Below, piece after piece: positions 1-64,000 of a stretch of 64,000 nt of DNA. The DNA comes from Ureibacillus manganicus DSM 26584 (GTDB lineage Bacteria; Bacillota; Bacilli; Bacillales_A; Planococcaceae). Location of the stretch: contig NZ_JPVN01000005.1 in the NCBI RefSeq assembly GCF_000772945.1, positions 124,001 to 188,000 on the forward strand, written 5' to 3'. The notes below the pieces were generated by a model that searched no databases, was not told where the DNA came from, and saw only the letters and a list, made by a program, of their open reading frames with translations. Position 1 is the stretch's first letter. Each line of letters starts with the position of its first letter. The position numbers were made by a program, and so were the translations under genes.

Positions 1-790
1 CTGATTCTTTTCCTGCATGATAACTTGCTGCTTGAACCCCCACTTGAATTAGTCGATTACTAATGTTCTCAGCTTTTGTTCGCGACTGTGTATAAATAAT
101 GCCTGGGCCTTCAGTTTCTAATACATGCTCAATAATCCAGTCTACTTTGTCTTCTTGGCGCTGAAATTGTCGTCTAGATAGATGAATATTCTTTCGGTCA
201 ACTGAATGAATATAATGAAAAGGCTCGTCCATTTTTAAATAGTTCTGAATGTCACCAAGAACTTTATTTGTTGCTGTGGCAGATAATGCTAATATCGGTG
301 GCCTATTTACACCATGGAAAAGCTCACCTATCCGCAAGTAATCAGGTCGGAAGTCAAATCCCCATTGAGAAATACAATGTGCTTCATCCACTACAACCAA
401 AGATAAATTCACTTCATTCAGCCGCTCATACACCTGTTTTTGTAACAACATTTCAGGTGAAATGAATATAAATCGATACTGATGTAAGTAATTTAAAGCA
501 TATTGCTTTTGCTGAAATGTTAAAAAAGAATTTAAAGCGACCACTCGTTTTTCACCAAATTGTTTCATTTGTGTTACCTGGTCTTGCATTAAAGATAATA
601 ACGGAGATACGATCAAAACAGTTCCATTAAAAACATAGCCTGGTAATTGATAACATAATGACTTCCCCATCCCTGTAGGCAATAGAGCAATCACGTCTCT
701 TCCAACAACGATTTGCTCAATCACTTCCTTTTGGCCCGGTCGAAAGGAATGATAGCCAAAATGTCGATATAATATATCTTCTAATTCCAT
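1..790 (-). CDS. recQ: ATP-dependent DNA helicase RecQ, N-terminal part (runs off window)
   Basis: 3'-5' superfamily 2 DNA helicase for recombination and fork repair. The reading frame is open from an ATG at 790 to base 1, so 263 N-terminal residues are visible. The N-terminus carries the FRPGQ Q-motif, Walker A PTGMGKS at residues 38-44, and the DEAH box (VVVDEAHCISQWGFDFR) at D135-H138, all typical of RecQ. A short C-terminal remainder including the RQC/HRDC region, if present, lies outside. The start overlaps the 3' end of the ypbB-like gene by 10 bp, so the two are translationally coupled, as in Bacillus subtilis ypbB-recS. Family identity is secure; only completeness is unknown. Confidence 0.95.
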   Translation of the reverse strand, partial: MELEDILYRHFGYHSFRPGQKEVIEQIVVGRDVIALLPTGMGKSLCYQLPGYVFNGTVLIVSPLLSLMQDQVTQMKQFGEKRVVALNSFLTFQQKQYALNYLHQYRFIFISPEMLLQKQVYERLNEVNLSLVVVDEAHCISQWGFDFRPDYLRIGELFHGVNRPPILALSATATNKVLGDIQNYLKMDEPFHYIHSVDRKNIHLSRRQFQRQEDKVDWIIEHVLETEGPGIIYTQSRTKAENISNRLIQVGVQAASYHAGKES

Positions 791-1827
791 GAATTTGAGT
801 CACCTCTTGCTAAAACAAGTCGTAATTGAAAATAAGACAAATTCGGTAAAACTTCATGCAATACTTTTAACTTTTTTGTTTGGTAATCGTCAATTGTACG
901 TAATACGCTATTCGTTTCTTCTTCTGTTAAAAATTTTACAATAGGAAATTTGCGGTCGTTCATTGCTAGTTCTACAATATGATCTTCAATCGTACTAGTT
1001 TTCAGATTCCTAATCATACTTATTTCATCAATAGAATAGCCCTTTTTGAAAAGTTGAGCTGTCTGGTTTGCTGATTCAGTTAATGTCATTTCAATGCGGA
1101 CTCGTTCTGCTATTTTTGATAGTAATGGATAGTTTTCCTCACTAAATGTAATTTCATTAAGCCAATGGTGTATACATGAGATGTATAGTAACTGAACATC
1201 CATTTCAGTTAATTTTTCATGAATGCTAATCTGTTGCCAAGTAAATCCTGGTTGATTTACACCACTTAATCTTTTTATAACGATTGACTTTTCTCTTTCT
1301 TCGTTTTTCACCTTCTCTAAACTTGCAACTATTTCATTCAAAAGCTTTTGTTGTAAATGACCGTTTTGATATTGTTGTGTTTTTAAATAAGATTTTACCC
1401 ATAATTGAATATCATCATTTTGTTGAATAGGTATGAACTTCATATTTCCGTCGCTGAGGTAAGATAATGTTTGAACAATTAGTGACAGTCGGGCAAAAAA
1501 GATATGTTCATTTCCTCGATAATGCCATCCATCAAATGAAAGTTTCATAGATTGTTTTAAAAAAGAATATCCTGTTTCTGTAATCCTATAACGATTTTCT
1601 GGCAAAATAGATATGTAATGTTGATTTGATAAATTATTTATTTGTTCATCAAATTGCCTTCTTTGTAGTTTTGGTAAAATTCCAAAATAACTATGTAAAC
1701 CAAATATTCCAACGTCTTGAATTGTCTGTCCAGACCGCTTTCCACGCAACAAATGATAGACTGCTGAAACGGTCCGTTCTCCATTAAATGTTGCGAGTAA
1801 ATTTAAGACTAAAGTTTGAAATATCAA
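781..1827 (-). CDS. ypbB: YpbB-like helix-turn-helix protein upstream of recQ
   Basis: Protein of about 348 residues, matching the usual YpbB length. No enzymatic motif is visible. The C-terminal third (FKKGYSIDEISMIRNLK followed by an STIEDHIVELA helix) looks like the helix-turn-helix of the RecQ-associated YpbB/HTH_40 family, suggesting DNA binding. It overlaps recQ and precedes it in one transcript, so a role assisting the helicase is a reasonable guess, not shown. Start choice: a TTG at 1827 lies 9 bases after GGAG; an upstream TTG at 1842 overlaps that same ribosome site and is less likely. It is divergent from the ferredoxin gene. Confidence 0.75.
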   Translation of the reverse strand: MIFQTLVLNLLATFNGERTVSAVYHLLRGKRSGQTIQDVGIFGLHSYFGILPKLQRRQFDEQINNLSNQHYISILPENRYRITETGYSFLKQSMKLSFDGWHYRGNEHIFFARLSLIVQTLSYLSDGNMKFIPIQQNDDIQLWVKSYLKTQQYQNGHLQQKLLNEIVASLEKVKNEEREKSIVIKRLSGVNQPGFTWQQISIHEKLTEMDVQLLYISCIHHWLNEITFSEENYPLLSKIAERVRIEMTLTESANQTAQLFKKGYSIDEISMIRNLKTSTIEDHIVELAMNDRKFPIVKFLTEEETNSVLRTIDDYQTKKLKVLHEVLPNLSYFQLRLVLARGDSNSWN

Positions 1828-1857
1828 AATCAACCACTCCAAAATTGTAGTATTATG

Positions 1858-2180
<323 letters not shown>

Positions 2181-2184
2181 TAAT

Positions 2185-2210
2185 AGGACATGGCTTTCCA
2201 TGTCCTTTTT
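2185..2210 (+). terminator. Terminator after fer
   Basis: AGGACATGG, loop CTTT, CCATGTCCT then TTTTTATTTT. Lies between convergent genes. Confidence 0.85.
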
Positions 2211-2877
2211 ATTTTACTTCTCGATATTTTTTTAAAATATAACTCGCAAGTAGCAAAAAACATCCTAATCCAAATGGAGTGTAATAAGAAATCGTCATTT
2301 CTGGTCCGAATGGTTCCATGAAGAAGTTAATTAGGAATCCAGCCGCAAAAAGAACTACCACTAGCGTTCCAAAAAAACGCGTTGACAATTCCTTCTTCTT
2401 TTTATCAGAAATAGTGGAATTTCTTACGATTTTAATAACTACATAGACTAATAGTAGAAGACTTGCTATAAGTAGTACGGCAGAAACAGCAAGGGAACCA
2501 AGTTGAATGGTAGGATCTTCTTTCTTTACAGCTGGCCAGATTCCCCACAAGATTAAGAACCATCCAAACAAAGTAAAAATAATTTCTAATCCAAATTCAG
2601 CTATACTTTTACCACTCTCCTTTGGTAATGACTGAATCACTTGATCTGCCAACTGTTTCGACGACCTACCAAATAATTCTTCTGCAGACTTCCCTTCTTG
2701 TTGGGCCTCCAAAAGCTGATCCAACAAGCTTAACAACACTTCTTCAGTAACTCTCTCATTTTTAAAAAATTTCATTCTCGTGTATAAAAGCAAATCTGCA
2801 TAATACTTTTCATTTTCAGTAGTTAATAATTTACGTTTTTCATTATTTTGTTTAATAATTTGTTTTACTGTTAGCAT
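2209..2877 (-). CDS. DUF1129-like four-helix membrane protein
   Basis: Predicted 222-residue protein. The N-terminal half is soluble and charged, with the LTTENEKYY...LLDQLLEAQQEGKSAEELFG pattern that I associate with the DUF1129 family of Firmicute membrane proteins. Four hydrophobic segments follow (roughly residues 98-118, 128-150, 167-187, 197-215). The start at 2877 follows GGAGGG with 8 bases spacing; an earlier start at 2946 has none. No function is known for the family. It is monocistronic, convergent with fer and divergent from fabI. Family assignment is from memory of the pattern and moderately sure; integral membrane nature is clear. Confidence 0.65.
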   Translation of the reverse strand: MLTVKQIIKQNNEKRKLLTTENEKYYADLLLYTRMKFFKNERVTEEVLLSLLDQLLEAQQEGKSAEELFGRSSKQLADQVIQSLPKESGKSIAEFGLEIIFTLFGWFLILWGIWPAVKKEDPTIQLGSLAVSAVLLIASLLLLVYVVIKIVRNSTISDKKKKELSTRFFGTLVVVLFAAGFLINFFMEPFGPEMTISYYTPFGLGCFLLLASYILKKYREVK

Positions 2878-2948
2878 CGTTGCATCCCTCCAACTTAAAG
2901 GTACTATAATTCTATTGATATTTACAGGATTAACTGATAAAATCATTT

Positions 2949-2978
2949 TTAGTAGTTGGTACTAATAACTGATATAAT
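2949..2978 (+). promoter_or_regulatory. FapR operator overlapping fabI promoter
   Basis: TTAGTAGTTGGTACTAA at 2949-2965 matches the known FapR palindrome (TTAGTACCTRGTACTAA) at all but two positions. A TATAAT -10 element follows at 2973-2978. In Bacillus, FapR represses fatty acid and phospholipid synthesis genes, including fabI, and is released by malonyl-CoA. Confidence 0.8.
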
Positions 2979-3004
2979 ACGAATTATAAAGGGGCCGAAT
3001 CTAA

Positions 3005-3781
3005 ATGGACGTTTTACAATTGAAAGATAAAAACATCGTAGTGATGGGAGTAGCAAACGAACGAAGCATTGCTTGGGGCGTTGCAAAGAAACTATTAGAA
3101 GTTGGGGCGAATGTCATTTTTACATATCGTAAAGAACGTTCGAAAGGTAAAATTGACAAAGTTTTGGCTGATTACACAGAATATAACACAGATGTAGTTC
3201 AATGTGATGTGAACAGTGATGAAAGCATTGCTAACGCATTTAGTGAAATCGGCGAAAAATATGGAGCAATTCACGGAATCGTTCACTCTGTAGCTTTTGC
3301 AAATGCTGAAGATTTACACAATCGTTTTGTTGAAACAACTCGTGATGGCTATGCATTTGCACAAGATACAAGCGCTTATTCTTTAGTTGCTGTGGCAAAA
3401 GCTGCTCGTCCTTACATGTCAGAGGGCGGTTCAATTGTTACGATGACTTATTTAGGGGCTGAACGTGTATTAGAAGGATACAACGTAATGGGTGTTGCAA
3501 AAGCTGCACTTGAAGCTTCAACTCGCTATTTAGCATACGATTTAGGTGCTGAAGGAATTCGTGTAAATGCTATTTCAGCTGGTGCTATCCGCACATTAGC
3601 TGCAAAGGGTGTTCCAAGCTTCAACACAATCCTTCATATGATCGAAGAAAAATCACCATTAAAACGAAACGTAACTTCAGAAGAAGTTGCAAATATGACA
3701 ATGGTTATGTTAAGTAACCTTTCAAGCGGTGTAACTGGAGAAATCATCTATGTAGACTCTGGCTACAATATTATGGGATAA
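3005..3781 (+). CDS. fabI: Enoyl-[acyl-carrier-protein] reductase (NADH-type) FabI
   Basis: Short-chain dehydrogenase-fold enzyme, 258 residues, catalysing the last reduction of each fatty acid elongation cycle (trans-2-enoyl-ACP to acyl-ACP). The nucleotide-binding motif is the FabI form G-V-A-N-E-R-SIAWG at residues 15-25. The catalytic pair is seen in TYLGAE and YNVMGVAKAALEAS (Tyr-x6-Lys), the triclosan-site region. C-terminal SGVTGEIIYVDSGYNIMG is standard. It is a single gene with its own FapR-controlled promoter and a strong terminator. Confidence 0.97.
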   Translation: MDVLQLKDKNIVVMGVANERSIAWGVAKKLLEVGANVIFTYRKERSKGKIDKVLADYTEYNTDVVQCDVNSDESIANAFSEIGEKYGAIHGIVHSVAFANAEDLHNRFVETTRDGYAFAQDTSAYSLVAVAKAARPYMSEGGSIVTMTYLGAERVLEGYNVMGVAKAALEASTRYLAYDLGAEGIRVNAISAGAIRTLAAKGVPSFNTILHMIEEKSPLKRNVTSEEVANMTMVMLSNLSSGVTGEIIYVDSGYNIMG

Positions 3782-3787
3782 AAATAT

Positions 3788-3828
3788 GAGCACCTTTCAC
3801 TGTATCTAAAGTGGAAGGTGCTGTTTTT
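3788..3828 (+). terminator. Terminator after fabI
   Basis: AGCACCTTTCACT paired with AGTGGAAGGTGCT, followed by GTTTTT. Confidence 0.85.
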
Positions 3829-3837
3829 ATGTTGGTT

Positions 3838-3918
3838 TGGCTGATTTATTTTGGTCTATTGACGGATTTCCCAGATTTATTGGCGGATTTCTCATCAATC
3901 TCGGCGGATTCCCTAACA
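3838..3918. repeat. Short tandem repeat with 21-22 bp period (GGCGGATTTC units)
   Basis: Four imperfect copies beginning GGCTGATT, GACGGATT, GGCGGATT, GGCGGATT, spaced 22, 21 and 21 bases (core at 3841, 3863, 3884, 3905). It sits in the intergenic space between fabI and the convergent thioredoxin-like gene, and is unlike either coding sequence. Confidence 0.65.
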
Positions 3919-4027
3919 TTTTTAGCTCCAATAAGTCTACTTAATTTTCATCACAACAATATCGGCATCTTCTTTCACAACTAAACCGTGTTTTCTAAAG
4001 GGCTCCATATACACAAGTTTAAAAGAG

Positions 4028-4753
4028 TTACTCTTTCATTAACTTAATTAACATATCATTTGTAAGTGGTCCTATGATTTGCTTTTCGAGATTTCCATTT
4101 TCATCAATAATGTAAGTTGTTGGGATTGTTAAAATTTCATACTTATCTGTTATTTCCCTATTCTCATCTAACAATATTGGATACGTAATTCCATAATATT
4201 CTCGAAACTGATGAATTACATCAATCCCAAGATCATCCTTCGTTATATTTAAACCAAGTAAAACAACCTCATCATGATTCATAGTTTCTTCGTAAAATTT
4301 CTGCAGTTCAGGTACTTCTTCTTGGCAAGGAGGACACCACGTTGTCCAAAAGTTTAGTATTACTTTCTTCCCTAAAAAGTCTGATAGTTGTACTGTTTCA
4401 CCATCTAACGTTTTCGTAATGAAGGCGTGCGCAGATTTGTTCATATTTACTACTTCAGTTGTATATTCTTCATGCAGATGACCGTCATGAGTGTAATGGT
4501 TTTCTATTAAATTAGCATCATGTTCATGTTCCTCATGATTATGAGGCTCATTGTCTTCCTGGTCGTTATTCTCAATTTGGTCATGCTCAGTTATTTCGGA
4601 ATTACTATCTTCAGCAAGTTCGATTTCGTGACTACCTATAGCAATTGTTTGATTACTAGTTTTTTCTACCTGAAAAAGATTTGAATAGATGGTCCAAATG
4701 AGAGCAAACAATAGAACTCCAACTAGTATGAAATTCAGCCGTTTTTTATACAA
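4028..4753 (-). CDS. Membrane-anchored thiol-disulfide oxidoreductase with His/acid-rich linker
   Basis: TlpA/ResA-like redoxin, 241 residues, anchored by one helix at residues 6-24 and facing outward. The thioredoxin-fold domain (about 105-240) has the active site WCPPC (C140, C143) and a cis-proline loop in ILTIPTTYIID. Between anchor and domain, residues 50-98 form a linker very rich in Asp/Glu and His (eight His between 71 and 94, including HNHEEHEHD and HDGHLHEE), which looks able to bind Zn, Cu or Ni. The start is a TTG 7 bases after AGGAGGGG; upstream ATGs read through the ribosome site. It is monocistronic. Family role: reduction of extracytoplasmic cysteines; any metal link is inference. 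Confidence 0.85.
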   Translation of the reverse strand: MYKKRLNFILVGVLLFALIWTIYSNLFQVEKTSNQTIAIGSHEIELAEDSNSEITEHDQIENNDQEDNEPHNHEEHEHDANLIENHYTHDGHLHEEYTTEVVNMNKSAHAFITKTLDGETVQLSDFLGKKVILNFWTTWCPPCQEEVPELQKFYEETMNHDEVVLLGLNITKDDLGIDVIHQFREYYGITYPILLDENREITDKYEILTIPTTYIIDENGNLEKQIIGPLTNDMLIKLMKE

Positions 4754-4854
4754 GGATTCCCCTCCTTTTATAAACATTCTTACTGTATTCAATATATGTC
4801 CTGAATCTCACATCATGAAAAATAGTTTTTTAAGAGAATCGATAAAAACAAATG

Positions 4855-4884
4855 AAAAAGATGCTAGAAAAAAATCTAGCACCT
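4855..4884 (-). terminator. Terminator after glnA
   Basis: On the minus strand AAGGTGCTAGA, T-rich loop, TCTAGCATCTT then TTTC; one internal mismatch. Confidence 0.6.
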
Positions 4885-4918
4885 TACATACTGTAATCTA
4901 ATTAGTACCCTGCACGTT

Positions 4919-6253
4919 TTAATACATTTGAATATACTGTTCGCGCTCCCAAGGATGTACAGCGATTCTAAACATATCAAACTCAATCTCTTTTGCTTCC
5001 TTGAAGTTAGAGTAAATATGCTCACCTAACGCCCCTTTAATCACTTCATCTTTCTCTAATTCTGATAACGCTTCTGCTAGCGATCCTGGTAAGTTAGCAA
5101 TTCCATTCTCTTTCAGTTCTGCTGCACTCATAACATAAATATTGCGATCGACTGCTGCAGGAGGAGTTAATCCGTTACGGATTCCATCTAAACCAGCTTC
5201 CAAGATAACTGCCATCGCTAAATAAGGATTTGCTGACGGGTCTACCGAGCGTAGTTCAATACGAGTTGATAAGCCACGTGATGCAGGAATACGGATTAAC
5301 GGCGAACGGTTGCGTGCTGACCAAGCGATATAACATGGGGCCTCATAACCTGGTACTAGCCGTTTATAAGAGTTCACTAATGGATTCGTCACCGCAGTAA
5401 AACCACGTGCATGTTTCATAACGCCAGCCATAAATTGACGAGCCGTTTCTGATAATTGTAAATCCGCATGTTCATCCCAGAATGCGTTTTTGTTGCCACT
5501 AAATAATGAAAGATTTGCGTGCATCCCAGAACCGTTCACTCCAAATAATGGTTTTGGCATAAATGTCGCGTGCAAACCGTGTTTTCGGGCAATAGTTTTT
5601 ACAACTAATTTGAATGTTTGGATATTATCACATGCTTCCACAGCATTGGCATATTTAAAGTCAATTTCGTGCTGACCTGGTGCAACTTCATGGTGGGAAG
5701 CTTCGACTTCAAAGCCCATTTCTTCAAGTTCTAATACGATATCTCGGCGACAGTTTTCTCCAAGATCGGTTGGAGCCAAATCGAAGTAACCACCTGAATC
5801 GTTCAATTCCATCGTCGGCTCGCCCTTTTCATCTAATTTAAATAAGAAGAATTCTGGCTCAGGTCCTAAGTTGAAGCTAGTAAACCCTAGCTCTTCCATA
5901 TTTTTTAACACCCTTTTTAAGTTAGAGCGTGGATCACCAGCAAATGGAGTACCATCAGGATTTGTCACATCGCATATTAAGCGGGCAACTTTCCCTTTTT
6001 CAGCAGTCCAGGGGAAAATTACAAAAGTATCTAAATCCGGCTTCAAATACATATCTGATTCCTCAATACGAACAAAACCTTCAATTGATGATCCATCAAA
6101 CATCATTTTATTGTCTAATGCTTTATCTAATTGACTTAACGGAATTTCAACATTTTTAATCGTACCAAGTATATCTGTAAATTGTAGTCGAATAAATTTT
6201 ACACCTTTTTCCTTAACGATTTGTTTTACATCTTCTTTAGTATACTTACTCAT
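4919..6253 (-). CDS. glnA: Glutamine synthetase, type I alpha
   Basis: ATP-dependent ligation of ammonia to glutamate, the main ammonium assimilation step; dodecameric cytosolic enzyme. Length 444 residues, identical to Bacillus GlnA, without the adenylylation insert of GSI-beta. Signature segments include [10 protein letters not shown], the ATP-binding NGSGMHAN and the glutamate-binding NRSPLIRIP. The ATG at 6253 lies behind AGGAGTGA; a GTG three codons earlier overlaps that site. It is the second gene of glnRA. In Bacillus the feedback-inhibited enzyme also acts as a chaperone activating GlnR and inhibiting TnrA, which fits the GlnR operator upstream. Confidence 0.98.
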
Positions 6254-6297
6254 TCCAATCACTCCTAATATTCAAATTATTTAACCTATTAATCTAC

Positions 6298-6687
6298 CTA
6301 CTTACCTTTTTGTGTAAATCGTGTTAAATCACCTTGGCGCAGAGATGTTTTCTTCATAATGCGTGCCTGTTGCATTTCATCGCGTAAAATTGTGCGGAGT
6401 TCTGAATCTGATATCGATAAGATGTTAGGTTTGTTTACACGATTTGTTTTCATATCGAAAACTTTTTTGATTCCAGCCATGTTAATTCCTTGTTCAAGAA
6501 GTTCTCGAATTTCAAGTAATGAATCAACATCATCTAACGAAAACATTCTGCGATTCCCTTCTGAACGTACTGGTTCAATCAGATTGTGTTCTTCATAATA
6601 TCGAATTTGTCTTGCAGATAACTCCGTTAATTGCATAACCATGCTCATTGGGAGTAACGGCATCGATCTTCGATACTCTCGACTCAT
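6298..6687 (-). CDS. glnR: MerR-family nitrogen repressor GlnR
   Basis: 129-residue regulator with the N-terminal MerR winged helix ([20 protein letters not shown], about residues 17-36) preceded by the RRSMPLLP lead typical of GlnR. The C-terminal tail ([20 protein letters not shown]) is the autoinhibitory region that receives the signal from feedback-inhibited glutamine synthetase. The start at 6687 follows GGAGGAG with proper spacing; the ATG two codons earlier is too close. It lies 44 bases upstream of glnA in one operon and is expected to repress its own promoter in nitrogen excess. Confidence 0.96.
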
Positions 6688-6713
6688 TAACATCTCCTCC
6701 CTTACATGTTTTT

Positions 6714-6742
6714 ATTTTATTTCATGTTATGTTTCAAATCAA
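6714..6742 (-). promoter_or_regulatory. glnRA promoter
   Basis: Minus-strand TTGATT (6742-6737), 17-base spacer, TAAAAT (6719-6714), ending 26 bases before the glnR start. Confidence 0.65.
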
Positions 6743-6747
6743 TATCA

Positions 6748-6764
6748 TGTTATAAAATATAACA
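6748..6764 (-). promoter_or_regulatory. GlnR/TnrA operator upstream of glnRA
   Basis: TGTTATATTTTATAACA, a perfect TGTNA-N7-TNACA palindrome, the GlnR/TnrA consensus. It sits just upstream of the -35, the same position as glnRo1 of B. subtilis. A second weaker half-site (CATAACATGAAA) overlaps the promoter spacer. Confidence 0.85.
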
Positions 6765-6875
6765 TACAAATTTTAGATACTAACCATCTCATAATTAGAT
6801 GAAAAAAATGGAAATAATTATTGGCATATTGATTAAATTGCAAACTACATGTAACATCTCGTTACATTAACACAT

Positions 6876-6914
6876 AAAAAAACACGCGTTCACATATCGT
6901 GAATGCGTGTTTTT
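6876..6914. terminator. Bidirectional terminator after kynB
   Basis: AACACGCGTTCAC paired with GTGAATGCGTGTT (one mismatch), with A-run and T-run on opposite sides. It separates the kyn operon from glnRA. Confidence 0.85.
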
Positions 6915-6943
6915 ATCTTAATTTATATTTCATGTGAAAAATA

Positions 6944-7576
6944 CTAATCGTCAATTTTACTAATAACCGCGCGAACCGGAGCGGCATCCGCACCTACAAT
7001 ATTAAGTGGTAAACCGATAAATTCATAGAAACCAGGTGTTATGTTTTGTAGCACTAGATTTTCAATGATATAAATACCATTATTGTATAGTGAATGGTGT
7101 GTATTTAATGATTTACTATCGAGCGCATCTACCGATGGACAATCAACACCCAATAACACAACACCCTTTTCTTTAAGAAATGGGGCAATGTCAGGATGTA
7201 TGATTGGAACTAACTCTGGAAATTCTTCAAAATTCACTTCTTGATGAAGTTTTAACAGTATTCGCTTAGCTCCCCTTAAATCGATATCTTTGAAATCTTC
7301 ACTACAAAGCTCCATCTTATTGCTTAAATCAACCACCAATGCAGTCCCTATAAACACATTGATATCCAACTGGTCAACGGTTGGTGTATTATCATCAAAA
7401 TGAAAAGGAGCATCCGCATGGGTTCCTGTATGAGTACTCGTTGTAAACCTCCCAATATTAACGGAACCCGTTTCATACTTAGTATAAGCTAAGTCAAAAG
7501 TAAAAGGTGTATCCCCAGGCCAAGTAGCAATCGTATTTGTGAAAGGTTGCGTAATGTCTATCCATTTCTTTGCCAT
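6944..7576 (-). CDS. kynB: Kynurenine formamidase (cyclase-type arylformamidase)
   Basis: Hydrolyses N-formylkynurenine to kynurenine and formate, step two of tryptophan catabolism. 210 residues. The metal-binding signature HTGTHADAPFHF (residues 49-60) identifies the cyclase/KynB family; WPGDTPF and the C-terminal GADAAPVRAV are also conserved. The start at 7576 is the ATG after AGGTGA; a TTG 18 bases earlier is less likely. It is the last gene of kynU-kynA-kynB, with gaps of 24 bases on each side, so the three form one operon. B. subtilis lacks this pathway while B. cereus has it. Confidence 0.95.
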   Translation of the reverse strand: MAKKWIDITQPFTNTIATWPGDTPFTFDLAYTKYETGSVNIGRFTTSTHTGTHADAPFHFDDNTPTVDQLDINVFIGTALVVDLSNKMELCSEDFKDIDLRGAKRILLKLHQEVNFEEFPELVPIIHPDIAPFLKEKGVVLLGVDCPSVDALDSKSLNTHHSLYNNGIYIIENLVLQNITPGFYEFIGLPLNIVGADAAPVRAVISKIDD

Positions 7577-7600
7577 TTCATCACCTATTCTCAATAATCC

Positions 7601-8458
7601 TTATAAACTTGTTCGTAAATCCCAAAGTTCAGGGAAGAAACGGTGATCTAGTACTTTTTTCAAATAATTTACACCAGATGATCCACCCGTTCCTACTTTA
7701 AATCCTATTATTCGTTCAACTGTTTTCATATGTCTAAATCGCCATTGCTGTAACCAATCTTCAATATCTACTAACTTTTCCCCTAACTGATAGAGATTCC
7801 AATATCGGTCTACATTTAAATAGACTTGTTTCCAGGCGGCTGCAACAGATTCATCCCCAGAATAAGTGATACTGAAATCTCGAGTGAGTAAATCTTTATT
7901 AATCGGAAGTCCTTCTCTTGCCAATGCTTGAATGGCAACATCATATATACTCGGAGAATTCAGTGCTTGTTCTAGGGTTTTTGTAAGCTCTAAATCCTTT
8001 TGATAGATTTTTAAAATATGTTTTGTTTTATACCCTAAAGCAAATTCTATTTGGCGATATTGATATGATTGAAACCCTGAAGCCTTACCGAGTTTATGGC
8101 GAAACTCTAAATATTCAGATGGTGTCATCGTCGCAAGTACGTCCCAAGCTTGTATGATTTGAGTTTGTATTTTTGAAACACGAGAAAGCATCTTGAATGC
8201 CGGTTGCATTTTGTTTTGCTTTATGGCTATAATCGCACTTTTCATTTCATGTAAAATCAATTTCATCCATAACTCACTCACTTGATGAATAATAATGAAA
8301 AGCATTTCATCATGGTGATCTGATAATAATTTTTGACTTTCTAAAATTTGATCTAGACTTAAATATTCACCGTATGTCATTTCGTTCTCAAAATCCGTAT
8401 GAATCCCTTTTTCGCCCTTAAGTTTTTCTTGTAGCTCAGAAATGGAGTAGTCCTCCAC
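7601..8458 (-). CDS. kynA: Tryptophan 2,3-dioxygenase
   Basis: Haem enzyme opening the indole ring of L-tryptophan with O2 to N-formylkynurenine. 285 residues, typical of bacterial TDO. Conserved segments are [13 protein letters not shown] (substrate-contacting), [19 protein letters not shown] with the active-site His/Arg region, the SGFQSYQYR stretch, and the C-terminal [14 protein letters not shown] with the proximal haem histidine, then [11 protein letters not shown]. Middle gene of the kyn operon. The tetrameric cytosolic form is expected. Confidence 0.97.
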
Positions 8459-8482
8459 GAAATATCCCCCTTCTTGGCATCG

Positions 8483-9778
8483 TTACGCGATAACATCCCT
8501 CTGGTTATCAAATAGTTTATATGTTTGTTTTTCCATTATAGAATATAAAATTTGCACCGTTTCCCAAACGTCAGTGAAAGAGGAGTATAGCGCTACAGGT
8601 GCAAGCCGAATCCCGTTTGGCATTCGGAAATCAGGAATAACTCTTTCCTTCTTTAATGCTTTACAAATACGTGCTGCTTCCTCATGTACCAAGTAAATAT
8701 GTCCGCCACGGGAAGATTCTCCAATTGGATTTCCAAATGTAAAGTCAAACCCTCTCAACTTATGATCAATTAAATTCATCATATAGCCTGTTAGCTTTAA
8801 AGACTTCTCCCTGATTGCATCTATCCCGACCTCATTAAATAGTTCAAGTGAACCAAACAACGGGGCTAAACTTAATATATGCGGTGTCCCTAATTGATAA
8901 GCCCCAGCAGTTGTCGAAGGTGTCATCTCAGTTTCCAAGTTAAATTGTTTAGATTTTTCAGATCCAAACCAACCTAATAACCCCGGAATCTTTCCTAAAT
9001 GTTTTTCGTGAACAAAAAGTCCTCCTACAGCACCCGGGCCCCCATTTAAATGTTTATAATTACACCAAAATGCAAAATCCACACCTGTTTCATGTAGAGC
9101 ATGAGGTATCGCTCCTATTGAATGACATAAATCAAATCCAATGATGATACCACGCTCGTGAGCAGCGTCTGTCAATTTTTTCATATCTAGCACTTGACCA
9201 CTGCGATATAAAACTGAAGGCAAAATGACGACAGCAACATCTTCTTTCATTCCTTCAATTATTTCATCTTCCAGTAATGTATGGCCGTCCTTACTCTTAA
9301 CTAAGACTAAATGGTCTTCCGTCTTTAAACCTCTTAAAGCAATTTGACTTTTAATAGCATATAAATCTGATGGGAAATTTAATTCATCCGCTAAAATCTT
9401 TGTTCTAATGTTTTGCGGTTTATAGAAAGTAGCTAATAATTGATGTAAATTACTAGTAGTTGAACCTGTCAGTATTACTTCTTCTGGCTTCGCACCAACT
9501 AACGGAGCAGATTTTTCTGCAAGTTTTTCCGAGAAATAAAACCACGGATATTCACCCTTAGTCCAGCCATCTATTCCATATTCCTTCCAAGAATTTAAAA
9601 TAGTGAGTACGGTTTGTTCGGAGCGTTTCGATAAGATACCTAACGAGTTTCCATCCAAATAATAAACATTGTCTTTCACATAAAATTCCGCTTTATATTT
9701 TTTCAGAGGATCCTTAGAATCCAAATGTTCTGCAAAACTTCGAGCAAACTGATTAACATTCACGATCAACACCACCAT
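8483..9778 (-). CDS. kynU: Kynureninase
   Basis: PLP enzyme cleaving kynurenine to anthranilate and alanine. About 426-431 residues. Aminotransferase class V-like fold with [11 protein letters not shown] near the N-terminus, [15 protein letters not shown] (phosphate-binding), [12 protein letters not shown] (Asp to the pyridine ring), and [11 protein letters not shown] carrying the PLP lysine. The start is uncertain: the ATG at 9778 has no ribosome site, while a GTG at 9763 follows GGTGG by 8 bases. First gene of kynU-kynA-kynB; an inverted repeat at 9818-9838 is a candidate operator. Without a nearby anthranilate-catabolic gene, the product may feed tryptophan resynthesis or be excreted. Confidence 0.96.
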
Positions 9779-9817
9779 TGTTAAGAGTTTTAAATTGAAA
9801 CAAATTTTATCGAGTAG

Positions 9818-9838
9818 AAGTATACAAGATTTATACTT
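9818..9838. promoter_or_regulatory. Inverted repeat upstream of kynUAB, candidate operator
   Basis: AAGTATA, 7-base spacer, TATACTT: perfect 7-bp arms, about 40 bases before the kynU start and the only clear symmetric site in the operon's leader. No regulator gene is adjacent. Operator function is inference. Confidence 0.5.
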
Positions 9839-9853
9839 AAGGTTTATATATGC

Positions 9854-9889
9854 AAAAAAGGTCGCTCTCTTTCAAGAGGCGACCTTTTT
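9854..9889 (-). terminator. Terminator after ribU
   Basis: Minus strand AAGGTCGCC-TCTTGAAAGAG-AGCGACCTT followed by TTTT; separates ribU from the kyn promoter. Confidence 0.85.
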
Positions 9890-9901
9890 ATTTAATCATT
9901 T

Positions 9902-10486
9902 TTATTTTTGTAATAAGTATTGAGCTCTTTGATTTTCAATCCATGTTTTCATTGTACGGAATAATACTAATGCTACAAACATTAATAGAATTCCTTTAAT
10001 AACATTAAATGGTAAAATCCCTAAAATAATTGTCTCTTTCATATCGAAAGTTCCCCATCCTAATAGGTAAGTGTACATAGGTAGGAATGCAATATAATTT
10101 AAGATACTCATGCCAACTGACATCGTTACTGTCCCAACAACAAGTCCAAATGCCAATCCTTTTAACGAAGTAAATTTTTTATAAATATAATAAACTGGTA
10201 GAATAAATAGAACACCTGTAGCAAAATTTGCCATATGTCCTACAGGTATTCCTGTTGGAGTACCTGAGAAAATCCAGTCTAATAGGTTTTTAAAGAATTC
10301 AACAGTAATACCCGCAATAGGTCCCATTGTAATTGCCGCGATTAAAGGTGGCACATCACTAAAATCAATTTGTAAAAATACTGGGAAACCTGGTAGTGGG
10401 AATTTAATTAGCATCAATACAAATGCAATGCTACTTAACATTCCAATTGTTACGTATGAACGCAACTTCATGTTTTGATTACGCAT
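9902..10486 (-). CDS. ribU: Riboflavin ECF transporter substrate-binding subunit RibU
   Basis: S-component of an energy-coupling-factor transporter that imports riboflavin/FMN with the shared EcfAA'T module encoded elsewhere. 194 residues with about six hydrophobic helices. Characteristic elements are the N-terminal LIKFPLPGFPVFLQIDFSD segment that closes over the flavin, and GPIAGITVEFFKNLLDW. The ATG at 10486 follows AGGAGAG by 7 bases. An FMN riboswitch and a terminator precede it, so high FMN should stop transcription. No rib biosynthesis operon is adjacent, although orphan ribT is 14 kb away. Confidence 0.95.
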   Translation of the reverse strand: MRNQNMKLRSYVTIGMLSSIAFVLMLIKFPLPGFPVFLQIDFSDVPPLIAAITMGPIAGITVEFFKNLLDWIFSGTPTGIPVGHMANFATGVLFILPVYYIYKKFTSLKGLAFGLVVGTVTMSVGMSILNYIAFLPMYTYLLGWGTFDMKETIILGILPFNVIKGILLMFVALVLFRTMKTWIENQRAQYLLQK

Positions 10487-10558
10487 AGATAATCTCTCCT
10501 CTTTGCTGATTCAACTCGCAAGAAGAAAGGACAGTCTCACTTTTCGTTTTCTAAAATG

Positions 10559-10589
10559 AAAAACCCTTATGCAAAGAAGCGCATAAGGG
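10559..10589 (-). terminator. Intrinsic terminator in the ribU leader (riboswitch output)
   Basis: Minus strand CCCTTATGC, loop, GCATAAGGG then TTTTTC, about 70 bases before the ribU start and downstream of the FMN aptamer; expected expression platform for transcription control. Confidence 0.8.
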
Positions 10590-10751
10590 AGAATAGGTAT
10601 AGTTTAATAAACGTCTATTCGGGTAATTTGCATGTTAAAAGTAACCTAAACTGGAGTTTAGATATACTTAAATAAGCATAGTTGTGTGGAAAATTTACAC
10701 AAAAATACTTAAACATACAGTTACCTTTCATTAAAGTACACGAAAGACGAC

Positions 10752-10933
10752 CGTACCTTCACCTTCTCCCATCCAGACTATACTGTCGGCTTTGGAATCG
10801 CACCAAATCCTGCTCTAAACAAGCTCGCGGGCTTAAGAAGTTATTTTGCATAGTCCTCCAATTGAATGGTCAGAATTGCAAACTTCTATTACCGCCGATC
10901 GGGAATTTCACCCTGCCCCGAAGATGAATCATA
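10752..10933 (-). ncRNA. FMN riboswitch (RFN element)
   Basis: Minus strand contains the conserved RFN blocks in order: CTTCGGGGCAGGGTGAAATT, CCCGATCGGCGGT, then AGCCCGCGAGC, GATTTGGTGCGATTCC, AAAGCCGACAGTATAGTC and TGGATGGGAGAAGG. This covers all six stems of the FMN aptamer. It lies about 265 bases upstream of ribU, with an intrinsic terminator in between; the aptamer-terminator distance (about 160 bases) is long. Confidence 0.97.
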
Positions 10934-10955
10934 TTTAATTTAATATTACGAATTC

Positions 10956-10984
10956 ATTATATCTTGTTTCTGGGCATCTGTAAA
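10956..10984 (-). promoter_or_regulatory. Promoter of the FMN riboswitch-ribU transcript
   Basis: Minus strand TTTACA (10984-10979), 17-base spacer, TATAAT (10961-10956), about 25 bases before the aptamer. Confidence 0.7.
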
Positions 10985-11159
10985 GATAATTGTTTGAATT
11001 CGAGATATTTACATTAGTCATGTGAAGTTGTTTAGGGATTTGCTTGGGTTGGCAAGGACAATGTGTAGTTGATCGTGGGAAAGAAGGCGTTGAGGGTATT
11101 GTATGGTCAGTTTGTGGCAAATGGAGAAGTTATATTAGACAATTTTTGTTTTTTAAATA

Positions 11160-11605
11160 TATTCTGATTTGTTGAACACGTCTATGGTACATTCTTTTAA
11201 GTTTCTTTACCTATTTGTCTCGTAGAACGACTCTATGAGACAATTCTCCCTAAATTCTATAGTGTTTTGTCTCATAGAACGGCTCTATGAGACAATTCTT
11301 CCTGGATTCTTTAGCGTAATGTCTCATAGGACTCTATAAGACAATTCTTCTTGGATTCTATAGCGTTTTGTCTCGTAGAACGACTCTATGAGACAATTCT
11401 CCCTAAATTCTTTAGTGTTTTGTCTCGTAGAACGTCTCTATGAGACAATTCTTCCTGGATACTTTAGCCTAATGTCTCATAGAACGACTCTATAAGACAA
11501 TTCTTCTTGGATTCTTTAGCGTTTTGTCTCGTAGAACGTCTCTATGCGACAATTCCTCCTGGCTTTTTTAGCGTTTTGTCTCGTAGAACGTCTCTTATTT
11601 CATTA
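11160..11605. repeat. Tandem palindrome array, 52-bp period (TTGTCTC-rTAGA type)
   Basis: Seven full units and one half unit; hairpins start near 11216, 11268, 11320, 11369, 11421, 11473, 11525 and 11577, spaced 52 bases except one 49-base step where three loop bases are missing. Each hairpin is TTGTCTCRTAGA / TCTATGAGACAA around a short loop containing ACG. Linkers resemble ATTCTTCCTGGATTCTTTAG. Lies downstream of rsiX and upstream of the ribU leader. Short frames inside it are not genes. The flank 10985-11160 shows nothing else. Confidence 0.9.
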
Positions 11606-11670
11606 CAATACTCTCATGGATAGTTTGCTTACATTTTCCATTGCCTCTATGATAATCACCTCTCGCATAA

Positions 11671-11702
11671 AAAAGAAACCCGCGCAACACCGCGCGGGTT
11701 TC
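11671..11702 (-). terminator. Terminator after rsiX
   Basis: Minus strand GAAACCCGCGC-GGTGTT-GCGCGGGTTTC followed by TTTTTT; strong. Confidence 0.92.
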
Positions 11703-11715
11703 ATCCTACATGTCC

Positions 11716-12954
11716 TTATTCAACCAACAATGGCAGCTTATTCGGCCCTACCGGTATTGGTAATGGATTTGTGAAATCAAATCCGCCCCAATCTGATTGT
11801 AAAACGTTTTCGAATTTCACTTCCATATTAAAGCTAGCCGCTGTTAATAAAATACCTTCTATCATTTGCATCGCTGCCACTTGATCGTAACTTAGTAAAT
11901 CAAGCTCAGAAGTAAATTCAACAATGACTGCTTCACCATTAACAGCAACTGTGTAATCTACCCCTGGTAATATAACTGATTGGAAAGGATCAGTTACCAC
12001 CAGTTTCATGTTTTCAAGTGCTTCTATCACAGTTGCATATGATTCACCACCATATGTTGATAAAAATACTGAACCATCATCCTGTGAAATTCTAAAATAA
12101 TTATTTTGAGTAGTTTCAGAGTGTAATTCTATTGGTTTTTCAATTAATCCAGTATGAGCGAATCCTGCAGGTGAACCATCTTCATTTAACAACACAGCTT
12201 GATTATATGATTTAAACGTATCCATTAATGACCTAATATATATACGTTCCGAAGCAGAACCCATATCATAACCATGATCCGGTGGTAGTGTATGGATCAC
12301 CTGATTTCCATTCTCGGAAATCGTTCCTTTATAAGGGTGGTAATCCTGGAAACCAATAGCTTCTTCGTTAAACAATGGAGCATAATAATTATACAGTTCC
12401 ACTCCAGTAGGATCCGGCTTCCCCAAATCTTCCATTACCTGTTCCTTCGGTATTAAAATAGTAAATGGAATGTTGTATGCTTGATCACCCGATAAACCTA
12501 TATGAAAAACAGTGTATCCTTCTAAATCTTCAGGATAAACGGATGTTCTCAAATTCATAGCATTATCATCTGCCATAATGCCAAACTCATTGGAATCAAG
12601 TCCTATTTTAGTTTCAGCAGACTCAGCATTAAATGCATTCATATCAGTAGATTCTTCGCTTGCTTCTCTAGCATCCATCGAACTAGTTGCAACTTCGTTT
12701 TTCCCACTATCCATTTGATTCATAAGTGAAGGAATCATTAGTGCAATTAAGGCAATAGCAGCGACAGTAATTAGCGGAGGAATCCAAGTGCGTTTTTTCT
12801 TAATGGTTACTGTTTTCTCTGAAGGCTCATCATCAAAAACACCATCGTCTTTTAGTCGCTTTAGGATCTCATCTTTTGTTCGATTGTCTTTCATTTTAGG
12901 AACAGAAGAAAGAAGGTCTTCGATTTTGTCGTCATCCCACTTATTTTGACTCAT
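11716..12954 (-). CDS. rsiX: Anti-sigma factor RsiX (membrane regulator of SigX)
   Basis: 412-residue protein with a short cytoplasmic N-terminus (about 1-55) that should hold the ECF sigma factor, one transmembrane helix at about 56-76 (PPLITVAAIALIALMIP), then a large extracellular region. The extracellular part begins with a low-complexity Ser/Glu/Asp segment (80-120), then two copies of a GerMN-like beta/alpha fold, judged by eye. The start overlaps the 3' end of sigX by 14 bases behind AAAGGAGG, the classic sigma/anti-sigma coupling. It is slightly longer than B. subtilis RsiX. Regulated release of SigX by envelope change is the family role. Confidence 0.85.
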   Translation of the reverse strand: MSQNKWDDDKIEDLLSSVPKMKDNRTKDEILKRLKDDGVFDDEPSEKTVTIKKKRTWIPPLITVAAIALIALMIPSLMNQMDSGKNEVATSSMDAREASEESTDMNAFNAESAETKIGLDSNEFGIMADDNAMNLRTSVYPEDLEGYTVFHIGLSGDQAYNIPFTILIPKEQVMEDLGKPDPTGVELYNYYAPLFNEEAIGFQDYHPYKGTISENGNQVIHTLPPDHGYDMGSASERIYIRSLMDTFKSYNQAVLLNEDGSPAGFAHTGLIEKPIELHSETTQNNYFRISQDDGSVFLSTYGGESYATVIEALENMKLVVTDPFQSVILPGVDYTVAVNGEAVIVEFTSELDLLSYDQVAAMQMIEGILLTAASFNMEVKFENVLQSDWGGFDFTNPLPIPVGPNKLPLLVE

Positions 12955-13483
12955 GTGACTTTGCCTCCTTTACAGTGTCATTCGTTAATAACTCCCTTAA
13001 ATGTTTAATCGCTCGATGTTGTGTCGTTTTAACTTTTCCTTCTGTCCAATTTAAGATTTCTGCTGTCTCAGCAATGGAAAGCTCTTGAAAATAGCGCATC
13101 ACAATTACCATTTTTTGATCACCTGTACATTTTTCCAGTGCTAAAAGTAGCTCTTGCATATCGTCGTTTAACTCTACTAATGCATCGGGTGATTTTGTAG
13201 GAGAAACTAGTTGGTTCGTCTCCCAATCAAAGGCATCGAATGTACGCGATGAACGTACTGAACTTTTCCGAAAATAGTCTATTGCAACATTTTTAGCAAT
13301 CGCAAATAGCCATGTTTTTTCAGAACTCTTACCCTCAAAACGATCGTAGGATTTTAACACCCTTACATATACTTCATGCGATAAATCCTCAGCAACTGAG
13401 CGATTTTTCACTAAATAAATTAGAAACTGAAAGACGTCTTGATGGTAAGTATCATACAAACGATGGAAAATGGACTCTTTCAT
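12941..13483 (-). CDS. sigX: ECF RNA polymerase sigma factor SigX
   Basis: 180-residue extracytoplasmic-function sigma factor. Region 2 (VAEDLSHEVYVRVLKSYDRFEG, then TWLFAIAKNVAIDYFRK) binds the -10, and region 4 (VIVMRYFQELSIAETAEILNWTEGKVKTTQHRAIKHLRELL) binds the -35. The position between resE and rsiX equals B. subtilis sigX, which controls cell-surface modification and resistance to cationic peptides. A well-matched ECF promoter 30 bases upstream implies autoregulation. The ATG at 13483 follows GGAGTG. Confidence 0.93.
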   Translation of the reverse strand: MKESIFHRLYDTYHQDVFQFLIYLVKNRSVAEDLSHEVYVRVLKSYDRFEGKSSEKTWLFAIAKNVAIDYFRKSSVRSSRTFDAFDWETNQLVSPTKSPDALVELNDDMQELLLALEKCTGDQKMVIVMRYFQELSIAETAEILNWTEGKVKTTQHRAIKHLRELLTNDTVKEAKSHESK

Positions 13484-13511
13484 CCATAACCACTCCCATT
13501 CTACTAAATTT

Positions 13512-13537
13512 GTCGTTTCAAACTGTTAAAAGTTACG
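13512..13537 (-). promoter_or_regulatory. ECF-type promoter of sigX-rsiX
   Basis: Minus strand CGTAAC (13537-13532), 16-base spacer, CGAC (13515-13512). This fits the TGTAAC-N16/17-CGWC pattern recognised by SigX/SigW-type factors and is 29 bases from the sigX start. Confidence 0.75.
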
Positions 13538-13562
13538 GTATCTAACACTTTTAAATTTTTCC

Positions 13563-13590
13563 AAAAAAGCAGGGAAAATGCATTCCCTGC
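13563..13590 (-). terminator. Terminator after resE
   Basis: Minus strand GCAGGGAATGCATTTTCCCTGC followed by TTTTTT. Confidence 0.88.
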
Positions 13591-13608
13591 TTATTGTAAA
13601 CGAATTCC

Positions 13609-15384
13609 TTATAGTGGTAAATAAAAAGTAAATGTCGTACCCCTACCAACTTCGCTATCTACTTTGATATTCCCTTTATGTGCCTCTACAATATTTCTAG
13701 CAATAGCTAACCCTAAGCCAGTTCCACTTTTTGAGCGGGTTCTTGCTTTATCAGCTTTATAAAAACGCTCAAATACAAATGGAAGATCTTCTCTCGGTAT
13801 TCCTTCACCAGTGTCAGATACATTTATCTTCACATAGGAAAGCTCTACCTCAAGTGAAACTGTCACACTTCCTTCCATCGGTGTATGACGAATCCCATTA
13901 TCGATCAAGTTCGTTAATACTTGTTCAATACGATCCTCATCCAAGTCCACATGTAAGTCATCTGAGAGTTCGGTCTCAAATTCAAGGTGGACATGCTTTT
14001 CTTTTGCGACTTGTGCGAATTTTTGTGTGATTCGTTCAATCACGTGGACAATTGGTATGTTCTCTTTAAATAATGTAACATTGCCTGATTCCATTCTTGC
14101 TAAGTCTAATAGGTCTGAAACAAGTCTTCCCATACGTTGGGACTCATCGTAAATAATACGAATCATTTCGTTTCGTTCTTCTTCACTTGAAACGACGTCA
14201 TCTATAATAGCCTCGGAGTATCCTTGTAGCATTGCAATAGGTGTTCTAAGTTCATGAGACACATTGGCGATAAAGTCCGAACGTAATTTTTCCAATTTCT
14301 TTTGTTCCGTCATATCTCGAATAACTGCAACTGCACCACGAATGGATTGTCCATTATTTTTCAGCGGACTAATTGAAATATTATAACTTGATCCTTTAAT
14401 GTCTAATTCTTCTTCGATTTTATCCTCAAAATCAAGTACATGATCAAGCATATGGTATATTTCATCTGGAATTGGGCTGCCACTCGTAGCATTTTGTTTA
14501 ATGAACCATTTTTGCAATAGTATGTCGGCAGGTGGATTACTTAAAAGAATTGTTCGATCACGATTGAACGTAATTACCGCATCTGTCATAGACGTTAATA
14601 TACTCGATAACTGTTCTTTTTCCTGATTTATCACTTCTAAGTGATGTTTCAGCTGACGGCCCATTTGGTTAAATGCGACCGCTAATTGACCAATCTCATC
14701 GTTTTGTGTGGAAGGTAATTGGCCATCGAATTTCCCTTTAGCTAACTCAAATGCATGTTCACGCATTTTTCTTAACGGTAACGTAATTTTGCTAGATAAG
14801 AAAAATGCAAAGAAAGTAGTTAACAAGAAGGCAATAGCTGCGGATAAAAAGACGATTTTCGTTGTTTGGCTAGTCGTTTTCAAAAGCGCATCAGGGTTTT
14901 GGAAGATAAATATTGCCCCATGGACTTCTGATTCACTTTTTAGCGGATAACCTAAAACGACATAGGATTCTAACTGATCTTTTTCCTTTTGAGAGGGAAG
15001 AATCATTTCATTGATAATCTGTCGATCGGTTTCAAATACTTGTTTAAATGCATCACTAGTTAAAATGTTATTTTGTATTTCTACTTGATTGATCCCTGTT
15101 TGAAATGAGGAAGACACTTCGTTTGGATTTTTTGCGATAAATGCATTAATATCAGCACTTAATAAATCACCAATAATGTCATCTAAAAACTCATCCACTT
15201 CATATTGGTCAACGATGTTGGCAATGGTTGCGGCTGTATTACTTATTGAAGTTTTTGCTTGTTCTTTGTGGTAATTGTCAAAAAACTCAAGCATTAACAC
15301 CGTGAAAATGAATAATACAAATGAAACGAGAAGCAATATGGTTGCCCATAGCTTCCCGACAATACTATTCCATATTCTAGTCAT
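13609..15384 (-). CDS. resE: Sensor histidine kinase ResE
   Basis: 591-residue membrane kinase. Two transmembrane helices (about 12-34 and 176-200) bracket an extracellular sensor; then HAMP (about 200-252), a PAS domain (about 262-360), a HisKA domain with phospho-acceptor SHELRTPIAM, and an HATPase with NLIDNGIRH (N box), DTGEGIP (G1), FERFYKAD (F box) and GTGLGL (G2). It pairs with ResD, whose gene overlaps its start by 8 bases. In B. subtilis ResE responds to oxygen limitation and nitric oxide through the PAS/extracytoplasmic parts and activates respiration genes, including resABC. Confidence 0.96.
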   Translation of the reverse strand: MTRIWNSIVGKLWATILLLVSFVLFIFTVLMLEFFDNYHKEQAKTSISNTAATIANIVDQYEVDEFLDDIIGDLLSADINAFIAKNPNEVSSSFQTGINQVEIQNNILTSDAFKQVFETDRQIINEMILPSQKEKDQLESYVVLGYPLKSESEVHGAIFIFQNPDALLKTTSQTTKIVFLSAAIAFLLTTFFAFFLSSKITLPLRKMREHAFELAKGKFDGQLPSTQNDEIGQLAVAFNQMGRQLKHHLEVINQEKEQLSSILTSMTDAVITFNRDRTILLSNPPADILLQKWFIKQNATSGSPIPDEIYHMLDHVLDFEDKIEEELDIKGSSYNISISPLKNNGQSIRGAVAVIRDMTEQKKLEKLRSDFIANVSHELRTPIAMLQGYSEAIIDDVVSSEEERNEMIRIIYDESQRMGRLVSDLLDLARMESGNVTLFKENIPIVHVIERITQKFAQVAKEKHVHLEFETELSDDLHVDLDEDRIEQVLTNLIDNGIRHTPMEGSVTVSLEVELSYVKINVSDTGEGIPREDLPFVFERFYKADKARTRSKSGTGLGLAIARNIVEAHKGNIKVDSEVGRGTTFTFYLPL

Positions 15385-16093
15385 TGACTACCTCAAATTT
15401 ATAGCCAACGCCCCAAACAGTTACGATCATTTTCGCCGCATTTTCTGAGACACGGTTTAACTTTTCACGTAAACGTTTCACATGCGTATCTACAGTACGA
15501 AGATCTCCGAAGAAATCATAATGCCAAACTTCTTTTAGTAATTGTTCACGGTCAAAAACTTTGTCTGGCGATTTTGCTAAAAAGTATAGCAATTCATATT
15601 CTTTAGGTGTTAAGTTCACTTCTGTTCCATCAGCAGTAACGCGATGTGCATCGTGGTCAATTGTTAAGTGTGGAAATACAACTAAGTCCTTTGATGCAGA
15701 TGTATTTGATACTGGTGAAAATGCTGCTGAACGACGTAAGATTGCTTTCACACGTAATACTACTTCACGTGGACTAAAAGGTTTTACTATGTAATCATCT
15801 GCACCTAGTTCAAACCCTTGAACTCTGTTTGCTTCTTCACCTTTTGCAGTTAAAAGAATTATAGGTGTTACTTTCTTTTCACGAAGTTCTTGGCAAACTT
15901 GAAGCCCATCTTTTTCAGGCATCATAATATCCAATAAAATACAGCTATATTCTTTCTCGAATGCTTTTGCGAGAGCGACTTCACCATTTTCAGCTTCTTC
16001 TACTTCATATCCTTCTCGTTCTAAATACATTTTCAATAAACGACGAATACGATCCTCATCGTCTACGACTAATATAGAAATATTTTCAGACAT
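15377..16093 (-). CDS. resD: Response regulator ResD
   Basis: OmpR/PhoB-type regulator, 238 residues. Receiver with acidic pair (VVDDEDR), phospho-Asp in LLDIMMPEKDG and switch residues in LLTAKGEE and IVKPF; C-terminal winged helix (NLTPKEYELLYFL through TVDTHVKRLREKL). The ATG at 16093 follows GAGGGG; an earlier start adds a short unlikely tail. Partner of ResE in aerobic/anaerobic respiratory control. A 182-base gap from resC holds a hairpin, so resDE may be partly uncoupled from resABC as in B. subtilis. Confidence 0.96.
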   Translation of the reverse strand: MSENISILVVDDEDRIRRLLKMYLEREGYEVEEAENGEVALAKAFEKEYSCILLDIMMPEKDGLQVCQELREKKVTPIILLTAKGEEANRVQGFELGADDYIVKPFSPREVVLRVKAILRRSAAFSPVSNTSASKDLVVFPHLTIDHDAHRVTADGTEVNLTPKEYELLYFLAKSPDKVFDREQLLKEVWHYDFFGDLRTVDTHVKRLREKLNRVSENAAKMIVTVWGVGYKFEVVND

Positions 16094-16162
16094 AGGTTTT
16101 ACCCCTCTCATTCTTCTCTACTATTATTGTACTATTTATGCAAAAAAATGAAAAGAATATAA

Positions 16163-16191
16163 AGCGAAATAGGACTTTTCTCTATTTCGAT
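16163..16191 (-). terminator. Weak hairpin between resC and resD
   Basis: CGAAATAG, 9-base loop, CTATTTCG at 16165-16189, followed on the minus strand by CTTTATATTC rather than a real T-run. Perhaps an attenuator or processing site separating resABC from resDE messages. Confidence 0.4.
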
Positions 16192-16274
16192 CTATAGTTT
16201 AATCTGTTTTACAGCTAAATGTTAAATAGAAAGAAAGCTCTCCCTTATAAGAAGAACTTTCGATAATCCTAATA

Positions 16275-17462
16275 TTATGCGTATGAGTGTAGACCAGCGA
16301 TTACTAAGTTTACTACAACTAGGTTAAAGATAATAATTGCAAAACCGATTAATGCAAGCCATGCACTTTTATTGCCTTCCCAACCTTTTGACAGTCGTAA
16401 GTGAAGGAAAGCTGCATAGAATAACCAAGTAATTAGAGCCCAAACTTCTTTTGGATCCCAACCCCAGAATCGACCCCAAGCCTCTTGTGCCCAAATCATA
16501 GCAAAGACAAGTGCCCCTAATGAGAATACTGGGAATCCAATTAATACAGAACGATAACCAATTTCATCAAATAGTTGTAAGTTCACTTTCTTAACTAATG
16601 GTTTAAGCATGTCAGCTATTCGTCTTCTCGCAATTAATCGAATTAAGATATACAGAATTGTACCAACAATTATTGCCCAAACAACTGTTGTTAATTTTAA
16701 AGCATGGATGAATGCTGGCACTTCAATCATCGGATCCATCGCACCTTCAGTAAGTGTTGCAGATTCATTCATTCCGAAAATCGCAGGAACATTATAAATA
16801 ATTTCTTGTGACATTCCGTTTTTATCTACATAAGAATACTGTGCTTCATAACCAACTGCATTAAATACAGCTGAAGTGACAATATTTCCTAAAATAAGTA
16901 CTAAGAAATATAAAATTGCTTCAAGCCAAAAACGTTGCTTCCCTTTTTTCTTTGTATCAACATCTTTTAACAAATAAATTAGACCTGCAACTGCACTAAT
17001 AGCCAATATTGACTGACCTAATGCTGCTGTAATAACGTGTATCGTTAACCAATGACTTTGTAATGATGGAACTAATGGAGTAACATCTTGCGGGAACATT
17101 CCTGCCCAAGCAATAATTAACAATGCAATTGGTAAAGCTACTAATCCAAGAGCTGTAACACGGTACATAAAGAAAATTAATATAAACGACCCAACTAAGA
17201 ACATACCAAACGCCGTTGTAAATTCGAACATATTACTCACTGGTGCATGTCCTGAATGAATCCAACGTGTGATAAAATATCCTATATGAGATAGGAATCC
17301 TATTATCGTAACTAAAATTGCGAGATTTCCCCATTTGTTAGCACGTTTTTCTGCTCCATCTGGCTTGTTACTTTTAATCGAACCACCGATTAATAGTGTA
17401 GCAATTAAATAAGCAATAAATGCAACTTCTAATAAATTACCACTTAAATCAATTAAACTCAT
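16275..17462 (-). CDS. resC: Cytochrome c biogenesis protein ResC (CcsA-type haem handler)
   Basis: System II cytochrome c maturation protein, 395 residues, about eight transmembrane helices. The tryptophan-rich haem-binding WWD motif is seen as [18 protein letters not shown] (about residues 322-339), with histidines in nearby loops as axial ligands. With ResB it moves haem outward and attaches it to apocytochrome CXXCH sites. It is 33 bases downstream of resB in the same operon. Confidence 0.96.
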
Positions 17463-17495
17463 AAGGTGTTGTCACCTTTCCTTTTCATATACAAT

Positions 17496-19166
17496 CTAAT
17501 TTTTTTGATCCTCTTGATCGTTTTCTTCATCTTTATCTTTATCTTTTTCATCATCTAACTGGTCAATATACTGTGGTAGATGTGCATGTTCAGTAATAGC
17601 ATCAAGATCTTTCTTAATACTAAACCAGTTTTTGTTTGTATGTGCTGCTAAACGTATTTGCCCATTTTCAAATTGTTGAATCCAAATACGGCGGTGGTTC
17701 CAATAAGATCCTATTGCTAGGCCTAATAAGAAAATAAACCCACCCACAAATAAAATTGGAATTGTTTTGTCCATTCGGATTGTTAATCCTGACATGTTAA
17801 TAGTATCTATCCCTGAAAATGCCATTTTGTACGTGTTATCTCCTGCTGGCTCAACTGTTTGTTGAATCGCAACAAAGCTTATTTCTCCATCTGGATGTTC
17901 TGGTGTAATCATATTAAAAATGAATGCTGGATTATTTGGGTTCGGAGATAACGTTTGTGGTTCACCTTCATTATTAAAACCTGAAAAGTCAGGATAGAAT
18001 TCCATTAGCTCTACTTTAGTATTTTCATCAATTACATATTCTTTTTTTGGATTTCTTAAATCAACTGCTACCTCACCTAATGCTTCACCAGTTTCCTTAT
18101 TCGTTAACTGGAATGACATTTCCTTTAATTCATTTAATCGAAAATCCATTTGATATAGTGCATATCCATTATGCTCTAATGGATGATTTACTCGAATTGA
18201 ATATTCTTTCACCACTTCTAAATTATCAGTTTGTCCTGGTAATGCATCTTCGGCTTGCTTGTATAATACAATATCAGTTTGATAGTTTTTTGCAACCGCA
18301 TTCACACCTTGCTGTATTTGAGCAGTTGTCGGATCATTATCGTGTGTTTCGAAAATAAATTGTTTATTTTCTAAGAAGTAACCTTCCATTCCAGGAATAG
18401 CACGAGTTTCTCCTTCGCGAATCCACATAGACTCATCAACATAGACACCTGGAAATTTGTGCATTAACACGCCAATTAAGAAAATTATTAAACCTACATG
18501 GTTGATATAAGGCCCGTAACGAGAAAATCTTCCTTTTTCAGCCAATAGAGCTTCTCCATCACGACGAACTTTATAATTTAATTTTTTCATTTTTTCTTCT
18601 ACTACATCTAACACTTTAGAAGAATCGCTTGATGGTACATAACCTTCTGCAATAACACGTTGGCGTTTCATAAAACTTTCATGACGACGTACACGTTGAT
18701 TTTTTAAAGATTTATGTAGAGGTATTCCACGGTCAATACTAGCAACGATTATTGATATACCTAACATTGCAACAAGAACAAGATACCAAATTTGGTTGTA
18801 TAAATCAGAAAAACCTAAAGTATAATAAAGCTTTCCAAAACTACCATATGAATCTTCATAGAATGCAGCTCTGCCTGCTTCATTCCCTGCGGCTACAAAC
18901 GCTTCTTGTTTAAGAATTGTCCCAATGGAAGATACGACTAGTGTAATAATAATTAATGCGACCCCTACTTTTACACTAGAAAAGAAATTCCAAACTTTAT
19001 CTACAATTGACTTGTTGTAAGTTTTAGAGCGGATGGCAGAACCGTCGTATTTCATATCTAAAACTTTTTGAGATTTTGCTTCTTCCGTTAATGGTCTACC
19101 ACAGTTTACGCAAATTTTCGTTCCAACAGGGTTTTCATGACCACAAACGCAAACATTTTTTTCCAT
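17496..19166 (-). CDS. resB: Cytochrome c biogenesis protein ResB (Ccs1)
   Basis: System II component, 556 residues. An N-terminal zinc-ribbon-like knuckle (C6, C8, C19, C22: CVCGHENPVGTKICVNCG) is followed by the ResB core SVKVGVALIIITLVVSSIG, four transmembrane helices and a large outer domain between the third and fourth. The C-terminus is strongly acidic/lysine-rich (DDEKDKDKDEENDQEDQ). The zinc knuckle is also present in B. subtilis ResB. Works with ResC and gets reduced apocytochrome from ResA. Confidence 0.95.
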   Translation of the reverse strand: MEKNVCVCGHENPVGTKICVNCGRPLTEEAKSQKVLDMKYDGSAIRSKTYNKSIVDKVWNFFSSVKVGVALIIITLVVSSIGTILKQEAFVAAGNEAGRAAFYEDSYGSFGKLYYTLGFSDLYNQIWYLVLVAMLGISIIVASIDRGIPLHKSLKNQRVRRHESFMKRQRVIAEGYVPSSDSSKVLDVVEEKMKKLNYKVRRDGEALLAEKGRFSRYGPYINHVGLIIFLIGVLMHKFPGVYVDESMWIREGETRAIPGMEGYFLENKQFIFETHDNDPTTAQIQQGVNAVAKNYQTDIVLYKQAEDALPGQTDNLEVVKEYSIRVNHPLEHNGYALYQMDFRLNELKEMSFQLTNKETGEALGEVAVDLRNPKKEYVIDENTKVELMEFYPDFSGFNNEGEPQTLSPNPNNPAFIFNMITPEHPDGEISFVAIQQTVEPAGDNTYKMAFSGIDTINMSGLTIRMDKTIPILFVGGFIFLLGLAIGSYWNHRRIWIQQFENGQIRLAAHTNKNWFSIKKDLDAITEHAHLPQYIDQLDDEKDKDKDEENDQEDQKN

Positions 19167-19177
19167 AAAGAGGACTC

Positions 19178-19711
19178 CTATTCTGGTTTGATCATTTCCA
19201 TATGCGAAATTATGTCTGCTTCTTTCATTTCACCCGTTTTTATTTTTAATACTTTTCCATCAGGATTGATAAAAATAGATGCTGGTAAATCTATGACATT
19301 ATAAGCAGTCATTACATCTCTTGTTTTATCAATAACTGTCGGAAAATCAACACCAAGATTATTTAAAAAGTTTTGAACCTCAAATTCAGATTGTGCGATA
19401 TTAATCGTTAGAAGATTTACACCTTGGTCTTTGAATGCTTCATATTGGCGGTCCATAGCTGGCATTTCTCTTTTACAAGGTTCGCACCATGTTCCCCAAA
19501 AATTTAACATAACGCCTTCTCCTCTATAATCTGAAAGACGATGCTTTGTGCCGTCTAATCCAACAAGTTCAAAATCGGGTGCAGTGTCTCCTACTGCTAA
19601 TAATTCAACTTTATCTTTCGTGAATGAGCTGTATATTGTAAATCCAATAGCTACAAGTAAAACAGCTAAAATAACTCCACGAATAATAGAGCGCTTTCTT
19701 TTTTTATCCAT
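19178..19711 (-). CDS. resA: Thiol-disulfide oxidoreductase ResA
   Basis: Membrane-anchored thioredoxin-like protein, 177 residues, that reduces the CXXCH disulfide of apocytochrome c outside the membrane. Single anchor helix at residues 11-28, active site WCEPC (C76, C79), with the Glu between the cysteines that is diagnostic of ResA. The cis-Pro is in IDLPASIFIN. The start follows GGGGAGG. First gene of resABC, 112 bases downstream of rluB. Confidence 0.96.
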   Translation of the reverse strand: MDKKRKRSIIRGVILAVLLVAIGFTIYSSFTKDKVELLAVGDTAPDFELVGLDGTKHRLSDYRGEGVMLNFWGTWCEPCKREMPAMDRQYEAFKDQGVNLLTINIAQSEFEVQNFLNNLGVDFPTVIDKTRDVMTAYNVIDLPASIFINPDGKVLKIKTGEMKEADIISHMEMIKPE

Positions 19712-19822
19712 TTGAGCGGTAACCTCCCCAATTTTTACAGTCTTCTCTATTATAACAAATATCTATGATAGTACTTTTATCTAATTTGAATGATTTTCGA
19801 ACTTTTCACTATTTGCATTGTG

Positions 19823-20554
19823 CTAATCGATCTTACCAGTTTCCGCCAAGACCCTTAGAAGCTTTACTTCATGTTTTGATAACTGGCGATATTCTCCAGG
19901 AGTTAGTCCTGTTAAATCTAGAAAAGCAAATCTTTCACGCTTAAGCTTAACAACTGGTGTTCCAATTGCTTCAAACATACGACGCACTTGACGATTTCTT
20001 CCTTCGTGAATAGTAATTTCACAAATCGCCTTCCCCGCTTGCTCATCAAAAGAAGTCATACTTACTTTTGCAGGAGCGGTTTTGCCATCTTCCAACTTAA
20101 TTCCACGTTGTAGTTTTTTTAACCCTTCAATCGTCGGAACACCTTTTACTCGTGCAATATAAGTTTTATCAATCTTAAATTTAGGGTGCGTCATTTGATA
20201 TGCAAATTCGCCATCATTTGTTAATAATAAAAGACCAGTAGTGTCATAATCGAGACGTCCAACTGGGAAAATTCGTTCAGGTACATGCTTGAAAAGGTCT
20301 GTTACTGTTTTACGACCTTTATCATCAGTTACTGCTGAAATAACTCCTTTCGGTTTATATAGTAGGTAGTAAACTTTATCCTCTTTTTCAAGTTTAATAC
20401 CATTCACTTCTATAACGTCAGAATTAGATACTTTGGTTCCCAATTCTTTTACAACTTTTCCATTTACTTTTACTTTACCTTCTAAAATGAGTTGCTCTGC
20501 TTTTCGCCTTGAAGCTACTCCTGCATATGCTATTACTTTTTGTAATCTTTCCAT
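19823..20554 (-). CDS. rluB: 23S rRNA pseudouridine synthase RluB
   Basis: Site-specific pseudouridine synthase of the RsuA/RluB/E/F group, 243 residues. S4 RNA-binding domain at residues 1-60 (VIAYAGVASRRKAEQLILEGKVKVNG pattern), then the catalytic domain with GRLDYDTTGLLLLTNDG, catalytic D102, and the conserved HEGRNRQVRRM motif. In B. subtilis the gene is also immediately upstream of resA, and modifies helix 93 of 23S rRNA near position 2633 (B. subtilis numbering). Confidence 0.96.
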   Translation of the reverse strand: MERLQKVIAYAGVASRRKAEQLILEGKVKVNGKVVKELGTKVSNSDVIEVNGIKLEKEDKVYYLLYKPKGVISAVTDDKGRKTVTDLFKHVPERIFPVGRLDYDTTGLLLLTNDGEFAYQMTHPKFKIDKTYIARVKGVPTIEGLKKLQRGIKLEDGKTAPAKVSMTSFDEQAGKAICEITIHEGRNRQVRRMFEAIGTPVVKLKRERFAFLDLTGLTPGEYRQLSKHEVKLLRVLAETGKID

Positions 20555-20889
20555 TAATTGTTCACTCCGTCTATTAAGATGCTTTATGAAAACGACATAA
20601 GCGTTAAAATTTCGAATTGTCGCTATAGGAACTAATTATGTCCCTCTACATAAGGTTACCCTTTTTTAGTGTTCTACAAAAAAGTTATTCTTGAATCTGT
20701 TGAAAATTATGTCATATTTTATCGCAATATTAAAGGAAAATAGCTTATTGTACCAATTCAAGATCAAGCTATGCCACTTTTTGTACAAAAATATATATAA
20801 TAACTCATCTTGATACTTCTTAGGTTGTACAACAATAACTTATCAATGTTTATTCAAATATAATATTTCCACCAAAATTCATTAAAAAC
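20555..20889. other. AT-rich intergenic region without recognised feature
   Basis: About 335 bases between rluB and the carboxypeptidase terminator. No open frame with a ribosome site on either strand. In B. subtilis the sporulation genes spmA and spmB lie here; I see no remnant. Presumably it contains the rluB promoter, but no convincing -35/-10 pair was found. Confidence 0.5.
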
Positions 20890-20932
20890 AAAAAAAGACT
20901 TACCTAGAAATTTGAACATTCTAGGCAAGTCC
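20890..20932 (-). terminator. Terminator after the D,D-carboxypeptidase gene
   Basis: Minus strand GACTTGCCTAGAA, loop, TTTCTAGGTAAGTC then TTTTTTT. Confidence 0.85.
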
Positions 20933-20947
20933 TATTACACTTAAACC

Positions 20948-21955
20948 CTACGTTTCTAAATCTACCTTTTTTGTAAAGACACTACGATTATTTAAAAATA
21001 TGTGCCACACTCCAAATTCGCTTTGTTTTCTAGAAAGATATAGTACATTTTTTAGTTGGTTTTCTTCTTTTGGTGTTAATAATAATCGAATTGGTTCTTT
21101 CAAAATTACGGATATATTTTTATTTACTTGATAAGTGCCTTTGTCAGCAATTGTCACAGCCTTGTATTCATCAAAAGCTTTTTCCGCAAGATATTTATGT
21201 ACTTGCCAATCATTTGATTCATTTAACGTGACAACAATCACTCTTTTACCATCTTTTTCAAAATAAGTCGCTAACGTTCTACCTGCGATCTTCGTAAAAC
21301 CTGTTTTACCCGCAATCGCTCCAACATTTTCTCTTAATAATCGATGTTTGTTTAACCAGTTTGTACCGTGTGTTAGCTTATCAGTAGAATTGTATGTGAT
21401 CGTAGTAGCAATTTCTCTAAAATTTTCGTTATCCATTGCATATTTTAACATAAGTGCAGTGTCATAAGCAGTTGAAATATGGAATTCATGATGTAGTCCA
21501 GATGGATTTGTAAAATAAGTATTCTTAAGTCCATAGAACAAAGCTTTTTCATTCATCAAATCTACGAATCCTTCAACGGACCCACCGACACTTTCAGCAA
21601 TTGCATGGGCTGCATCGTTTCCAGAACGAAGCATTAGACCATACAGTAAAGTTTCTAGCTTTACCTTTTCACCTGGCTCCAAATAGATAGAAGATCCTTC
21701 TGCAAGACCGGCTTCATGTGAAATCGTCACTTCCATATCTAGTTCAGCATTTTCGACTGCTACAAGGGCAGTCCACATTTTAGTTAAACTTGCAATCGGC
21801 ATCTTTACATGAGGACTACTACCATATAATAGTCTCCCAGTATCAGCATCAATAACAGCGTATGAAGCACTGGCGGCTTGTGCTACGCCGAAATATGCAG
21901 TAAGTGAAAATGCTAAAACAAAAATCACTTTAACAAGTTTCTTCAGGCTAGGCAC
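20948..21955 (-). CDS. Serine-type D-Ala-D-Ala carboxypeptidase (DacB/DacF position)
   Basis: Low-molecular-weight penicillin-binding protein, 335 residues from the GTG at 21955. An N-terminal signal peptide (cleavage near AQAASA, residue 28) is followed by the S11 peptidase motifs: SLTK (S56-K59), SGN (111-113) and KTG (217-219). It trims the terminal D-Ala from peptidoglycan pentapeptides. It occupies the dacB site between scpB and rluB, but lacks the long C-terminus of DacB and the spmAB partners, so a sporulation role is likely but not assured. Start problem: AAGGAG touches the GTG; the only codon at normal spacing is CTG at 21946. Confidence 0.9.
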   Translation of the reverse strand: MPSLKKLVKVIFVLAFSLTAYFGVAQAASASYAVIDADTGRLLYGSSPHVKMPIASLTKMWTALVAVENAELDMEVTISHEAGLAEGSSIYLEPGEKVKLETLLYGLMLRSGNDAAHAIAESVGGSVEGFVDLMNEKALFYGLKNTYFTNPSGLHHEFHISTAYDTALMLKYAMDNENFREIATTITYNSTDKLTHGTNWLNKHRLLRENVGAIAGKTGFTKIAGRTLATYFEKDGKRVIVVTLNESNDWQVHKYLAEKAFDEYKAVTIADKGTYQVNKNISVILKEPIRLLLTPKEENQLKNVLYLSRKQSEFGVWHIFLNNRSVFTKKVDLET

Positions 21956-22075
21956 TCCTTCGTTAAATAGTTATCTAAGTATTTAATTGTTTAACAATAA
22001 ACAAACTAAATCTATATTAACTCAAACATATGCATTTATATTTCCTACCATTACTAATAATAGAGATTAAAAACA

Positions 22076-22669
22076 TTACTGTTCCTCACCTGCAAAAGTC
22101 TCTTGGAATTTTGTCATGAATAAATCTGTATCTTGATCATTGTCTTTAAGTACTTCATCTGGTAATGGCGGAAGATCCTTCAATGAATTTAATCCGAAGT
22201 AATTTAAAAATTCTTTTGTTGTGCCATATAAAATAGCTCGGCCTGTCCCTTCTGCACGCCCGACCTCTTGTATGAGCGCACGTGATACAAGTGTTTGAAT
22301 AGGTCGATCGCTCTTAACTCCACGTAAGTCTTCAATCTCAACTCTAGTAATAGGTTGTTTATAAGCAATAATTGCGAGAACTTCAAGTGAAGCTGTCGAT
22401 AGCACATTACTTGTTGGATTTTCAACTAATTTTTTAATAGTATCAGCCATTTCAGGTTTTGTAGTTAGTTGGTATGTACCTGCTAAATTTTTTAAAGTGA
22501 CTCCACTTACTTCAGATTGTTCGTAGTTTGTTTTTAATTCACTTAATGCTGCTTCTATTTCCATCGTTTCAACTTCTAGCAGTTGCGATAATTGTTTTGC
22601 AGTAATTCCTTCGTCCCCAATAACGAACAAAAGTGCTTCTATTTTACTCATCAATAGTTCTGAGTTCAT
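22076..22669 (-). CDS. scpB: Segregation and condensation protein ScpB
   Basis: Kite subunit of the SMC-ScpAB condensin, 197 residues. Two winged-helix domains: IEALLFVIGDEGITAKQLSQLL at the N-terminus, and NVLSTASLEVLAIIAYKQPITRVEIEDLRGVKSD in the middle, the most conserved ScpB stretch. The ATG at 22669 follows AAGGAGG and lies inside the 3' end of scpA (26-base overlap), ensuring coupled synthesis of the complex. Confidence 0.96.
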   Translation of the reverse strand: MNSELLMSKIEALLFVIGDEGITAKQLSQLLEVETMEIEAALSELKTNYEQSEVSGVTLKNLAGTYQLTTKPEMADTIKKLVENPTSNVLSTASLEVLAIIAYKQPITRVEIEDLRGVKSDRPIQTLVSRALIQEVGRAEGTGRAILYGTTKEFLNYFGLNSLKDLPPLPDEVLKDNDQDTDLFMTKFQETFAGEEQ

Positions 22670-23420
22670 TGTCAGGAACCTCCTTGTCCAAAATTACAAA
22701 TAATTCATCAAAGTTTTTTTGTTGTTCGACAGAAACGACTTGTCTTTTCATAAGTTCTAAGATTGATAGAAAAGTTACGATAATGGTTGTCTTATCTTCA
22801 TAGGGAAAAAGATCTGAAAAAGAAGACTTCCCACCTTGCACCTTCAATGAATCTACAACAGCAAACATTTGCTCTTTCACAGAAATCTCCTGTCGCGCAA
22901 TTCTTGTAGATAATGGTTTTCTTAAATTTTTACGACGTAATATTTTCTGTAGCGCACCAATCATGTCGTACACATTTACTTTCGCGTCAAACAAAGCAAG
23001 CTGTTGATCTGGTACCATTGAAGTTAAGTCACTTGGTGGCCGAGTATAAACTAAGGATCTGTCCGATTCTAATTCTTTCAACTCAATTGCAGCTTCTTTA
23101 TATTTTTTATACTCAATTAGTTTGATTACTAGTTCTTCCCTTGGATCTTCTGTTTCGACTTCAAATTCAGCATCTTCCAATTCACCTTCATGTATTGGTA
23201 AAAGCATTCGACTTTTGATAGCAAGTAGTGTTGCAGCCATTACTAGGTACTCACTTGCCTCATTTAGTTCTAATTCTTTCATAGCATGAATATGGTCAAT
23301 ATATTGCGAAGTCAATTCTGCCATTGGAATATCATAGATATCAATTTCCAACCGATGAATTAAATGCAATAATAAATCAAGAGGCCCTGAAAAGGCATCT
23401 AATTTTACTTCATAAGACAT
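22644..23420 (-). CDS. scpA: Segregation and condensation protein ScpA
   Basis: Kleisin subunit of the SMC complex, 258 residues. N-terminal FSGPLDLLLHLIHRLEIDIYDIPMAELT and LAIKSRMLLP motif bind the SMC neck; the C-terminal winged helix (SFSDLFPYEDKTTIIVTFLSILELMKRQVVSVEQ) binds the SMC head. The ATG at 23420 follows AGGTGG; an upstream start at 23444 lacks a ribosome site. Operon scpA-scpB as in B. subtilis. Confidence 0.96.
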   Translation of the reverse strand: MSYEVKLDAFSGPLDLLLHLIHRLEIDIYDIPMAELTSQYIDHIHAMKELELNEASEYLVMAATLLAIKSRMLLPIHEGELEDAEFEVETEDPREELVIKLIEYKKYKEAAIELKELESDRSLVYTRPPSDLTSMVPDQQLALFDAKVNVYDMIGALQKILRRKNLRKPLSTRIARQEISVKEQMFAVVDSLKVQGGKSSFSDLFPYEDKTTIIVTFLSILELMKRQVVSVEQQKNFDELFVILDKEVPDNELRTIDE

Positions 23421-23569
23421 AACTGTACCACCTATTAAAATCACTCATATGTAGTGTTAATTTTTTTGGAATTTTATTTGTCATCAGTTGTGAAAGTTAA
23501 TGAGATTAGTTCTGAATTTGAACTTACTATTTTAATGACACTAATTAGTATATAGGAAAGAGGATTTCA

Positions 23570-24076
23570 ATGCACTCGCAGTTTCACCCATTATTTATAG
23601 ATTATTTGGCATTTTTTAATGGCAACCAAGATTATTTTGAATGTCACGAAGTTTTAGAAGATTATTGGAAAAAATTAGCGCCAGGTGAGAAAAATCATCC
23701 ATTAGTTGGTTATATTCAATTAGCAACAGGTATGTATCACTGGAGGCGACAAAACCTGAACGGTGCACTACGTATATTACGTAAAGCTTATGACAATTTT
23801 CAAGCAAATAAAAACTCTGAGTTCTTTGAGCATATTGATTTTGAAGATTTAATCGATCATTGCTTAAAATCAATGGATGCATTAATGCAAGATTGTCCAT
23901 TTGTAGCGTTTCAACTACAGGTCACTAACTCCGAATTAAAGTCCATTGTAGCTAAAAAAATTGAAGATCTACCAAATCATTCGTATCACTTTCTACTTAA
24001 TAAACATATGCTTCGCGATCGCTCAGATATTCTAAATGAAAGAGAAATTAAAAGAAACTTAAAAAATAGAAAATAG
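23570..24076 (+). CDS. ypuF: DUF309 family protein (YpuF-like)
   Basis: 168-residue helical protein with the DUF309 signature YFECHEVLEDYWK (about residues 23-35) and IQLATGMYHWRRQNLNGALRIL. The function is unknown; family members are often near scpAB, as here. The ATG follows AAAGAGGA. It is divergent from scpAB and convergent with ribT, with a palindrome array downstream in place of a normal terminator. Confidence 0.85.
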   Translation: MHSQFHPLFIDYLAFFNGNQDYFECHEVLEDYWKKLAPGEKNHPLVGYIQLATGMYHWRRQNLNGALRILRKAYDNFQANKNSEFFEHIDFEDLIDHCLKSMDALMQDCPFVAFQLQVTNSELKSIVAKKIEDLPNHSYHFLLNKHMLRDRSDILNEREIKRNLKNRK

Positions 24077-24079
24077 AAT

Positions 24080-24362
24080 GATTTGTCCTCGAAAAGCAGG
24101 TTCGAGGACATTTTTTCGGTTTTCGAGAAATTTTTGTCCTTGAGAAGCATGTTCGAGGACAATTTTCCGGTTTTCCAGTGATTTTTGTCCTCGAGAAGCA
24201 TTTTCGTGGACAATTTTCCGGTTTTCCAGTGATTTTTGTCCTCGAAAAGCATTTTCGAGGACAATTTTCCGGTTTTCCAGTGATTTTTGTCCTCGAGAAG
24301 CATTTTCGAGGACAGTTTTCCCGTTTTCCAGTGATTTTTGTCCTCGAGGAGCCAGTTCGACC
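24080..24362. repeat. Tandem palindrome array, 51-bp period (GTCCTCGAG type, linker 1)
   Basis: Five hairpins plus a decayed sixth, spaced 51 bases (stem starts near 24083, 24134, 24187, 24238, 24289). Hairpin TTGTCCTCGAR-AAGCNNN-YTCGAGGACAA; linker close to TTTTCCGGTTTTCCAGTGAT. In the first and fourth units both stem partners change (CTCGAA with TTCGAG). Lies between convergent ypuF and ribT. The flank 24363-24525 shows nothing else. Overlapping open frames on both strands follow the 3-fold period and are not genes. Confidence 0.92.
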
Positions 24363-24525
24363 GATTTACTCCATACTTTTCTCCAAAATCGCCGAATTTA
24401 TTTTGTAACCCATTTGCTAGAAATTCCCTATATGAGTTAACCTATCGAAATGACGATCATTCAGATTTAGATAATTCATTAAAGGAGATTTTATTCAATC
24501 ACTCAAAAGAAAAAGCAGAGGTACA

Positions 24526-24891
24526 CTATTCTGTACCTTCTGCCTCATTCAAAATGGATAAACATTTTTCTATAAATGGTTTAGTCGTTTCGTTTGCGTG
24601 AATCGTATGATATTGATTTGAAAGTTCTTGAAGCATTGCTAATGCAACACCTTCACCTCTGTGGGAAGGGATGACGGAAATATGCTGGACCGTAGCGGTT
24701 TTTTCATCAACAAAAACGCCCACTATTCCAATATATTCTTCCCCTTTTTTCCAAAAGAACAATTGCCAATGATCATCCTGCTCATACTTTTGCATCGTTT
24801 CCATAAGATGTTTAACATCTTTTTCTTGAGGCATAAACGAAAGCAGTCCCATTGCTATTTTTTCAAATGATTTTTTATAGCGAACTAACAT
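24526..24891 (-). CDS. ribT: RibT-like GNAT acetyltransferase
   Basis: 121-residue GNAT-fold protein with the RibT N-terminus MLVRYKKSFEKIAMGLLSFMP. The acetyl-CoA loop is seen in ISVIPSHRGEGVALAML (Q/R-x-x-G-x-G/A type, here R-G-E-G-V-A). In B. subtilis ribT is the last gene of the FMN-regulated ribDEAHT operon and encodes a fast-acting acetyltransferase of unknown substrate. Here it is alone: no ribDEAH upstream and no riboswitch adjacent. Convergent with ypuF. Slightly short at the C-terminus. Confidence 0.85.
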   Translation of the reverse strand: MLVRYKKSFEKIAMGLLSFMPQEKDVKHLMETMQKYEQDDHWQLFFWKKGEEYIGIVGVFVDEKTATVQHISVIPSHRGEGVALAMLQELSNQYHTIHANETTKPFIEKCLSILNEAEGTE

Positions 24892-25009
24892 CTATAACAT
24901 TCCCTCTTTTACTTAACATAACATCTTTACATAATATTAACTATCCTACACGAATTATCTAAAGTAAGCAACTACACACTTGTGACTTATTACCTAATGA
25001 TTGTTCACA

Positions 25010-25117
25010 TTATTGTAAAGATGAATTTGGAATGATAATAAATAAGTATATTAATGCCCAGACAATACATGCCACCACTAAAATACCTAATAGCCACCAT
25101 TTTGCACTTTTACTCAT
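25010..25117 (-). CDS. Small membrane peptide translationally coupled to lysA
   Basis: 35-codon frame with sequence starting MSKSAKWWLLGILVVACIVW and ending IIIPNSSLQ: a positively charged N-terminus and a single hydrophobic helix of about 23 residues. The ATG overlaps the lysA stop as ATGA, and GGTGAG lies 8 bases upstream inside the lysA 3' end, so translation would be coupled. It is too short for usual gene calling. No homologue is recognised. The hydrophobic helix with basic start and precise stop-start overlap argue for a real small protein, but chance cannot be excluded. Confidence 0.6.
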   Translation of the reverse strand: MSKSAKWWLLGILVVACIVWALIYLFIIIPNSSLQ

Positions 25118-26439
25118 TTTACACTCACCTTATTCAAAGAAAATGGAAGATCATTTACAACAAGATCCTCATAACTTTCTCTTTGAACAGCTAGTTGATG
25201 GTCACCAGATTCAACAAAGACAACCGCAGGACGTGGAACACGATTATAGTTTGAGGCCATAGAGTAACCATAAGCACCAGTACAAAACACAGCTAGTAGA
25301 TCACCTGCATCAGCTTTTTGTAATTCTGCATCTATGATTAATTTATCTCCTGATTCACACAGTTTACCTGCAACCGTGTATGTAAAGTTTCTATCTTCGT
25401 GTGCTTTGTTTGCTATTGTCGCTTCATATTTTGCATCATATAAAGCAGGACGAATATTATCACTCATCCCTCCGTCAACAGCAATGTATTCACGAATATT
25501 TGGCACAGTTTTTTGTGATCCAATCGTATAAAGTGAAGTTCCAGCATCTCCAACTAATGAACGACCTGGTTCAATCCAAATTTCAGGCATTGATAATTTG
25601 TATTCTTTAACATTTTCTTGAACCGTTTTGATCATTTCTTCCACATACACTTTAGGCTCTAATGGATGGTCTTCTTCTGTGTAGCGAATACCAAAGCCAC
25701 CACCTAAATTTAATACTGTACATTCAAATTGGAATTGCTCTTTCCAATCACTAATTTTTTTCATTAACTTTCCAGCTGCTAAGCTAAAGCCGTCAGTTTC
25801 AAAAATTTGTGAACCGATATGACAATGTAACCCTAATAATTGTAAATACGGATGATTAACAACTTTTTGGAATGCTTCATCGGCTTGACCATTGTTTAAA
25901 TCAAAACCGAATTTAGAATCAGCTTGGCCAGTTGTGATAAAGTCATGTGTATGCGCCTCTACCCCTGGTGTTACACGAAGTAAAATACGCATGGATTGTT
26001 TTTTCGCTTCAGAAATCTCTTTTAATAATTCGATTTCATAGAAATTATCTACAACTATACATCCAATTTTTGTGTCGAACGCAAGCTCTAACTCAGCGTA
26101 GGATTTATTATTTCCGTGGAAGTGAATTCTTTCTGCTGGGAAGCCAGATTTAATTGCCGTATATAGCTCACCACCAGAAACAACATCTAAAGATAAATTC
26201 TCTTGTTTCGCTAGTTGATAAATAGCAATACATGAAAATGCTTTCGATGCATACGCCACTTCAGCTTTTACACCCATTTTGTTAAAAGTATTAATAAAAC
26301 CTCTTGCACGATTACGTATTAATTCAATGTCATAGATGAAAAGTGGGGTACCATATGTCTTTGCTAAATCGACTGTATCTACCCCACCAATCATTAAATG
26401 ACCGTCTTTTGAAATGTTTTGAGTTCCATATAAATGCAT
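25114..26439 (-). CDS. lysA: Diaminopimelate decarboxylase
   Basis: Fold-type III PLP enzyme, 441 residues, converting meso-diaminopimelate to L-lysine. PLP lysine K66 in VAYASKAF; GGGFGIRY (phosphate-binding glycine loop), EPGRSLVGDAG, and the active-site GKLCESGDKL and GAYGYSMASNYN near the C-terminus. The ATG at 26439 follows AGGAGAG. In B. subtilis lysA follows spoVAF at the end of the spoVA cluster, the same relation as here, with expression boosted in sporulation. Confidence 0.97.
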   Translation of the reverse strand: MHLYGTQNISKDGHLMIGGVDTVDLAKTYGTPLFIYDIELIRNRARGFINTFNKMGVKAEVAYASKAFSCIAIYQLAKQENLSLDVVSGGELYTAIKSGFPAERIHFHGNNKSYAELELAFDTKIGCIVVDNFYEIELLKEISEAKKQSMRILLRVTPGVEAHTHDFITTGQADSKFGFDLNNGQADEAFQKVVNHPYLQLLGLHCHIGSQIFETDGFSLAAGKLMKKISDWKEQFQFECTVLNLGGGFGIRYTEEDHPLEPKVYVEEMIKTVQENVKEYKLSMPEIWIEPGRSLVGDAGTSLYTIGSQKTVPNIREYIAVDGGMSDNIRPALYDAKYEATIANKAHEDRNFTYTVAGKLCESGDKLIIDAELQKADAGDLLAVFCTGAYGYSMASNYNRVPRPAVVFVESGDHQLAVQRESYEDLVVNDLPFSLNKVSVK

Positions 26440-26546
26440 AAACGATCTCTCCTTAAGTTCAAAGGAAAATGAAAAATCCCCTTCAAAATAACAAAAAACT
26501 TATATGTGAACTTTAACATAGGAAAGACCGTTTCGCAATGGTCCAC

Positions 26547-28013
26547 TCAAGAACGTTTGCGATATTTTGCACCGACAATATATGGTCTGATTGCATCGTC
26601 TGCCATTGGGAATCGAATAAACACACGCGTAAATGCTTTCGGAAAGAACGGCACTAAAGGCCACATATATGGCACGTTCATCGGTCTTAAATGACAGAAG
26701 TAAGAAAATGTAAAGAATAGTGCAATGAAGAATCCATTGGCTCCCCAAAGAGCAGTTAAAATAATTATTAAGAATTGGAAGTATTTTAACGCTGTACTCA
26801 GTTCGTAGGTTGGTATTGCAAAGGAGAATATTGCAACAACTGCTGTATAGAGAACAACTTCAGGTGTGAATAACCCAACTTCTATTGCAATTTGGCCAAT
26901 AATTACACCGGCGACTAATCCCATTGCGGTCGATAATGGTGTAGGTGTATGAATCGCAGCTAGCCGCAAATACTCTAAACCTAAACTCGCAATGATAATT
27001 TGTAAGAACAATGGTATGTGGGACTCCTCTTTCGATCCAATAAAACCTAGCCCCTCCGGAAGGTGAAACTCATTGGTGGCTAATAAATACCAAATTGGTA
27101 AAAGAGTTAAACTTAGAAATGCGGCTATATACCGAAGCAGTCTTACGGAGGTTCCGATAAATGGAGCTTGACGATATTCCTCCGCATGTTGCAATAAGTG
27201 GAACATCGTTACTGGAACGATGATTACCGATGGTGATGTATCCACTACAATCGCAATATGGCCTTCCAATAAATGAGCAGCAACGATATCAGGTCTTTCC
27301 GAATATCTGACAAATGGCATCGGATGGAACTTTTGTTTAAATAACCATTCTTCCAGCGATTTATCAGACATCGTAAGACCATCGTGTTTAATTTGATCTA
27401 ATCTTTTTTTTATCCACTCTAAATGTTTAGTATTTACAATGTCATTCATATAGACAATTGCAACGTCTGCTTTACCTAAATCAGTTACTTTATGAAGATT
27501 AAATCGTAATTGAGGACTTCTAATACGACGGCGGATTAAACCTGCATTGATAATAATATTTTCCGCAAAGCCATCGCGTGACCCTCTGATAACTTTCTCA
27601 TTATCCGGTTCCTCTGGTGAACGTCCAGGATAATTACGTAACTCCAATGTGTAAGCATAACCATGTAGTGTAATGATTCCTACCGTTCCACTTAGGACTG
27701 AGGTAACAAACTCATCTTTGTCTTTCACCTCAGATTTCCCAAAGAAGTTAAGATGTTCATTAAAATAAGCTACTTCATCGTCAATGGGGTCATTCATTTC
27801 AAATTCTTTACTATCTCTACGCTCAAAGAAAAGCGGAGTTAGTTGAATCGTTAAAGTATTTGAATCAATTAACCCACTAACGTATACAAGTAGAACTGGT
27901 AAATCTCTTACATGAGCTTCTTTTAAAAGGATATCAAACGATTCATCTTTTCCAAATTGCCCTTCTAAATATACTTTTGCCTCGTCTATAGATGTAAAAA
28001 TCTTGTTTGTCAT
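26547..28013 (-). CDS. spoVAF: Spore germination-linked membrane protein SpoVAF
   Basis: 488-residue protein of the GerA/SpoVAF family. A soluble N-terminal half (about 1-280) contains the GerA-type GRSPEEPDNEKVIRGSRDGF and YMNDIVNTKHL motifs; the C-terminal half has five or so transmembrane helices. In Bacillus it works with FigP/YqhR in amplifying germination ion release. It overlaps sigF by 4 bases (ATGA), so it is cotranscribed with the spoIIA operon. The spoVAA-AE genes that separate these two in B. subtilis are absent from this site. Confidence 0.93.
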   Translation of the reverse strand: MTNKIFTSIDEAKVYLEGQFGKDESFDILLKEAHVRDLPVLLVYVSGLIDSNTLTIQLTPLFFERRDSKEFEMNDPIDDEVAYFNEHLNFFGKSEVKDKDEFVTSVLSGTVGIITLHGYAYTLELRNYPGRSPEEPDNEKVIRGSRDGFAENIIINAGLIRRRIRSPQLRFNLHKVTDLGKADVAIVYMNDIVNTKHLEWIKKRLDQIKHDGLTMSDKSLEEWLFKQKFHPMPFVRYSERPDIVAAHLLEGHIAIVVDTSPSVIIVPVTMFHLLQHAEEYRQAPFIGTSVRLLRYIAAFLSLTLLPIWYLLATNEFHLPEGLGFIGSKEESHIPLFLQIIIASLGLEYLRLAAIHTPTPLSTAMGLVAGVIIGQIAIEVGLFTPEVVLYTAVVAIFSFAIPTYELSTALKYFQFLIIILTALWGANGFFIALFFTFSYFCHLRPMNVPYMWPLVPFFPKAFTRVFIRFPMADDAIRPYIVGAKYRKRS

Positions 28014-28819
28014 TTATTCACCGTCTTTTTAGTAGATCGTGATGTATTGTTTGTGTCCATCCATTGTTTAAGTTGTGCTAAAATTTTCTTTTCAAGCCTC
28101 GACACCTGTACTTGGGATATACCGAGCCTTTCTGCAATATCCGTCTGCGTCAAATCTAAGTAATAACGTAAGTAAATGATGGCCTGTTCACGTTTATCGA
28201 GCTTAGCCAGCACTTCTTTCAGCGGTACGTATTGGAAGGGTAATTCGGATTTTTCATCCTTCATTTGATCCATTAAAGTGATGGAGTCCCCTTCACTTTC
28301 AAATAGTTGTTCATGTAATGAAGCAGGATCGCGCATTGCATCGGTTGCAACGAGTACTTCATCCTTTGTTACTCCTAACATATCTGCTAATTCGGAAACG
28401 CTTGGTGGTTTTTCGTTTGTCTTCATAAATTCATCGGTCGCATGGCGAATTTTATAATTAAGCTCACGAATCGAACGACTGACTTTTACCATCCCATCAT
28501 CTCGTAAAAAACGCTGAATCTCCCCAATTATCATGGGGACAGCGTATGTTGAAAATTTCACATCGTAGGATAAATCAAACTTGTCAACCGATTTCATGAG
28601 CCCAATACACCCGATTTGAAACAAATCCTCAAGCTCAACTCCACGAGAAGCAAACCGCTGAACAATCGACCAAACGAGCCGTGTATTGCCTTCAATCATT
28701 TGCTTTCTTGCTTCAATATCACCAGCTTGTGCTAGAGCAATGAGCTCACGCATTTCCTCCTGTGTCAATAAAATGTTGGACGGCTGTTCGATTGTCCTCA
28801 TCCCCCTTACTTCTATCAA
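28010..28819 (-). CDS. sigF: Sporulation sigma factor F (SpoIIAC)
   Basis: First forespore-specific sigma factor, about 263-269 residues. Region 2 (NTRLVWSIVQRF, FQIGCIGLMKSVDKFDLSYDVKFSTYAVPMIIGEIQRFLRD), region 3 and region 4 (TQTDIAERLGISQVQVSRLEKKIL) are intact. It is held inactive by SpoIIAB until SpoIIAA is dephosphorylated. The start is unsettled: a TTG at 28819 without a ribosome site, or an ATG at 28801 that directly abuts AAGGGGG. Third gene of spoIIAA-AB-AC, now followed by spoVAF with ATGA overlap. Confidence 0.95.
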   Translation of the reverse strand: MIEVRGMRTIEQPSNILLTQEEMRELIALAQAGDIEARKQMIEGNTRLVWSIVQRFASRGVELEDLFQIGCIGLMKSVDKFDLSYDVKFSTYAVPMIIGEIQRFLRDDGMVKVSRSIRELNYKIRHATDEFMKTNEKPPSVSELADMLGVTKDEVLVATDAMRDPASLHEQLFESEGDSITLMDQMKDEKSELPFQYVPLKEVLAKLDKREQAIIYLRYYLDLTQTDIAERLGISQVQVSRLEKKILAQLKQWMDTNNTSRSTKKTVNK

Positions 28820-28846
28820 ATACGTCTAACGTATTCGCGTCCAATA

Positions 28847-29290
28847 TCATGAAATTTGTGGCATCTTTACAGAGAGAAATTTTTTTGAGAAAGTAACTAC
28901 TGTTCCAACACCAGGCTCAGATTCGACTTGTAAGTTATCTGCAAAGCTTTCCATAATAGTAAAGCCCATGCCAGAACGTTCCATTTCTGCCTTTGACGTA
29001 TACAACGGTTCCATTGCCTTCTGTAAATCAGAAATACCTTTTCCTTCATCCTTAACTGCAACCGAAATGACATCACCTTCACGTACAGCATGAACAGTAA
29101 CAACACCCTTACCATCTTCGTCATAGCCGTGAATGATTGCATTCGATACTGCCTCTGAAACAATCGTTTTAAATTCGGAAAGTTCATCAATGGTAGGATC
29201 TATCTGCGAAACAAAACTCGTTAATGCCATCCTCGCTAAACTTTCATTTTCACTTACAGCTAAGAATGAAAGCGTCATTTCGTTATCCAT
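28847..29290 (-). CDS. spoIIAB: Anti-sigma F factor SpoIIAB
   Basis: 147-residue GHKL-fold serine kinase and anti-sigma factor. N box in VSEAVSNAIIHGYD, G1 in VKDEGKGISD, G2 in SGMGFTIMESF. It binds SigF with ATP and phosphorylates SpoIIAA on Ser58. The GTG/ATG region follows GGGGGA; the gene overlaps spoIIAA by 8 bases, keeping their synthesis coupled. Confidence 0.96.
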   Translation of the reverse strand: MDNEMTLSFLAVSENESLARMALTSFVSQIDPTIDELSEFKTIVSEAVSNAIIHGYDEDGKGVVTVHAVREGDVISVAVKDEGKGISDLQKAMEPLYTSKAEMERSGMGFTIMESFADNLQVESEPGVGTVVTFSKKFLSVKMPQIS

Positions 29291-29636
29291 TCACAATCCC
29301 CCTTGCATGCATTATTGCGTCTTTTTCTTTTCCATCCATCATATAAGATGATAATCCCGAAAATTGGAAAATTTTCTTCATCGTATTCGATGGGTTTAAT
29401 ATGATTGTTTGTCCATTTACTGCACGCAGTTCTCTCATGCGCCCTAATATCAACCCTATCCCAGAACTATCCATAAAATTCAACTTTTCTAAATTCCAAA
29501 TAATCGTATTGAGACTACCTTGTAAAATAGTTCTAGAAATTTGGTCACGGATTTTTTCTGTTGCATGGTGATCTAGTTCACCAAATAAACGAATCACTGC
29601 GATTGTATTTGAGTGCATATTAATTTCATAATTCAT
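29283..29636 (-). CDS. spoIIAA: Anti-anti-sigma factor SpoIIAA
   Basis: STAS-domain protein of 117 residues, equal to B. subtilis SpoIIAA when started at the ATG at 29636; the N-terminus then aligns residue by residue up to GELDHH. The phosphorylation site is S58 in FMDSSGIG. A longer frame upstream would add 23 residues without family support. AGGAGG lies 12 bases before the ATG, longer than usual. First gene of the spoIIA operon. Confidence 0.95.
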   Translation of the reverse strand: MNYEINMHSNTIAVIRLFGELDHHATEKIRDQISRTILQGSLNTIIWNLEKLNFMDSSGIGLILGRMRELRAVNGQTIILNPSNTMKKIFQFSGLSSYMMDGKEKDAIMHARGIVNG

Positions 29637-29714
29637 GTATGGTATTCGCCTCCTCTTACATAAGGCTATTCCACATTGCACTCTTTTTTCCCTTCCGACT
29701 GACAATAGTAGAAG

Positions 29715-29744
29715 TAATTCGTTAAAAGTTGTCGTAATACGACA
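29715..29744 (-). promoter_or_regulatory. spoIIA upstream palindrome with Spo0A-box-like half-sites
   Basis: TGTCGTAATACGACA (29730-29744) is palindromic except for its central base; each half, TGTCGTA, differs by one base from the Spo0A box TGTCGAA. Minus-strand AACGAATTA (29723-29715) fits a sigma-H -10. The matching -35 is poor, so the promoter call is tentative. Confidence 0.4.
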
Positions 29745-29944
29745 TATAAACTTTTCTCTTCGACTATTTTAGCGGACTAAAAACTTCAAGTTGTTCTGTT
29801 TTTTTAACTCGAAGTTGCTATGTAAAATGGACAGTGTAATCAACCTCATTTATTGTTACTTATAGAAAATAGACACTTTTCTTAAATGAAGTTAAAAAGA
29901 CATAACCATCATTTAGTATGGATAAAAAGGAAAAATTTTAATCA

Positions 29945-29993
29945 AAAAAAAAACATCTTCCAAATTAGATTAACCAAATTTGAAAGATAGTTT
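29945..29993 (-). terminator. Terminator after the SulP gene
   Basis: Minus strand ATCTTTCAAATTTGG paired imperfectly with CTAATTTGGAAGAT, then a run of nine or more T. Confidence 0.75.
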
Positions 29994-30001
29994 TTTATTT
30001 A

Positions 30002-31726
30002 TTAACTTATTTTAGTACTTGATAATTCTACACATTCACGGAATGCGAAATGTTTACAACCAAGACAAACATTGCGATTGAGACACCCAATAGCTCGATT
30101 GATGGCATCCCCAGTATGATTATAGAAATTACCTTCTCCAATTTCCTTCGATAATCCGTTTTGATCTAAGATGGTTTTCAATCTGTCACTTACTCCGGTT
30201 ACAAGAATTATTCCACCTTGACCTTTAAAATCTCTAACAATATTACGGAAATATTCTTCGCCTGTAGTATCTATAAATGGCACTTTCCCCATTCGTAAAA
30301 TTAATACATTTGGTCTGTAGTTAATAGAAGACAATATAGATTGTTCAAAGGTTTGTGCGGCACCGAAAAATAACGGTCCTTCAATCGTATAAATACTAAC
30401 TTGAGGACAGTCATGTGTTGGTTTGACTACATGTGGTAGTACTTTGCCGTTTGGTTCTTCATGATCTGGCAGTACTTTTGTTACCACTAACATGTCGCTC
30501 ATTCGTTTTGCAAACAACACCACTGCGAGTAAAAGTCCAACAACTACGGCATTTGTTAAACTAGTAAATACAGTAAGTAAAAATGTGATTGCGAGAACGA
30601 GAGAATCACCTGATTTTAACTTCATAATATGTGCAAAATGTTTGCGTTCACTCATATTCCAAGCAACAATCATTAACACTGGAGCTAAACTTGCTAGTGG
30701 AATATGAACGGCAAATGGCGCAAAGACAAGTAGTGTTAATAGTACTACAACACCATGGATCACACCTGACATTGGTGAGACTGCACCAGATTTAATGTTC
30801 GTTGCAGTACGAGCTATTGCACCAGTTGCAGGAATCCCACCAAAGAAAGGTGTAACGATATTGGCAATCCCTTGACCAACTAATTCTTTATTGCTATTAT
30901 GTTTACTATTTGTCATCCCGTCTGCTACTACTGCGGATAACAGGGATTCAATACCCCCTAGCATCGCAATTACAAAGGCAGGTCCAAGTAACAAATAAAT
31001 CTTCTCTAATGTAATTTCAGGAATTTGGAATTCAGGTAGTGTACTTGGAATGGCACCATAAGTTGAACCAATTGTTGCAACTTGCCCACTAAAAAATAGC
31101 GCCGCGATAATTGATGAAACAACAATCCCAACTAATGCACCAGGAACTTTGGGTAAAATTTTAGGTGTTAACAATTGTACAGTTAAACAAATCAGTGCAA
31201 TGATTACACTATAAAAACTAATTGTGTTAAAATGCATTGCAATTTCCCGTATGTTATCTATGAAATATTCATGTGATTTCATACCTGTTAACCCAAAGAA
31301 ATTACCGATTTGTCCTGTAAAAATGATGACCGCAATACCCGCTGTAAAACCAATTGTTACTGGTCTAGGAATATATTTAATCAGTGCACCTAGTTTAAAA
31401 ATTCCCATTAGGACTAGCATGACACCGGCCATTAAACCAGCTATTAATAGATTCTCATAACCGTATGCAATGACTACCCCAAGCAAAATAGGAACAAATG
31501 CGCCAGTTGGTCCACCTATTTGATACTTTGACCCACCTAGTAAGGAAATTAAAATACCTGCAATAATAGCAGTGTAAATTCCGTATTCTGGCTTCACACC
31601 TGAAGCAATGGCAAATGACATGGCAAGTGGTATTGCTACTATTCCAACAATTGTCCCGGATAATAAATCCTTCTTAAACAAATTAAATGAATACCCTTCA
31701 AATCTCCCCGTCCAAAATTTCCCCAT
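30002..31726 (-). CDS. SulP/SLC26-family anion transporter with STAS domain
   Basis: 574-residue transporter. About twelve to fourteen transmembrane segments (roughly 20-410) with the SulP N-terminal signature DLLSGTIVGIVAIPLAMSFAIASGVKPEYGIYTAI, then a cytoplasmic STAS domain (about 440-540, IYTIEGPLFFGAAQ, VPFIDTTGEEYF). The C-terminus adds a cysteine cluster, C-x5-C-x2-C-x7-C in GCLNRNVCLGCKHFAFREC, not usual in the family to my knowledge. Substrate may be sulfate, bicarbonate or a dicarboxylate. The start at 31726 follows AAGGGA; an upstream frame adds a basic tail. Monocistronic with its own terminator. Confidence 0.9.
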   Translation of the reverse strand: MGKFWTGRFEGYSFNLFKKDLLSGTIVGIVAIPLAMSFAIASGVKPEYGIYTAIIAGILISLLGGSKYQIGGPTGAFVPILLGVVIAYGYENLLIAGLMAGVMLVLMGIFKLGALIKYIPRPVTIGFTAGIAVIIFTGQIGNFFGLTGMKSHEYFIDNIREIAMHFNTISFYSVIIALICLTVQLLTPKILPKVPGALVGIVVSSIIAALFFSGQVATIGSTYGAIPSTLPEFQIPEITLEKIYLLLGPAFVIAMLGGIESLLSAVVADGMTNSKHNSNKELVGQGIANIVTPFFGGIPATGAIARTATNIKSGAVSPMSGVIHGVVVLLTLLVFAPFAVHIPLASLAPVLMIVAWNMSERKHFAHIMKLKSGDSLVLAITFLLTVFTSLTNAVVVGLLLAVVLFAKRMSDMLVVTKVLPDHEEPNGKVLPHVVKPTHDCPQVSIYTIEGPLFFGAAQTFEQSILSSINYRPNVLILRMGKVPFIDTTGEEYFRNIVRDFKGQGGIILVTGVSDRLKTILDQNGLSKEIGEGNFYNHTGDAINRAIGCLNRNVCLGCKHFAFRECVELSSTKIS

Positions 31727-32180
31727 ATTATCCCTTCTTCTAGTAATATTTCGTTTTTCTCTCTTTTTTGTCACAAATTCACTCGTAACTGTTAAAAAAT
31801 ATGAAATTAACCTTATTCTAGCATATTTTTCTAGAATTAAAATAAAAAGTTAGTCGCATATAATAATTGTTATACGCTACTAACTGTAAAAGTCGTCTTT
31901 ATCGATCTCAATCTATTGGGGAGGATCTGTAGGCGATATTCATTTAAGTTATAGCTTAAACCACTTGTGACATGTACTCATGTGTGAATTATGCCTTTAA
32001 TTTTAGCACCATTTCTGTTATATAACAATAGTCCTAGAAATATTATTTTCTAGATCGATCCTGGAAGTATTTTATTATACTAATATTAATGGAGAAATAT
32101 ATGGGGAAGTGAGTGTGGAAATTAGAGGCTTTCGTCCAATGAGTTATGATACTTTTCTTGTTCAGAATTGATTCTTTTTG
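31727..32180. other. Intergenic region upstream of the SulP gene
   Basis: About 450 AT-rich bases between the SulP start and the palindrome array. No coding frame with a ribosome site and no recognised RNA family. It should hold the SulP promoter, but none was assigned. Confidence 0.4.
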
Positions 32181-33235
32181 GTACATTGAGTGCTGCTAAG
32201 TTTACCTTAATTGATCAGGATTAATCCTTTGGTAACATTAGACGCTTCTATGTTACTTATCACGTTCGGTATTGAGTCCTTTGGGCACATAGAACGTTTC
32301 TATGTTACTATTTTCAATCGAAATGAAGTCCTTCAGGCACATAGAACTTTCTATGATACTTTGCTCGTTCAGGATCGGGTCCTTTGGGCACATAGAATGC
32401 TTCTATGTTACTTTGCTCGTTCAGGATCGAGTCCTTTGGGCACATAGAACGCTTCTATGTTACTTTGCTCGTTCAGGATCGAGTCCTTTGGGCACATAGA
32501 ACGCTTCTATGTTACTTTCCTCAATCAGGATTATGTCCTTTGGGCACATAGAACGCTTTTATGTTACTTTGCTAGTTTAGGATTGAGTCCTTTGGGTACA
32601 TAGAACGCTTCTATGTTACTTTTTTCGTTCAGGATCGAGTCCCTTGGGCACATAGAACGCTTCTACGTTACTTTGCTCGTTCAGGATTGAGTCCTTTGGG
32701 CACATAGAATACTTCTATGTTACCTTTTCTCGATAACTAATTGCCTTTCGGGTACTGATAACCCTTCTCTGTTACCTTCTCACGAAAACTAATCGCCTTT
32801 CGGGCACTGATAACCCTTCTCTGTTACCTTTTCACGTAAACTAATCGCTTTCCGGGCACTGACACCCCTTCTCTGTTACCTTTTAACGAAAACTAATCGC
32901 CTTTCGGGCACTGACATCCCTTCTCTGTTACCTTTTCACGTAAACTAATGGCTTTCCGGGCACTGACATCCCTTCTCTGTTACCTTTTCTCGAAAACTAA
33001 TCGCTTTCCGGGCACTGACATCCCTTCTCTGTTACCTTTTAACGAAATCTAATTGCCTTTCGGGCACAGAAAGCCCTTCTCTGTTACCTTTGCACATAAT
33101 CCCATTGCCTTTCGGGCACTGAAAGCCCTTCTCTATTACCCTTGCACATAAACTAATCGCCTTTCGGGCACCGAAAGCCCTTCTCTGCTACCCTATCACG
33201 AAAACCAACCGCCTTCCGGGCACTGAGAAATCCAC
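32180..33235. repeat. Tandem array, 52-bp period, two sub-families (A then B)
   Basis: About 21 units. Sub-family A (32180-32725, about 11 units) is GTCCTTTGGGCACATAGAACGC then TTCTATGTTAC; its hairpin is ACATAGAA-CGC-TTCTATGT. Sub-family B (32725-33235, about 10 units) is CGCCTTTCGGGCACTGA followed by NNCCCTTCTCTGTTACC. The period stays 52 through the change and both keep GGGCAC and TCTNTGTTAC, so B derives from A or the reverse. Lies downstream of pdp. Open frames inside are artefacts. Confidence 0.92.
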
Positions 33236-33299
33236 TTAGATAAAAACCGCCTATCGAGAAAAGTAATACAACAATCAAACCAATATTGACTCCATAATA

Positions 33300-33337
33300 A
33301 AGAAAGGAGATTATCTAATTTACGTTAGATAATCTCC
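33300..33337 (-). terminator. Terminator after pdp
   Basis: Minus strand GGAGATTATCTAA, loop, TTAGATAATCTCC then TTTCTTT. Confidence 0.85.
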
Positions 33338-33344
33338 AAGCTAT

Positions 33345-34649
33345 TTACTCTGTAATTACTTTTTTAATTAATTCGGGTGCTTCAACCTTATCAGCAGAAA
33401 TAATGATATGTGCATAAAGTTTTTGAATGACCTTTTCTATATCAAGATCATTTGTATGAATTGTCACAAGAGTATCGCCGATTGCAACTGCATCCCCAAC
33501 CTTTTTCTGTAATACAAGACCAACAGAAAGATCTATCGTTGACTCTTTCGTTGCACGGCCGGCACCAAGTAACATTGCGGCGATTCCGATGTCATCGGCC
33601 TCCATTTTACTGATGTACCCAGTTTCTTTAGCAGCGACATCGATTTTATATTTTGCTTGAGGTAAAAGCGATGGATCATCTACAACAGATGGGTCTCCAC
33701 CTTGTGCAGCAATAAATTTTTTGAAAATTTCTAGTGCTTCACCACTTTGAACTACACCCTCGAGCATTGTTCGAGCTTCTTCAATTGTTACAGCCTTGCC
33801 GCCTACTACGACCATTTGAGAGCCTAATGTATAACAAAGCTCCTGTAAATCTTCAGGTCCTTCACCTTTTAATGTATCAATCGCCTCTTTCACTTCAAGG
33901 GCATTCCCAATGGCATATCCTAATGGCTGGCTCATATCTGAAATAATTGCCATCGTTTTACGACCTACATTATTCCCGATTTTCACCATCGCATGAGCGA
34001 GTGCTTCCGATTCTTCAATCGTCTTCATAAATGCTCCGTCACCTGTTTTTACATCAAGTACTATGGCATCTGCACCTGCTGCAATTTTCTTCGACATAAT
34101 GGAACTAGCGATTAACGGGATGCTTGGAACTGTTCCTGTCACATCGCGTAGAGCATACAATTTTTTATCGGCTGGAGTTAAGTTGCCACTTTGACCGATA
34201 ACTGCCATTTTTATATCATTTACTTGCTTAACAAATTGATCATTTGATAACTCCACATGGAATCCTTCAATGGCTTCCAGCTTATCAATCGTTCCGCCAG
34301 TATGGCCAAGCCCGCGACCGCTCATTTTTGCAACCGGTACTCCACAAGCTGCTACCATTGCTGCTAAAGATAATGTTGTCGTGTCGCCAACACCACCAGT
34401 TGAATGCTTATCGACTTTCACACCTTCAATTTGGGATAAGTCGATTTTGTCTCCTGACTCCACCATTGCCATAGTTAAGTCAGCTCTTTCACGTTCTGTC
34501 ATATCTTTAAAATAAATGGCCATCATAAGCGCACTTACTTGATAATCTGGAATATCACCTTTTGTATAACCATTTACAAAAAAGCGAATTTCCTCATTCG
34601 TAAGTTCTTCACCATTTCGTTTTTTTTCGATAATATCAACCATTCTCAT
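33345..34649 (-). CDS. pdp: Pyrimidine-nucleoside phosphorylase
   Basis: Phosphorolysis of uridine, thymidine and deoxyuridine to base and (deoxy)ribose 1-phosphate. 434 residues. The thymidine-phosphorylase signature is complete: [16 protein letters not shown] (phosphate loop), [13 protein letters not shown], and [23 protein letters not shown]. Start at 34649. It lies 48 bases downstream of deoB, so the product ribose 1-phosphate can be converted at once to the 5-phosphate. In B. subtilis the gene at this place after drm is the purine enzyme punA. Confidence 0.97.
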
Positions 34650-34697
34650 ATTGAGCGGCCTCCTTCTTGCCTTGGTTTATTATTCACAAAATCTTTT

Positions 34698-35876
34698 TTA
34701 TTTAAGTTCTGCTAAGAAACTCGTGCCAAATGGAGGTGCACTTACACTAAAGTTTTCCGAAATTGTTGCTGCAATATCTGCAAAGGTATTGCGCAGTGGT
34801 AATTCATTTCCTTTAGCGAATCTTGGTGAGTAAACAAGTAAAGGAACATACTCACGTGTATGGTCTGTTCCAGGGAATGTTGGGTCATTTCCATGGTCTG
34901 CTGTGATAATCAATAAATCATCTTCAGCTAATTCAGATAACACTTCTGGTAAACGACGGTCAAATTCTTCTAACGCTTTACCGTAGCCAATTGGATCGCG
35001 GCGATGACCGTAATTTGCATCGAAATCAACTAAATTTAAAAAGCTAATACCATGGAAATCACGTTTTACAACTTCAACAAGCTGATCCATTCCGTCAGTA
35101 TTATTTTGAGTGCGAATTGATTCAGTAACACCCTCATTATTGTAAATGTCCGAAATTTTTCCAATAGCGATAACATCTAGCCCTGCATCATTTAGCTCGT
35201 TCATTGTTGTACGACCAAATGGTTTCAATGCATAATCATGTCTATTAGAAGTTCGTGAAAAATTACCTGGCGTTCCGATAAACGGACGCGCAATTACACG
35301 GCCAACTAAAAACTCAGGCTGCAATGTAATTTCACGTGCAATTTCACAAATTTTATAAAGTTCATCTAACGGAACAATATCTTCGTGTGCTGCAATTTGT
35401 AGAACTGGATCTGCAGATGTGTAAACGATAATTGCACCCGTCTCCATATGCTCTTTCCCTAATTCATCAAGAATCGCTGTTCCACTTGCTGGCTTATTTC
35501 CAATTACTTTGCGACCTGTTTTAGCTTCTAATTGTTCGATTAGTTCAGCAGGGAATCCTTCAGGATATACTTTAAATGGTGTGTCAATATTTAACCCCAT
35601 AATTTCCCAATGTCCTGTCATCGTGTCTTTACCTACTGAAGCTTCTTGCATTTTGCCATAGTATGCTTTAGCAGTATCAACTTTGTTTATCCCTTTAATT
35701 TCACGAATGTTAGAAAGACCAAATGACTCAAGGTTTGGCATTGTTAGCCCGTTCATTTCCTCTGCAATATGTCCTAAAGTATCTGCTCCTATATCACCAA
35801 AGTTAGCAGCATCAGGCGCTTCTCCAATACCGACTGAATCCATAACCACTAGATGTATTTTTTTAAACTTGTTCAT
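34698..35876 (-). CDS. deoB: Phosphopentomutase
   Basis: Manganese-dependent alkaline phosphatase-superfamily mutase interconverting (deoxy)ribose 1- and 5-phosphate. 392 residues. Metal and phospho-threonine motif [13 protein letters not shown] and GADTLGH at the N-terminus, [12 protein letters not shown] (catalytic Thr), and C-terminal [17 protein letters not shown] with metal-binding Asp/His. AGGAGG precedes the ATG. Operon deoB-pdp for nucleoside salvage. Also called drm in B. subtilis, where it also follows xerD. Confidence 0.97.
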
Positions 35877-35982
35877 ATTTTGTTCCTCCTACGATGTTAA
35901 CTTTACCTGTTTACAACTCACTCGGGAAATTATACCGATAAAATTTTAAAAAATCCCGAAATAACACTTCGAACCTATAAAT

Positions 35983-36891
35983 TTAAGCTCTCGGATGGAA
36001 TTGTTTGTATACTTCCGATAGTCTTGTTTTGCTAATATGTGTGTAAATTTGGGTTGTCGAAATATCGGCATGACCTAGCATCTCTTGAACTGCTCTTAAA
36101 TCTGCGCCATTTTCTATTAAATGGGTTGCAAAGCTATGCCTTAAAGTATGGGGCGTAATTTCCTTTTTTATATTCGCTTTTTGTGCATGTTCTTTTAGAA
36201 GTTTCCAGCACCCTTGTCTTGTTAAGCGTTTCCCTCTTTGGTTAATAAAAAACGCATCAGTTTTCGGATATTTACCTTGCAGCTGATCTCGCGCAATTTG
36301 TAAATAAGAATCAATTGCTTTAAGCGCACTTTTTCCTAGCGGGACAATTCGCTCCTTCCCACCCTTACCGAACACACGTACAAAACCCATTGTGATGTGG
36401 ACATCATTTAAATCTAACCCAATACATTCGCTAATGCGCATTCCTGATGCATAGAGCAACTCTAACATGGCAACGTCACGAATCCCTTGAGGTTTTCTTC
36501 GATCAGGTGCGGCAATTAGAGCATCAATTTCCTCAATTGTTAAAACCCTTGGGAGCTTTTGATCGATTTGTGGCATGTCTAGATGAATCGTTGGATCTGA
36601 ATCCGTCACCTTCTCACGCAGTAAAAACTGGTGAAATGACCTTATCGCCGATATATGCCGCGCAATAGATCTAGCCGCAATACCATTAGTCCGTAGATCT
36701 TCCAAATGTAGCAGTATGTTTGAACGGGAGACTTCCGATAAATTCTCAATCTCTTGTACTTTATGTAAATGCTCAATATAACTTTCTAAATCTCTTCGGT
36801 AAGAGGCTAATGTATTTTTTGAAAGCTGCCTTTCTACTTGTAAAAAATGAATATAATCTAACAGTGCATCCTTTGAATGTTTCACCTTCAT
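35983..36891 (-). CDS. xerD: Tyrosine recombinase XerD
   Basis: Chromosome dimer resolution recombinase (RipX in B. subtilis), about 302 residues. N-terminal SAM-like DNA-binding domain (about 5-90), then the catalytic domain with the RKHRHY set visible: Arg in ASGMRISE, Lys in GKGGKERIVPLG, His/Arg in HTLRHSFATHL, His in LGHADISTT and nucleophile Tyr in QIYTHI. The ATG at 36891 is chosen; a GTG lies one codon upstream. It acts with XerC/CodV at dif. Order xerD-deoB matches B. subtilis. Confidence 0.95.
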   Translation of the reverse strand: MKVKHSKDALLDYIHFLQVERQLSKNTLASYRRDLESYIEHLHKVQEIENLSEVSRSNILLHLEDLRTNGIAARSIARHISAIRSFHQFLLREKVTDSDPTIHLDMPQIDQKLPRVLTIEEIDALIAAPDRRKPQGIRDVAMLELLYASGMRISECIGLDLNDVHITMGFVRVFGKGGKERIVPLGKSALKAIDSYLQIARDQLQGKYPKTDAFFINQRGKRLTRQGCWKLLKEHAQKANIKKEITPHTLRHSFATHLIENGADLRAVQEMLGHADISTTQIYTHISKTRLSEVYKQFHPRA

Positions 36892-37109
36892 CACCTAACC
36901 TTCTTACGTTTTATGATAGTTTTTTTCTGGCAGGTGTACAAGATTTATCCCTTGATTTTGCAAAAAGTCTTAAAGTTTCCTATCTATATTTAAACACTGT
37001 CTATTATACTCAGTAGTTTGTCTATTAATTTAGCATTTGCGTCAATTATCATATACGTTTTGTCTGTTATTTATATCAAAATCTAATAAACCCGATTTAT
37101 TTTTCCAAA

Positions 37110-37145
37110 AGAAAAAGCACAATCCCCGAAAGGATTGCACTTTTT
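37110..37145 (-). terminator. Terminator after the zinc-ribbon membrane gene
   Basis: Minus strand AAGTGCAATCC-TTTCGG-GGATTGTGCTT followed by TTTC; nearly symmetric, could also act on the other strand. Confidence 0.85.
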
Positions 37146-37164
37146 ACACACAGAATGCCCTATT

Positions 37165-38727
37165 TTATTTATTTAACACTTTTCTTATATAGCCCCCACA
37201 ATAATAACTAGCAAAAGAAAGTATGTAGGCAACAATTAATGTACTAACGATTTCAAAGCCGATTTTGATTGAGTTTTGATCGTAAATATAGTCAATGCCA
37301 ATCTTGATGCCAAACCCATTTACCAGTACTAATTGGATTGCAGTAAACATTAACGCAAAAATCGCAATATCTTTCAGATTCAATTGATGCGCATTAAATG
37401 TAAAGTACCCTACTACCGCTATAATAATGACCGCAATTAAAAATAGCAAAATCATGTTATGGAACAAAATATCCGTGCCTAGCATATCGACCATTACTTC
37501 ATTTCCACGTCCATTAAACAAGGCGCGATAAGAAAATGTTTCATGATTGTTGCCCATCTGGAATAATCCTAAAATTGACATTAACCAAGTCGCAATCCCT
37601 GTATACACTGACATAATAAAGTGCGGGATTTCAGGACCGTACCTCATAAAATCTTCCATAATAAACACTAGTGAATACAAATAATTAAACACTACACCTA
37701 CAAAGGTAGCTATAAAGGCTGCGTATGCATAGAGTACTATTTTGGACTGCTCTGCAGTTTTCACAAATACTAATTTTCCGTAGTAAGAAATTAGGGCAAA
37801 ACTTCCGAAAAATAAAGTCGATAAAATTAGCGATGTATATAGAATGTCAATAAATGACGTTGATAAACTAATTTTCAATGTTCCTTCTATAAAATAAGCA
37901 TCAACGGTTTTATTGAAAGAAACACGCGCAAAAATCGATAAAATCATCATGACAACTGTGTATCCCACTATGGAATAAAGGATTCCTTTATAAACTGGCC
38001 AGTTATTCTTAATTGCCATCCGACCATAAATAATCCCACCAATGATTAGTGCGAGTATTGGAATTATTAGTAAACCTGTAAAAAGATTATTTAAGTCAAC
38101 CTTTATCCCTTCTGTTTCTCCCATAGCACCTACAGTCATTTCAAAGTCTAAATCTGCATTATGAAGTAAAGCCGCCATAATGGGGAATGAGGTGAAGTTT
38201 GGGACATCAACATCTATACCAAACTGACTTGATATTTTATCTTCTATTACATCAGGTTTTAATAAAGCTGCAAAGACAATAGTTTCTTCATCATAATACC
38301 CAAATTCGTCTCCTAATGCAGAAAGTGCAGTAGACTTAATCCAGAATGTACTAATAATCATAATAATGAGTGCTATGAAAATTGGTACCATTATTAATTT
38401 ATTCTTTTTTATATAATTTAAGTTTTCTATAGAAGTAGATTTTAACCGTTCTGTATTTATATTTACCTTTGAATGTATTTTCATGTTTGGGATTGTATCT
38501 TCTGCCACACGATTCAATGTATTTTTCTTATGTTCTTTTGCTAAATAAGATTGCCCACAATTTACACAATAAGAATAGCTGAACTCATTTTTCGTTCCAC
38601 AATTTGAACAAAAGTCGTTGGCAGTATATGTTAAATAATTTTCATCATATGAATCGATTCGTTTTGACGTTTCGGGACAATACACATAATGACTCGGATG
38701 CTGCCTATTACAATGTATACACCTCAT
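37165..38727 (-). CDS. Zinc-ribbon multi-pass membrane protein, unknown function
   Basis: 520 residues. Two zinc-ribbon motifs in the first 65 residues (MRCIHCNRQHP...YC, then FCSNCGTKNEFSYSYCVNCGQSY), a basic linker, one helix near 115, and then about eight more hydrophobic segments to the C-terminus. No known catalytic motif. The ATG at 38727 follows AGGAGGG and shares its A with the stop of the upstream gene (TAATG), so the pair is coupled. Together with the next two genes it forms a zinc-ribbon cluster inserted between xerD and fur. I do not recognise a named family; domain layout recalls proteins annotated as zinc-ribbon domain-containing in Bacillales. Confidence 0.8.
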   Translation of the reverse strand: MRCIHCNRQHPSHYVYCPETSKRIDSYDENYLTYTANDFCSNCGTKNEFSYSYCVNCGQSYLAKEHKKNTLNRVAEDTIPNMKIHSKVNINTERLKSTSIENLNYIKKNKLIMVPIFIALIIMIISTFWIKSTALSALGDEFGYYDEETIVFAALLKPDVIEDKISSQFGIDVDVPNFTSFPIMAALLHNADLDFEMTVGAMGETEGIKVDLNNLFTGLLIIPILALIIGGIIYGRMAIKNNWPVYKGILYSIVGYTVVMMILSIFARVSFNKTVDAYFIEGTLKISLSTSFIDILYTSLILSTLFFGSFALISYYGKLVFVKTAEQSKIVLYAYAAFIATFVGVVFNYLYSLVFIMEDFMRYGPEIPHFIMSVYTGIATWLMSILGLFQMGNNHETFSYRALFNGRGNEVMVDMLGTDILFHNMILLFLIAVIIIAVVGYFTFNAHQLNLKDIAIFALMFTAIQLVLVNGFGIKIGIDYIYDQNSIKIGFEIVSTLIVAYILSFASYYCGGYIRKVLNK

Positions 38728-39149
38728 TAATTGCCCTCCTGTATAACACCGCAGCAAGGGCAATACATATGTTGTGCTTCTATTAACTGTTCACAAGTAT
38801 TACAAATAACTTGTTGTGCATTTGGATCAATAAAATAAGGATTCAACGTCCCACAATTCCCACAAAACTTTGCACTTTCTTCCACCTGTTGCTGACAATT
38901 CGGGCAGTGATGTAATTGTGCAGCAAATTTTGTAATTGCATTTTGAGTTTGGTATATGATCACATCTTTATGTATAATTTCATCCGAAATATTTTTAAGT
39001 AATGAAATATCAACCTCATCAATTCTTAATTGACCTAGAGTAATTTCACCTAACTTAATAACTAAATTTATTCTTTGTTCTTTCGCTAGATTAAGTTGTT
39101 GTTTTAGCTCTTGAAGTTCGGGGACTCTTTGCTCAATTGAATCTATCAT
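38727..39149 (-). CDS. Small zinc-ribbon protein with coiled coil, unknown function
   Basis: 140 residues. N-terminal helical, heptad-like segment (about 1-75, rich in Leu/Ile/Glu/Gln), then two zinc ribbons: HCPNCQQQVEESAKFCGNCG and VICNTCEQLIEAQHMYCPCCG. The start at 39149 follows GGAGGG by 7 bases; a TTG five codons earlier overlaps that site. Translationally coupled to the downstream membrane zinc-ribbon gene. It is divergent from the TcaA-like gene, with a 140-base shared promoter region. Confidence 0.8.
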   Translation of the reverse strand: MIDSIEQRVPELQELKQQLNLAKEQRINLVIKLGEITLGQLRIDEVDISLLKNISDEIIHKDVIIYQTQNAITKFAAQLHHCPNCQQQVEESAKFCGNCGTLNPYFIDPNAQQVICNTCEQLIEAQHMYCPCCGVIQEGN

Positions 39150-39289
39150 ACTATTTCCCTCCAATATTATTATTCCATTCTAATTCTAATGGGTTATCCA
39201 TAATTCTATCAACCTAAAAGAGGTATTAATTTTTTCCAAATAACATGGTACTATAGTTTTAGTTAACTATATTACAAAAGGAGTAAACT

Positions 39290-40942
39290 ATGAAAAAATG
39301 TTCTAATTGTGGTTTTGAAAGTAAAGACCACGAAAAATTTTGTATCAACTGTGGAACGATGTTTCCCGCCCCTAGCAACAATATACATAATTCTTCACAG
39401 CAAGAATCCGTTCCTCCAAACAATTTAAACAATACGATGGAACAACCAACTATGGAACCTAATCATCCAAGCCATTCGCCTAATCATCCAGAATCTATCC
39501 CTTTCCAACAAGGTGAATTCCAACAACCGCAACAAATATGTACAAACTGTGGTAGAGTATCCGTGAATCCTAGTCGTTTTTGCTTAGAATGCGGCGCACC
39601 GTTAACAGAAGTGCCAATGAATAACCAAACGTTTCAAAACGACCAAGCAAAACGTACACAATACGACCAACCACAAAAAGTAAAAAAGCCTCTAAGTCTA
39701 GGTGCGAAAATCGGAATTATTTCTGCCATAGTTTTAATTGGATTAGCAATTGGTGCACATTTCTTCATCCAAAACATGCTAGATCCAAAAGGTCAATTAG
39801 ACAAAATTACACAATACTTTAAGGATGGAGATGAAGAACAGTTCACGAATTCCTTTGTGTTCCCTGATGGCACATATGTCGAGCCAAAAGCATTCTATCA
39901 ATATGTTGAGGACAATGATTGGATTATTGATGATTTAGATGAGGCCGTGCAAGACGTAAAAAATGGAGCTATTATAGGTATTGTCTATAACGAAAATCAT
40001 GATCGACTCATGTCAGTAAAACAAGAGGACTTCTTATTTTTCTATAAAAAGACAGTATTTCAAGTAATTCCTGTTGAATTCTCGGTCTATAATTATTTTC
40101 CTGACTTTGAAAGCACACTAAAAATCGGTGAACAAAAAGCGGTTAATATATCAAAAGAGGAAACAAAAATTGGTTCGTTCGCACCAGGAATTTATAAATA
40201 TACTCTGAACTATAAAGATGATTACTTTGAAGAAACTATCAATGAAGAAGTAATTATATCTGGTACTGGTAAAAATAAATATACTTATGAAATTGATTTA
40301 AGTCCTAATTTCATCTATTTATCTTCTGATATCGATGATGCAACAGTATTTATTAACGGGAAAGATACTGGTAAAACACCATATGAAATTGAGTTCATCG
40401 CTGCGCCTTTAGATGGTTCTGTGGAAATTTACGCAGAAGCAACAAACGAAAATGGTGAAACGATACAATCAGAAACCCTTTATTTAACCGAATATGACAC
40501 ACATATTTACTTTGCTGAAATTCAGGAGCTTTATGAAATTCAAGATTTCTATGATTATTACAGTTACGAAGCAGAAGATATGTTCTATAGTTTTAGATGG
40601 GACTATCAATACGCTGTAAATATGGCAGACTTTAGCTATGTGGAAGATTATTTTATTGACGGTAGCCAACTTCAAAATAATTACGAGACATTTGTTGTAG
40701 ATCACGAGGACTTAGGTTTTTACTATTATGATTTTATTTCAAATGAAGTTATAGACAGTTATCCACTTTCTGCGAATAGTTTAATTGTCGAAACCCTTGA
40801 AACATTTGAATTTTACTCAGAAGAAGATGGCACATGGCATTACGAACGTGAAAAACGTTATACGTTTGAATATGTCGATGGCATGTTAAAAATTGCAAAC
40901 ATTGAAGATATAAGAGAAGTAAATAAAACAAAAATAGATTAA
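39290..40942 (+). CDS. TcaA/YvbJ-like zinc-ribbon membrane protein
   Basis: 550 residues. Two zinc ribbons (KKCSNCGFESKDHEKFCINCG at 3-22 and ICTNCGRVSVNPSRFCLECG at about 83-102) separated by a Pro/Asn/Gln-rich linker; one transmembrane helix at about 143-163; then a large extracellular region with the TcaA-type PEGA-like segment (VFINGKDTGKTPYEIEF) and a C-terminal NTF2-like domain rich in Tyr and Asp. TcaA of Staphylococcus aureus affects glycopeptide sensitivity and wall teichoic acid attachment; YvbJ is the B. subtilis relative. AAAGGAG precedes the ATG. Confidence 0.85.
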   Translation: MKKCSNCGFESKDHEKFCINCGTMFPAPSNNIHNSSQQESVPPNNLNNTMEQPTMEPNHPSHSPNHPESIPFQQGEFQQPQQICTNCGRVSVNPSRFCLECGAPLTEVPMNNQTFQNDQAKRTQYDQPQKVKKPLSLGAKIGIISAIVLIGLAIGAHFFIQNMLDPKGQLDKITQYFKDGDEEQFTNSFVFPDGTYVEPKAFYQYVEDNDWIIDDLDEAVQDVKNGAIIGIVYNENHDRLMSVKQEDFLFFYKKTVFQVIPVEFSVYNYFPDFESTLKIGEQKAVNISKEETKIGSFAPGIYKYTLNYKDDYFEETINEEVIISGTGKNKYTYEIDLSPNFIYLSSDIDDATVFINGKDTGKTPYEIEFIAAPLDGSVEIYAEATNENGETIQSETLYLTEYDTHIYFAEIQELYEIQDFYDYYSYEAEDMFYSFRWDYQYAVNMADFSYVEDYFIDGSQLQNNYETFVVDHEDLGFYYYDFISNEVIDSYPLSANSLIVETLETFEFYSEEDGTWHYEREKRYTFEYVDGMLKIANIEDIREVNKTKID

Positions 40943-40948
40943 ATTTTA

Positions 40949-40989
40949 ACGGTCCTTCGAGTAGCAAACCTATCGAAGGATCGTTTTTT
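40949..40989 (+). terminator. Terminator after the TcaA-like gene
   Basis: CGGTCCTTCGA, loop, TCGAAGGATCG then TTTTTT. Confidence 0.85.
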
Positions 40990-41017
40990 GTTGAGATTAA
41001 CTATATTAGAGCAAAAG

Positions 41018-41048
41018 AAAAAGTACTGCATGTAAGTATACAGTACTC
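41018..41048 (-). terminator. Terminator after fur
   Basis: Minus strand AGTACTGTATACTTACATGCAGTACT region (26-base hairpin, one mismatch) then TTTTTC. Confidence 0.8.
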
Positions 41049-41058
41049 TACGAAATTA

Positions 41059-41511
41059 TTATTTAATTCCTTTATTTCCATTACATCGGAAACAAATTCC
41101 ATGAAATGTTAGTCGGTGATCTTTAATAATAAAATTCCATCTTCGTTCAACGATAGCCTCTACATCATCTAATAGGTCTTCTTGAATTTCATCAACAGAA
41201 CCACATTCAATACAGACTAAATGATGATGGAAATGCTTCGCTCCTTCTTGTCGCAAGTCGTAACGGGAAACGCCGTCACCAAAATTAATTTTATCGACAA
41301 TTTTCAATTCCGTTAATAACTCTAATGTGCGGTAAACAGTGGCTAACCCAATTTCAGGTGCCTTATCTTTTACTTTTAAAAATACATCTTCAGCGCTTAG
41401 ATGATCTTCTTCATGTTCCAATAGCACTGCAACTGTCGCTTCTCGCTGTGGCGTCAGTTTATAGCCAGCACTATGTAATTGTTTTTTTATTCGATCGATA
41501 CGGCTTTCCAT
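41059..41511 (-). CDS. fur: Ferric uptake regulator family protein Fur
   Basis: 150-residue metalloregulator. N-terminal winged helix (YKLTPQREATVAVLLEHEEDHLSAEDVF, GLATVYRTLELL recognition helix) and C-terminal dimerisation domain with HHHLVCIECGSVDEI and CFRCNG, providing the structural-zinc cysteines. The gene position between xerD and nudF equals B. subtilis fur (YqkL), favouring Fur over PerR or Zur, though metal specificity cannot be read with certainty. The ATG at 41511 follows AGGAGGG; a start 27 bases upstream is not supported. Confidence 0.93.
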   Translation of the reverse strand: MESRIDRIKKQLHSAGYKLTPQREATVAVLLEHEEDHLSAEDVFLKVKDKAPEIGLATVYRTLELLTELKIVDKINFGDGVSRYDLRQEGAKHFHHHLVCIECGSVDEIQEDLLDDVEAIVERRWNFIIKDHRLTFHGICFRCNGNKGIK

Positions 41512-41577
41512 ACGACGCCCTCCTAAACTCACGTTCATTATACCAAATGAGTAAAAGTCATGACAAGGAGAGAATGT

Positions 41578-42087
41578 TTAGAAAATGTAAGATATTACTA
41601 TAATCTCAAAAATACATATTCCTGCAAAGACTGCAAGAAGTATAAAAAATAGATTTTGAGCAAAAAAATGTCTTCGATTCGGTCCAACCTTCTTTGAAGT
41701 ATATACCGAACACAGAATTAGTAACAAAATGCAATAGATGAGCTGGAATGGGAACCACCATAGGCTATATACAATCATTGACTCTTGTTGCGTTAGTAAA
41801 AATACTGAGCTAAATCCAAAGAAGGTAGCTCGTATTGCAACTACAAATTGGGCAACAAAAGGAATATACGGATGTGTTGCAAAGAGAAGGACGAGTAAAA
41901 TGGAAACACCTAAAGGAAGAATTGATTGCCAAAATGACACATTAGAAGGATCTATTACTCTAGAATCAATCAATTCGATTAATTGAATGGATTTGTCCAA
42001 TGCAAACGCCTGAAATATAACAACGCCACTCACAAAACTAATTGCTAAAATAACCGCATATTGTATAAGTATAGTAGAACGAAACAT
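41578..42087 (-). CDS. Multi-pass membrane protein in the spoIIM position
   Basis: 169 residues, about five hydrophobic helices (8-29, 50-68, 78-98, 105-127, 145-166), no signal motif. In B. subtilis the gene between fur and the nudF region is spoIIM, part of the DMP peptidoglycan hydrolase complex of engulfment. This protein is shorter than SpoIIM (about 214) and I cannot align its motifs with confidence, so it is either a divergent SpoIIM or an unrelated replacement. The ATG at 42087 follows AAAGGAG. Confidence 0.65.
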   Translation of the reverse strand: MFRSTILIQYAVILAISFVSGVVIFQAFALDKSIQLIELIDSRVIDPSNVSFWQSILPLGVSILLVLLFATHPYIPFVAQFVVAIRATFFGFSSVFLLTQQESMIVYSLWWFPFQLIYCILLLILCSVYTSKKVGPNRRHFFAQNLFFILLAVFAGICIFEIIVISYIF

Positions 42088-42228
42088 AAGCATTCTCCTT
42101 TCGTTGATACATCTTATGCCCGTTCTCTATCATTATGCAATTTTAATAGGATTAAATTTTAAGAAAAAATAGCAATTTTCAAGCTGTGTTCCTCTTTATT
42201 TTATATGATTAAAATTTGAATGGATTTG

Positions 42229-42768
42229 TTATTGGTTTAGCTTTATCCAAAGTACTGCAAATGCCGTTTTTGCATCATATATTTTTTGTTCTACTACCAT
42301 TTGCTCTGCTTCTTCAAGGGTAACTTCAATTAAGGACACGAACTCATCTTCGTCAAGTTCTGCTTTATTTTCTATTTTGTATAATTGTTTTGCCACATAA
42401 AGATGAATAACTTCATCAGCAAAGCCTGGTGAAGTGGCGAAGGTTTGAATATATGTTAGCTCATGACAGCCAAAACCTGTTTCTTCTTCTAATTCTCTTA
42501 TAGCGGTATGTTCAGGGGCCTCCCCCAATTCTAATTTTCCTGCTGGAATTTCTATAATGGACCTCTCTAACGCTTTTCGATATTGTTCAACTAGAATAAC
42601 TTTCCCATCATCTGTTATCGGGATAATTGCAACAGCCCCAGGGTGATTAACAATTTCCCTTTTCGATACCTTTCCATTAGGAAGTGTGACATCATCTACC
42701 TTTAAGGAAATCACCTTCCCTTTAAATATTGGCTCTGTATGGATTGTTTTTTCTTCAAATTTCTTCAT
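42229..42768 (-). CDS. nudF: ADP-ribose pyrophosphatase NudF
   Basis: Nudix hydrolase splitting ADP-ribose to AMP and ribose 5-phosphate. 179 residues. The Nudix box fits G-x5-E-x7-REUxEExGU, with RELEEETG and the downstream proline of the ADP-ribose subclass (SPGFADEVIHLY). N-terminal strand for dimer swapping. Divergent from yqkF; synteny with B. subtilis nudF (yqkG) supports the call. Confidence 0.95.
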   Translation of the reverse strand: MKKFEEKTIHTEPIFKGKVISLKVDDVTLPNGKVSKREIVNHPGAVAIIPITDDGKVILVEQYRKALERSIIEIPAGKLELGEAPEHTAIRELEEETGFGCHELTYIQTFATSPGFADEVIHLYVAKQLYKIENKAELDEDEFVSLIEVTLEEAEQMVVEQKIYDAKTAFAVLWIKLNQ

Positions 42769-42852
42769 AACTGAGTTTCCTCACTTGTCGTTAAGATTTG
42801 TTTCATTGTACCATTATTATGGAAATACAGTGATAGAAAAGAGGTTCTTACT

Positions 42853-43752
42853 GTGAAAAAAAGGACAGTTGGAAATAGTGGGATTGAAATTTCAGAACTT
42901 AGCTTAGGTTGTATGTCGCTCCCAACGAATATGAATGAAGCGAAACCTATAATTGAGCTTGCGATTGAACATGGCATAAACTACTTTGATACCGCAGATT
43001 TGTACGATCGAGGGATGAATGAGGAAGTTGTTGGAAAATGGTTGAAATCTTATCGCAATCAAGTTGTGCTTGCGACAAAAGTGGGAAATGTGTGGAACGA
43101 GGACGGAAAAGGTTGGCATTGGGATGCGTCTCCAACCCACATTGAACAAGGCTTAAAGGACAGTTTACGTCGTTTAAAGACAGATTACATTGACATCTAT
43201 CAGTTGCATGGTGGAACAATTGAGGACTCTTTGGATGAAATCATTGCTACCTTTGAAAAATTGAAAAAAGATGGGCTTATACGAGAATATGGCATATCAT
43301 CCATTCGCCCAAATGTCTTCTTGCCTTTTTTCAAAAATAGTTCAGCCGTCTCGAACATGATGCAATATAGTATGTTAGATCGACGTGCTGAGGAATGGTT
43401 TGAAGGGATTGAAAAGTCGGGGGCATCTGTTGTAACACGAGGCTCCATCGCTAAAGGATTATTAACAAATGAATGGAAAACACGTATTGAAAAGTCGAAT
43501 GGTTACATGAGTTATACGAAAGAAGAATTGGTTAATGTACTCCAACAAATTGAGGCTCAGTATGGTGATCTTCATGCAGCAGCTATTGCCTATAATTTAA
43601 GTCATCCCGTCATTGCTTCAACAGTGATTGGAACGAAAAATGAAAAGCAACTTCTCGATAATATAGCAGCTTACAACCTCGCACAAAAGATCAAAAACAT
43701 CAAGGATATTAATCCAACTCTAAAGTTAGACACATATACAGAGCACAGATGA
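42853..43752 (+). CDS. yqkF: Aldo/keto reductase YqkF
   Basis: NADPH-dependent TIM-barrel oxidoreductase, 299 residues, substrate unknown. Catalytic tetrad seen as Asp and Tyr in YFDTADLYDRG, Lys in VLATKVG and His in YQLHGG. NADP-binding loop near the C-terminus (ASTVIGTKNEKQL). It starts with GTG behind AGAGGT. It overlaps the VanZ-like gene by 4 bases (ATGA), forming a two-gene operon. Confidence 0.93.
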   Translation: MKKRTVGNSGIEISELSLGCMSLPTNMNEAKPIIELAIEHGINYFDTADLYDRGMNEEVVGKWLKSYRNQVVLATKVGNVWNEDGKGWHWDASPTHIEQGLKDSLRRLKTDYIDIYQLHGGTIEDSLDEIIATFEKLKKDGLIREYGISSIRPNVFLPFFKNSSAVSNMMQYSMLDRRAEEWFEGIEKSGASVVTRGSIAKGLLTNEWKTRIEKSNGYMSYTKEELVNVLQQIEAQYGDLHAAAIAYNLSHPVIASTVIGTKNEKQLLDNIAAYNLAQKIKNIKDINPTLKLDTYTEHR

Positions 43753-44249
43753 AAAAATATATATTACTATTAGTGATTGGGTTGATCACCTTGGTTACCT
43801 TTTCAAACACTACTTATGAACAGCAAACACTCATTCCTTCCTTTAAAACAATATTAGCAGATCAACCTTTTTATAATTTTTTAAGTGGCATTGAACTGAA
43901 CTACTGGGGAAATACAATTTCTATTGAGACACGTGGCTATTATCATTTTGTAGAGTTTTTAATACGAAAAGGTTTTCATTTTGTCGGGTATGGACTGTTA
44001 GCAAGTATATTTTATTTGGTTTATCGAAAATTCAAATTGAAGTTTGCAGTGATTTATGCGATTGTGACAACGTTCATCCTTGCTTGTCTTGATGAATATC
44101 ATCAAACGTTCCTTTCTGGTCGCACGGGAGTTTTTCAGGATGTCATCATAGATACTGCCGGTGCTATAACGTTTGTGGTAATCTGTAAATTTTTGATTTT
44201 CATAAGATATTTATTGAAAGATAGGAAAACAAAGACCTTCACAAACTGA
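43749..44249 (+). CDS. VanZ-like family membrane protein
   Basis: 166 residues with about four transmembrane helices (3-20, 74-92, 96-116, 133-155). Typical VanZ features: KGFHFVGYGLLASIFY, then CLDEYHQTFLSGRTGVFQDVIIDTAGA, with the conserved D-E-x-H-Q-x-F...R and D-x2-x-D-x-x-G residues. The family includes teicoplanin-resistance VanZ and phosphotransbutyrylase-annotated relatives; the biochemical role is unknown. Coupled to yqkF. Confidence 0.88.
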   Translation: MKKYILLLVIGLITLVTFSNTTYEQQTLIPSFKTILADQPFYNFLSGIELNYWGNTISIETRGYYHFVEFLIRKGFHFVGYGLLASIFYLVYRKFKLKFAVIYAIVTTFILACLDEYHQTFLSGRTGVFQDVIIDTAGAITFVVICKFLIFIRYLLKDRKTKTFTN

Positions 44250-44271
44250 CATATTATGTCAGTTTTTTTGT
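44243..44271 (+). terminator. Terminator after the VanZ-like gene
   Basis: AAACTGACAT-AT-ATGTCAGTTT followed by TTTT; overlaps the last codons. Confidence 0.85.
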
Positions 44272-44439
44272 TGTTTCAATATAATTTAGACTATTCTTAT
44301 TTATTACAAAATTAACTGTTCTATACGAGAACCATTCTAAAACAAACATTGTTTCTCTACTTTCTTAGCACTCTAACTTTTTAAAGGGTCTTGTATAATT
44401 CGACAAGAACTGTTACTATTCGTTTAAACTTTTTTTTAG

Positions 44440-44590
44440 AAGTTTTGTAAGGTAGTAAGTTTATAGACAACTACATAAAATGCGTTGAAGGCTATGGGAC
44501 CACTATAGCTGGAGCAATTTCTGGAGAGTCCGCATTTAGCGGCGCCGAAGGGTTCACAATCTCAGGCAAAAGGACAGGAACTAGTAAAAA
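44440..44590 (+). ncRNA. Glycine riboswitch, single canonical aptamer
   Basis: CTGGAGAGTCCGC, loop, GCGGCGCCGAAGGG then AATCTCAGGCAAAAGGACAG at about 44520-44577 is the full glycine-aptamer consensus. Only one canonical aptamer is present; the preceding 60 bases (GGCTATGGGACCACTATAGC hairpin at 44490-44509) probably are the ghost helix of a type-2 singlet, the kind associated with transporters. A TATAAT at 44394-44399 may be its -10. A terminator and a permease follow. Confidence 0.93.
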
Positions 44591-44650
44591 ATAATTTATG
44601 GGAATATTTTTTTATTCTCTTCATTTTATTTTTTCTATTCTTAGACTTCT

Positions 44651-44681
44651 AGAGATAGCTCATCCGGCTATCTCTTTTTTA
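44651..44681 (+). terminator. Intrinsic terminator, expression platform of the glycine riboswitch
   Basis: AGAGATAGC, loop TCATCCG, GCTATCTCT then TTTTTT, about 75 bases after the aptamer and 100 before the permease start. Whether glycine promotes or prevents its formation cannot be read with certainty. Confidence 0.88.
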
Positions 44682-44779
44682 TTTTTAATAGAGTTGTTGC
44701 GGTTTGCGTTTACAACTCCATTCCGAGATTTCCCTAAGTGTTATACGAAAATTTTATTAATTATTGGGGGCTTTATGTG

Positions 44780-46120
44780 ATGGCACAGCAAGAATTAAAA
44801 CGAGATTTGAAAAACCGGCATGTTCAATTAATTGCCATTGGTGGAACGATTGGAACAGGATTATTTTTAGGGTCTGGAGCTGCAATTGAGAAGGCTGGCC
44901 CCTCTGTTCTACTCGTCTATTTAATCATAGGAGTAGCTGTATTTTTTGTAATGCGCGCTCTAGGTGAATTGTTATTATCGAAAAAGGGCTATCAATCTTT
45001 TATTGACTTTGCGACCGATTATTTGGGAGATTGGGCGGGTTATGTTACAGGTTGGACTTATTGGTTCTGTTGGATTATGACTGCAATGGCAGACATAATC
45101 GCTGTAGGTGTGTACGTTCGATATTGGTTTGATATCCCGCAATGGATCCCTGCTATTATCTGTCTAGTAATTTTACTTGGCTTAAATTTACTGACGGTGA
45201 AGTTATTTGGAGAATTAGAGTTTTGGTTTGCGATTATTAAAGTAATTACGATTGTCGCACTTATTATTATTGGGATTGTCATGATTGTCATTGGTTTCCA
45301 AACAGATACTGGCTATGTAACGGTATCAAATCTATGGGAGCACGGTGGATTTTTCCCGAATGGTGTTGCAGGGTTTTTATTTGCCTTCCAAATGGTTGTG
45401 TTTTCTTTTGTGGGAGTTGAATTAGTGGGGGTATCTGCAGCGGAAACGGCAAATCCAGGGAAGAATATTCCTTCTGCCATCAACAAAATCCCTGTTCGTA
45501 TTTTGTTGTTCTATGTAGGTGCAGTGTTTGTAATTTTATGTATAAATCCTTGGACAGAATTAAGTGCTGCTAGTAGTCCGTTTGTACAAGTATTCTCGTT
45601 AGTCGGAATCCCTCTTGCTGCTGGAATTATAAACTTTGTCGTCTTAACTTCTGCAGCATCTGCCGGGAATAGTGGTTTATTCTCCACAAGTCGCATGATG
45701 TACAACTTAAGTAAGCAAAAATTAGCGCCAAAATCTTATGCAAAGTTAAATAAAAATCACGTCCCTGGAAATGCATTGTTTGTATCTTCTGTTGTTGTAT
45801 CAGTTGGAGCATTACTCAGCTATGCTTTACCAGATTCTGCGTTTAGTATCGTTACAACAATAAGTGCAATTTGTTTCATTTGGGTGTGGAGTATAATTTT
45901 AATTTCTCACATTGTTTATAAGAAAAAACGTCCTGATTTACATAGAAAGTCGACGTTTAAAGCACCACTTACACCATTTATTAACTATGTTGTACTCTGC
46001 CTATTTGTAGCGATTTTAGGGATTATGTTTGTTTCAGATGATACGCGACCTGCGTTACTGCTAACACCGATTTGGTTTATTTTGTTGTTCTTTATGTATG
46101 GGATGCGTAAAGCTAAGTAG
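44780..46120 (+). CDS. Amino acid permease, probably glycine/D-Ala/D-Ser (CycA/AapA type)
   Basis: APC-superfamily amino acid/polyamine permease, 446 residues, twelve transmembrane helices. The first-helix signature HVQLIAIGGTIGTGLFLGSG and GELLLSKKGYQSFIDFATDYLG are typical of the AAT family containing CycA and AapA. The ATG at 44780 follows GGGGGC; upstream in-frame codons lie within the leader. The glycine riboswitch upstream strongly suggests glycine, and perhaps alanine, as substrate. No conventional terminator follows; the 46-kb palindrome array starts about 70 bases after the stop. Confidence 0.93.
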   Translation: MAQQELKRDLKNRHVQLIAIGGTIGTGLFLGSGAAIEKAGPSVLLVYLIIGVAVFFVMRALGELLLSKKGYQSFIDFATDYLGDWAGYVTGWTYWFCWIMTAMADIIAVGVYVRYWFDIPQWIPAIICLVILLGLNLLTVKLFGELEFWFAIIKVITIVALIIIGIVMIVIGFQTDTGYVTVSNLWEHGGFFPNGVAGFLFAFQMVVFSFVGVELVGVSAAETANPGKNIPSAINKIPVRILLFYVGAVFVILCINPWTELSAASSPFVQVFSLVGIPLAAGIINFVVLTSAASAGNSGLFSTSRMMYNLSKQKLAPKSYAKLNKNHVPGNALFVSSVVVSVGALLSYALPDSAFSIVTTISAICFIWVWSIILISHIVYKKKRPDLHRKSTFKAPLTPFINYVVLCLFVAILGIMFVSDDTRPALLLTPIWFILLFFMYGMRKAK

Positions 46121-46184
46121 AGTTTTATGATTTGTGTGGGTTTTAGGGTTGGTTAGACGTATGTTTGGACAAAATTTCGGTATT

Positions 46185-46875
46185 CTTAATTTTTTTGTCC
46201 TCGAGAAGTGATCTCGAGGACAAGTTTTCGATATTCTTGATGCTTTTGTCCTCGAGAAGCGGTCTCGAGGACAAGTTTTCGATATTCTTGATGTTTTTGT
46301 CCTCGAGAAGCGGCCTCGAGGACAACTTTTCGGTATTCTTGATGTTTTTGTCCTCGAGAAGCGGTCTCGAGGACAAGTTTTCGATATTCTTGATGTTTTT
46401 GTCCTCGAGAAGCGTTCTCGAGGACAACTTTTCGATATTCTTGATGTTTTTGTCCTCGAGAAGCGGCCTCGAGGACAACTTTTCGGTATTCTTGATGTTT
46501 TTGTCCTCGAGAAGCGGTCTCGAGGACAAGTTTTCGATATTCTTGATGTTTTTGTCCTCGAGAAGCGTTCTCGAGGACAACTTTTCGATATTCTTGATGT
46601 TTTTGTCCTCGAGAAGCGGCCTCGAGGACAACTTTTCGGTATTCTTGATGTTTTTGTCCTCGAGAAGCGGTCTCGAGGACAAGTTTTCGATATTCTTGAT
46701 GTTTTTGTCCTCGAGAAGCGTTCTCGAGGACAAGTTTTCGATATTCTTGATGCTTTTGTCCTCGAGAAGCGGTTTCGAGGACAATTTTTCGATATTCTTG
46801 ATTTTTTTGTCCTTGAGAAGCGGTGTCATGGACAGTTCTCACAAGTATTCTGATTGTTTTGTCCATGAAAAAACG
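46185..46875. repeat. Tandem palindrome array, 51-bp period (GTCCTCGAG type, linker 2) with 153-bp higher-order repeat
   Basis: Thirteen hairpins at 51-base steps from about 46198 to 46810, plus a decayed half. Hairpin TTGTCCTCGAG-AAGCNNT-CTCGAGGACAA (11-bp perfect stem, XhoI-like core), linker near GTTTTCGATATTCTTGATGT. Loop and linker variants repeat in threes (units 3-5, 6-8, 9-11), i.e. 153-bp higher-order copies that are identical for the first two and nearly so for the third. Lies between convergent permease and yqkK. Open frames of up to 262 codons in three frames arise because 51 is divisible by 3; none has a gene-like composition. Confidence 0.95.
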
Positions 46876-46914
46876 CTAACATACACCAGCTTTACTCAAA
46901 CACAATCATCCTCA

Positions 46915-47178
46915 CTAAAACTTCGATCCGCTATCCCCATACTTCTCAAGTAATTCTTCAAAGCTCATGTTTTTTTCGCGTTGTTTTCGTTCAAACGCGA
47001 GCTGAGCTTGGCGTTCAGCTTCTTTTGCCTCTGCTTCATCCATTAAGCTTTTCTTTGCAAGCTTTAATTTTGCCAGAACATCACCATTCAATTGATCTTG
47101 TAGTGTAAGTGACTCTTGCTTTGAAGTTGAATTTTCATTCACATTATTTTTTGGACGTACTTTTTTATTTTTAGCCAT
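46915..47178 (-). CDS. yqkK: YqkK family protein (DUF3886)
   Basis: 87-residue charged helical protein. N-terminal basic segment (AKNKKVRPKNN), then LTLQDQLNGDVLAKLKLAKKSLMDEAEAKEAERQ and the conserved NMSFEELLEKYG ending, which is the DUF3886/YqkK pattern. Function unknown. In B. subtilis yqkK is in the same neighbourhood as yqkD, yqkF and nudF. The ATG at 47178 follows GTAGGTG. Confidence 0.85.
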   Translation of the reverse strand: MAKNKKVRPKNNVNENSTSKQESLTLQDQLNGDVLAKLKLAKKSLMDEAEAKEAERQAQLAFERKQREKNMSFEELLEKYGDSGSKF

Positions 47179-47430
47179 AAAAAACACCTACTTTTTATTT
47201 TAATTAAACCGTTTTGGACGAGATTAATGAGAACCTATCACGCGCTTTTTGCGTAAAATAGTAATAAGCATCTTGCGCGTAATTTTTGTCTCGTAATGCG
47301 ATTTTAACAAATTTCCCCTTCCATTTCGAGTCGAATATCAATTTATACTGTATTTACAATCCCGTGCTACAATGAATTTAGACTTATGTTTATGTGGTAT
47401 CTTCAAAATTTAGGAGATCGAGGTGTTTTT

Positions 47431-48387
47431 ATGAAACGACGGAAGGTTCTTTTATTCTCCAGTATTTTTACAACTGCCCTATCTGCTGCAACTACTGCTT
47501 TTGGTATCCTAGTCACAAACAAATTAATGTATATCAAAAAGAAGGACGATCAATTTATTTACGACCGTGAAATAAAAGCACAACGTTTTGATGAACAATG
47601 GTACAACAATTGCCGAAAAGAAGAAATGCTAATTGATTCACCAAATGGTTATCAAGTAAAAGGTGTATTTCTACAACCACTTAACACGAAAAATACTGTA
47701 ATTATTAGCCACGGAATAACCGAAAACAAACTGAATTCCATGAAGTATGTAAGGATGTATGAAAGACTAGGATTTAACACGTTCGTGTTCGATCACCGCA
47801 GACATGGTGAATCTGGTGGAAAAACGACAAGTTATGGTCATTATGAAAAATTCGATTTACAAGCTGTCGTGAACACGGTTCGTTCCATTATTGGGGATAA
47901 TGCCATTTTAGGTATTCATGGAGAATCCATGGGAGCAGCAACGACACTACTTTACGCTGGCTCAATTGAAGACAATGCAGATTTTTATATAGCCGATTGT
48001 GCGTTTTCAGATTTCTCAAAGCAAGTTTCCCATGTTATTAAAAAACAAACCGCTCTACGCACAAAACTTCCAGTGCACTTAGCAAATATTTTCCTTCGAT
48101 TACGTGACGGTTATTCAATTTGGGACATTTCACCAAAAGAAGCTGTCGCGAATATCGAATCGCCGGTCCTTTTTGTACACAGCTTACAGGATGAGTTCAT
48201 CTTACCAGAAATGTCAGATGAAATGTACGAAGTAAAAAATGGTCCTAAAGAGATCAAACGATTCGAAAAAGGTGCCCATGCCCAGTCCTTCAACGAGAAT
48301 CCTGTAGAATACGAACAAACAGTTAAAGATTTTTTAGAACAATACGTATTGAATAAAGTCAAAGAACAGTCTGCTGCTGAATCCTAA
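47431..48387 (+). CDS. yqkD: Alpha/beta hydrolase YqkD
   Basis: 318 residues. An N-terminal hydrophobic segment (about 7-28) acts as signal anchor or lipoprotein-less signal. Alpha/beta-hydrolase core: oxyanion strand VIISHGITENK, nucleophile Ser in GIHGESMGAATTL, Asp in FVHSLQDEFI and His in KGAHAQSF. The substrate is unknown. The ATG at 47431 follows GAGGTG. Synteny with B. subtilis yqkD. Convergent with the thiolase gene through a shared terminator. Confidence 0.92.
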   Translation: MKRRKVLLFSSIFTTALSAATTAFGILVTNKLMYIKKKDDQFIYDREIKAQRFDEQWYNNCRKEEMLIDSPNGYQVKGVFLQPLNTKNTVIISHGITENKLNSMKYVRMYERLGFNTFVFDHRRHGESGGKTTSYGHYEKFDLQAVVNTVRSIIGDNAILGIHGESMGAATTLLYAGSIEDNADFYIADCAFSDFSKQVSHVIKKQTALRTKLPVHLANIFLRLRDGYSIWDISPKEAVANIESPVLFVHSLQDEFILPEMSDEMYEVKNGPKEIKRFEKGAHAQSFNENPVEYEQTVKDFLEQYVLNKVKEQSAAES

Positions 48388-48403
48388 TCAACATAATATC
48401 CAT

Positions 48404-48447
48404 AAAAAAAAGGTGCTCCCAACATGACGTAGAGCACCTTTTTTTTA
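48404..48447. terminator. Bidirectional terminator between yqkD and the thiolase gene
   Basis: AAAAAAAGGTGCTC, loop, GAGCACCTTTTTTTT; A-run and T-run on both sides of one stem. Confidence 0.9.
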
Positions 48448-48452
48448 TTTAT

Positions 48453-49631
48453 CTATCGTTTTACAATGGTAGCGACGCCTTGGCCTCCACCGATACATAA
48501 TGTAGCAAGCCCTGTTTTTGAATCGCGCTTTTGCATTTCGTGTAGAAGTGTTACTAAAATTCGAGCACCACTTGCTCCAATTGGATGTCCAAGTGCAATT
48601 GCTCCACCGTTTACGTTTAGTTTCTCGTGGTTAAATTGTAATTCACGATCAACCGCGATCGATTGTGCTGCAAATGCTTCGTTTGCTTCGATTAAGTCAA
48701 TATCATCTAATGCTATCTTTCCTTTTTCAAGAACTTTACGTACAGCAGTTGCTGGTGCAATTCCCATAATTGAAGGATCTACGCCAACTGCTGCATTAGC
48801 AACAATGGTTGCTAATGGTTGGATGCCAAGTTCTTCTGCTTTTTCTTTCGACATTACAACAACAGCCGCTGCACCGTCATTAATTCCGGAAGCATTTCCA
48901 GCAGTTACAGAACCATCTTTTTTAAATGCAGGGCGTAATTTAGCAAGTGTTTCAACTGTCGTATTGCCTCTAATATATTCATCTTCAGAAAAGATAATCG
49001 GCGCTCCTTTACGTTGTGGAATCTCTACAGGAACAATTTCATCTTTAAACTTCCCAGCTTGTTGTGCCTCAGCAGCTCTGCTTTGCGAACGTGCAGAAAA
49101 CTCATCTTGTTCTTCACGTGAAATATTATATTGTTCACATAGGTTTTCTGCAGTTATTCCCATATGATAGTCGTTGAATGCACACCATAAACCGTCATTA
49201 ATCATTGAATCTACTACTTTTTGGTCACCCATTTTGTAACCATCCCGCGCATTTTTTAATAGATATGGAGCTTGACTCATATTTTCAAATCCACCAGCAA
49301 CCACAATATCCGCTTCTCCAACAGCAATCGCTTGTGCAGCTAGATGAACCGATTTTAAACCAGAGCCACAAACTTTGTTTATAGTCATAGATGGAATCGA
49401 ATGAGGTAAACCAGCATGAATAGCTGCTTGGCGAGTAGGGTTTTGACCTAAACCAGCTTGTAATACATTTCCCATAATCACTTCATCGACTTGGTAGGCA
49501 GATAATTTCGCACGACTTAAAGCTTCTTTAATAACGATTGCACCTAATTTTACTGCTGATACATCTTTTAGAGTACCTTGGAAAGATCCTATAGCTGTTC
49601 GGACAGCACTCACAATTACTACTTCTTTCAC
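48453..49631 (-). CDS. phaA: Acetyl-CoA C-acetyltransferase (thiolase)
   Basis: 392 residues. Acyl-enzyme cysteine C88 in [10 protein letters not shown], catalytic His in [14 protein letters not shown] and second Cys in LCIGGGQG. Condenses two acetyl-CoA to acetoacetyl-CoA, or the reverse in fatty acid breakdown. The start is the GTG at 49631, 6 bases after GGGAGAG. It lies 1.8 kb from phaC and phaB, so it can supply PHB synthesis, but it is a separate transcript and could equally be an atoB/mmgA/yhfS-type enzyme; the phaA symbol is inferred from context. Confidence 0.9.
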
Positions 49632-49870
49632 CACATTCTCTCCCTTTTCTAAATTTTTCACTTGAATCAAAATACATATATAAAAATTAATAAAAGACTA
49701 ATGTCTCTCTATACAAATTTACCAAACTAAATAACATTTTTCGACATTATATTGATATTTTAATAATCATTAACAGTAACGCAATATTTCACTAAAACAA
49801 TAATCGATAAAGTACAATTTTATATTCTAAGGGATTATCATCTTCAGTTATTGGTTCGGGTAGAGTTAAG

Positions 49871-49918
49871 AAAAAAAGGTTATCCTAAATGAAATTGAAT
49901 CATTTTGGATAACCTTTT
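49871..49918 (-). terminator. Terminator after yneF
   Basis: Minus strand AAGGTTATCCAAAATGA, loop, TCATTTAGGATAACCTT then TTTTTC. Confidence 0.88.
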
Positions 49919-49922
49919 CCTA

Positions 49923-50144
49923 TTATTTATCTTGTAATTTATTCATTTGTTGCATCATTTGACGCACTTGTTTTTCAGATGGCTTACGGCCCATTTGTGC
50001 CATCATGACGCGAATCATTTGCTCGTTAATTGGTGGGTTTTCTTTTAAATATTTCATCATATATTGACGTGCTAGAAAAAATCCTAGAACAGTACCCCCG
50101 ATTAATGCAACGATAATTAATACAATTCCAAGCACTAAATTCAT
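49923..50144 (-). CDS. yneF: YneF family membrane protein (UPF0154)
   Basis: 73 residues. N-terminal transmembrane helix (about 4-25) then a basic helical tail with [31 protein letters not shown], the UPF0154 signature. Function unknown. In B. subtilis the order is tkt-yneE(sirA)-yneF; here the PHA and lia clusters and two chemoreceptors lie between those genes. The ATG follows AGAGGAG. Confidence 0.93.
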
Positions 50145-50260
50145 TATGACAATCTCCTCTACAATAAATATACCGAGAAATTCTCTCCATTAAAGGATTA
50201 TACACTATTCATTTTATTGTTACTAGCTTTTCCATATTTTTTTATTGAGTTTCTAAAAGA

Positions 50261-50291
50261 AAAAGGAAACTATCTAAATGATAGTCTCCTC
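50261..50291 (-). terminator. Terminator after phaC
   Basis: Minus strand GGAGACTATC-ATTTA-GATAGTTTCC followed by TTTTTC. Confidence 0.85.
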
Positions 50292-50361
50292 TTTCCATGT
50301 ATTAAGAAAAGAACCCTATAAAATAGTATGCACCAAATTATCCAATCTTATATACAGATAC

Positions 50362-51447
50362 TTACTTTGAGTGTTCAGTAATCCAGTTTTCGATTAGAGG
50401 GAATCTTTCAGCAACTGCTTTTCGTCCTGTAACAACCGAAACATGCCCTGCTTGTACAATCTCTAACGTTTTATCTTTACTAGATACCTTATCCATTAGT
50501 GGAGTAGTTTGTGACGGTGAAACGATATTATCGTGTGTAGCAGCAATTGTAAATAAATTTGCCGTTATGTCTGATAATAATACCTTTTGACCGCGAACAA
50601 CTAATTCATCATTAACCAGCTTATTTTCTTGGTAAAAATCACGAATCCATTGACGGTAAGATTCACCTGGGAAAGGAACACCATCGTTTAACCAATGTTG
50701 CATTAACTTCCAAGTTAAAACAGAATCTTCATTGTCAATTTTATCTGCTAACGTTACATATGCACCAAGTGTTGTAGCAAGTGGGCTAAGTAATTTGTTT
50801 CCGAAGTCTATCATCTCAAATGGAATGTTCCCAAGTGTATCAACAAGATTATCTAATTTGAAGTAACGTTTGTCTAACCAATTTGTGTACATCCCCGCAT
50901 CACTAAAATCAATTGGTGTTGTTAACAAAAGTAAGTTACGAATAGGTAATACTTTGTTATAAAGAGCTGTGAAAATGGCTGTCATTGTTCCGCCCATGCA
51001 ATAACCAAACATTGAAATTTCTTTTGCACCGGAATGTTTTAACACTTTTTTCGCAGCACGTGGAATGTAGTCTAAAATATAGTCTTCAAGTTTCTTGTGA
51101 CGATCTTCATATCCTGCCTCGCCCCAATCTAGCAAATAAACGTCATGGCCCTTATTTGTCAAATATTCTATTAAACTATTCCCTGGGTATAAGTCTAAAA
51201 TATAAGGTTTGTTAATAAGTGCATAGATCATTAAAATTGGGACTTTATTAGTCTTTTCCATATTTGGTTGGAAACGATATAATTTTGCTTTATTTTTTGT
51301 CCATATAACTTCTTTCGGTGTTTGACCTACTTTTGGTTCTGGCTCAACAAATAGAACATTCGCAACTTTTTTCATACGTTCCATGCTTGGATCTTTGGGT
51401 AAATTTTCGATAATTCGTTCTAAAGGCTTCGTATCTAAATTAATCAC
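50362..51447 (-). CDS. phaC: Class IV poly(3-hydroxyalkanoate) synthase subunit PhaC
   Basis: 361 residues. Polymerises 3-hydroxybutyryl-CoA into PHB granules as a heterodimer with PhaR. Lipase-like box FGYCMGG with nucleophile C150, Asp in ATHDNIVSP and His in QAGHVSVVTG. EPEPKVGQTPKEVIWTKNK and ESYRQWIRDFYQ are conserved in Bacillus PhaC. The start is the GTG at 51447, 6 bases after AGGAGG; a longer frame running into phaB (to 51630) is out of keeping with family length and would overlap phaB by 130 bases. Last gene of phaR-phaB-phaC. Confidence 0.96.
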   Translation of the reverse strand: MINLDTKPLERIIENLPKDPSMERMKKVANVLFVEPEPKVGQTPKEVIWTKNKAKLYRFQPNMEKTNKVPILMIYALINKPYILDLYPGNSLIEYLTNKGHDVYLLDWGEAGYEDRHKKLEDYILDYIPRAAKKVLKHSGAKEISMFGYCMGGTMTAIFTALYNKVLPIRNLLLLTTPIDFSDAGMYTNWLDKRYFKLDNLVDTLGNIPFEMIDFGNKLLSPLATTLGAYVTLADKIDNEDSVLTWKLMQHWLNDGVPFPGESYRQWIRDFYQENKLVNDELVVRGQKVLLSDITANLFTIAATHDNIVSPSQTTPLMDKVSSKDKTLEIVQAGHVSVVTGRKAVAERFPLIENWITEHSK

Positions 51448-51499
51448 ACTATCCCTCCTAAAATTGAATTGAAAATCTAAAAGAACAATGAGCAAAAAC

Positions 51500-52276
51500 C
51501 TACATATATAATCCGCCATTAACACTAATAGCCTGACCTGTAATATAGCTTTGTTGTAGTAAGAATAAAACTGTTTCTGCAACTTCTCGTGGCTCTCCAA
51601 GTCGACCAACTGGTACTCTTGCCACAACACCAGCTAATACATCTTCTGGCATAGCAGCTACCATTTCAGTGCCGATAAAACCTGGGCAAACTGCATTAAC
51701 TGTAATTCCTTTGCTAGCCGATTCGATTGCTAACGTTTTTGTGAAGCCAAGAATTCCTGCTTTCGTTGCAGCGTAGTTTGCTTGACCGAAATTACCAGCT
51801 AACCCAACAACCGATGAAATATTAATAATACGACCAAATTTTTGACCTAGCATGTGATCATAAACTGCCTTAGTCGTATTGAAAATGCCGTTTAAATTTA
51901 CATCGATCACAGCATCCCAATCTTCTTTTGTCATTTTTCTAAATGAACGGTCTTTCGTAATACCTGCATTATTAACTAGAATGTCGATTTTACCGAACTT
52001 TTCGATTGTTTCATTCACTAAATTTTCACAATCTTCTTCGTTTACAACATTTGAAGACATAGCGTGAACGATTCCGCCTTTTTCTTCAATTTGTTGTACG
52101 ACTTCATTAATAGTTTTTGAACCATGTTGGTGTGTCGCAACTACAGAAGCACCTGCATCTGCTAGTACACGAGCGATTTCAGCGCCGATTCCACGGGAAG
52201 CACCTGTAACGATTGCAACCTTCCCTAAAAGTGGTTTTAATGGATTTGCTTGTTGAATTTCTAATACTGTCGTCAT
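51500..52276 (-). CDS. phaB: Acetoacetyl-CoA reductase PhaB
   Basis: SDR-family NADPH reductase, 258 residues, giving (R)-3-hydroxybutyryl-CoA. Cofactor loop VTGASRGIGAEIA, NNAGITKDRSFRKMTKEDWDAVIDVNLNG, catalytic SSVVGLAGNFGQANYAATKAG (Ser-Tyr-Lys) and C-terminal ITGQAISVNGGLYM. Middle gene of the pha operon; AAGGAG precedes the ATG. Confidence 0.95.
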   Translation of the reverse strand: MTTVLEIQQANPLKPLLGKVAIVTGASRGIGAEIARVLADAGASVVATHQHGSKTINEVVQQIEEKGGIVHAMSSNVVNEEDCENLVNETIEKFGKIDILVNNAGITKDRSFRKMTKEDWDAVIDVNLNGIFNTTKAVYDHMLGQKFGRIINISSVVGLAGNFGQANYAATKAGILGFTKTLAIESASKGITVNAVCPGFIGTEMVAAMPEDVLAGVVARVPVGRLGEPREVAETVLFLLQQSYITGQAISVNGGLYM

Positions 52277-52340
52277 GTTCCATACACTCCTTAGAAAATT
52301 AAAATTCTTTATTTTTATAAGAAATAAATTTTAGACAAGA

Positions 52341-52769
52341 TTACTTGGAAACTACTTCAGAATTATTCACTTGCAAAAGCTCAGCATTTTTATTTAAAAG
52401 ATCGATAATTGTATCCATTTTTTTCTCTAATTTTGTTATTTTTTTAGATAATTGATCAATTTCAGCATTAATAGTTTGTTCCTCTAAAAATTCTTCTAAA
52501 CTATCAACCTTCGATTCAACATTGATAACTAATGATGCTAAATCTGCAATCGTTTCTTTGGATGGAACATTTGCTTGTTTTAAAAAGTTTTCTGTCATTT
52601 TGTTTACTAGTTCCTGATACTGTAAATAGGACGTTTGAACATTCCCTAAACTTTCAGAAAAAGAGGGTTTTTCTAAAGTTTCTTGAATCACTTCACGCCA
52701 AGCACTTTCTGTTTTGTTATACATTTCTTTAAAAAGATTAAAAGCATCAAAAGAATTTGATTGCGTCAC
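52341..52769 (-). CDS. phaR: PHA synthase subunit PhaR
   Basis: 142 residues. Obligate partner of class IV PhaC in Bacillus. Recognisable by an N-terminal FKEMYNKTESAWREVIQETL and by VPSKETIADLASLVINVESKVDSLEEFLEE, followed by a C-terminal coiled coil (about 100-132, heptads of Ile/Leu). The GTG at 52769 lies 8 bases after GAGGAG. First gene of phaRBC, divergent from phaQP over 215 bases. Confidence 0.93.
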   Translation of the reverse strand: MTQSNSFDAFNLFKEMYNKTESAWREVIQETLEKPSFSESLGNVQTSYLQYQELVNKMTENFLKQANVPSKETIADLASLVINVESKVDSLEEFLEEQTINAEIDQLSKKITKLEKKMDTIIDLLNKNAELLQVNNSEVVSK

Positions 52770-52911
52770 TGGTATTCATCTCCTCAAATGTATATTGTTT
52801 ACTTAACAAAATTATCCTACCATATTTCCTGACTCAAAACGCGGAATATTCAAAATTGTTGATATTTTTACACAATTTACACAATTTACAACATAATTTA
52901 CATTTCCTTAA

Positions 52912-52943
52912 TTGACAACTATTTCCTTTAGGTGTAAATTACA
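52912..52943 (+). promoter_or_regulatory. phaQP promoter with overlapping palindrome
   Basis: TTGACA (52912-52917), 17-base spacer, TAAATT (52935-52940). TGTAAATTACA (52933-52943), a perfect palindrome, overlaps the -10. Upstream, three spaced copies of the ACAATTTAC/TAATTTAC motif (52870-52903) run toward the divergent phaRBC promoter. Candidate operators of PhaQ, a PadR-type repressor known to regulate phaQP. Confidence 0.6.
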
Positions 52944-52983
52944 TATATAGTCTTTTTAATATTATTCAGAAAGTAGGTGACAT

Positions 52984-53655
52984 ATGATGGAATCAAATCA
53001 ATCGAAAAAAAATAGTCCTACATTAGGTGCACCAAAGAATTTCCTCATTCCAATTATGCTTTTACATCTACGTGACTGGAATGCGCATGGTTATGAATTG
53101 ATTGAAAAACTTACGAAATTTGGAATTAATTCTTTAGATCATGGAAATTTCTATCGTACTTTAAGACAACTTGAAAAAGATTCACTCGTAACATCTGTTT
53201 GGGATACAACTTCTGGTGGTCCTGCAAAACGCATCTATTCTTTAACAGAAGCTGGAGAACAGTATCTAGATATGTGGGCAGGATCATTAAGTGAATATCA
53301 AAAAATGTTAAATTCTTTTTTCAACTTATATAATCCATTCAACTTTAATTTCTCCACTACACCTACGAAAAGTAAGCCTGTTAAAGATACGACTGAAACC
53401 GTTGAAAAAGAATCGAAACCAAATGTAGATTCTGTGAACAAAACTGAAAACAATGACGCTTTGACAGAAATTACTGTAGCTAATGAAAAAACAACAATTG
53501 AAAAACAACAAAAAACGGTAGTTACAAATACTACCGCTACTAAACCAGCTGCTAAAAAAACTACAACTAAACGCACAACTAAGCCTAAAACTCCAAAGAC
53601 TACTCAATCGACAGCAAAAGCATCTGCGAGCTCACAATCAACCGAAAACGATTAA
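52984..53655 (+). CDS. phaQ: PHA-responsive PadR-family repressor PhaQ with long basic tail
   Basis: 223 residues. The N-terminal PadR winged helix (about 16-95) shows FLIPIMLLHLRDWNAHGYELIEKL, DHGNFYRTLRQLEKDSLV and SGGPAKRIYSLTEAGEQYL; family PhaQ is about 145 residues. The extra C-terminal 80 residues are low complexity: an acidic/Asn section then a Lys/Thr/Pro/Ala tail (KPAAKKTTTKRTTKPKTPK) like histone H1 or AlgP. In B. megaterium PhaQ senses PHB and controls phaQ-phaP. The second Met (52987) has better spacing to AGGTGA. Confidence 0.9.
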   Translation: MMESNQSKKNSPTLGAPKNFLIPIMLLHLRDWNAHGYELIEKLTKFGINSLDHGNFYRTLRQLEKDSLVTSVWDTTSGGPAKRIYSLTEAGEQYLDMWAGSLSEYQKMLNSFFNLYNPFNFNFSTTPTKSKPVKDTTETVEKESKPNVDSVNKTENNDALTEITVANEKTTIEKQQKTVVTNTTATKPAAKKTTTKRTTKPKTPKTTQSTAKASASSQSTEND

Positions 53656-53733
53656 TTAGGATGTTATGCAAATTATTGCATTCATTATAAATTGTGAAAC
53701 TGTTTTTAAAATTAAAGGAGGATTACAAAGATT

Positions 53734-54228
53734 ATGGCAAATGAACAACTTGCAAAAAACGTCGATTTTTTATGGGATGGTTGGTTTAACAGTCTAAAAT
53801 CATTCCAACAGCTTCAAGATGATATTGAAAACAAAACTTTACAAGCTTTTAACTATCAAAAAGAATTACTTGATTCAACTGTTTCTACGTTACAAACAAT
53901 TGAAAACGAATCTAAAAAGGCTTCAAAAGAGTACCAAGAGAAATTACAAAGCACTTTTAATGAATTAAACAAAAATGGCCAAATGGATCAAGTATCAAAC
54001 TGGATTGAAAGTGTTCAAGAAATTACTGACAAAGCTCAACATTTAGCTTGGAAGCCTAGCAACACAATTTTCGAACTTATCACAACTTCTCAATTGAATT
54101 GGGAAGCTACAGTTAAAAACGTACTTGACCAACAAAAACATGAGCGTGATGAAACATTCACTAAAATTGAAGAGTTAACTTCACAAATGAAAGAAACTCA
54201 CAAAAAATTATTAGCGGTTAACGAATAA
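53734..54228 (+). CDS. phaP: Phasin-like PHA granule protein PhaP
   Basis: 164 residues, entirely helical and amphipathic with no signal peptide; starts NVDFLWDGWFNSLKSFQQLQDDIENKTLQAF, as in Bacillus PhaP. Coats PHB granules and promotes synthesis. It follows phaQ in the same operon, and AAAGGAGG lies 12 bases before the ATG. A terminator follows. Confidence 0.9.
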   Translation: MANEQLAKNVDFLWDGWFNSLKSFQQLQDDIENKTLQAFNYQKELLDSTVSTLQTIENESKKASKEYQEKLQSTFNELNKNGQMDQVSNWIESVQEITDKAQHLAWKPSNTIFELITTSQLNWEATVKNVLDQQKHERDETFTKIEELTSQMKETHKKLLAVNE

Positions 54229-54276
54229 CTCGAATTCGTTAACATTGTGTACCCCCTGAAATACACATAAATAATT

Positions 54277-54311
54277 ATCCCTACCCCAAATTGTGAGGTA
54301 GGGATTTTTTT
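54277..54311 (+). terminator. Terminator after phaP
   Basis: ATCCCTACC, loop, GGTAGGGAT then TTTTTT. Confidence 0.9.
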
Positions 54312-54356
54312 CTATTTAATTTTGTCTCGCTATCTATTAGAAAGGTAATCACTCCT

Positions 54357-54785
54357 CTAGTAGGTTAAATGCTTAATCGGCTTCAACCAGCCACATTCTG
54401 ATTCTTCTTTATTAAATGCTAAGAACGAATCATTAATCTGTCCTAGAGATTGAAACAGGTCTAAATCGAGCATACGTGAGCCTTCACATACAGCTTCGAT
54501 ATAATATTTACGCAGTTTTATTTTTATTTCACCTTTTAGTTGATGTTCGATTTTCAGTACTTCACCTGTAAATGACGTATTTGGGAATCGATCTTGTAAA
54601 TGTTCAAGGATATGGCCTTTCACACTCGATTCCTCTAACGGCTCGCATATAAAACTGAGTTGCCTGCTTACAGAGGACTCTTTTACTTCATCTGTTGTAC
54701 GTACCATTTCTAAAAGCATGCGTTCTCTACCAAAAATAAATGACTGATATTCTTTTCTTATATTAAAAATTGAATAAATTCTCAT
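54357..54785 (-). CDS. sirA: Sporulation inhibitor of replication SirA (YneE)
   Basis: 142 residues. The N-terminal IYSIFNIRKEYQSFIFGRERMLLEM and C-terminal SECGWLKPIKH match the SirA pattern (FGRE near the start, GW-x-P-x-K at the end). SirA, made under Spo0A control, binds DnaA domain I and blocks new rounds of replication at sporulation. In B. subtilis sirA is between tkt and yneF; here it is separated from both. AAAGGAGG precedes the ATG. Confidence 0.82.
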   Translation of the reverse strand: MRIYSIFNIRKEYQSFIFGRERMLLEMVRTTDEVKESSVSRQLSFICEPLEESSVKGHILEHLQDRFPNTSFTGEVLKIEHQLKGEIKIKLRKYYIEAVCEGSRMLDLDLFQSLGQINDSFLAFNKEESECGWLKPIKHLTY

Positions 54786-54877
54786 ATGGATTTGTCCTCC
54801 TTTCCTTAATTGCTATTATACATAAACTATTCTGAATATTTTGTCACATACTGTCATGAGTTCAGTTCTATTTTTGT

Positions 54878-55020
54878 CAAAATACCGGATACAGTGAAAC
54901 TTCCATCAGTGGAGGATCTTTTCACTCCGCTGATGGTTAGTTGAACCAATCGGGGTATTAGCGTCCGTTAACTCCCCCCTATCTTTTTCAGGAGGAGTTT
55001 TACGGACGGTTATACCGGGA
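54878..55020 (+). ncRNA. Structured element upstream of liaI (two long hairpins plus closing stem)
   Basis: Hairpin 1: CCATCAGTGGAG (54903-54914) with CTCCGCTGATGG (54925-54936), continuous apart from one G-T wobble. Hairpin 2: CGTCCGTTAACTCC (54962-54975) with GGAGTTTTACGGACG (54994-55008). AATACC (54881) and GGTATT (54954) can close hairpin 1. No frame or T-run accompanies them. GC content is higher than around. I cannot name the family with certainty; Bacillaceae-1 RNA (Rfam) is one possibility to test. Could be a leader RNA of lia or an independent RNA. Confidence 0.6.
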
Positions 55021-55046
55021 GAAACTCATAAATAGCACTGTATTCC

Positions 55047-55076
55047 TAGTTCGACTCAGTCTCAAGACCTAGTTGA
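55047..55076 (+). promoter_or_regulatory. Candidate LiaR-type operator upstream of liaI
   Basis: CTAG, then TTCGACTCAGTCTCAAGAC, then CTAG: a partly symmetric region containing GTCT-CA-AGAC, about 80 bases before liaI. It is similar in kind to the LiaR boxes before B. subtilis liaI, but I could not assign a -35/-10 pair. Confidence 0.35.
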
Positions 55077-55152
55077 AAATCCATTTACAGTCCGTTTTAG
55101 AAAAATCGTGAGGAAGGTAACATAAAGGTATCAACGAAAGGAGTTAACGAAA

Positions 55153-55509
55153 ATGAAAAAACTATTATTATTAATTGCCGGAGGAATTACTTTCATCATT
55201 GCAATTGCGATGGTTGGTCCAATTATTGGTCTTGCGTTTTCAGCGCTATTAATCTTCCTTGCAATGCACTTCTATGTAAAAAGTAAGACAACTTTTTCAA
55301 AAGTTATGTGGATTATCTTAGGAATTATCGGTGTACTATCTGCTATCTCGAATATTCCAGCGGTTATCGGAATTGTCGCAATCGTCGTTCTATATGTACT
55401 TTATAAAAAATGGAAAGACGAAGATGTAAAAGTTGACTTCCCAAAAACAACTAAAAAAGACGATCCATTTACAAACTTTGAAAGAGAATGGTCAAACTTA
55501 ACTAAATAA
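55153..55509 (+). CDS. liaI: LiaI-like small membrane protein
   Basis: 118 residues with about four short hydrophobic helices and a hydrophilic C-terminus ending DDPFTNFEREWSNLTK. In B. subtilis LiaI anchors the PspA homologue LiaH to the membrane under envelope stress; the short size, membrane character and position before liaH fit this role. AAAGGAG precedes the ATG. Confidence 0.8.
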   Translation: MKKLLLLIAGGITFIIAIAMVGPIIGLAFSALLIFLAMHFYVKSKTTFSKVMWIILGIIGVLSAISNIPAVIGIVAIVVLYVLYKKWKDEDVKVDFPKTTKKDDPFTNFEREWSNLTK

Positions 55510-55510
55510 C

Positions 55511-55537
55511 AGTAGGGGTGGAATCCCCTCCCCTACT
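55511..55537 (+). other. Hairpin between liaI and liaH
   Basis: AGTAGGGG, 11-base loop, CCCCTACT, with no T-run, in the 59-base gap. It might stabilise the liaI message or block run-through. Confidence 0.6.
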
Positions 55538-55568
55538 ACAACTTTAACTACGAGGAGAGAATAAAAAA

Positions 55569-56225
55569 ATGACAAGTTTATTAACAAGATTTAAGTACCA
55601 AATTCAAGCGGATTTACACGAGTTGTTTGACAAAAAAGAAAATAAAAACCCAATCGCCATGCTAAACCAATACATTCGTGAAGCAGAAAAACAAACAGAA
55701 CAAACAGGTAAACTTCTTCAAAGACAAGTGGAATTAAAAGACAAACTCGATCGCGAATTAAAAGAAACAGCAACTATGTTGGAAAAACGTTCTGCCCAAC
55801 TAGTGCTTGCATTAGAATCAAATGAAGCAGATTTAATTGCTTTTGCTGAGCAAGAAGTTGCAGTTTACAAAGTGCGCAAAGAAACTTTAATTACTAGTCT
55901 AGAGACTGCGAAAGTTCAAGTTTTCGAGCTTGAAAGCAAATATGAAACAATGAAACATAAAATTAAAGATATGAAAGTTCGTCAATTGCAGTTGATGGGG
56001 AAAGAAAATGTAGTCCGTGCACATCACAAAATGGATCATGTCATTGAATCTAAAAATGATGTAAGTTTTGAAGACATTTCAGCTTATATTGACCATCTAT
56101 CAACTAAAATTGATAAAAAATATGAAGTAACAATGCTAGAAACACGTTTGGCACAACTAGAAAAAAATAAAGCAGTTTCGACACCTACATTACAAGTAGA
56201 AACTTCTAACGAACAAGCAATGTAA
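55569..56225 (+). CDS. liaH: PspA/IM30-family envelope stress protein LiaH
   Basis: 218 residues. Long coiled-coil helices, N-terminal TRFKYQIQADLHELFDKKENKNPIAMLNQYIREAE typical of PspA/LiaH. Forms rings or filaments that support the stressed membrane. Made with liaI from the strongly inducible lia promoter. GAGGAG precedes the ATG. Confidence 0.94.
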   Translation: MTSLLTRFKYQIQADLHELFDKKENKNPIAMLNQYIREAEKQTEQTGKLLQRQVELKDKLDRELKETATMLEKRSAQLVLALESNEADLIAFAEQEVAVYKVRKETLITSLETAKVQVFELESKYETMKHKIKDMKVRQLQLMGKENVVRAHHKMDHVIESKNDVSFEDISAYIDHLSTKIDKKYEVTMLETRLAQLEKNKAVSTPTLQVETSNEQAM

Positions 56226-56236
56226 TGGTATAATTA

Positions 56237-56284
56237 GTAAGAATATTAAGGAGAAAGCAGCTTTTACGCTTTCTCTCTTCTTAC
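56237..56284 (+). other. Long hairpin between liaH and liaF (attenuator candidate)
   Basis: GTAAGAA paired with TTCTTAC and, inside, GAGAAAGC with GCTTTCTC; bulged 48-base hairpin without a T-run, right after the liaH stop. It could limit read-through from the strong liaIH promoter into liaFSR. Confidence 0.6.
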
Positions 56285-56321
56285 GTTAACGCACTCACAT
56301 GATATAAAGGAGGTACCTGAT

Positions 56322-57005
56322 ATGAACAAATTTACAACCGACCAACTGACAACTGGACTCATTATTTTACTTTTAATTGTATTTGCTGAGCTAACTGTTT
56401 TTAATAACGGTGGTGCCTTCCTTCTTATCATTAGTGGATTTTTACTCTATTTTAGTTTTAAAAAGCGTAATAAAATTATGTTTTGGGTTGGCTGTTTCTT
56501 TGCCTTTTTAGCGGTTTTAAACGTAACTTCTTTGCGATTATTTGTCATCGCTACCCTAATTTACATGCTCTATAAGCAATATAAAAAACCACAGGATGAC
56601 ATTATTGTAGATGGAGCAGCTTTTGAAAAAGGCGCAATACATAAAAATGATTTGATTGGGTCAATATCTCCCCCACTAGAAGCATACAAATGGCAAGACG
56701 TTCATATTCAGCGGTTTCTCGGTAACATTACGATTGATACGACACAAACGATATTGCCTGTAGGGACATCGGTTATTACGATTCGTCAATCCATTGGGAA
56801 AGTGACAGTCGTTGTTCCTTACGATATTCCGTTCCGATTACAATATTCGACGATTTTAGGTGAGGTCAAACTCCCCGGGAAACCATCGAAACGATTAATG
56901 AATGAAAATCTACTTATTACTGATGGTGAAGCCGATGGAGCAAAACGAAAACTCGTCATCCACGTTGCAACCTGGTTAGGTGATGTGGAGGTGGTCAGAC
57001 AATGA
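56322..57005 (+). CDS. liaF: LiaF negative regulator membrane protein
   Basis: 227 residues. N-terminal half has four transmembrane helices (about 12-90); the C-terminal soluble beta domain (IQRFLGNITIDTTQTILPVGTSVITIRQSIGKVTVVVP, STILGEVKLPG, TWLGDVEVVRQ) is the LiaF/cell-wall-active antibiotic response domain. In B. subtilis it holds LiaS in phosphatase mode. AAAGGAGG precedes the ATG. Overlaps liaS by 4 bases. Confidence 0.93.
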   Translation: MNKFTTDQLTTGLIILLLIVFAELTVFNNGGAFLLIISGFLLYFSFKKRNKIMFWVGCFFAFLAVLNVTSLRLFVIATLIYMLYKQYKKPQDDIIVDGAAFEKGAIHKNDLIGSISPPLEAYKWQDVHIQRFLGNITIDTTQTILPVGTSVITIRQSIGKVTVVVPYDIPFRLQYSTILGEVKLPGKPSKRLMNENLLITDGEADGAKRKLVIHVATWLGDVEVVRQ

Positions 57006-58075
57006 TTGCATTTGTCATTCGTACTTTTACAATGTTTATGCTACTGAGCACGATGATGTTTATGTTCTTTTTTATCCTCCTTGGTGAACCTGTCGAAGAA
57101 ACATTCCGACCACTTTGGGAAGATCGCTATGAGAACATGCCGATCGTTGCCTATTTCGTTATTGCGATTTTTGTTATAAGTTGTGTGATCAGCATTTGGA
57201 TGGCGATTGCCTCAAAGACAAGAGAAACTTTGGCAATCAAATATGTGAAACAGTTAGTTGACCCAGAGTTCTCATTGGAAAAGAAGCGAAATATTCCAAG
57301 AGCTTTAAGAAAAGCATTACTTCAAACAAGTGAACTTATCGAAACCCAGCGCAACAGCTTACAAAAGCTAACAAATGAAAGAGTGGACTCAAACGATGTC
57401 ATTATTCAAGAACGAATTGTTCAAGAAAGACAACGTTTAGCTCGCGAACTTCACGATTCTGTTTCACAACAATTATTTGCCGCATCAATGTTACTATCGG
57501 CATTAACCGAACAAGGCCAAGGCGATGAAAAATCTCAAAAGACACTCCAGCAAGTGGAGAAAATCGTTCAACAAGCACAACTTGAGATGAGAGCGTTACT
57601 TCTTCATTTACGCCCTATTGCACTTCGCAACAATACACTTGCAGAAGGTTTAACAGGGCTTGTGATTGAATTAAAACAGAAGGTTAATTTTGTAATAGAC
57701 TATAACATTGAAGAAATTGTACTTTCAAAGGCAGAGGAAGATCATTTATTCCGCATTGCACAAGAAGCATTATCAAATACATTACGCCATTCAAAAGCAA
57801 CAGAGGTTGAATTGTTACTAATCGCACGCGAAAATATCGCAATTTTACGTATTCAAGATAATGGTCGTGGTTTTAATGTTGAGGATGATAGTAAAACGAC
57901 TTCTTATGGGTTGAAAAATATTGCTGAACGCGCAGTTGAAATTGGATGTACCTATAAGATTGTATCTGTTCCTGACGAAGGGACGATTGTGGAAGTGAAG
58001 GTACCATTAAAGAATCGTACTATAACGGCTGAACCTTTGAAACTAGAAGATGCTTCTGAAAGTGATTCTATGTAA
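57002..58075 (+). CDS. liaS: Sensor histidine kinase LiaS
   Basis: 357 residues. Two transmembrane helices (about 5-25 and 45-65) with a very short extracellular loop (intramembrane-sensing type). HisKA_3 with phospho-His in RQRLARELHDSVSQQLF, then HATPase with RIAQEALSNTLRHSKA (N box), DNGRGFN (G1) and TSYGLKNIAERA (G2). Responds with LiaF to lipid II-cycle antibiotics such as bacitracin and activates LiaR. Confidence 0.95.
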   Translation: MIAFVIRTFTMFMLLSTMMFMFFFILLGEPVEETFRPLWEDRYENMPIVAYFVIAIFVISCVISIWMAIASKTRETLAIKYVKQLVDPEFSLEKKRNIPRALRKALLQTSELIETQRNSLQKLTNERVDSNDVIIQERIVQERQRLARELHDSVSQQLFAASMLLSALTEQGQGDEKSQKTLQQVEKIVQQAQLEMRALLLHLRPIALRNNTLAEGLTGLVIELKQKVNFVIDYNIEEIVLSKAEEDHLFRIAQEALSNTLRHSKATEVELLLIARENIAILRIQDNGRGFNVEDDSKTTSYGLKNIAERAVEIGCTYKIVSVPDEGTIVEVKVPLKNRTITAEPLKLEDASESDSM

Positions 58076-58099
58076 TATTTTTTAGATTGGGGTGGGAAA

Positions 58100-58735
58100 A
58101 TGATTAATGTGTTGATTGTGGATGATCATGAAATGGTGCGGATTGGGGTTTCTGCTTATCTATCAGCGCAACCTGATATGACAGTTGTCGGTGAAGCAGA
58201 AAACGGCAAAGAAGCTGTGGAATTGGCATTGAGCTTGCGTCCAGATTTAATTTTAATGGATAATGTAATGCCTGTCATGACCGGTGCCGAAGCAACTGCT
58301 GAGATTTTGAAACAATGGCCAGATGCCAAGATTATGATGGTCACCAGTTTCCTAGATGATGATAAAGTATACCCTGCCCTTGAAGCAGGTGCAGTTAGCT
58401 ATATCTTGAAAACGTCTAATGCGAAGCAAATTGCTGATGCAATACGAAAGACGATGAGCGGTGAATCCGTTTTAGAGCCTGAGGTTACGACGAAGATGAT
58501 GCAAAGAATGCGCTCCAATACAACAGTTGCTTTACATGAACAATTAACGGATCGCGAAATGGAAGTCCTACTTCTTGTAGCACAAGGCAAAACGAATCAA
58601 GAAATCGCAGATGAATTATTTATTGCTTTAAAAACTGTTAAAACACATGTAAGTAACATTTTAGCGAAGCTAGATGTTCAAGATCGTACCCAAGCAGTTG
58701 TGTATGCGTTTCACAATGGATTGGTGAAAAAATAA
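58100..58735 (+). CDS. liaR: Response regulator LiaR
   Basis: 211 residues, NarL/FixJ family. Receiver with acidic pocket (VDDHE), phospho-acceptor D54 in LILMDNVMP, and a LuxR-type helix-turn-helix ([40 protein letters not shown]). Activates liaIH. Lies 24 bases after liaS. The 58.8-kb array starts directly afterwards. Confidence 0.95.
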
Positions 58736-58774
58736 ATAAAATATAATCGATGTAATTGATCAAATTGAATTTAT

Positions 58775-59140
58775 GAAGCGGCTTCGGGGACAAATTTTCC
58801 GATATTTTCTGTTTTTTGTCCTCGAGATGAGGTTTCGAGGACAAGTATATGTAATTTTTGGCTTTTTTGTCCTCGAGACGTGGTTTCGAGGACAAGTTTA
58901 TGTAATTTCTGGCTTTTTTGTCCTCGAGACGCGGTTTCGAGGACAAGTTTATGTAATTACTGGATTTTTTGTCCTCGAGACGCGTCTCGAAGACACTTTT
59001 CTTATAGTTTCAGTCTTTTTGTCCTCGAGATGCGGTTTCGAGGACAAGTTTACGAAAATTTTAGTTTTTTTGTTCTCGAAAGTGGGTTTCGAGAACGAAT
59101 TTCCGTTATTTTCAGTTTTTCTGTCCTCGAGAAGCCACAT
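58775..59140. repeat. Tandem palindrome array, 51-bp period (GTCCTCGAG type, linker 3)
   Basis: Six hairpins at 51-base steps from about 58818, with decayed halves at both ends. Hairpin GTCCTCGAGACGCGG-TTTCGAGGAC family, linker near AAGTTTATGTAATTTCTGGC. Unit 6 (59072-59096) is GTTCTCGAAA with TTTCGAGAAC: both stem bases changed together relative to its neighbours. Lies between convergent liaR and the first chemoreceptor gene. Open frames inside are artefacts. Confidence 0.93.
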
Positions 59141-59190
59141 TACTGATACAACGTAAAAAATTGGCAAGCTAGATTCCCATAAATAACCAC

Positions 59191-59220
59191 AAAAAACGGA
59201 TGCACACCCCCTGCATCCGT
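59191..59220 (-). terminator. Terminator after the first chemoreceptor gene
   Basis: Minus strand ACGGATGCA, loop, TGCATCCGT then TTTTTT. Confidence 0.88.
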
Positions 59221-59228
59221 CTATTTTT

Positions 59229-60911
59229 TTATAAATTAAAATGCCTAACCTCTATTTGTAGTGTTTCAGCTAACTTCGTTAATGATTGAGAATTGAATGC
59301 AATCTCTTCATTTGCTTGCAGATGCTGCTCGGTTGCAGCACTCGTTTCATTGGAAAGTGAAGCGACATCCTTCGCATAGGCTTGTACTCGTATAATACTT
59401 TCTTTTACTGAATTAGTCAGCTGTTTAATTTCTCTAATAGCATTTGTAACTGTTTCTGCTTTAATAATGACGTCATTAACACTATCTTTAACGTTAGTAA
59501 ATACTTGTAAGGATTCTTGCGTTTTGTTGATTCCTTCATTCACTTTGGATCCACCATTTGTTACAGATTGAACTGCTTCCATACTTGCCAATTGAATTTG
59601 TTTTACCATTTCATTAATTTGTTTTGCTGAATTTTTGGACTGCTCTGCTAGTTTCTTTACCTCATTAGCAACAACTGCAAAACCTTTTCCGTAGTCTCCA
59701 GCACGTGCTGCCTCAATCGCTGCATTTAATGCTAGTAAATTTGTTTGTTCTGAAATATCTGTTATTAAGGAAGTAATATGGTGTATGGCACTAGATTTTG
59801 TTTCCATATTTTTTATCATTTCAGTCGTCTCATTAAACGTTTGGTGAATCAAATCCATTTGCATCACAACTTCTGTAACTACTTCAGAACCTTTCACTAC
59901 GTATTTGTGAACTGATTCCGTTGAGTGAATCATTTCCTCATTACTCTTTGCGATTTGACTTACACTAGAATCAAGACTTTCCAACTGATCGACAGATGTT
60001 TGCATTAAGTGTACTTGTTGTTCACTCGTAGTTAATTGTTTTTCCGTAGTCGTTGCAACCATTTGTGATGAAGCTAAAGTTTCTTGAGAGGTAGCGGATA
60101 ATGTTTCTGCACTCGTTGTTAGGTGGGCAGAAGAATCACGAACTCTTTGGACAATCTGACGTAAATCTGCGAGCATTTTGTTGTACGTTTGAGCCATGAT
60201 CCCCACTTCATCACGACTTTTAATATGAAGTTCTTCAATCGATAAGTTCCCTTTCGCAATTTCTTCAAGTCCAGATGTCACTTTTCTTATTGGGTTCGTA
60301 ATATAAATGCCCATTGCTGTAGCAATACCAAGGCCTAAAATAATGCAAATCATTGTAATGATTAATACGAGAATAAACGACCTCGCCTGATATGAATTTA
60401 TATCAGCTTTCACTTGTTGTATATTTTGATTTTCTAAATCTATTAACTGACTAATTTGTGAAGTAATCGTATCATTATTTTCTTTCATTGTATTTAATGC
60501 ATCACTTAGATCTCTGCCACTTGACTTAAGGGAAATAATTTGATCGGCAGATTTATAAAACCAACTTGTCGAGGATTCCAGAGCAATGATAATATCTGCA
60601 ATGCTTTTGTCTTTTGTTAATGCTTTCAGTGTGGCAATTGCTAAAAACCCATCATTTTGCGCATTTTTAATATCTACAATGGATCTCGGATTTTCTAATG
60701 TAATATATTCAAAGACTGAGACTTCCGCCTCATTTTGTAATATCTCTATTTCTTTTCCTAGATTAATCTTTTCTACCTCAATATCTAGTATATTTTGATA
60801 TCGATTGGTAAGATCATTAATTGTAAATAACGATACGATACTTATAGCTAATAGTAAAAATAAGACGAATCCAAACCCAATCCATAGTTTTTTACGAATC
60901 GAAAACTTCAT
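59229..60911 (-). CDS. Methyl-accepting chemotaxis protein 1
   Basis: 560 residues, transmembrane receptor. First helix at about 10-32, four-helix-bundle type sensor outside (about 35-185), second helix at about 188-212, HAMP at about 213-266, then the cytoplasmic signalling hairpin with [20 protein letters not shown] tip. No extra ligand motif. The ATG at 60911 is preceded by GAGGAGAG with long spacing; a GTG two codons upstream is possible. Tandem paralogue of the next gene, with its own terminator; separated from it by a non-coding element. Confidence 0.92.
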
Positions 60912-60989
60912 ACACACACCACTCTCCTCAGTTATTATAATATTAAAAATTTTCAGTAAAAATAGCAAGTAGATAGGTGAATAGTTTCA

Positions 60990-61283
60990 TAATCAAATTC
61001 GCCAAGGCGAATTTGTGCCCAAATTTTATCGAGCTTATGCCAACAAAATCCATTTTGCGACGAGGAGCTACGGCACCGCAGGAGCAGGATGTTGGTCACT
61101 CAGACGTTGCCACAGGACGTGGCGCTCTTAGTCTGAGTTCAATTATTAAACCTTTAAAAATCTGTGGCATCCGCCGGAGGCTTTAACTTCATTCAGTCTA
61201 GGCTTACACTACCACGGAGTGCTAATCCTTTCCAATTAACTCTCTATTTATGAAAGTATTAACTCTTACTGAATGAAGTTAAA
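60990..61283. repeat. Non-coding GC-richer structured element, likely dispersed repeat
   Basis: GC content is clearly above the surroundings. It begins with AAATTCGCC-AA-GGCGAATTT and contains ACTCAGAC with GTCTGAGT, and GCCAC-AGGAC-GTGGC, so it is highly folded. Its end carries a perfect 16-bp inverted repeat (61182-61197 and 61268-61283, TTTAACTTCATTCAGT and complement) around 70 bases. The open frame at 60977-61186 has no ribosome site and is not a gene. Probably a mobile or repeated intergenic element; class not recognised. Confidence 0.65.
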
Positions 61284-61310
61284 AAAAGCCTACAACAAAC
61301 TCTGTAGGCT
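61281..61310 (-). terminator. Terminator after the second chemoreceptor gene
   Basis: Minus strand AGCCTACA, loop, TGTAGGCT then TTTTTTT. Confidence 0.85.
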
Positions 61311-61319
61311 AGATTTTGA

Positions 61320-63002
61320 TTATATTTTAAATTTACGAACTTCCTGCTGAAGCTTTTCAGCTAGCTCAGCGAGTGAGTGCGCACTTGATGAGATTTCCTG
61401 GTTGACTGCAAGCTGTTCTTCTGTTGCAGCGCTAGAATCATTAGAGAAAGCAGCAGCATCCTTTGCTAGAGACTCTACTTTCATTACGCTTTCTGTTACG
61501 GAGTCTGCAATTGCATGAATTTCTTCAATGGCAGCAGAAACAGATTCTACTTTTCCAATGACATCTTCTACACTTATTTCGATTTCTTTAAATACATGCA
61601 ATGATTCGTTAGTTTTTGAGATTCCCTCGTTCACTTTTACCCCGCCATCTGTAATGGCATGTACGGCTGCTCCACTTGCTTTTTGTATTTGATCAACCAT
61701 TTTTTGAATTTCGTCAGCCGATTTTTTCGATTGCTCAGCAAGTTTTCGAACTTCATCGGCAACTACAGCAAAACCTTTTCCATACTCACCAGCTCGCGCT
61801 GCTTCAATTGCAGCATTAAGTGCAAGTAAATTTGTCTGATCTGAAATATTTGTGATGAGTGCTGTAATCGTTTGAATTTCGTTTGAGTTTTTTTCCATTT
61901 CAAGCATGATGGAATTTGTATCATTAAATGTTTGATGAATCGTCTCCATCTGATTCACAACATCAGAAATAACGATTGAACCTTTTGATACTAATTTGTG
62001 CACGTGATCGGATGACCGTAGCATTTCTTCGTTGCTTTGTGAAATTTGGTCCATCCCTGTGTTTAAATCACGCATAGCATCAACAGATGATGTCATTAAT
62101 TTTACTTGTCGATCACTTGTTGTAAGCTGTTGTTCCGTCGATGTTGCAACCATCTGTGAGGAAGCCAGACTTTGTTCAGAACTCGCAGACAATTCCTCAG
62201 CACTTGCTGCAAGCTGTGAGGAGGAATCTCTTACCTTTCCAACAATGCTTTTTAAATCTACCAGCATTTTATTATACGTTTGTGCCATCAAACCTACTTC
62301 ATCTTTATTTTTAATGTGAATCGTTTCAGCTAATAGATTACCATTTGCAATTTGTTCTAATCCGTCGGTTACTTTTTTAATTGGGTTCGAAATATTCCTA
62401 CTTACAATTATTGTGATTACTATACCAAGTACAATACTGACAAGGATTATAACGTTAATAACTATCAATATAGTCGTCTGATACGTATTAATTTCGGCTT
62501 TTGCCTTTTCAACATTTGTTTGTTGAAGTTCAACCAATTGTGATAAATAAGTAACGATTTGTGTATTATGCGTTTTTAATTGGGCCAAGGAACTTGTAAA
62601 AGGCTTACCACTTTCTTTCATTTCTATTACTTTATTATTCGTTTCGTTATATACCTTAAAGTTTGTACTTACTTTTTCTAATATTTTGCTAGTTTCTTCA
62701 TCATTTTGAAAACTAGAAAATTTCTCAAAGGAATTTGTCGCATTCTGTAAAGACCCGCGTATTTGATCGACTGCCTCTACATTATTAAATGAAATAAAAG
62801 CCAATAAATTTGCTTCCGCTTTTATTTGCGACTTTTCAATTTCGTTCGCTATATTAATTTTTTCAATATTCACATCAACAATTGTTTGATATTTTCCTGT
62901 TAATGAAAAAAAAGAAAAAACAGAGATTACCCCAGTTATTAATAGTAGAACGTTTAATGTACTAAAGCCTAGCCATAATTTTTTTGCAATAGTTAGTCTC
63001 AT
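61320..63002 (-). CDS. Methyl-accepting chemotaxis protein 2
   Basis: 560 residues, the same length as the neighbouring receptor and similar along its whole length, including the sensor ([22 protein letters not shown] versus [19 protein letters not shown] in the neighbour). Transmembrane helices at about 9-31 and 187-211, HAMP, and tip [20 protein letters not shown]. The ATG at 63002 follows AAGGGATGGG. The sensor is less similar than the signalling domain, so the two probably detect different ligands. No chemotaxis signalling genes are nearby. Confidence 0.92.
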
Positions 63003-63147
63003 GTCGTCATCCCATCCCTTGTGCCTCAACTAGTTAAATATTTTGAAAATTTAGTAGATAAGGAATATTTTACATGATTTCTGATTCTTTTGAAAGTTTT
63101 TAAGACTTTTTCAAATAGATAGTTTTAACTACACTTAAATGAAAAGA

Positions 63148-63188
63148 AAAAAGTCGATTTGTCACAAAACTTGTAACAAATCGACTTA
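63148..63188 (-). terminator. Terminator after tkt
   Basis: Minus strand AAGTCGATTTGTTACAAG with the complement TTTTGTGACAAATCGACTT, then TTTTTTC. Confidence 0.88.
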
Positions 63189-63203
63189 TGAGATGATTTT
63201 ATT

Positions 63204-64000
63204 TTATAGAGATTTTACTTTTGCTACTACGTTGTCAACAGTGAAACCGTATTTTTCCATGACGATTTCCCCAGGAGCACTTGCACCGAATTGGTCGATT
63301 GCAAGAACATCACCTTCGAAGCCAACATATTTATGCCAACCAAATGATGCACCCATTTCAATCGCTAAACGTTTTGTAACAGCTTTTGGTAATACAGATT
63401 CTTTGTATTCAGCAGTTTGTTGTTCAAAGCGATCCATTGAAGGCATTGAAACTACTGAAGCATCAATTCCGTCCGCTAATAAAGCTTTTTGTGCTTCAAC
63501 AGCTAATGAAACTTCTGAACCAGTAGCAAGAAGGATTGCATCTGGCGTAGCTTTTGTAGCTGGTGATACGACATAAGCACCTTTTGCAACACCGTCTTTT
63601 GCAAGCTCAGCTGATTTTGCTAACACCGGCAAGTTTTGACGTGAAAGTACTAATAAAGTTGGTGTTGATTTTGATGAAATCGCTAATTTCCAAGCTTCAG
63701 CACTTTCATTTGCATCTGCAGGGCGAATAACTGATAAGTTAGGCATTGCACGGAATGCAGCTAAATGTTCTACTGGTTCATGTGTCGGACCGTCTTCTCC
63801 TACTGCAATTGAATCATGAGTGAACACGTATGTTACAGGTAATCCCATTAATGCAGATAAACGAACCGCTGGACGAACGTAGTCAGAGAATACAAAGAAT
63901 GTACCACCGAATACGTTTAAGCCTCCATGTAATGCCATACCGTTTAATGCTGCACCCATTGCGAATTCACGAACACCAAACCAAATGTTACGACCTTCTG
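63204..64000 (-). CDS. tkt: Transketolase, C-terminal part (runs off window)
   Basis: Thiamine-diphosphate enzyme of the pentose phosphate pathway. About 265 C-terminal residues are present; the frame continues unbroken to base 64000 ([25 protein letters not shown] at its start). The pyrimidine-binding domain shows [27 protein letters not shown], and the C-terminal domain GTFFVFSDY and [18 protein letters not shown]. Upstream part lies beyond the window. In B. subtilis tkt is directly followed by sirA (yneE) and yneF, which are here 8-13 kb away. Confidence 0.97.

Follow-up and report, generated by a model that had tools for sequence, protein, structure and literature searches.

Tandem hairpin arrays of a dispersed Ureibacillus family with 51/52-bp units and a strongly one-sided orientation relative to replication

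Five arrays in a 64-kb window

The window analysed here, a 64-kb stretch of Ureibacillus DNA, carries five intergenic tandem arrays (Table 1). Located by TRF and autocorrelation, they have periods of 52, 51, 52, 51 and 51 bp, so that the arrays of 51-52-bp units listed in a first-pass annotation are real; other TRF rows within the window are short and score no more than 61. Gene contexts were taken from a simple, rough ORF caller. B24 starts 6 bp past the stop of a DUF309 gene, C32 lies at a 3' gene end, that of a pyrimidine-nucleoside phosphorylase, D46 follows an amino-acid permease gene in a convergent gap, and E58 is bounded by the stop of a LiaR-like gene on one side and, on the other, by a terminator-like hairpin ahead of a convergent chemotaxis-receptor gene. 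Three of the five gaps lie between convergent genes, as had been noted, while at A11 and C32 both flanking genes run leftward. At A11, the caller's '+' neighbour is contradicted by the riboswitch and ribU.

Table 1. Tandem hairpin arrays of the window. The strand is that of the purine-rich sequence, which at A11 is leading by local skew.
Array	Position	Strand	Units	Evidence
A11	11160..11600	(-)	~7.6 copies, 52 bp; hairpin TTGTCTCrTAGAACGnCTCTATGAGACAA + 23-bp linker	TRF; hairpin p 0.01; polarity
B24	24082..24360	(-)	5.5 copies, 51 bp; GTCCTCGAG hairpin; convergent gap	TRF; hairpin shuffle test; polarity
C32	32145..33226	(-)	two abutting 52-bp subfamilies, GGGCACATAGAACGC... / GGGCACTGA..., 9.8 / 9.9 copies	TRF; polarity
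D46	46167..46824	(-)	12.9 copies, 51 bp; three-unit higher-order repeat (153 bp)	TRF; autocorrelation; polarity
E58	58793..59140	(-)	6.3 copies, 51 bp	TRF; polarity

The earlier suggestion of a strong hairpin per unit is borne out for A11, B24, D46 and E58, whose hairpins exceed composition shuffles (p 0.005-0.01), but not for the C32 consensus, whose hairpin alone is not significant against the same shuffles (p 0.08). By eye, a longer C32 stem has two mismatches. The C32 array itself is genuine, although its extent had been underestimated: it covers ~1.08 kb and comprises the two subfamilies GGGCACATAGAACGC and GGGCACTGA. The GTCCTCGAG core is indeed common to the arrays at 24, 46 and 58 kb, and the stem base ascribed to the 11-kb array is present in the sequence as TTGTCTCrTAGAAC...CTATGAGACAA. 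At the gathering score, the only Rfam matches in the window are FMN, glycine and Bacillaceae-1, none of them inside an array, so that none of the window arrays corresponds to a named Rfam family.

One family with covarying stems and drifting linkers

The five arrays are members of one dispersed Ureibacillus family, in which a 27-nt hairpin and a 24- or 25-nt linker are repeated head to tail. Once all rows are turned to the pyrimidine-rich strand, an ungapped alignment as one family takes in 34 of the 44 array consensuses; the 10 rows dropped had 26-nt centres, were near-duplicates, or had unclear hairpins or orientation, with E58 left out for its 26-nt centre. Two further arrays, L037:17694 and L078:20490, were also excluded. 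The hairpin foot is mostly TGTC...GACA. Its variants include TGTC, GGGC, AGGT, AGTG and others, and only G14 and C38 are invariant across the aligned rows.

Across arrays, 86 cells are doubly changed, as against 28.9 +/- 4.6 in shuffles, and 85% of cells are paired compared with 61.7% in shuffles and 37-47% with slid partners, a measure favoured by the rotation of each row to its best hairpin before counting. Two of the five covariation measures show no excess, namely pairs changed on both sides (9 versus 8.4 shuffled) and further pair types (26 versus 23.3). Stem changes across arrays are mostly paired, with no apparent strand preference. Structure at the RNA level was rejected: single stem changes show no preference for G-T (36) over A-C (40), and G-U accounts for only 13 of 318 paired cells (hand sum).

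Within arrays, divergence is 0.042 in the stem, 0.108 in the loop and 0.133 in the linker, and stem changes are single in 142 cases and compensated in 3. Linkers are homogenised to near uniformity within each array, while between arrays of the source genome the outer linker is near random (identity 0.317 versus 0.272 shuffled). Blocks of two to four units are often repeated; edge units match the consensus less closely than inner units (0.855 versus 0.916), and unit similarity is flat with distance (0.83-0.87 at one to six units). Given this homogenisation and block repetition, linkers diverge array by array. The view that the hairpin is conserved and the linker is not therefore agrees with the covarying stems and near-random outer linkers, and the claim that each locus has its own linker stands for the outer linker, but the linkers are not wholly independent, since most rows align without gaps. 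The contention that this pattern is the reverse of ordinary local duplication is not supported, because membership of one sequence family, block repeats and eroded edge units are all as in satellites.

Several identities were rejected: the near-uniform linkers are not the unique spacers of a CRISPR array; 52-bp units cannot hold a reading frame, and the long ORFs in 51-bp arrays were judged spurious; and the 46-kb array found no match in the plasmids or phages searched, nor its core in a pattern search of viral contigs, and a phage or plasmid origin was rejected on these searches.

Unit length, distribution and gain

The 51-52-bp period extends well beyond the window. Of the 25 non-coding arrays that reach a TRF score of 100 in 857 kb of the source genome, 23 consist of 51/52-bp units, and in 1.2 Mb of three relatives (G002, G005 and G013) the period is 52 or 104 in 15 of 20 arrays. 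One of the 23 arrays is listed as period 236 yet is made of 51s. With units defined by an ungapped match of at least 70% and three arrays skipped, 314 of 326 intervals between neighbouring units measure 51 or 52. The survey also contains 82- and 85-bp arrays and, in G005, a hairpin array with a 38-bp period (3.6 turns). In Lysinibacillus, the gap 3' of liaR likewise holds arrays, with 21/42-bp units, and in strain G062 of that genus the 21-bp arrays are also divided by strand along one scaffold. Twelve other genera of the bacterial family yielded a single array, of period 119, in 20 regions, a small sample for periods in which six regions were shorter than 15 kb. Shared descent explains part of the period constancy; by rough hand arithmetic, units hold their length more closely than expected from descent by itself, a hint of selection.

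The relatives reveal the family only through a structure model; none of 60 other genomes contains the exact GTCCTCGA core. The model has matches in 16 of 25 genomes of the genus and none at E 0.01 in the other 9, match numbers per genome being at-least figures with about 150 listed each. The earlier statement that no transposase is in view holds for the window but not for relatives, where transposase genes lie inside arrays as insertions into them. In seven of eight cases inspected, by our own reading, the insertion lies within a hairpin, too few for a claim of targeting.

In keeping with the 3' positions noted earlier, divergent gaps are avoided. Of the 29 gaps with an array in the stretches sampled, 28 are convergent or codirectional and one is divergent, compared with 222 divergent gaps among all 1121 (Fisher p 0.018, leaving aside 19 codirectional gaps whose strand is undefined). 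Among 38 arrays that could be scored in the closed genomes, 34 are not in divergent gaps. Both tallies depend on the rough ORF caller. The E58 gap is free of arrays in U. acetophenoni, while in U. aquaedulcis it holds an array that lies past the terminator-like hairpin; we read this comparison as recurrent gain. Conservation of array position between species is hinted at, and the U. acetophenoni D46 site carries an array of a different subfamily.

Orientation relative to the replication fork

The polarity of the arrays with respect to replication is a new result, missed in the first-pass annotation, which had suggested comparing orientation with oriC/ter and with convergent gene ends as a check. 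Each unit has a direction, and with few exceptions the purine-rich strand is the leading one. This holds for 54 of 54 arrays in the three closed genomes, a count in which eight pairs split by insertion elements appear as halves and which becomes ~46 loci on merging. It includes all 15 arrays (two split pairs counted separately) found in stretches sampled at even spacing and independently of the model. In the source genome, the purine-rich strand leads in 22 of 23 arrays. Arrays of other periods were excluded from every polarity count. Among the matches listed for G005 and G013, out of 163 in all, every one below 1.73 Mb is on '-' and every one above 2.5 Mb on '+'.

Two arrays run the other way: L120:2640 in the source genome, with 15 copies at 85% match, and an array at ~3.995 Mb in G002, known from the model listing alone. 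With such arrays present, the first of them well kept, the reverse orientation cannot be called unstable outright.

Origins were assumed at position 0 in G005 and G013 and at 2.45 Mb in G002, whose terminus, bracketed only to 0.12-0.30 Mb, was set at 0.15. Local skew in G002 agrees at L250 (-0.083); at L249 it is +0.019, and no array scoring 100 was found there. The nearest of the arrays examined lie 210 kb (G005), 242 kb (G013) and 347 kb (G002) from the assumed origin.

The asymmetry is also visible in composition. GACAAAA, which marks the 3' foot of the hairpin in the source genome, G013 and G002 and is rare in G005 arrays (6), has array counts of 345 for the leading and 8 for the lagging strand. 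The purine fraction of the leading strand is 0.61 in arrays, hairpin included, and 0.50-0.53 in other intergenic DNA. Hairpins fold on both strands, and the asymmetry must therefore reside in the linker or loop.

A proposed hairpin satellite oriented by the fork, and its alternatives

The explanation we prefer, with a little short of an even chance of being right, is a hairpin satellite whose formation or survival is confined to one orientation to the fork, without need of a dedicated host function. The hairpin would act as DNA. The lagging-strand template, single-stranded at the fork, would carry the purine-rich strand, and hairpins folding on it may promote slippage or template switching, which could multiply units and repair stems toward perfect palindromes. 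If only one orientation is produced or stable, survivors would point one way, and arrays would persist in 3' intergenic DNA because neither promoters nor genes are broken there. We count the recurrent gain at the E58 gap in favour of the satellite. As it stands, the proposal gives no route to new loci. Weighing against it are the two wrong-way arrays, the two covariation measures that show no excess, the scarcity of compensated stem changes within arrays, the flat unit similarity with distance, the rarity of GACAAAA in G005 and the hint of selection on unit length.

A related possibility, to which we give a minor chance, is that the satellite has a job: sequence would be free to turn over, while selection would keep unit length, DNA hairpin and fork orientation, so that the arrays could serve machinery of replication, repair or segregation as landmarks oriented by the fork; the Lysinibacillus 21-bp arrays would be the same system with another unit. 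It is likewise conceivable, if doubtful, that the arrays are a polar chromosome landmark, a hairpin at fixed spacing read by a translocase, a helicase-nuclease or a replisome component in the manner of KOPS/SRS or Chi. Orientation, tight spacing and the distance of at least 210 kb (242 kb in G013, 347 kb in G002) between the arrays examined and the assumed origin are consistent with such a landmark, as are GAGAAGGG, found 19 times on the leading and never on the lagging strand over all arrays, and GAAGCGG, with 46 leading and 0 lagging occurrences in the three relatives. Yet GAGAAGGG is missing from G005 and G013 arrays, GAAGCGG is absent in G013 and in the source genome occurs 3 times on the leading but 17 times on the lagging strand, outer linkers differ almost randomly from one array to the next, and 9 of the 25 genus genomes have no model match. 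With no common word among the arrays, KOPS/SRS or Chi as a shared signal was rejected.

Helical phasing offers another reading of the spacing, in which hairpins recur on the same side of the DNA after each five helical turns and form a binding array for an architectural protein. The tight intervals would fit, and so would the Lysinibacillus arrays, 21 and 52 both being near whole turns. A strict helical-turn rule is nevertheless opposed by the 38-bp hairpin array and by 51 alongside 52, the 82- and 85-bp arrays likewise count against this reading, shared descent can yield the same period, and a sequence-reading dimer leaves the paired stem change across arrays unexplained; we regard a binding array as unlikely.

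The termination barrier proposed in the first-pass annotation, as unidirectional terminators halting transcription that runs against the fork, is unlikely too. Twelve D46 units look like intrinsic terminators, on the '+' strand only, and terminator-like units are mostly on the head-on strand (49 versus 7 in the source genome, 35 versus 1 in relatives). They are, however, common in only a few arrays of the source genome, and the relatives have just 36 sites in ~677 units, a minority that speaks against termination as a general role. Array frequency is similar in gaps between two leading-strand genes (15/615) and between two lagging-strand genes (2/95); the former have no head-on gene ends, which counts against terminators.

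Mobilisation of REP-like repeats by a Y1 (RAYT/IS200-type) transposase acting on the single-stranded lagging-strand template would give oriented hairpin insertions and suit a covarying, replication-oriented, extragenic hairpin; the available text of one report describes insertion of IS200/IS605 transposases into that template (PMC6006769). Of the genomes with model matches, 9/16 have a Y1 gene, but Y1_Tnp (PF01797) was not found in the other seven, including the source genome, G002 and G013, and was found in 5/9 genomes without a match. No constant GTAG-type foot was found, and we judge this route very unlikely. Least probable of all is plain strand-specific mutation bias on neutral repeats: GC skew is generally positive on the leading strand, and AT skew mostly so, but other intergenic DNA lacks the purine excess of the arrays, and part of their bias is a specific word, GACAAAA.

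Transposases, termination or gyrase are the usual explanations for extragenic palindromes in bacteria. The present family has no consistent transposase, yet it retains its hairpin, its unit length and, most strictly, its fork orientation despite locus-by-locus sequence turnover, a polarity unexpected for apparent spacer DNA. With this family one can ask, in a natural setting, if tandem repeats originate and persist in a single fork orientation or if bacteria employ satellite-like arrays as polar marks.

Comparison with known systems

Our literature search found no description of this Ureibacillus family, although one may still exist. Like REP, BIME and REPIN elements, the arrays are made of short palindromes outside genes that are present in many copies, frequently lie close to the 3' ends of genes and host insertion sequences. 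Unlike them, they run head to tail in one orientation with 51/52-bp spacing and replication polarity; the alternating neighbours of BIMEs were not seen in the arrays printed, the hairpins have no constant GTAG/CGTC-type tetranucleotide, and a Y1 transposase is missing from seven of the 16 match-bearing genomes. The MIRU-VNTR of mycobacteria are alike in being intergenic tandem repeats at the ~50-bp scale; we know of no hairpin covariation or replication polarity in them.

Chi is a short word of 5-8 bp spread genome-wide, with the motifs AGCGG and GAAGCGG. Leading-to-lagging counts of AGCGG in arrays are 85:0 in G002, 17:0 in G005, 0:1 in G013 and 12:20 in the source genome; Chi sites were rejected, neither motif being consistently leading across genomes. 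KOPS, SRS and Chi share replichore orientation with the Ureibacillus arrays, yet KOPS/SRS are 5-8-bp words distributed genome-wide, whereas the arrays are hairpins without a common word. That KOPS orientation follows the replichore is stated in the available text of PMC2680272.

Two further systems come close. The CGTC-tagged palindromic repeats, in the available text of their description (PMC3733652), are likewise palindromic without a dedicated transposase, but are reported there from five other phyla, not Firmicutes, and Ureibacillus has no invariant CGTC tag. The tandem repeats of Borgs, as far as the available text of PMC9879509 goes, likewise form many head-to-tail arrays of locus-specific sequence with a replichore-strand composition bias; unlike those of Ureibacillus, their units are perfect, of several lengths and about half within genes, and that text does not mention a conserved hairpin.

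Distribution of the 51/52-bp arrays

All five arrays that the first-pass annotation had reported in this window were found where it had placed them and with the unit length of 51-52 bp that it had given (see table), each unit comprising a 27-nt hairpin and a linker of 24 or 25 nt. Three indeed lie between convergent genes, in the DUF309/GNAT, permease/small ORF and LiaR-like/chemotaxis receptor gaps; the other two lie behind leftward genes, the one at the 32 kb array encoding a pyrimidine-nucleoside phosphorylase. A search of the window against Rfam gave no match inside the arrays.

The wider survey proposed in that annotation was carried out on 857 kb of stretches, window included, from the organism's own genome (4.05 Mb, 81 contigs, including the window) and on 400 kb from each of three closed genomes of relatives (G005, G013 and G002). 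At a TRF score of at least 100, 23 of 25 non-coding arrays in the own sample had 51/52-based units, the remaining two having periods of 85 and 38 bp, and 15 of 20 in the relatives had a period of 52 or 104 (the other five, some perhaps coding, 38, 82, 93, 111 and 270 bp). Among the five arrays within called genes scoring at least 120 in the same samples, none had the 51/52 period (18, 21, 39, 129 and 48). Arrays of 21, 41 or 42 bp occur at Lysinibacillus, Metasolibacillus and U. thermosphaericus loci, several of those in Lysinibacillus in the gap after liaR. Own-genome contigs end (stretches L035, C62 end; L037, C36 end) or start (L038, C1 start; L047, C20 start) in or at arrays, which are thus break points of the assembly.

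Coordinates and sources of arrays, inserted elements and neighbouring features (L-numbers, sampled stretches)
Feature	Source	Position	Remarks
11 kb array	window	11.2 kb	period 52 bp
24 kb array	window	24.1 kb	period 51 bp
32 kb array	window	32.2 kb to 33226	period 52 bp; two subfamilies joined
46 kb array	window	46.2 kb	period 51 bp
58 kb array	window	58.8 kb	period 51 bp
Bacillaceae-1 sRNA match	window	61081-61147	~2 kb from 58 kb array
85-bp tandem array	L045 (own genome)	7304-7705	4.8 copies; between leftward genes
38-bp hairpin array	L146 (G005)	17874-18097	TGTGACTGACGCAAAGCTTTCGTCACA + 11 bp; separate family
istA/istB-like pair (our reading)	L248 (G013)	3136-5441	between two arrays
Mutator-type (IS256-like) transposase genes	L240 (G005), L263 (G002)		in elements
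Same or nearly same ORFs as L240/L263 elements	L237 (G005), L255 (G002)		
Element	L236 (G005)		matches L237 and L240
Another shared element	L250, L257, L261 (G002)		common to all three

One hairpin family

Array-consensus units were aligned after rotation to the best hairpin, with the pyrimidine-rich strand setting their orientation, and showed a common layout, TTTTGTC-stem-loop-stem-GACA-TTC, in 34 of 44 rows. Doubly changed stem cells numbered 86 (28.9 expected from shuffles) and the stem covariation score was 0.578 (0.165 in shuffles), while neither the number of stem pairs with a double change (9 vs 8.4) nor that of further pair types (26 vs 23.3) stood out. Identity between own-genome arrays is 50% in the hairpin and 32% in the outer linker, compared with 27% for shuffled linkers. 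Of 25 genomes of the genus searched with a covariance model built from the aligned rows, 16 contained units at E 0.01; per-genome figures near 150 mean at least 150. Within arrays, variation is lowest in the stems (0.042 vs 0.133 in linkers), and only three compensated stem changes were seen; G-T and A-C arose from single stem changes at about the same frequency, pointing to a constraint that would act on DNA rather than on one transcript.

Gain, turnover and interruption of arrays

Neighbouring units are spaced 51 or 52 bp apart in 314 of 326 intervals. We read the arrays as probably undergoing concerted evolution with block duplication, because the units that match best are separated by 2-4 units in many arrays and by more in others, edge units resemble the consensus less than inner ones do (0.855 vs 0.916), and mean unit similarity stays level over distances of up to six units. 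Array gain is, to judge from sequence comparison, recurrent, since the counterpart of the 58 kb gap has no array in U. acetophenoni, where a terminator-like hairpin soon follows the liaR stop, and a 52-bp array beyond a terminator-like hairpin in U. aquaedulcis. In U. acetophenoni the permease gap (46 kb in the window) is occupied by a different array, one of the GGGCACATAG subfamily. This species also encodes the closest liaS-like protein, at 86% identity, and named relatives assign the window's genome to Ureibacillus.

Several arrays of the relatives are interrupted by elements of ~1.5 kb. At the junctions read, the elements sit between short direct repeats of array sequence, and they use arrays as insertion sites; nothing in the junctions and ORFs seen indicated them as makers of arrays.

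Array orientation follows replication

Origins and termini of the three closed genomes were placed by GC skew. Among the matches listed, G005 and G013 have one strand per chromosome half and opposite strands between halves, and in G002 our own count of the matches listed gave 31 of 32 model-hit clusters obeying this split, the lone exception lying at ~3.995 Mb. In 54 of 54 arrays of these genomes, drawn from sampled stretches and model-hit places that do not include that exception, the purine-rich strand coincides with the leading strand; eight pairs are halves split by an insertion element, leaving ~46 independent loci. The same held for all 15 arrays from evenly spaced stretches, picked without the model, and, by local skew, for 22 of 23 in the own genome (L120:2640 disagrees). 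In the three closed genomes, no array of the set comes nearer to the assumed origin than 210-347 kb.

Replication seems a better correlate of orientation than transcription, because all five closed-genome arrays called between two lagging-strand genes follow replication; these cases are few, with the preceding gene Pfam-confirmed for L239 and L251, a transposase ORF on one side of L197:13229, and some neighbours being short ORFs that match no Pfam family. The 21-bp TATCAGCG arrays of L. sphaericus OT4b.31 (G062) are also split by strand according to their position along its large scaffold C1, with 25 matches at 1.13-1.90 Mb all '-' and 3 at 2.0-2.9 Mb all '+'; strain 2362 gave no TATCAGCG match.

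A proposed lagging-strand model and its alternatives

The best reading, which we favour tentatively, sees the arrays as a satellite with hairpins that function at the DNA level, on the template of the lagging strand. This template carries the purine-rich strand, and hairpins there would, by steps that we infer from their structure, promote slippage or template switching that adds units and restores stems. Arrays would follow fork direction because, as we propose, a single orientation is made or survives. That the arrays instead serve as a polar landmark is possible but considerably less likely. We doubt that they are terminators, as terminator-like units are a small share, and equally that the period preserves a fixed number of helical turns, given the 38-bp hairpin array and shared descent. 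Spread by a RAYT/Y1 transposase is improbable, the Y1 gene being missing in 7 of the 16 genomes with model matches. Plain mutational skew is the least probable, since the leading-strand purine fraction of other intergenic DNA is only 0.50-0.53 and GACAAAA, rare in G005 arrays, occurs in arrays 345 times on the leading strand vs 8 on the lagging.

The literature search found no description of this Ureibacillus 51/52-bp family. Although three features of REP/BIME (a Y1 gene in the own genome, a constant GTAG/CGTC-type tetranucleotide and alternating unit orientation) are absent here, REP-type palindromes are a kind close to the Ureibacillus arrays.
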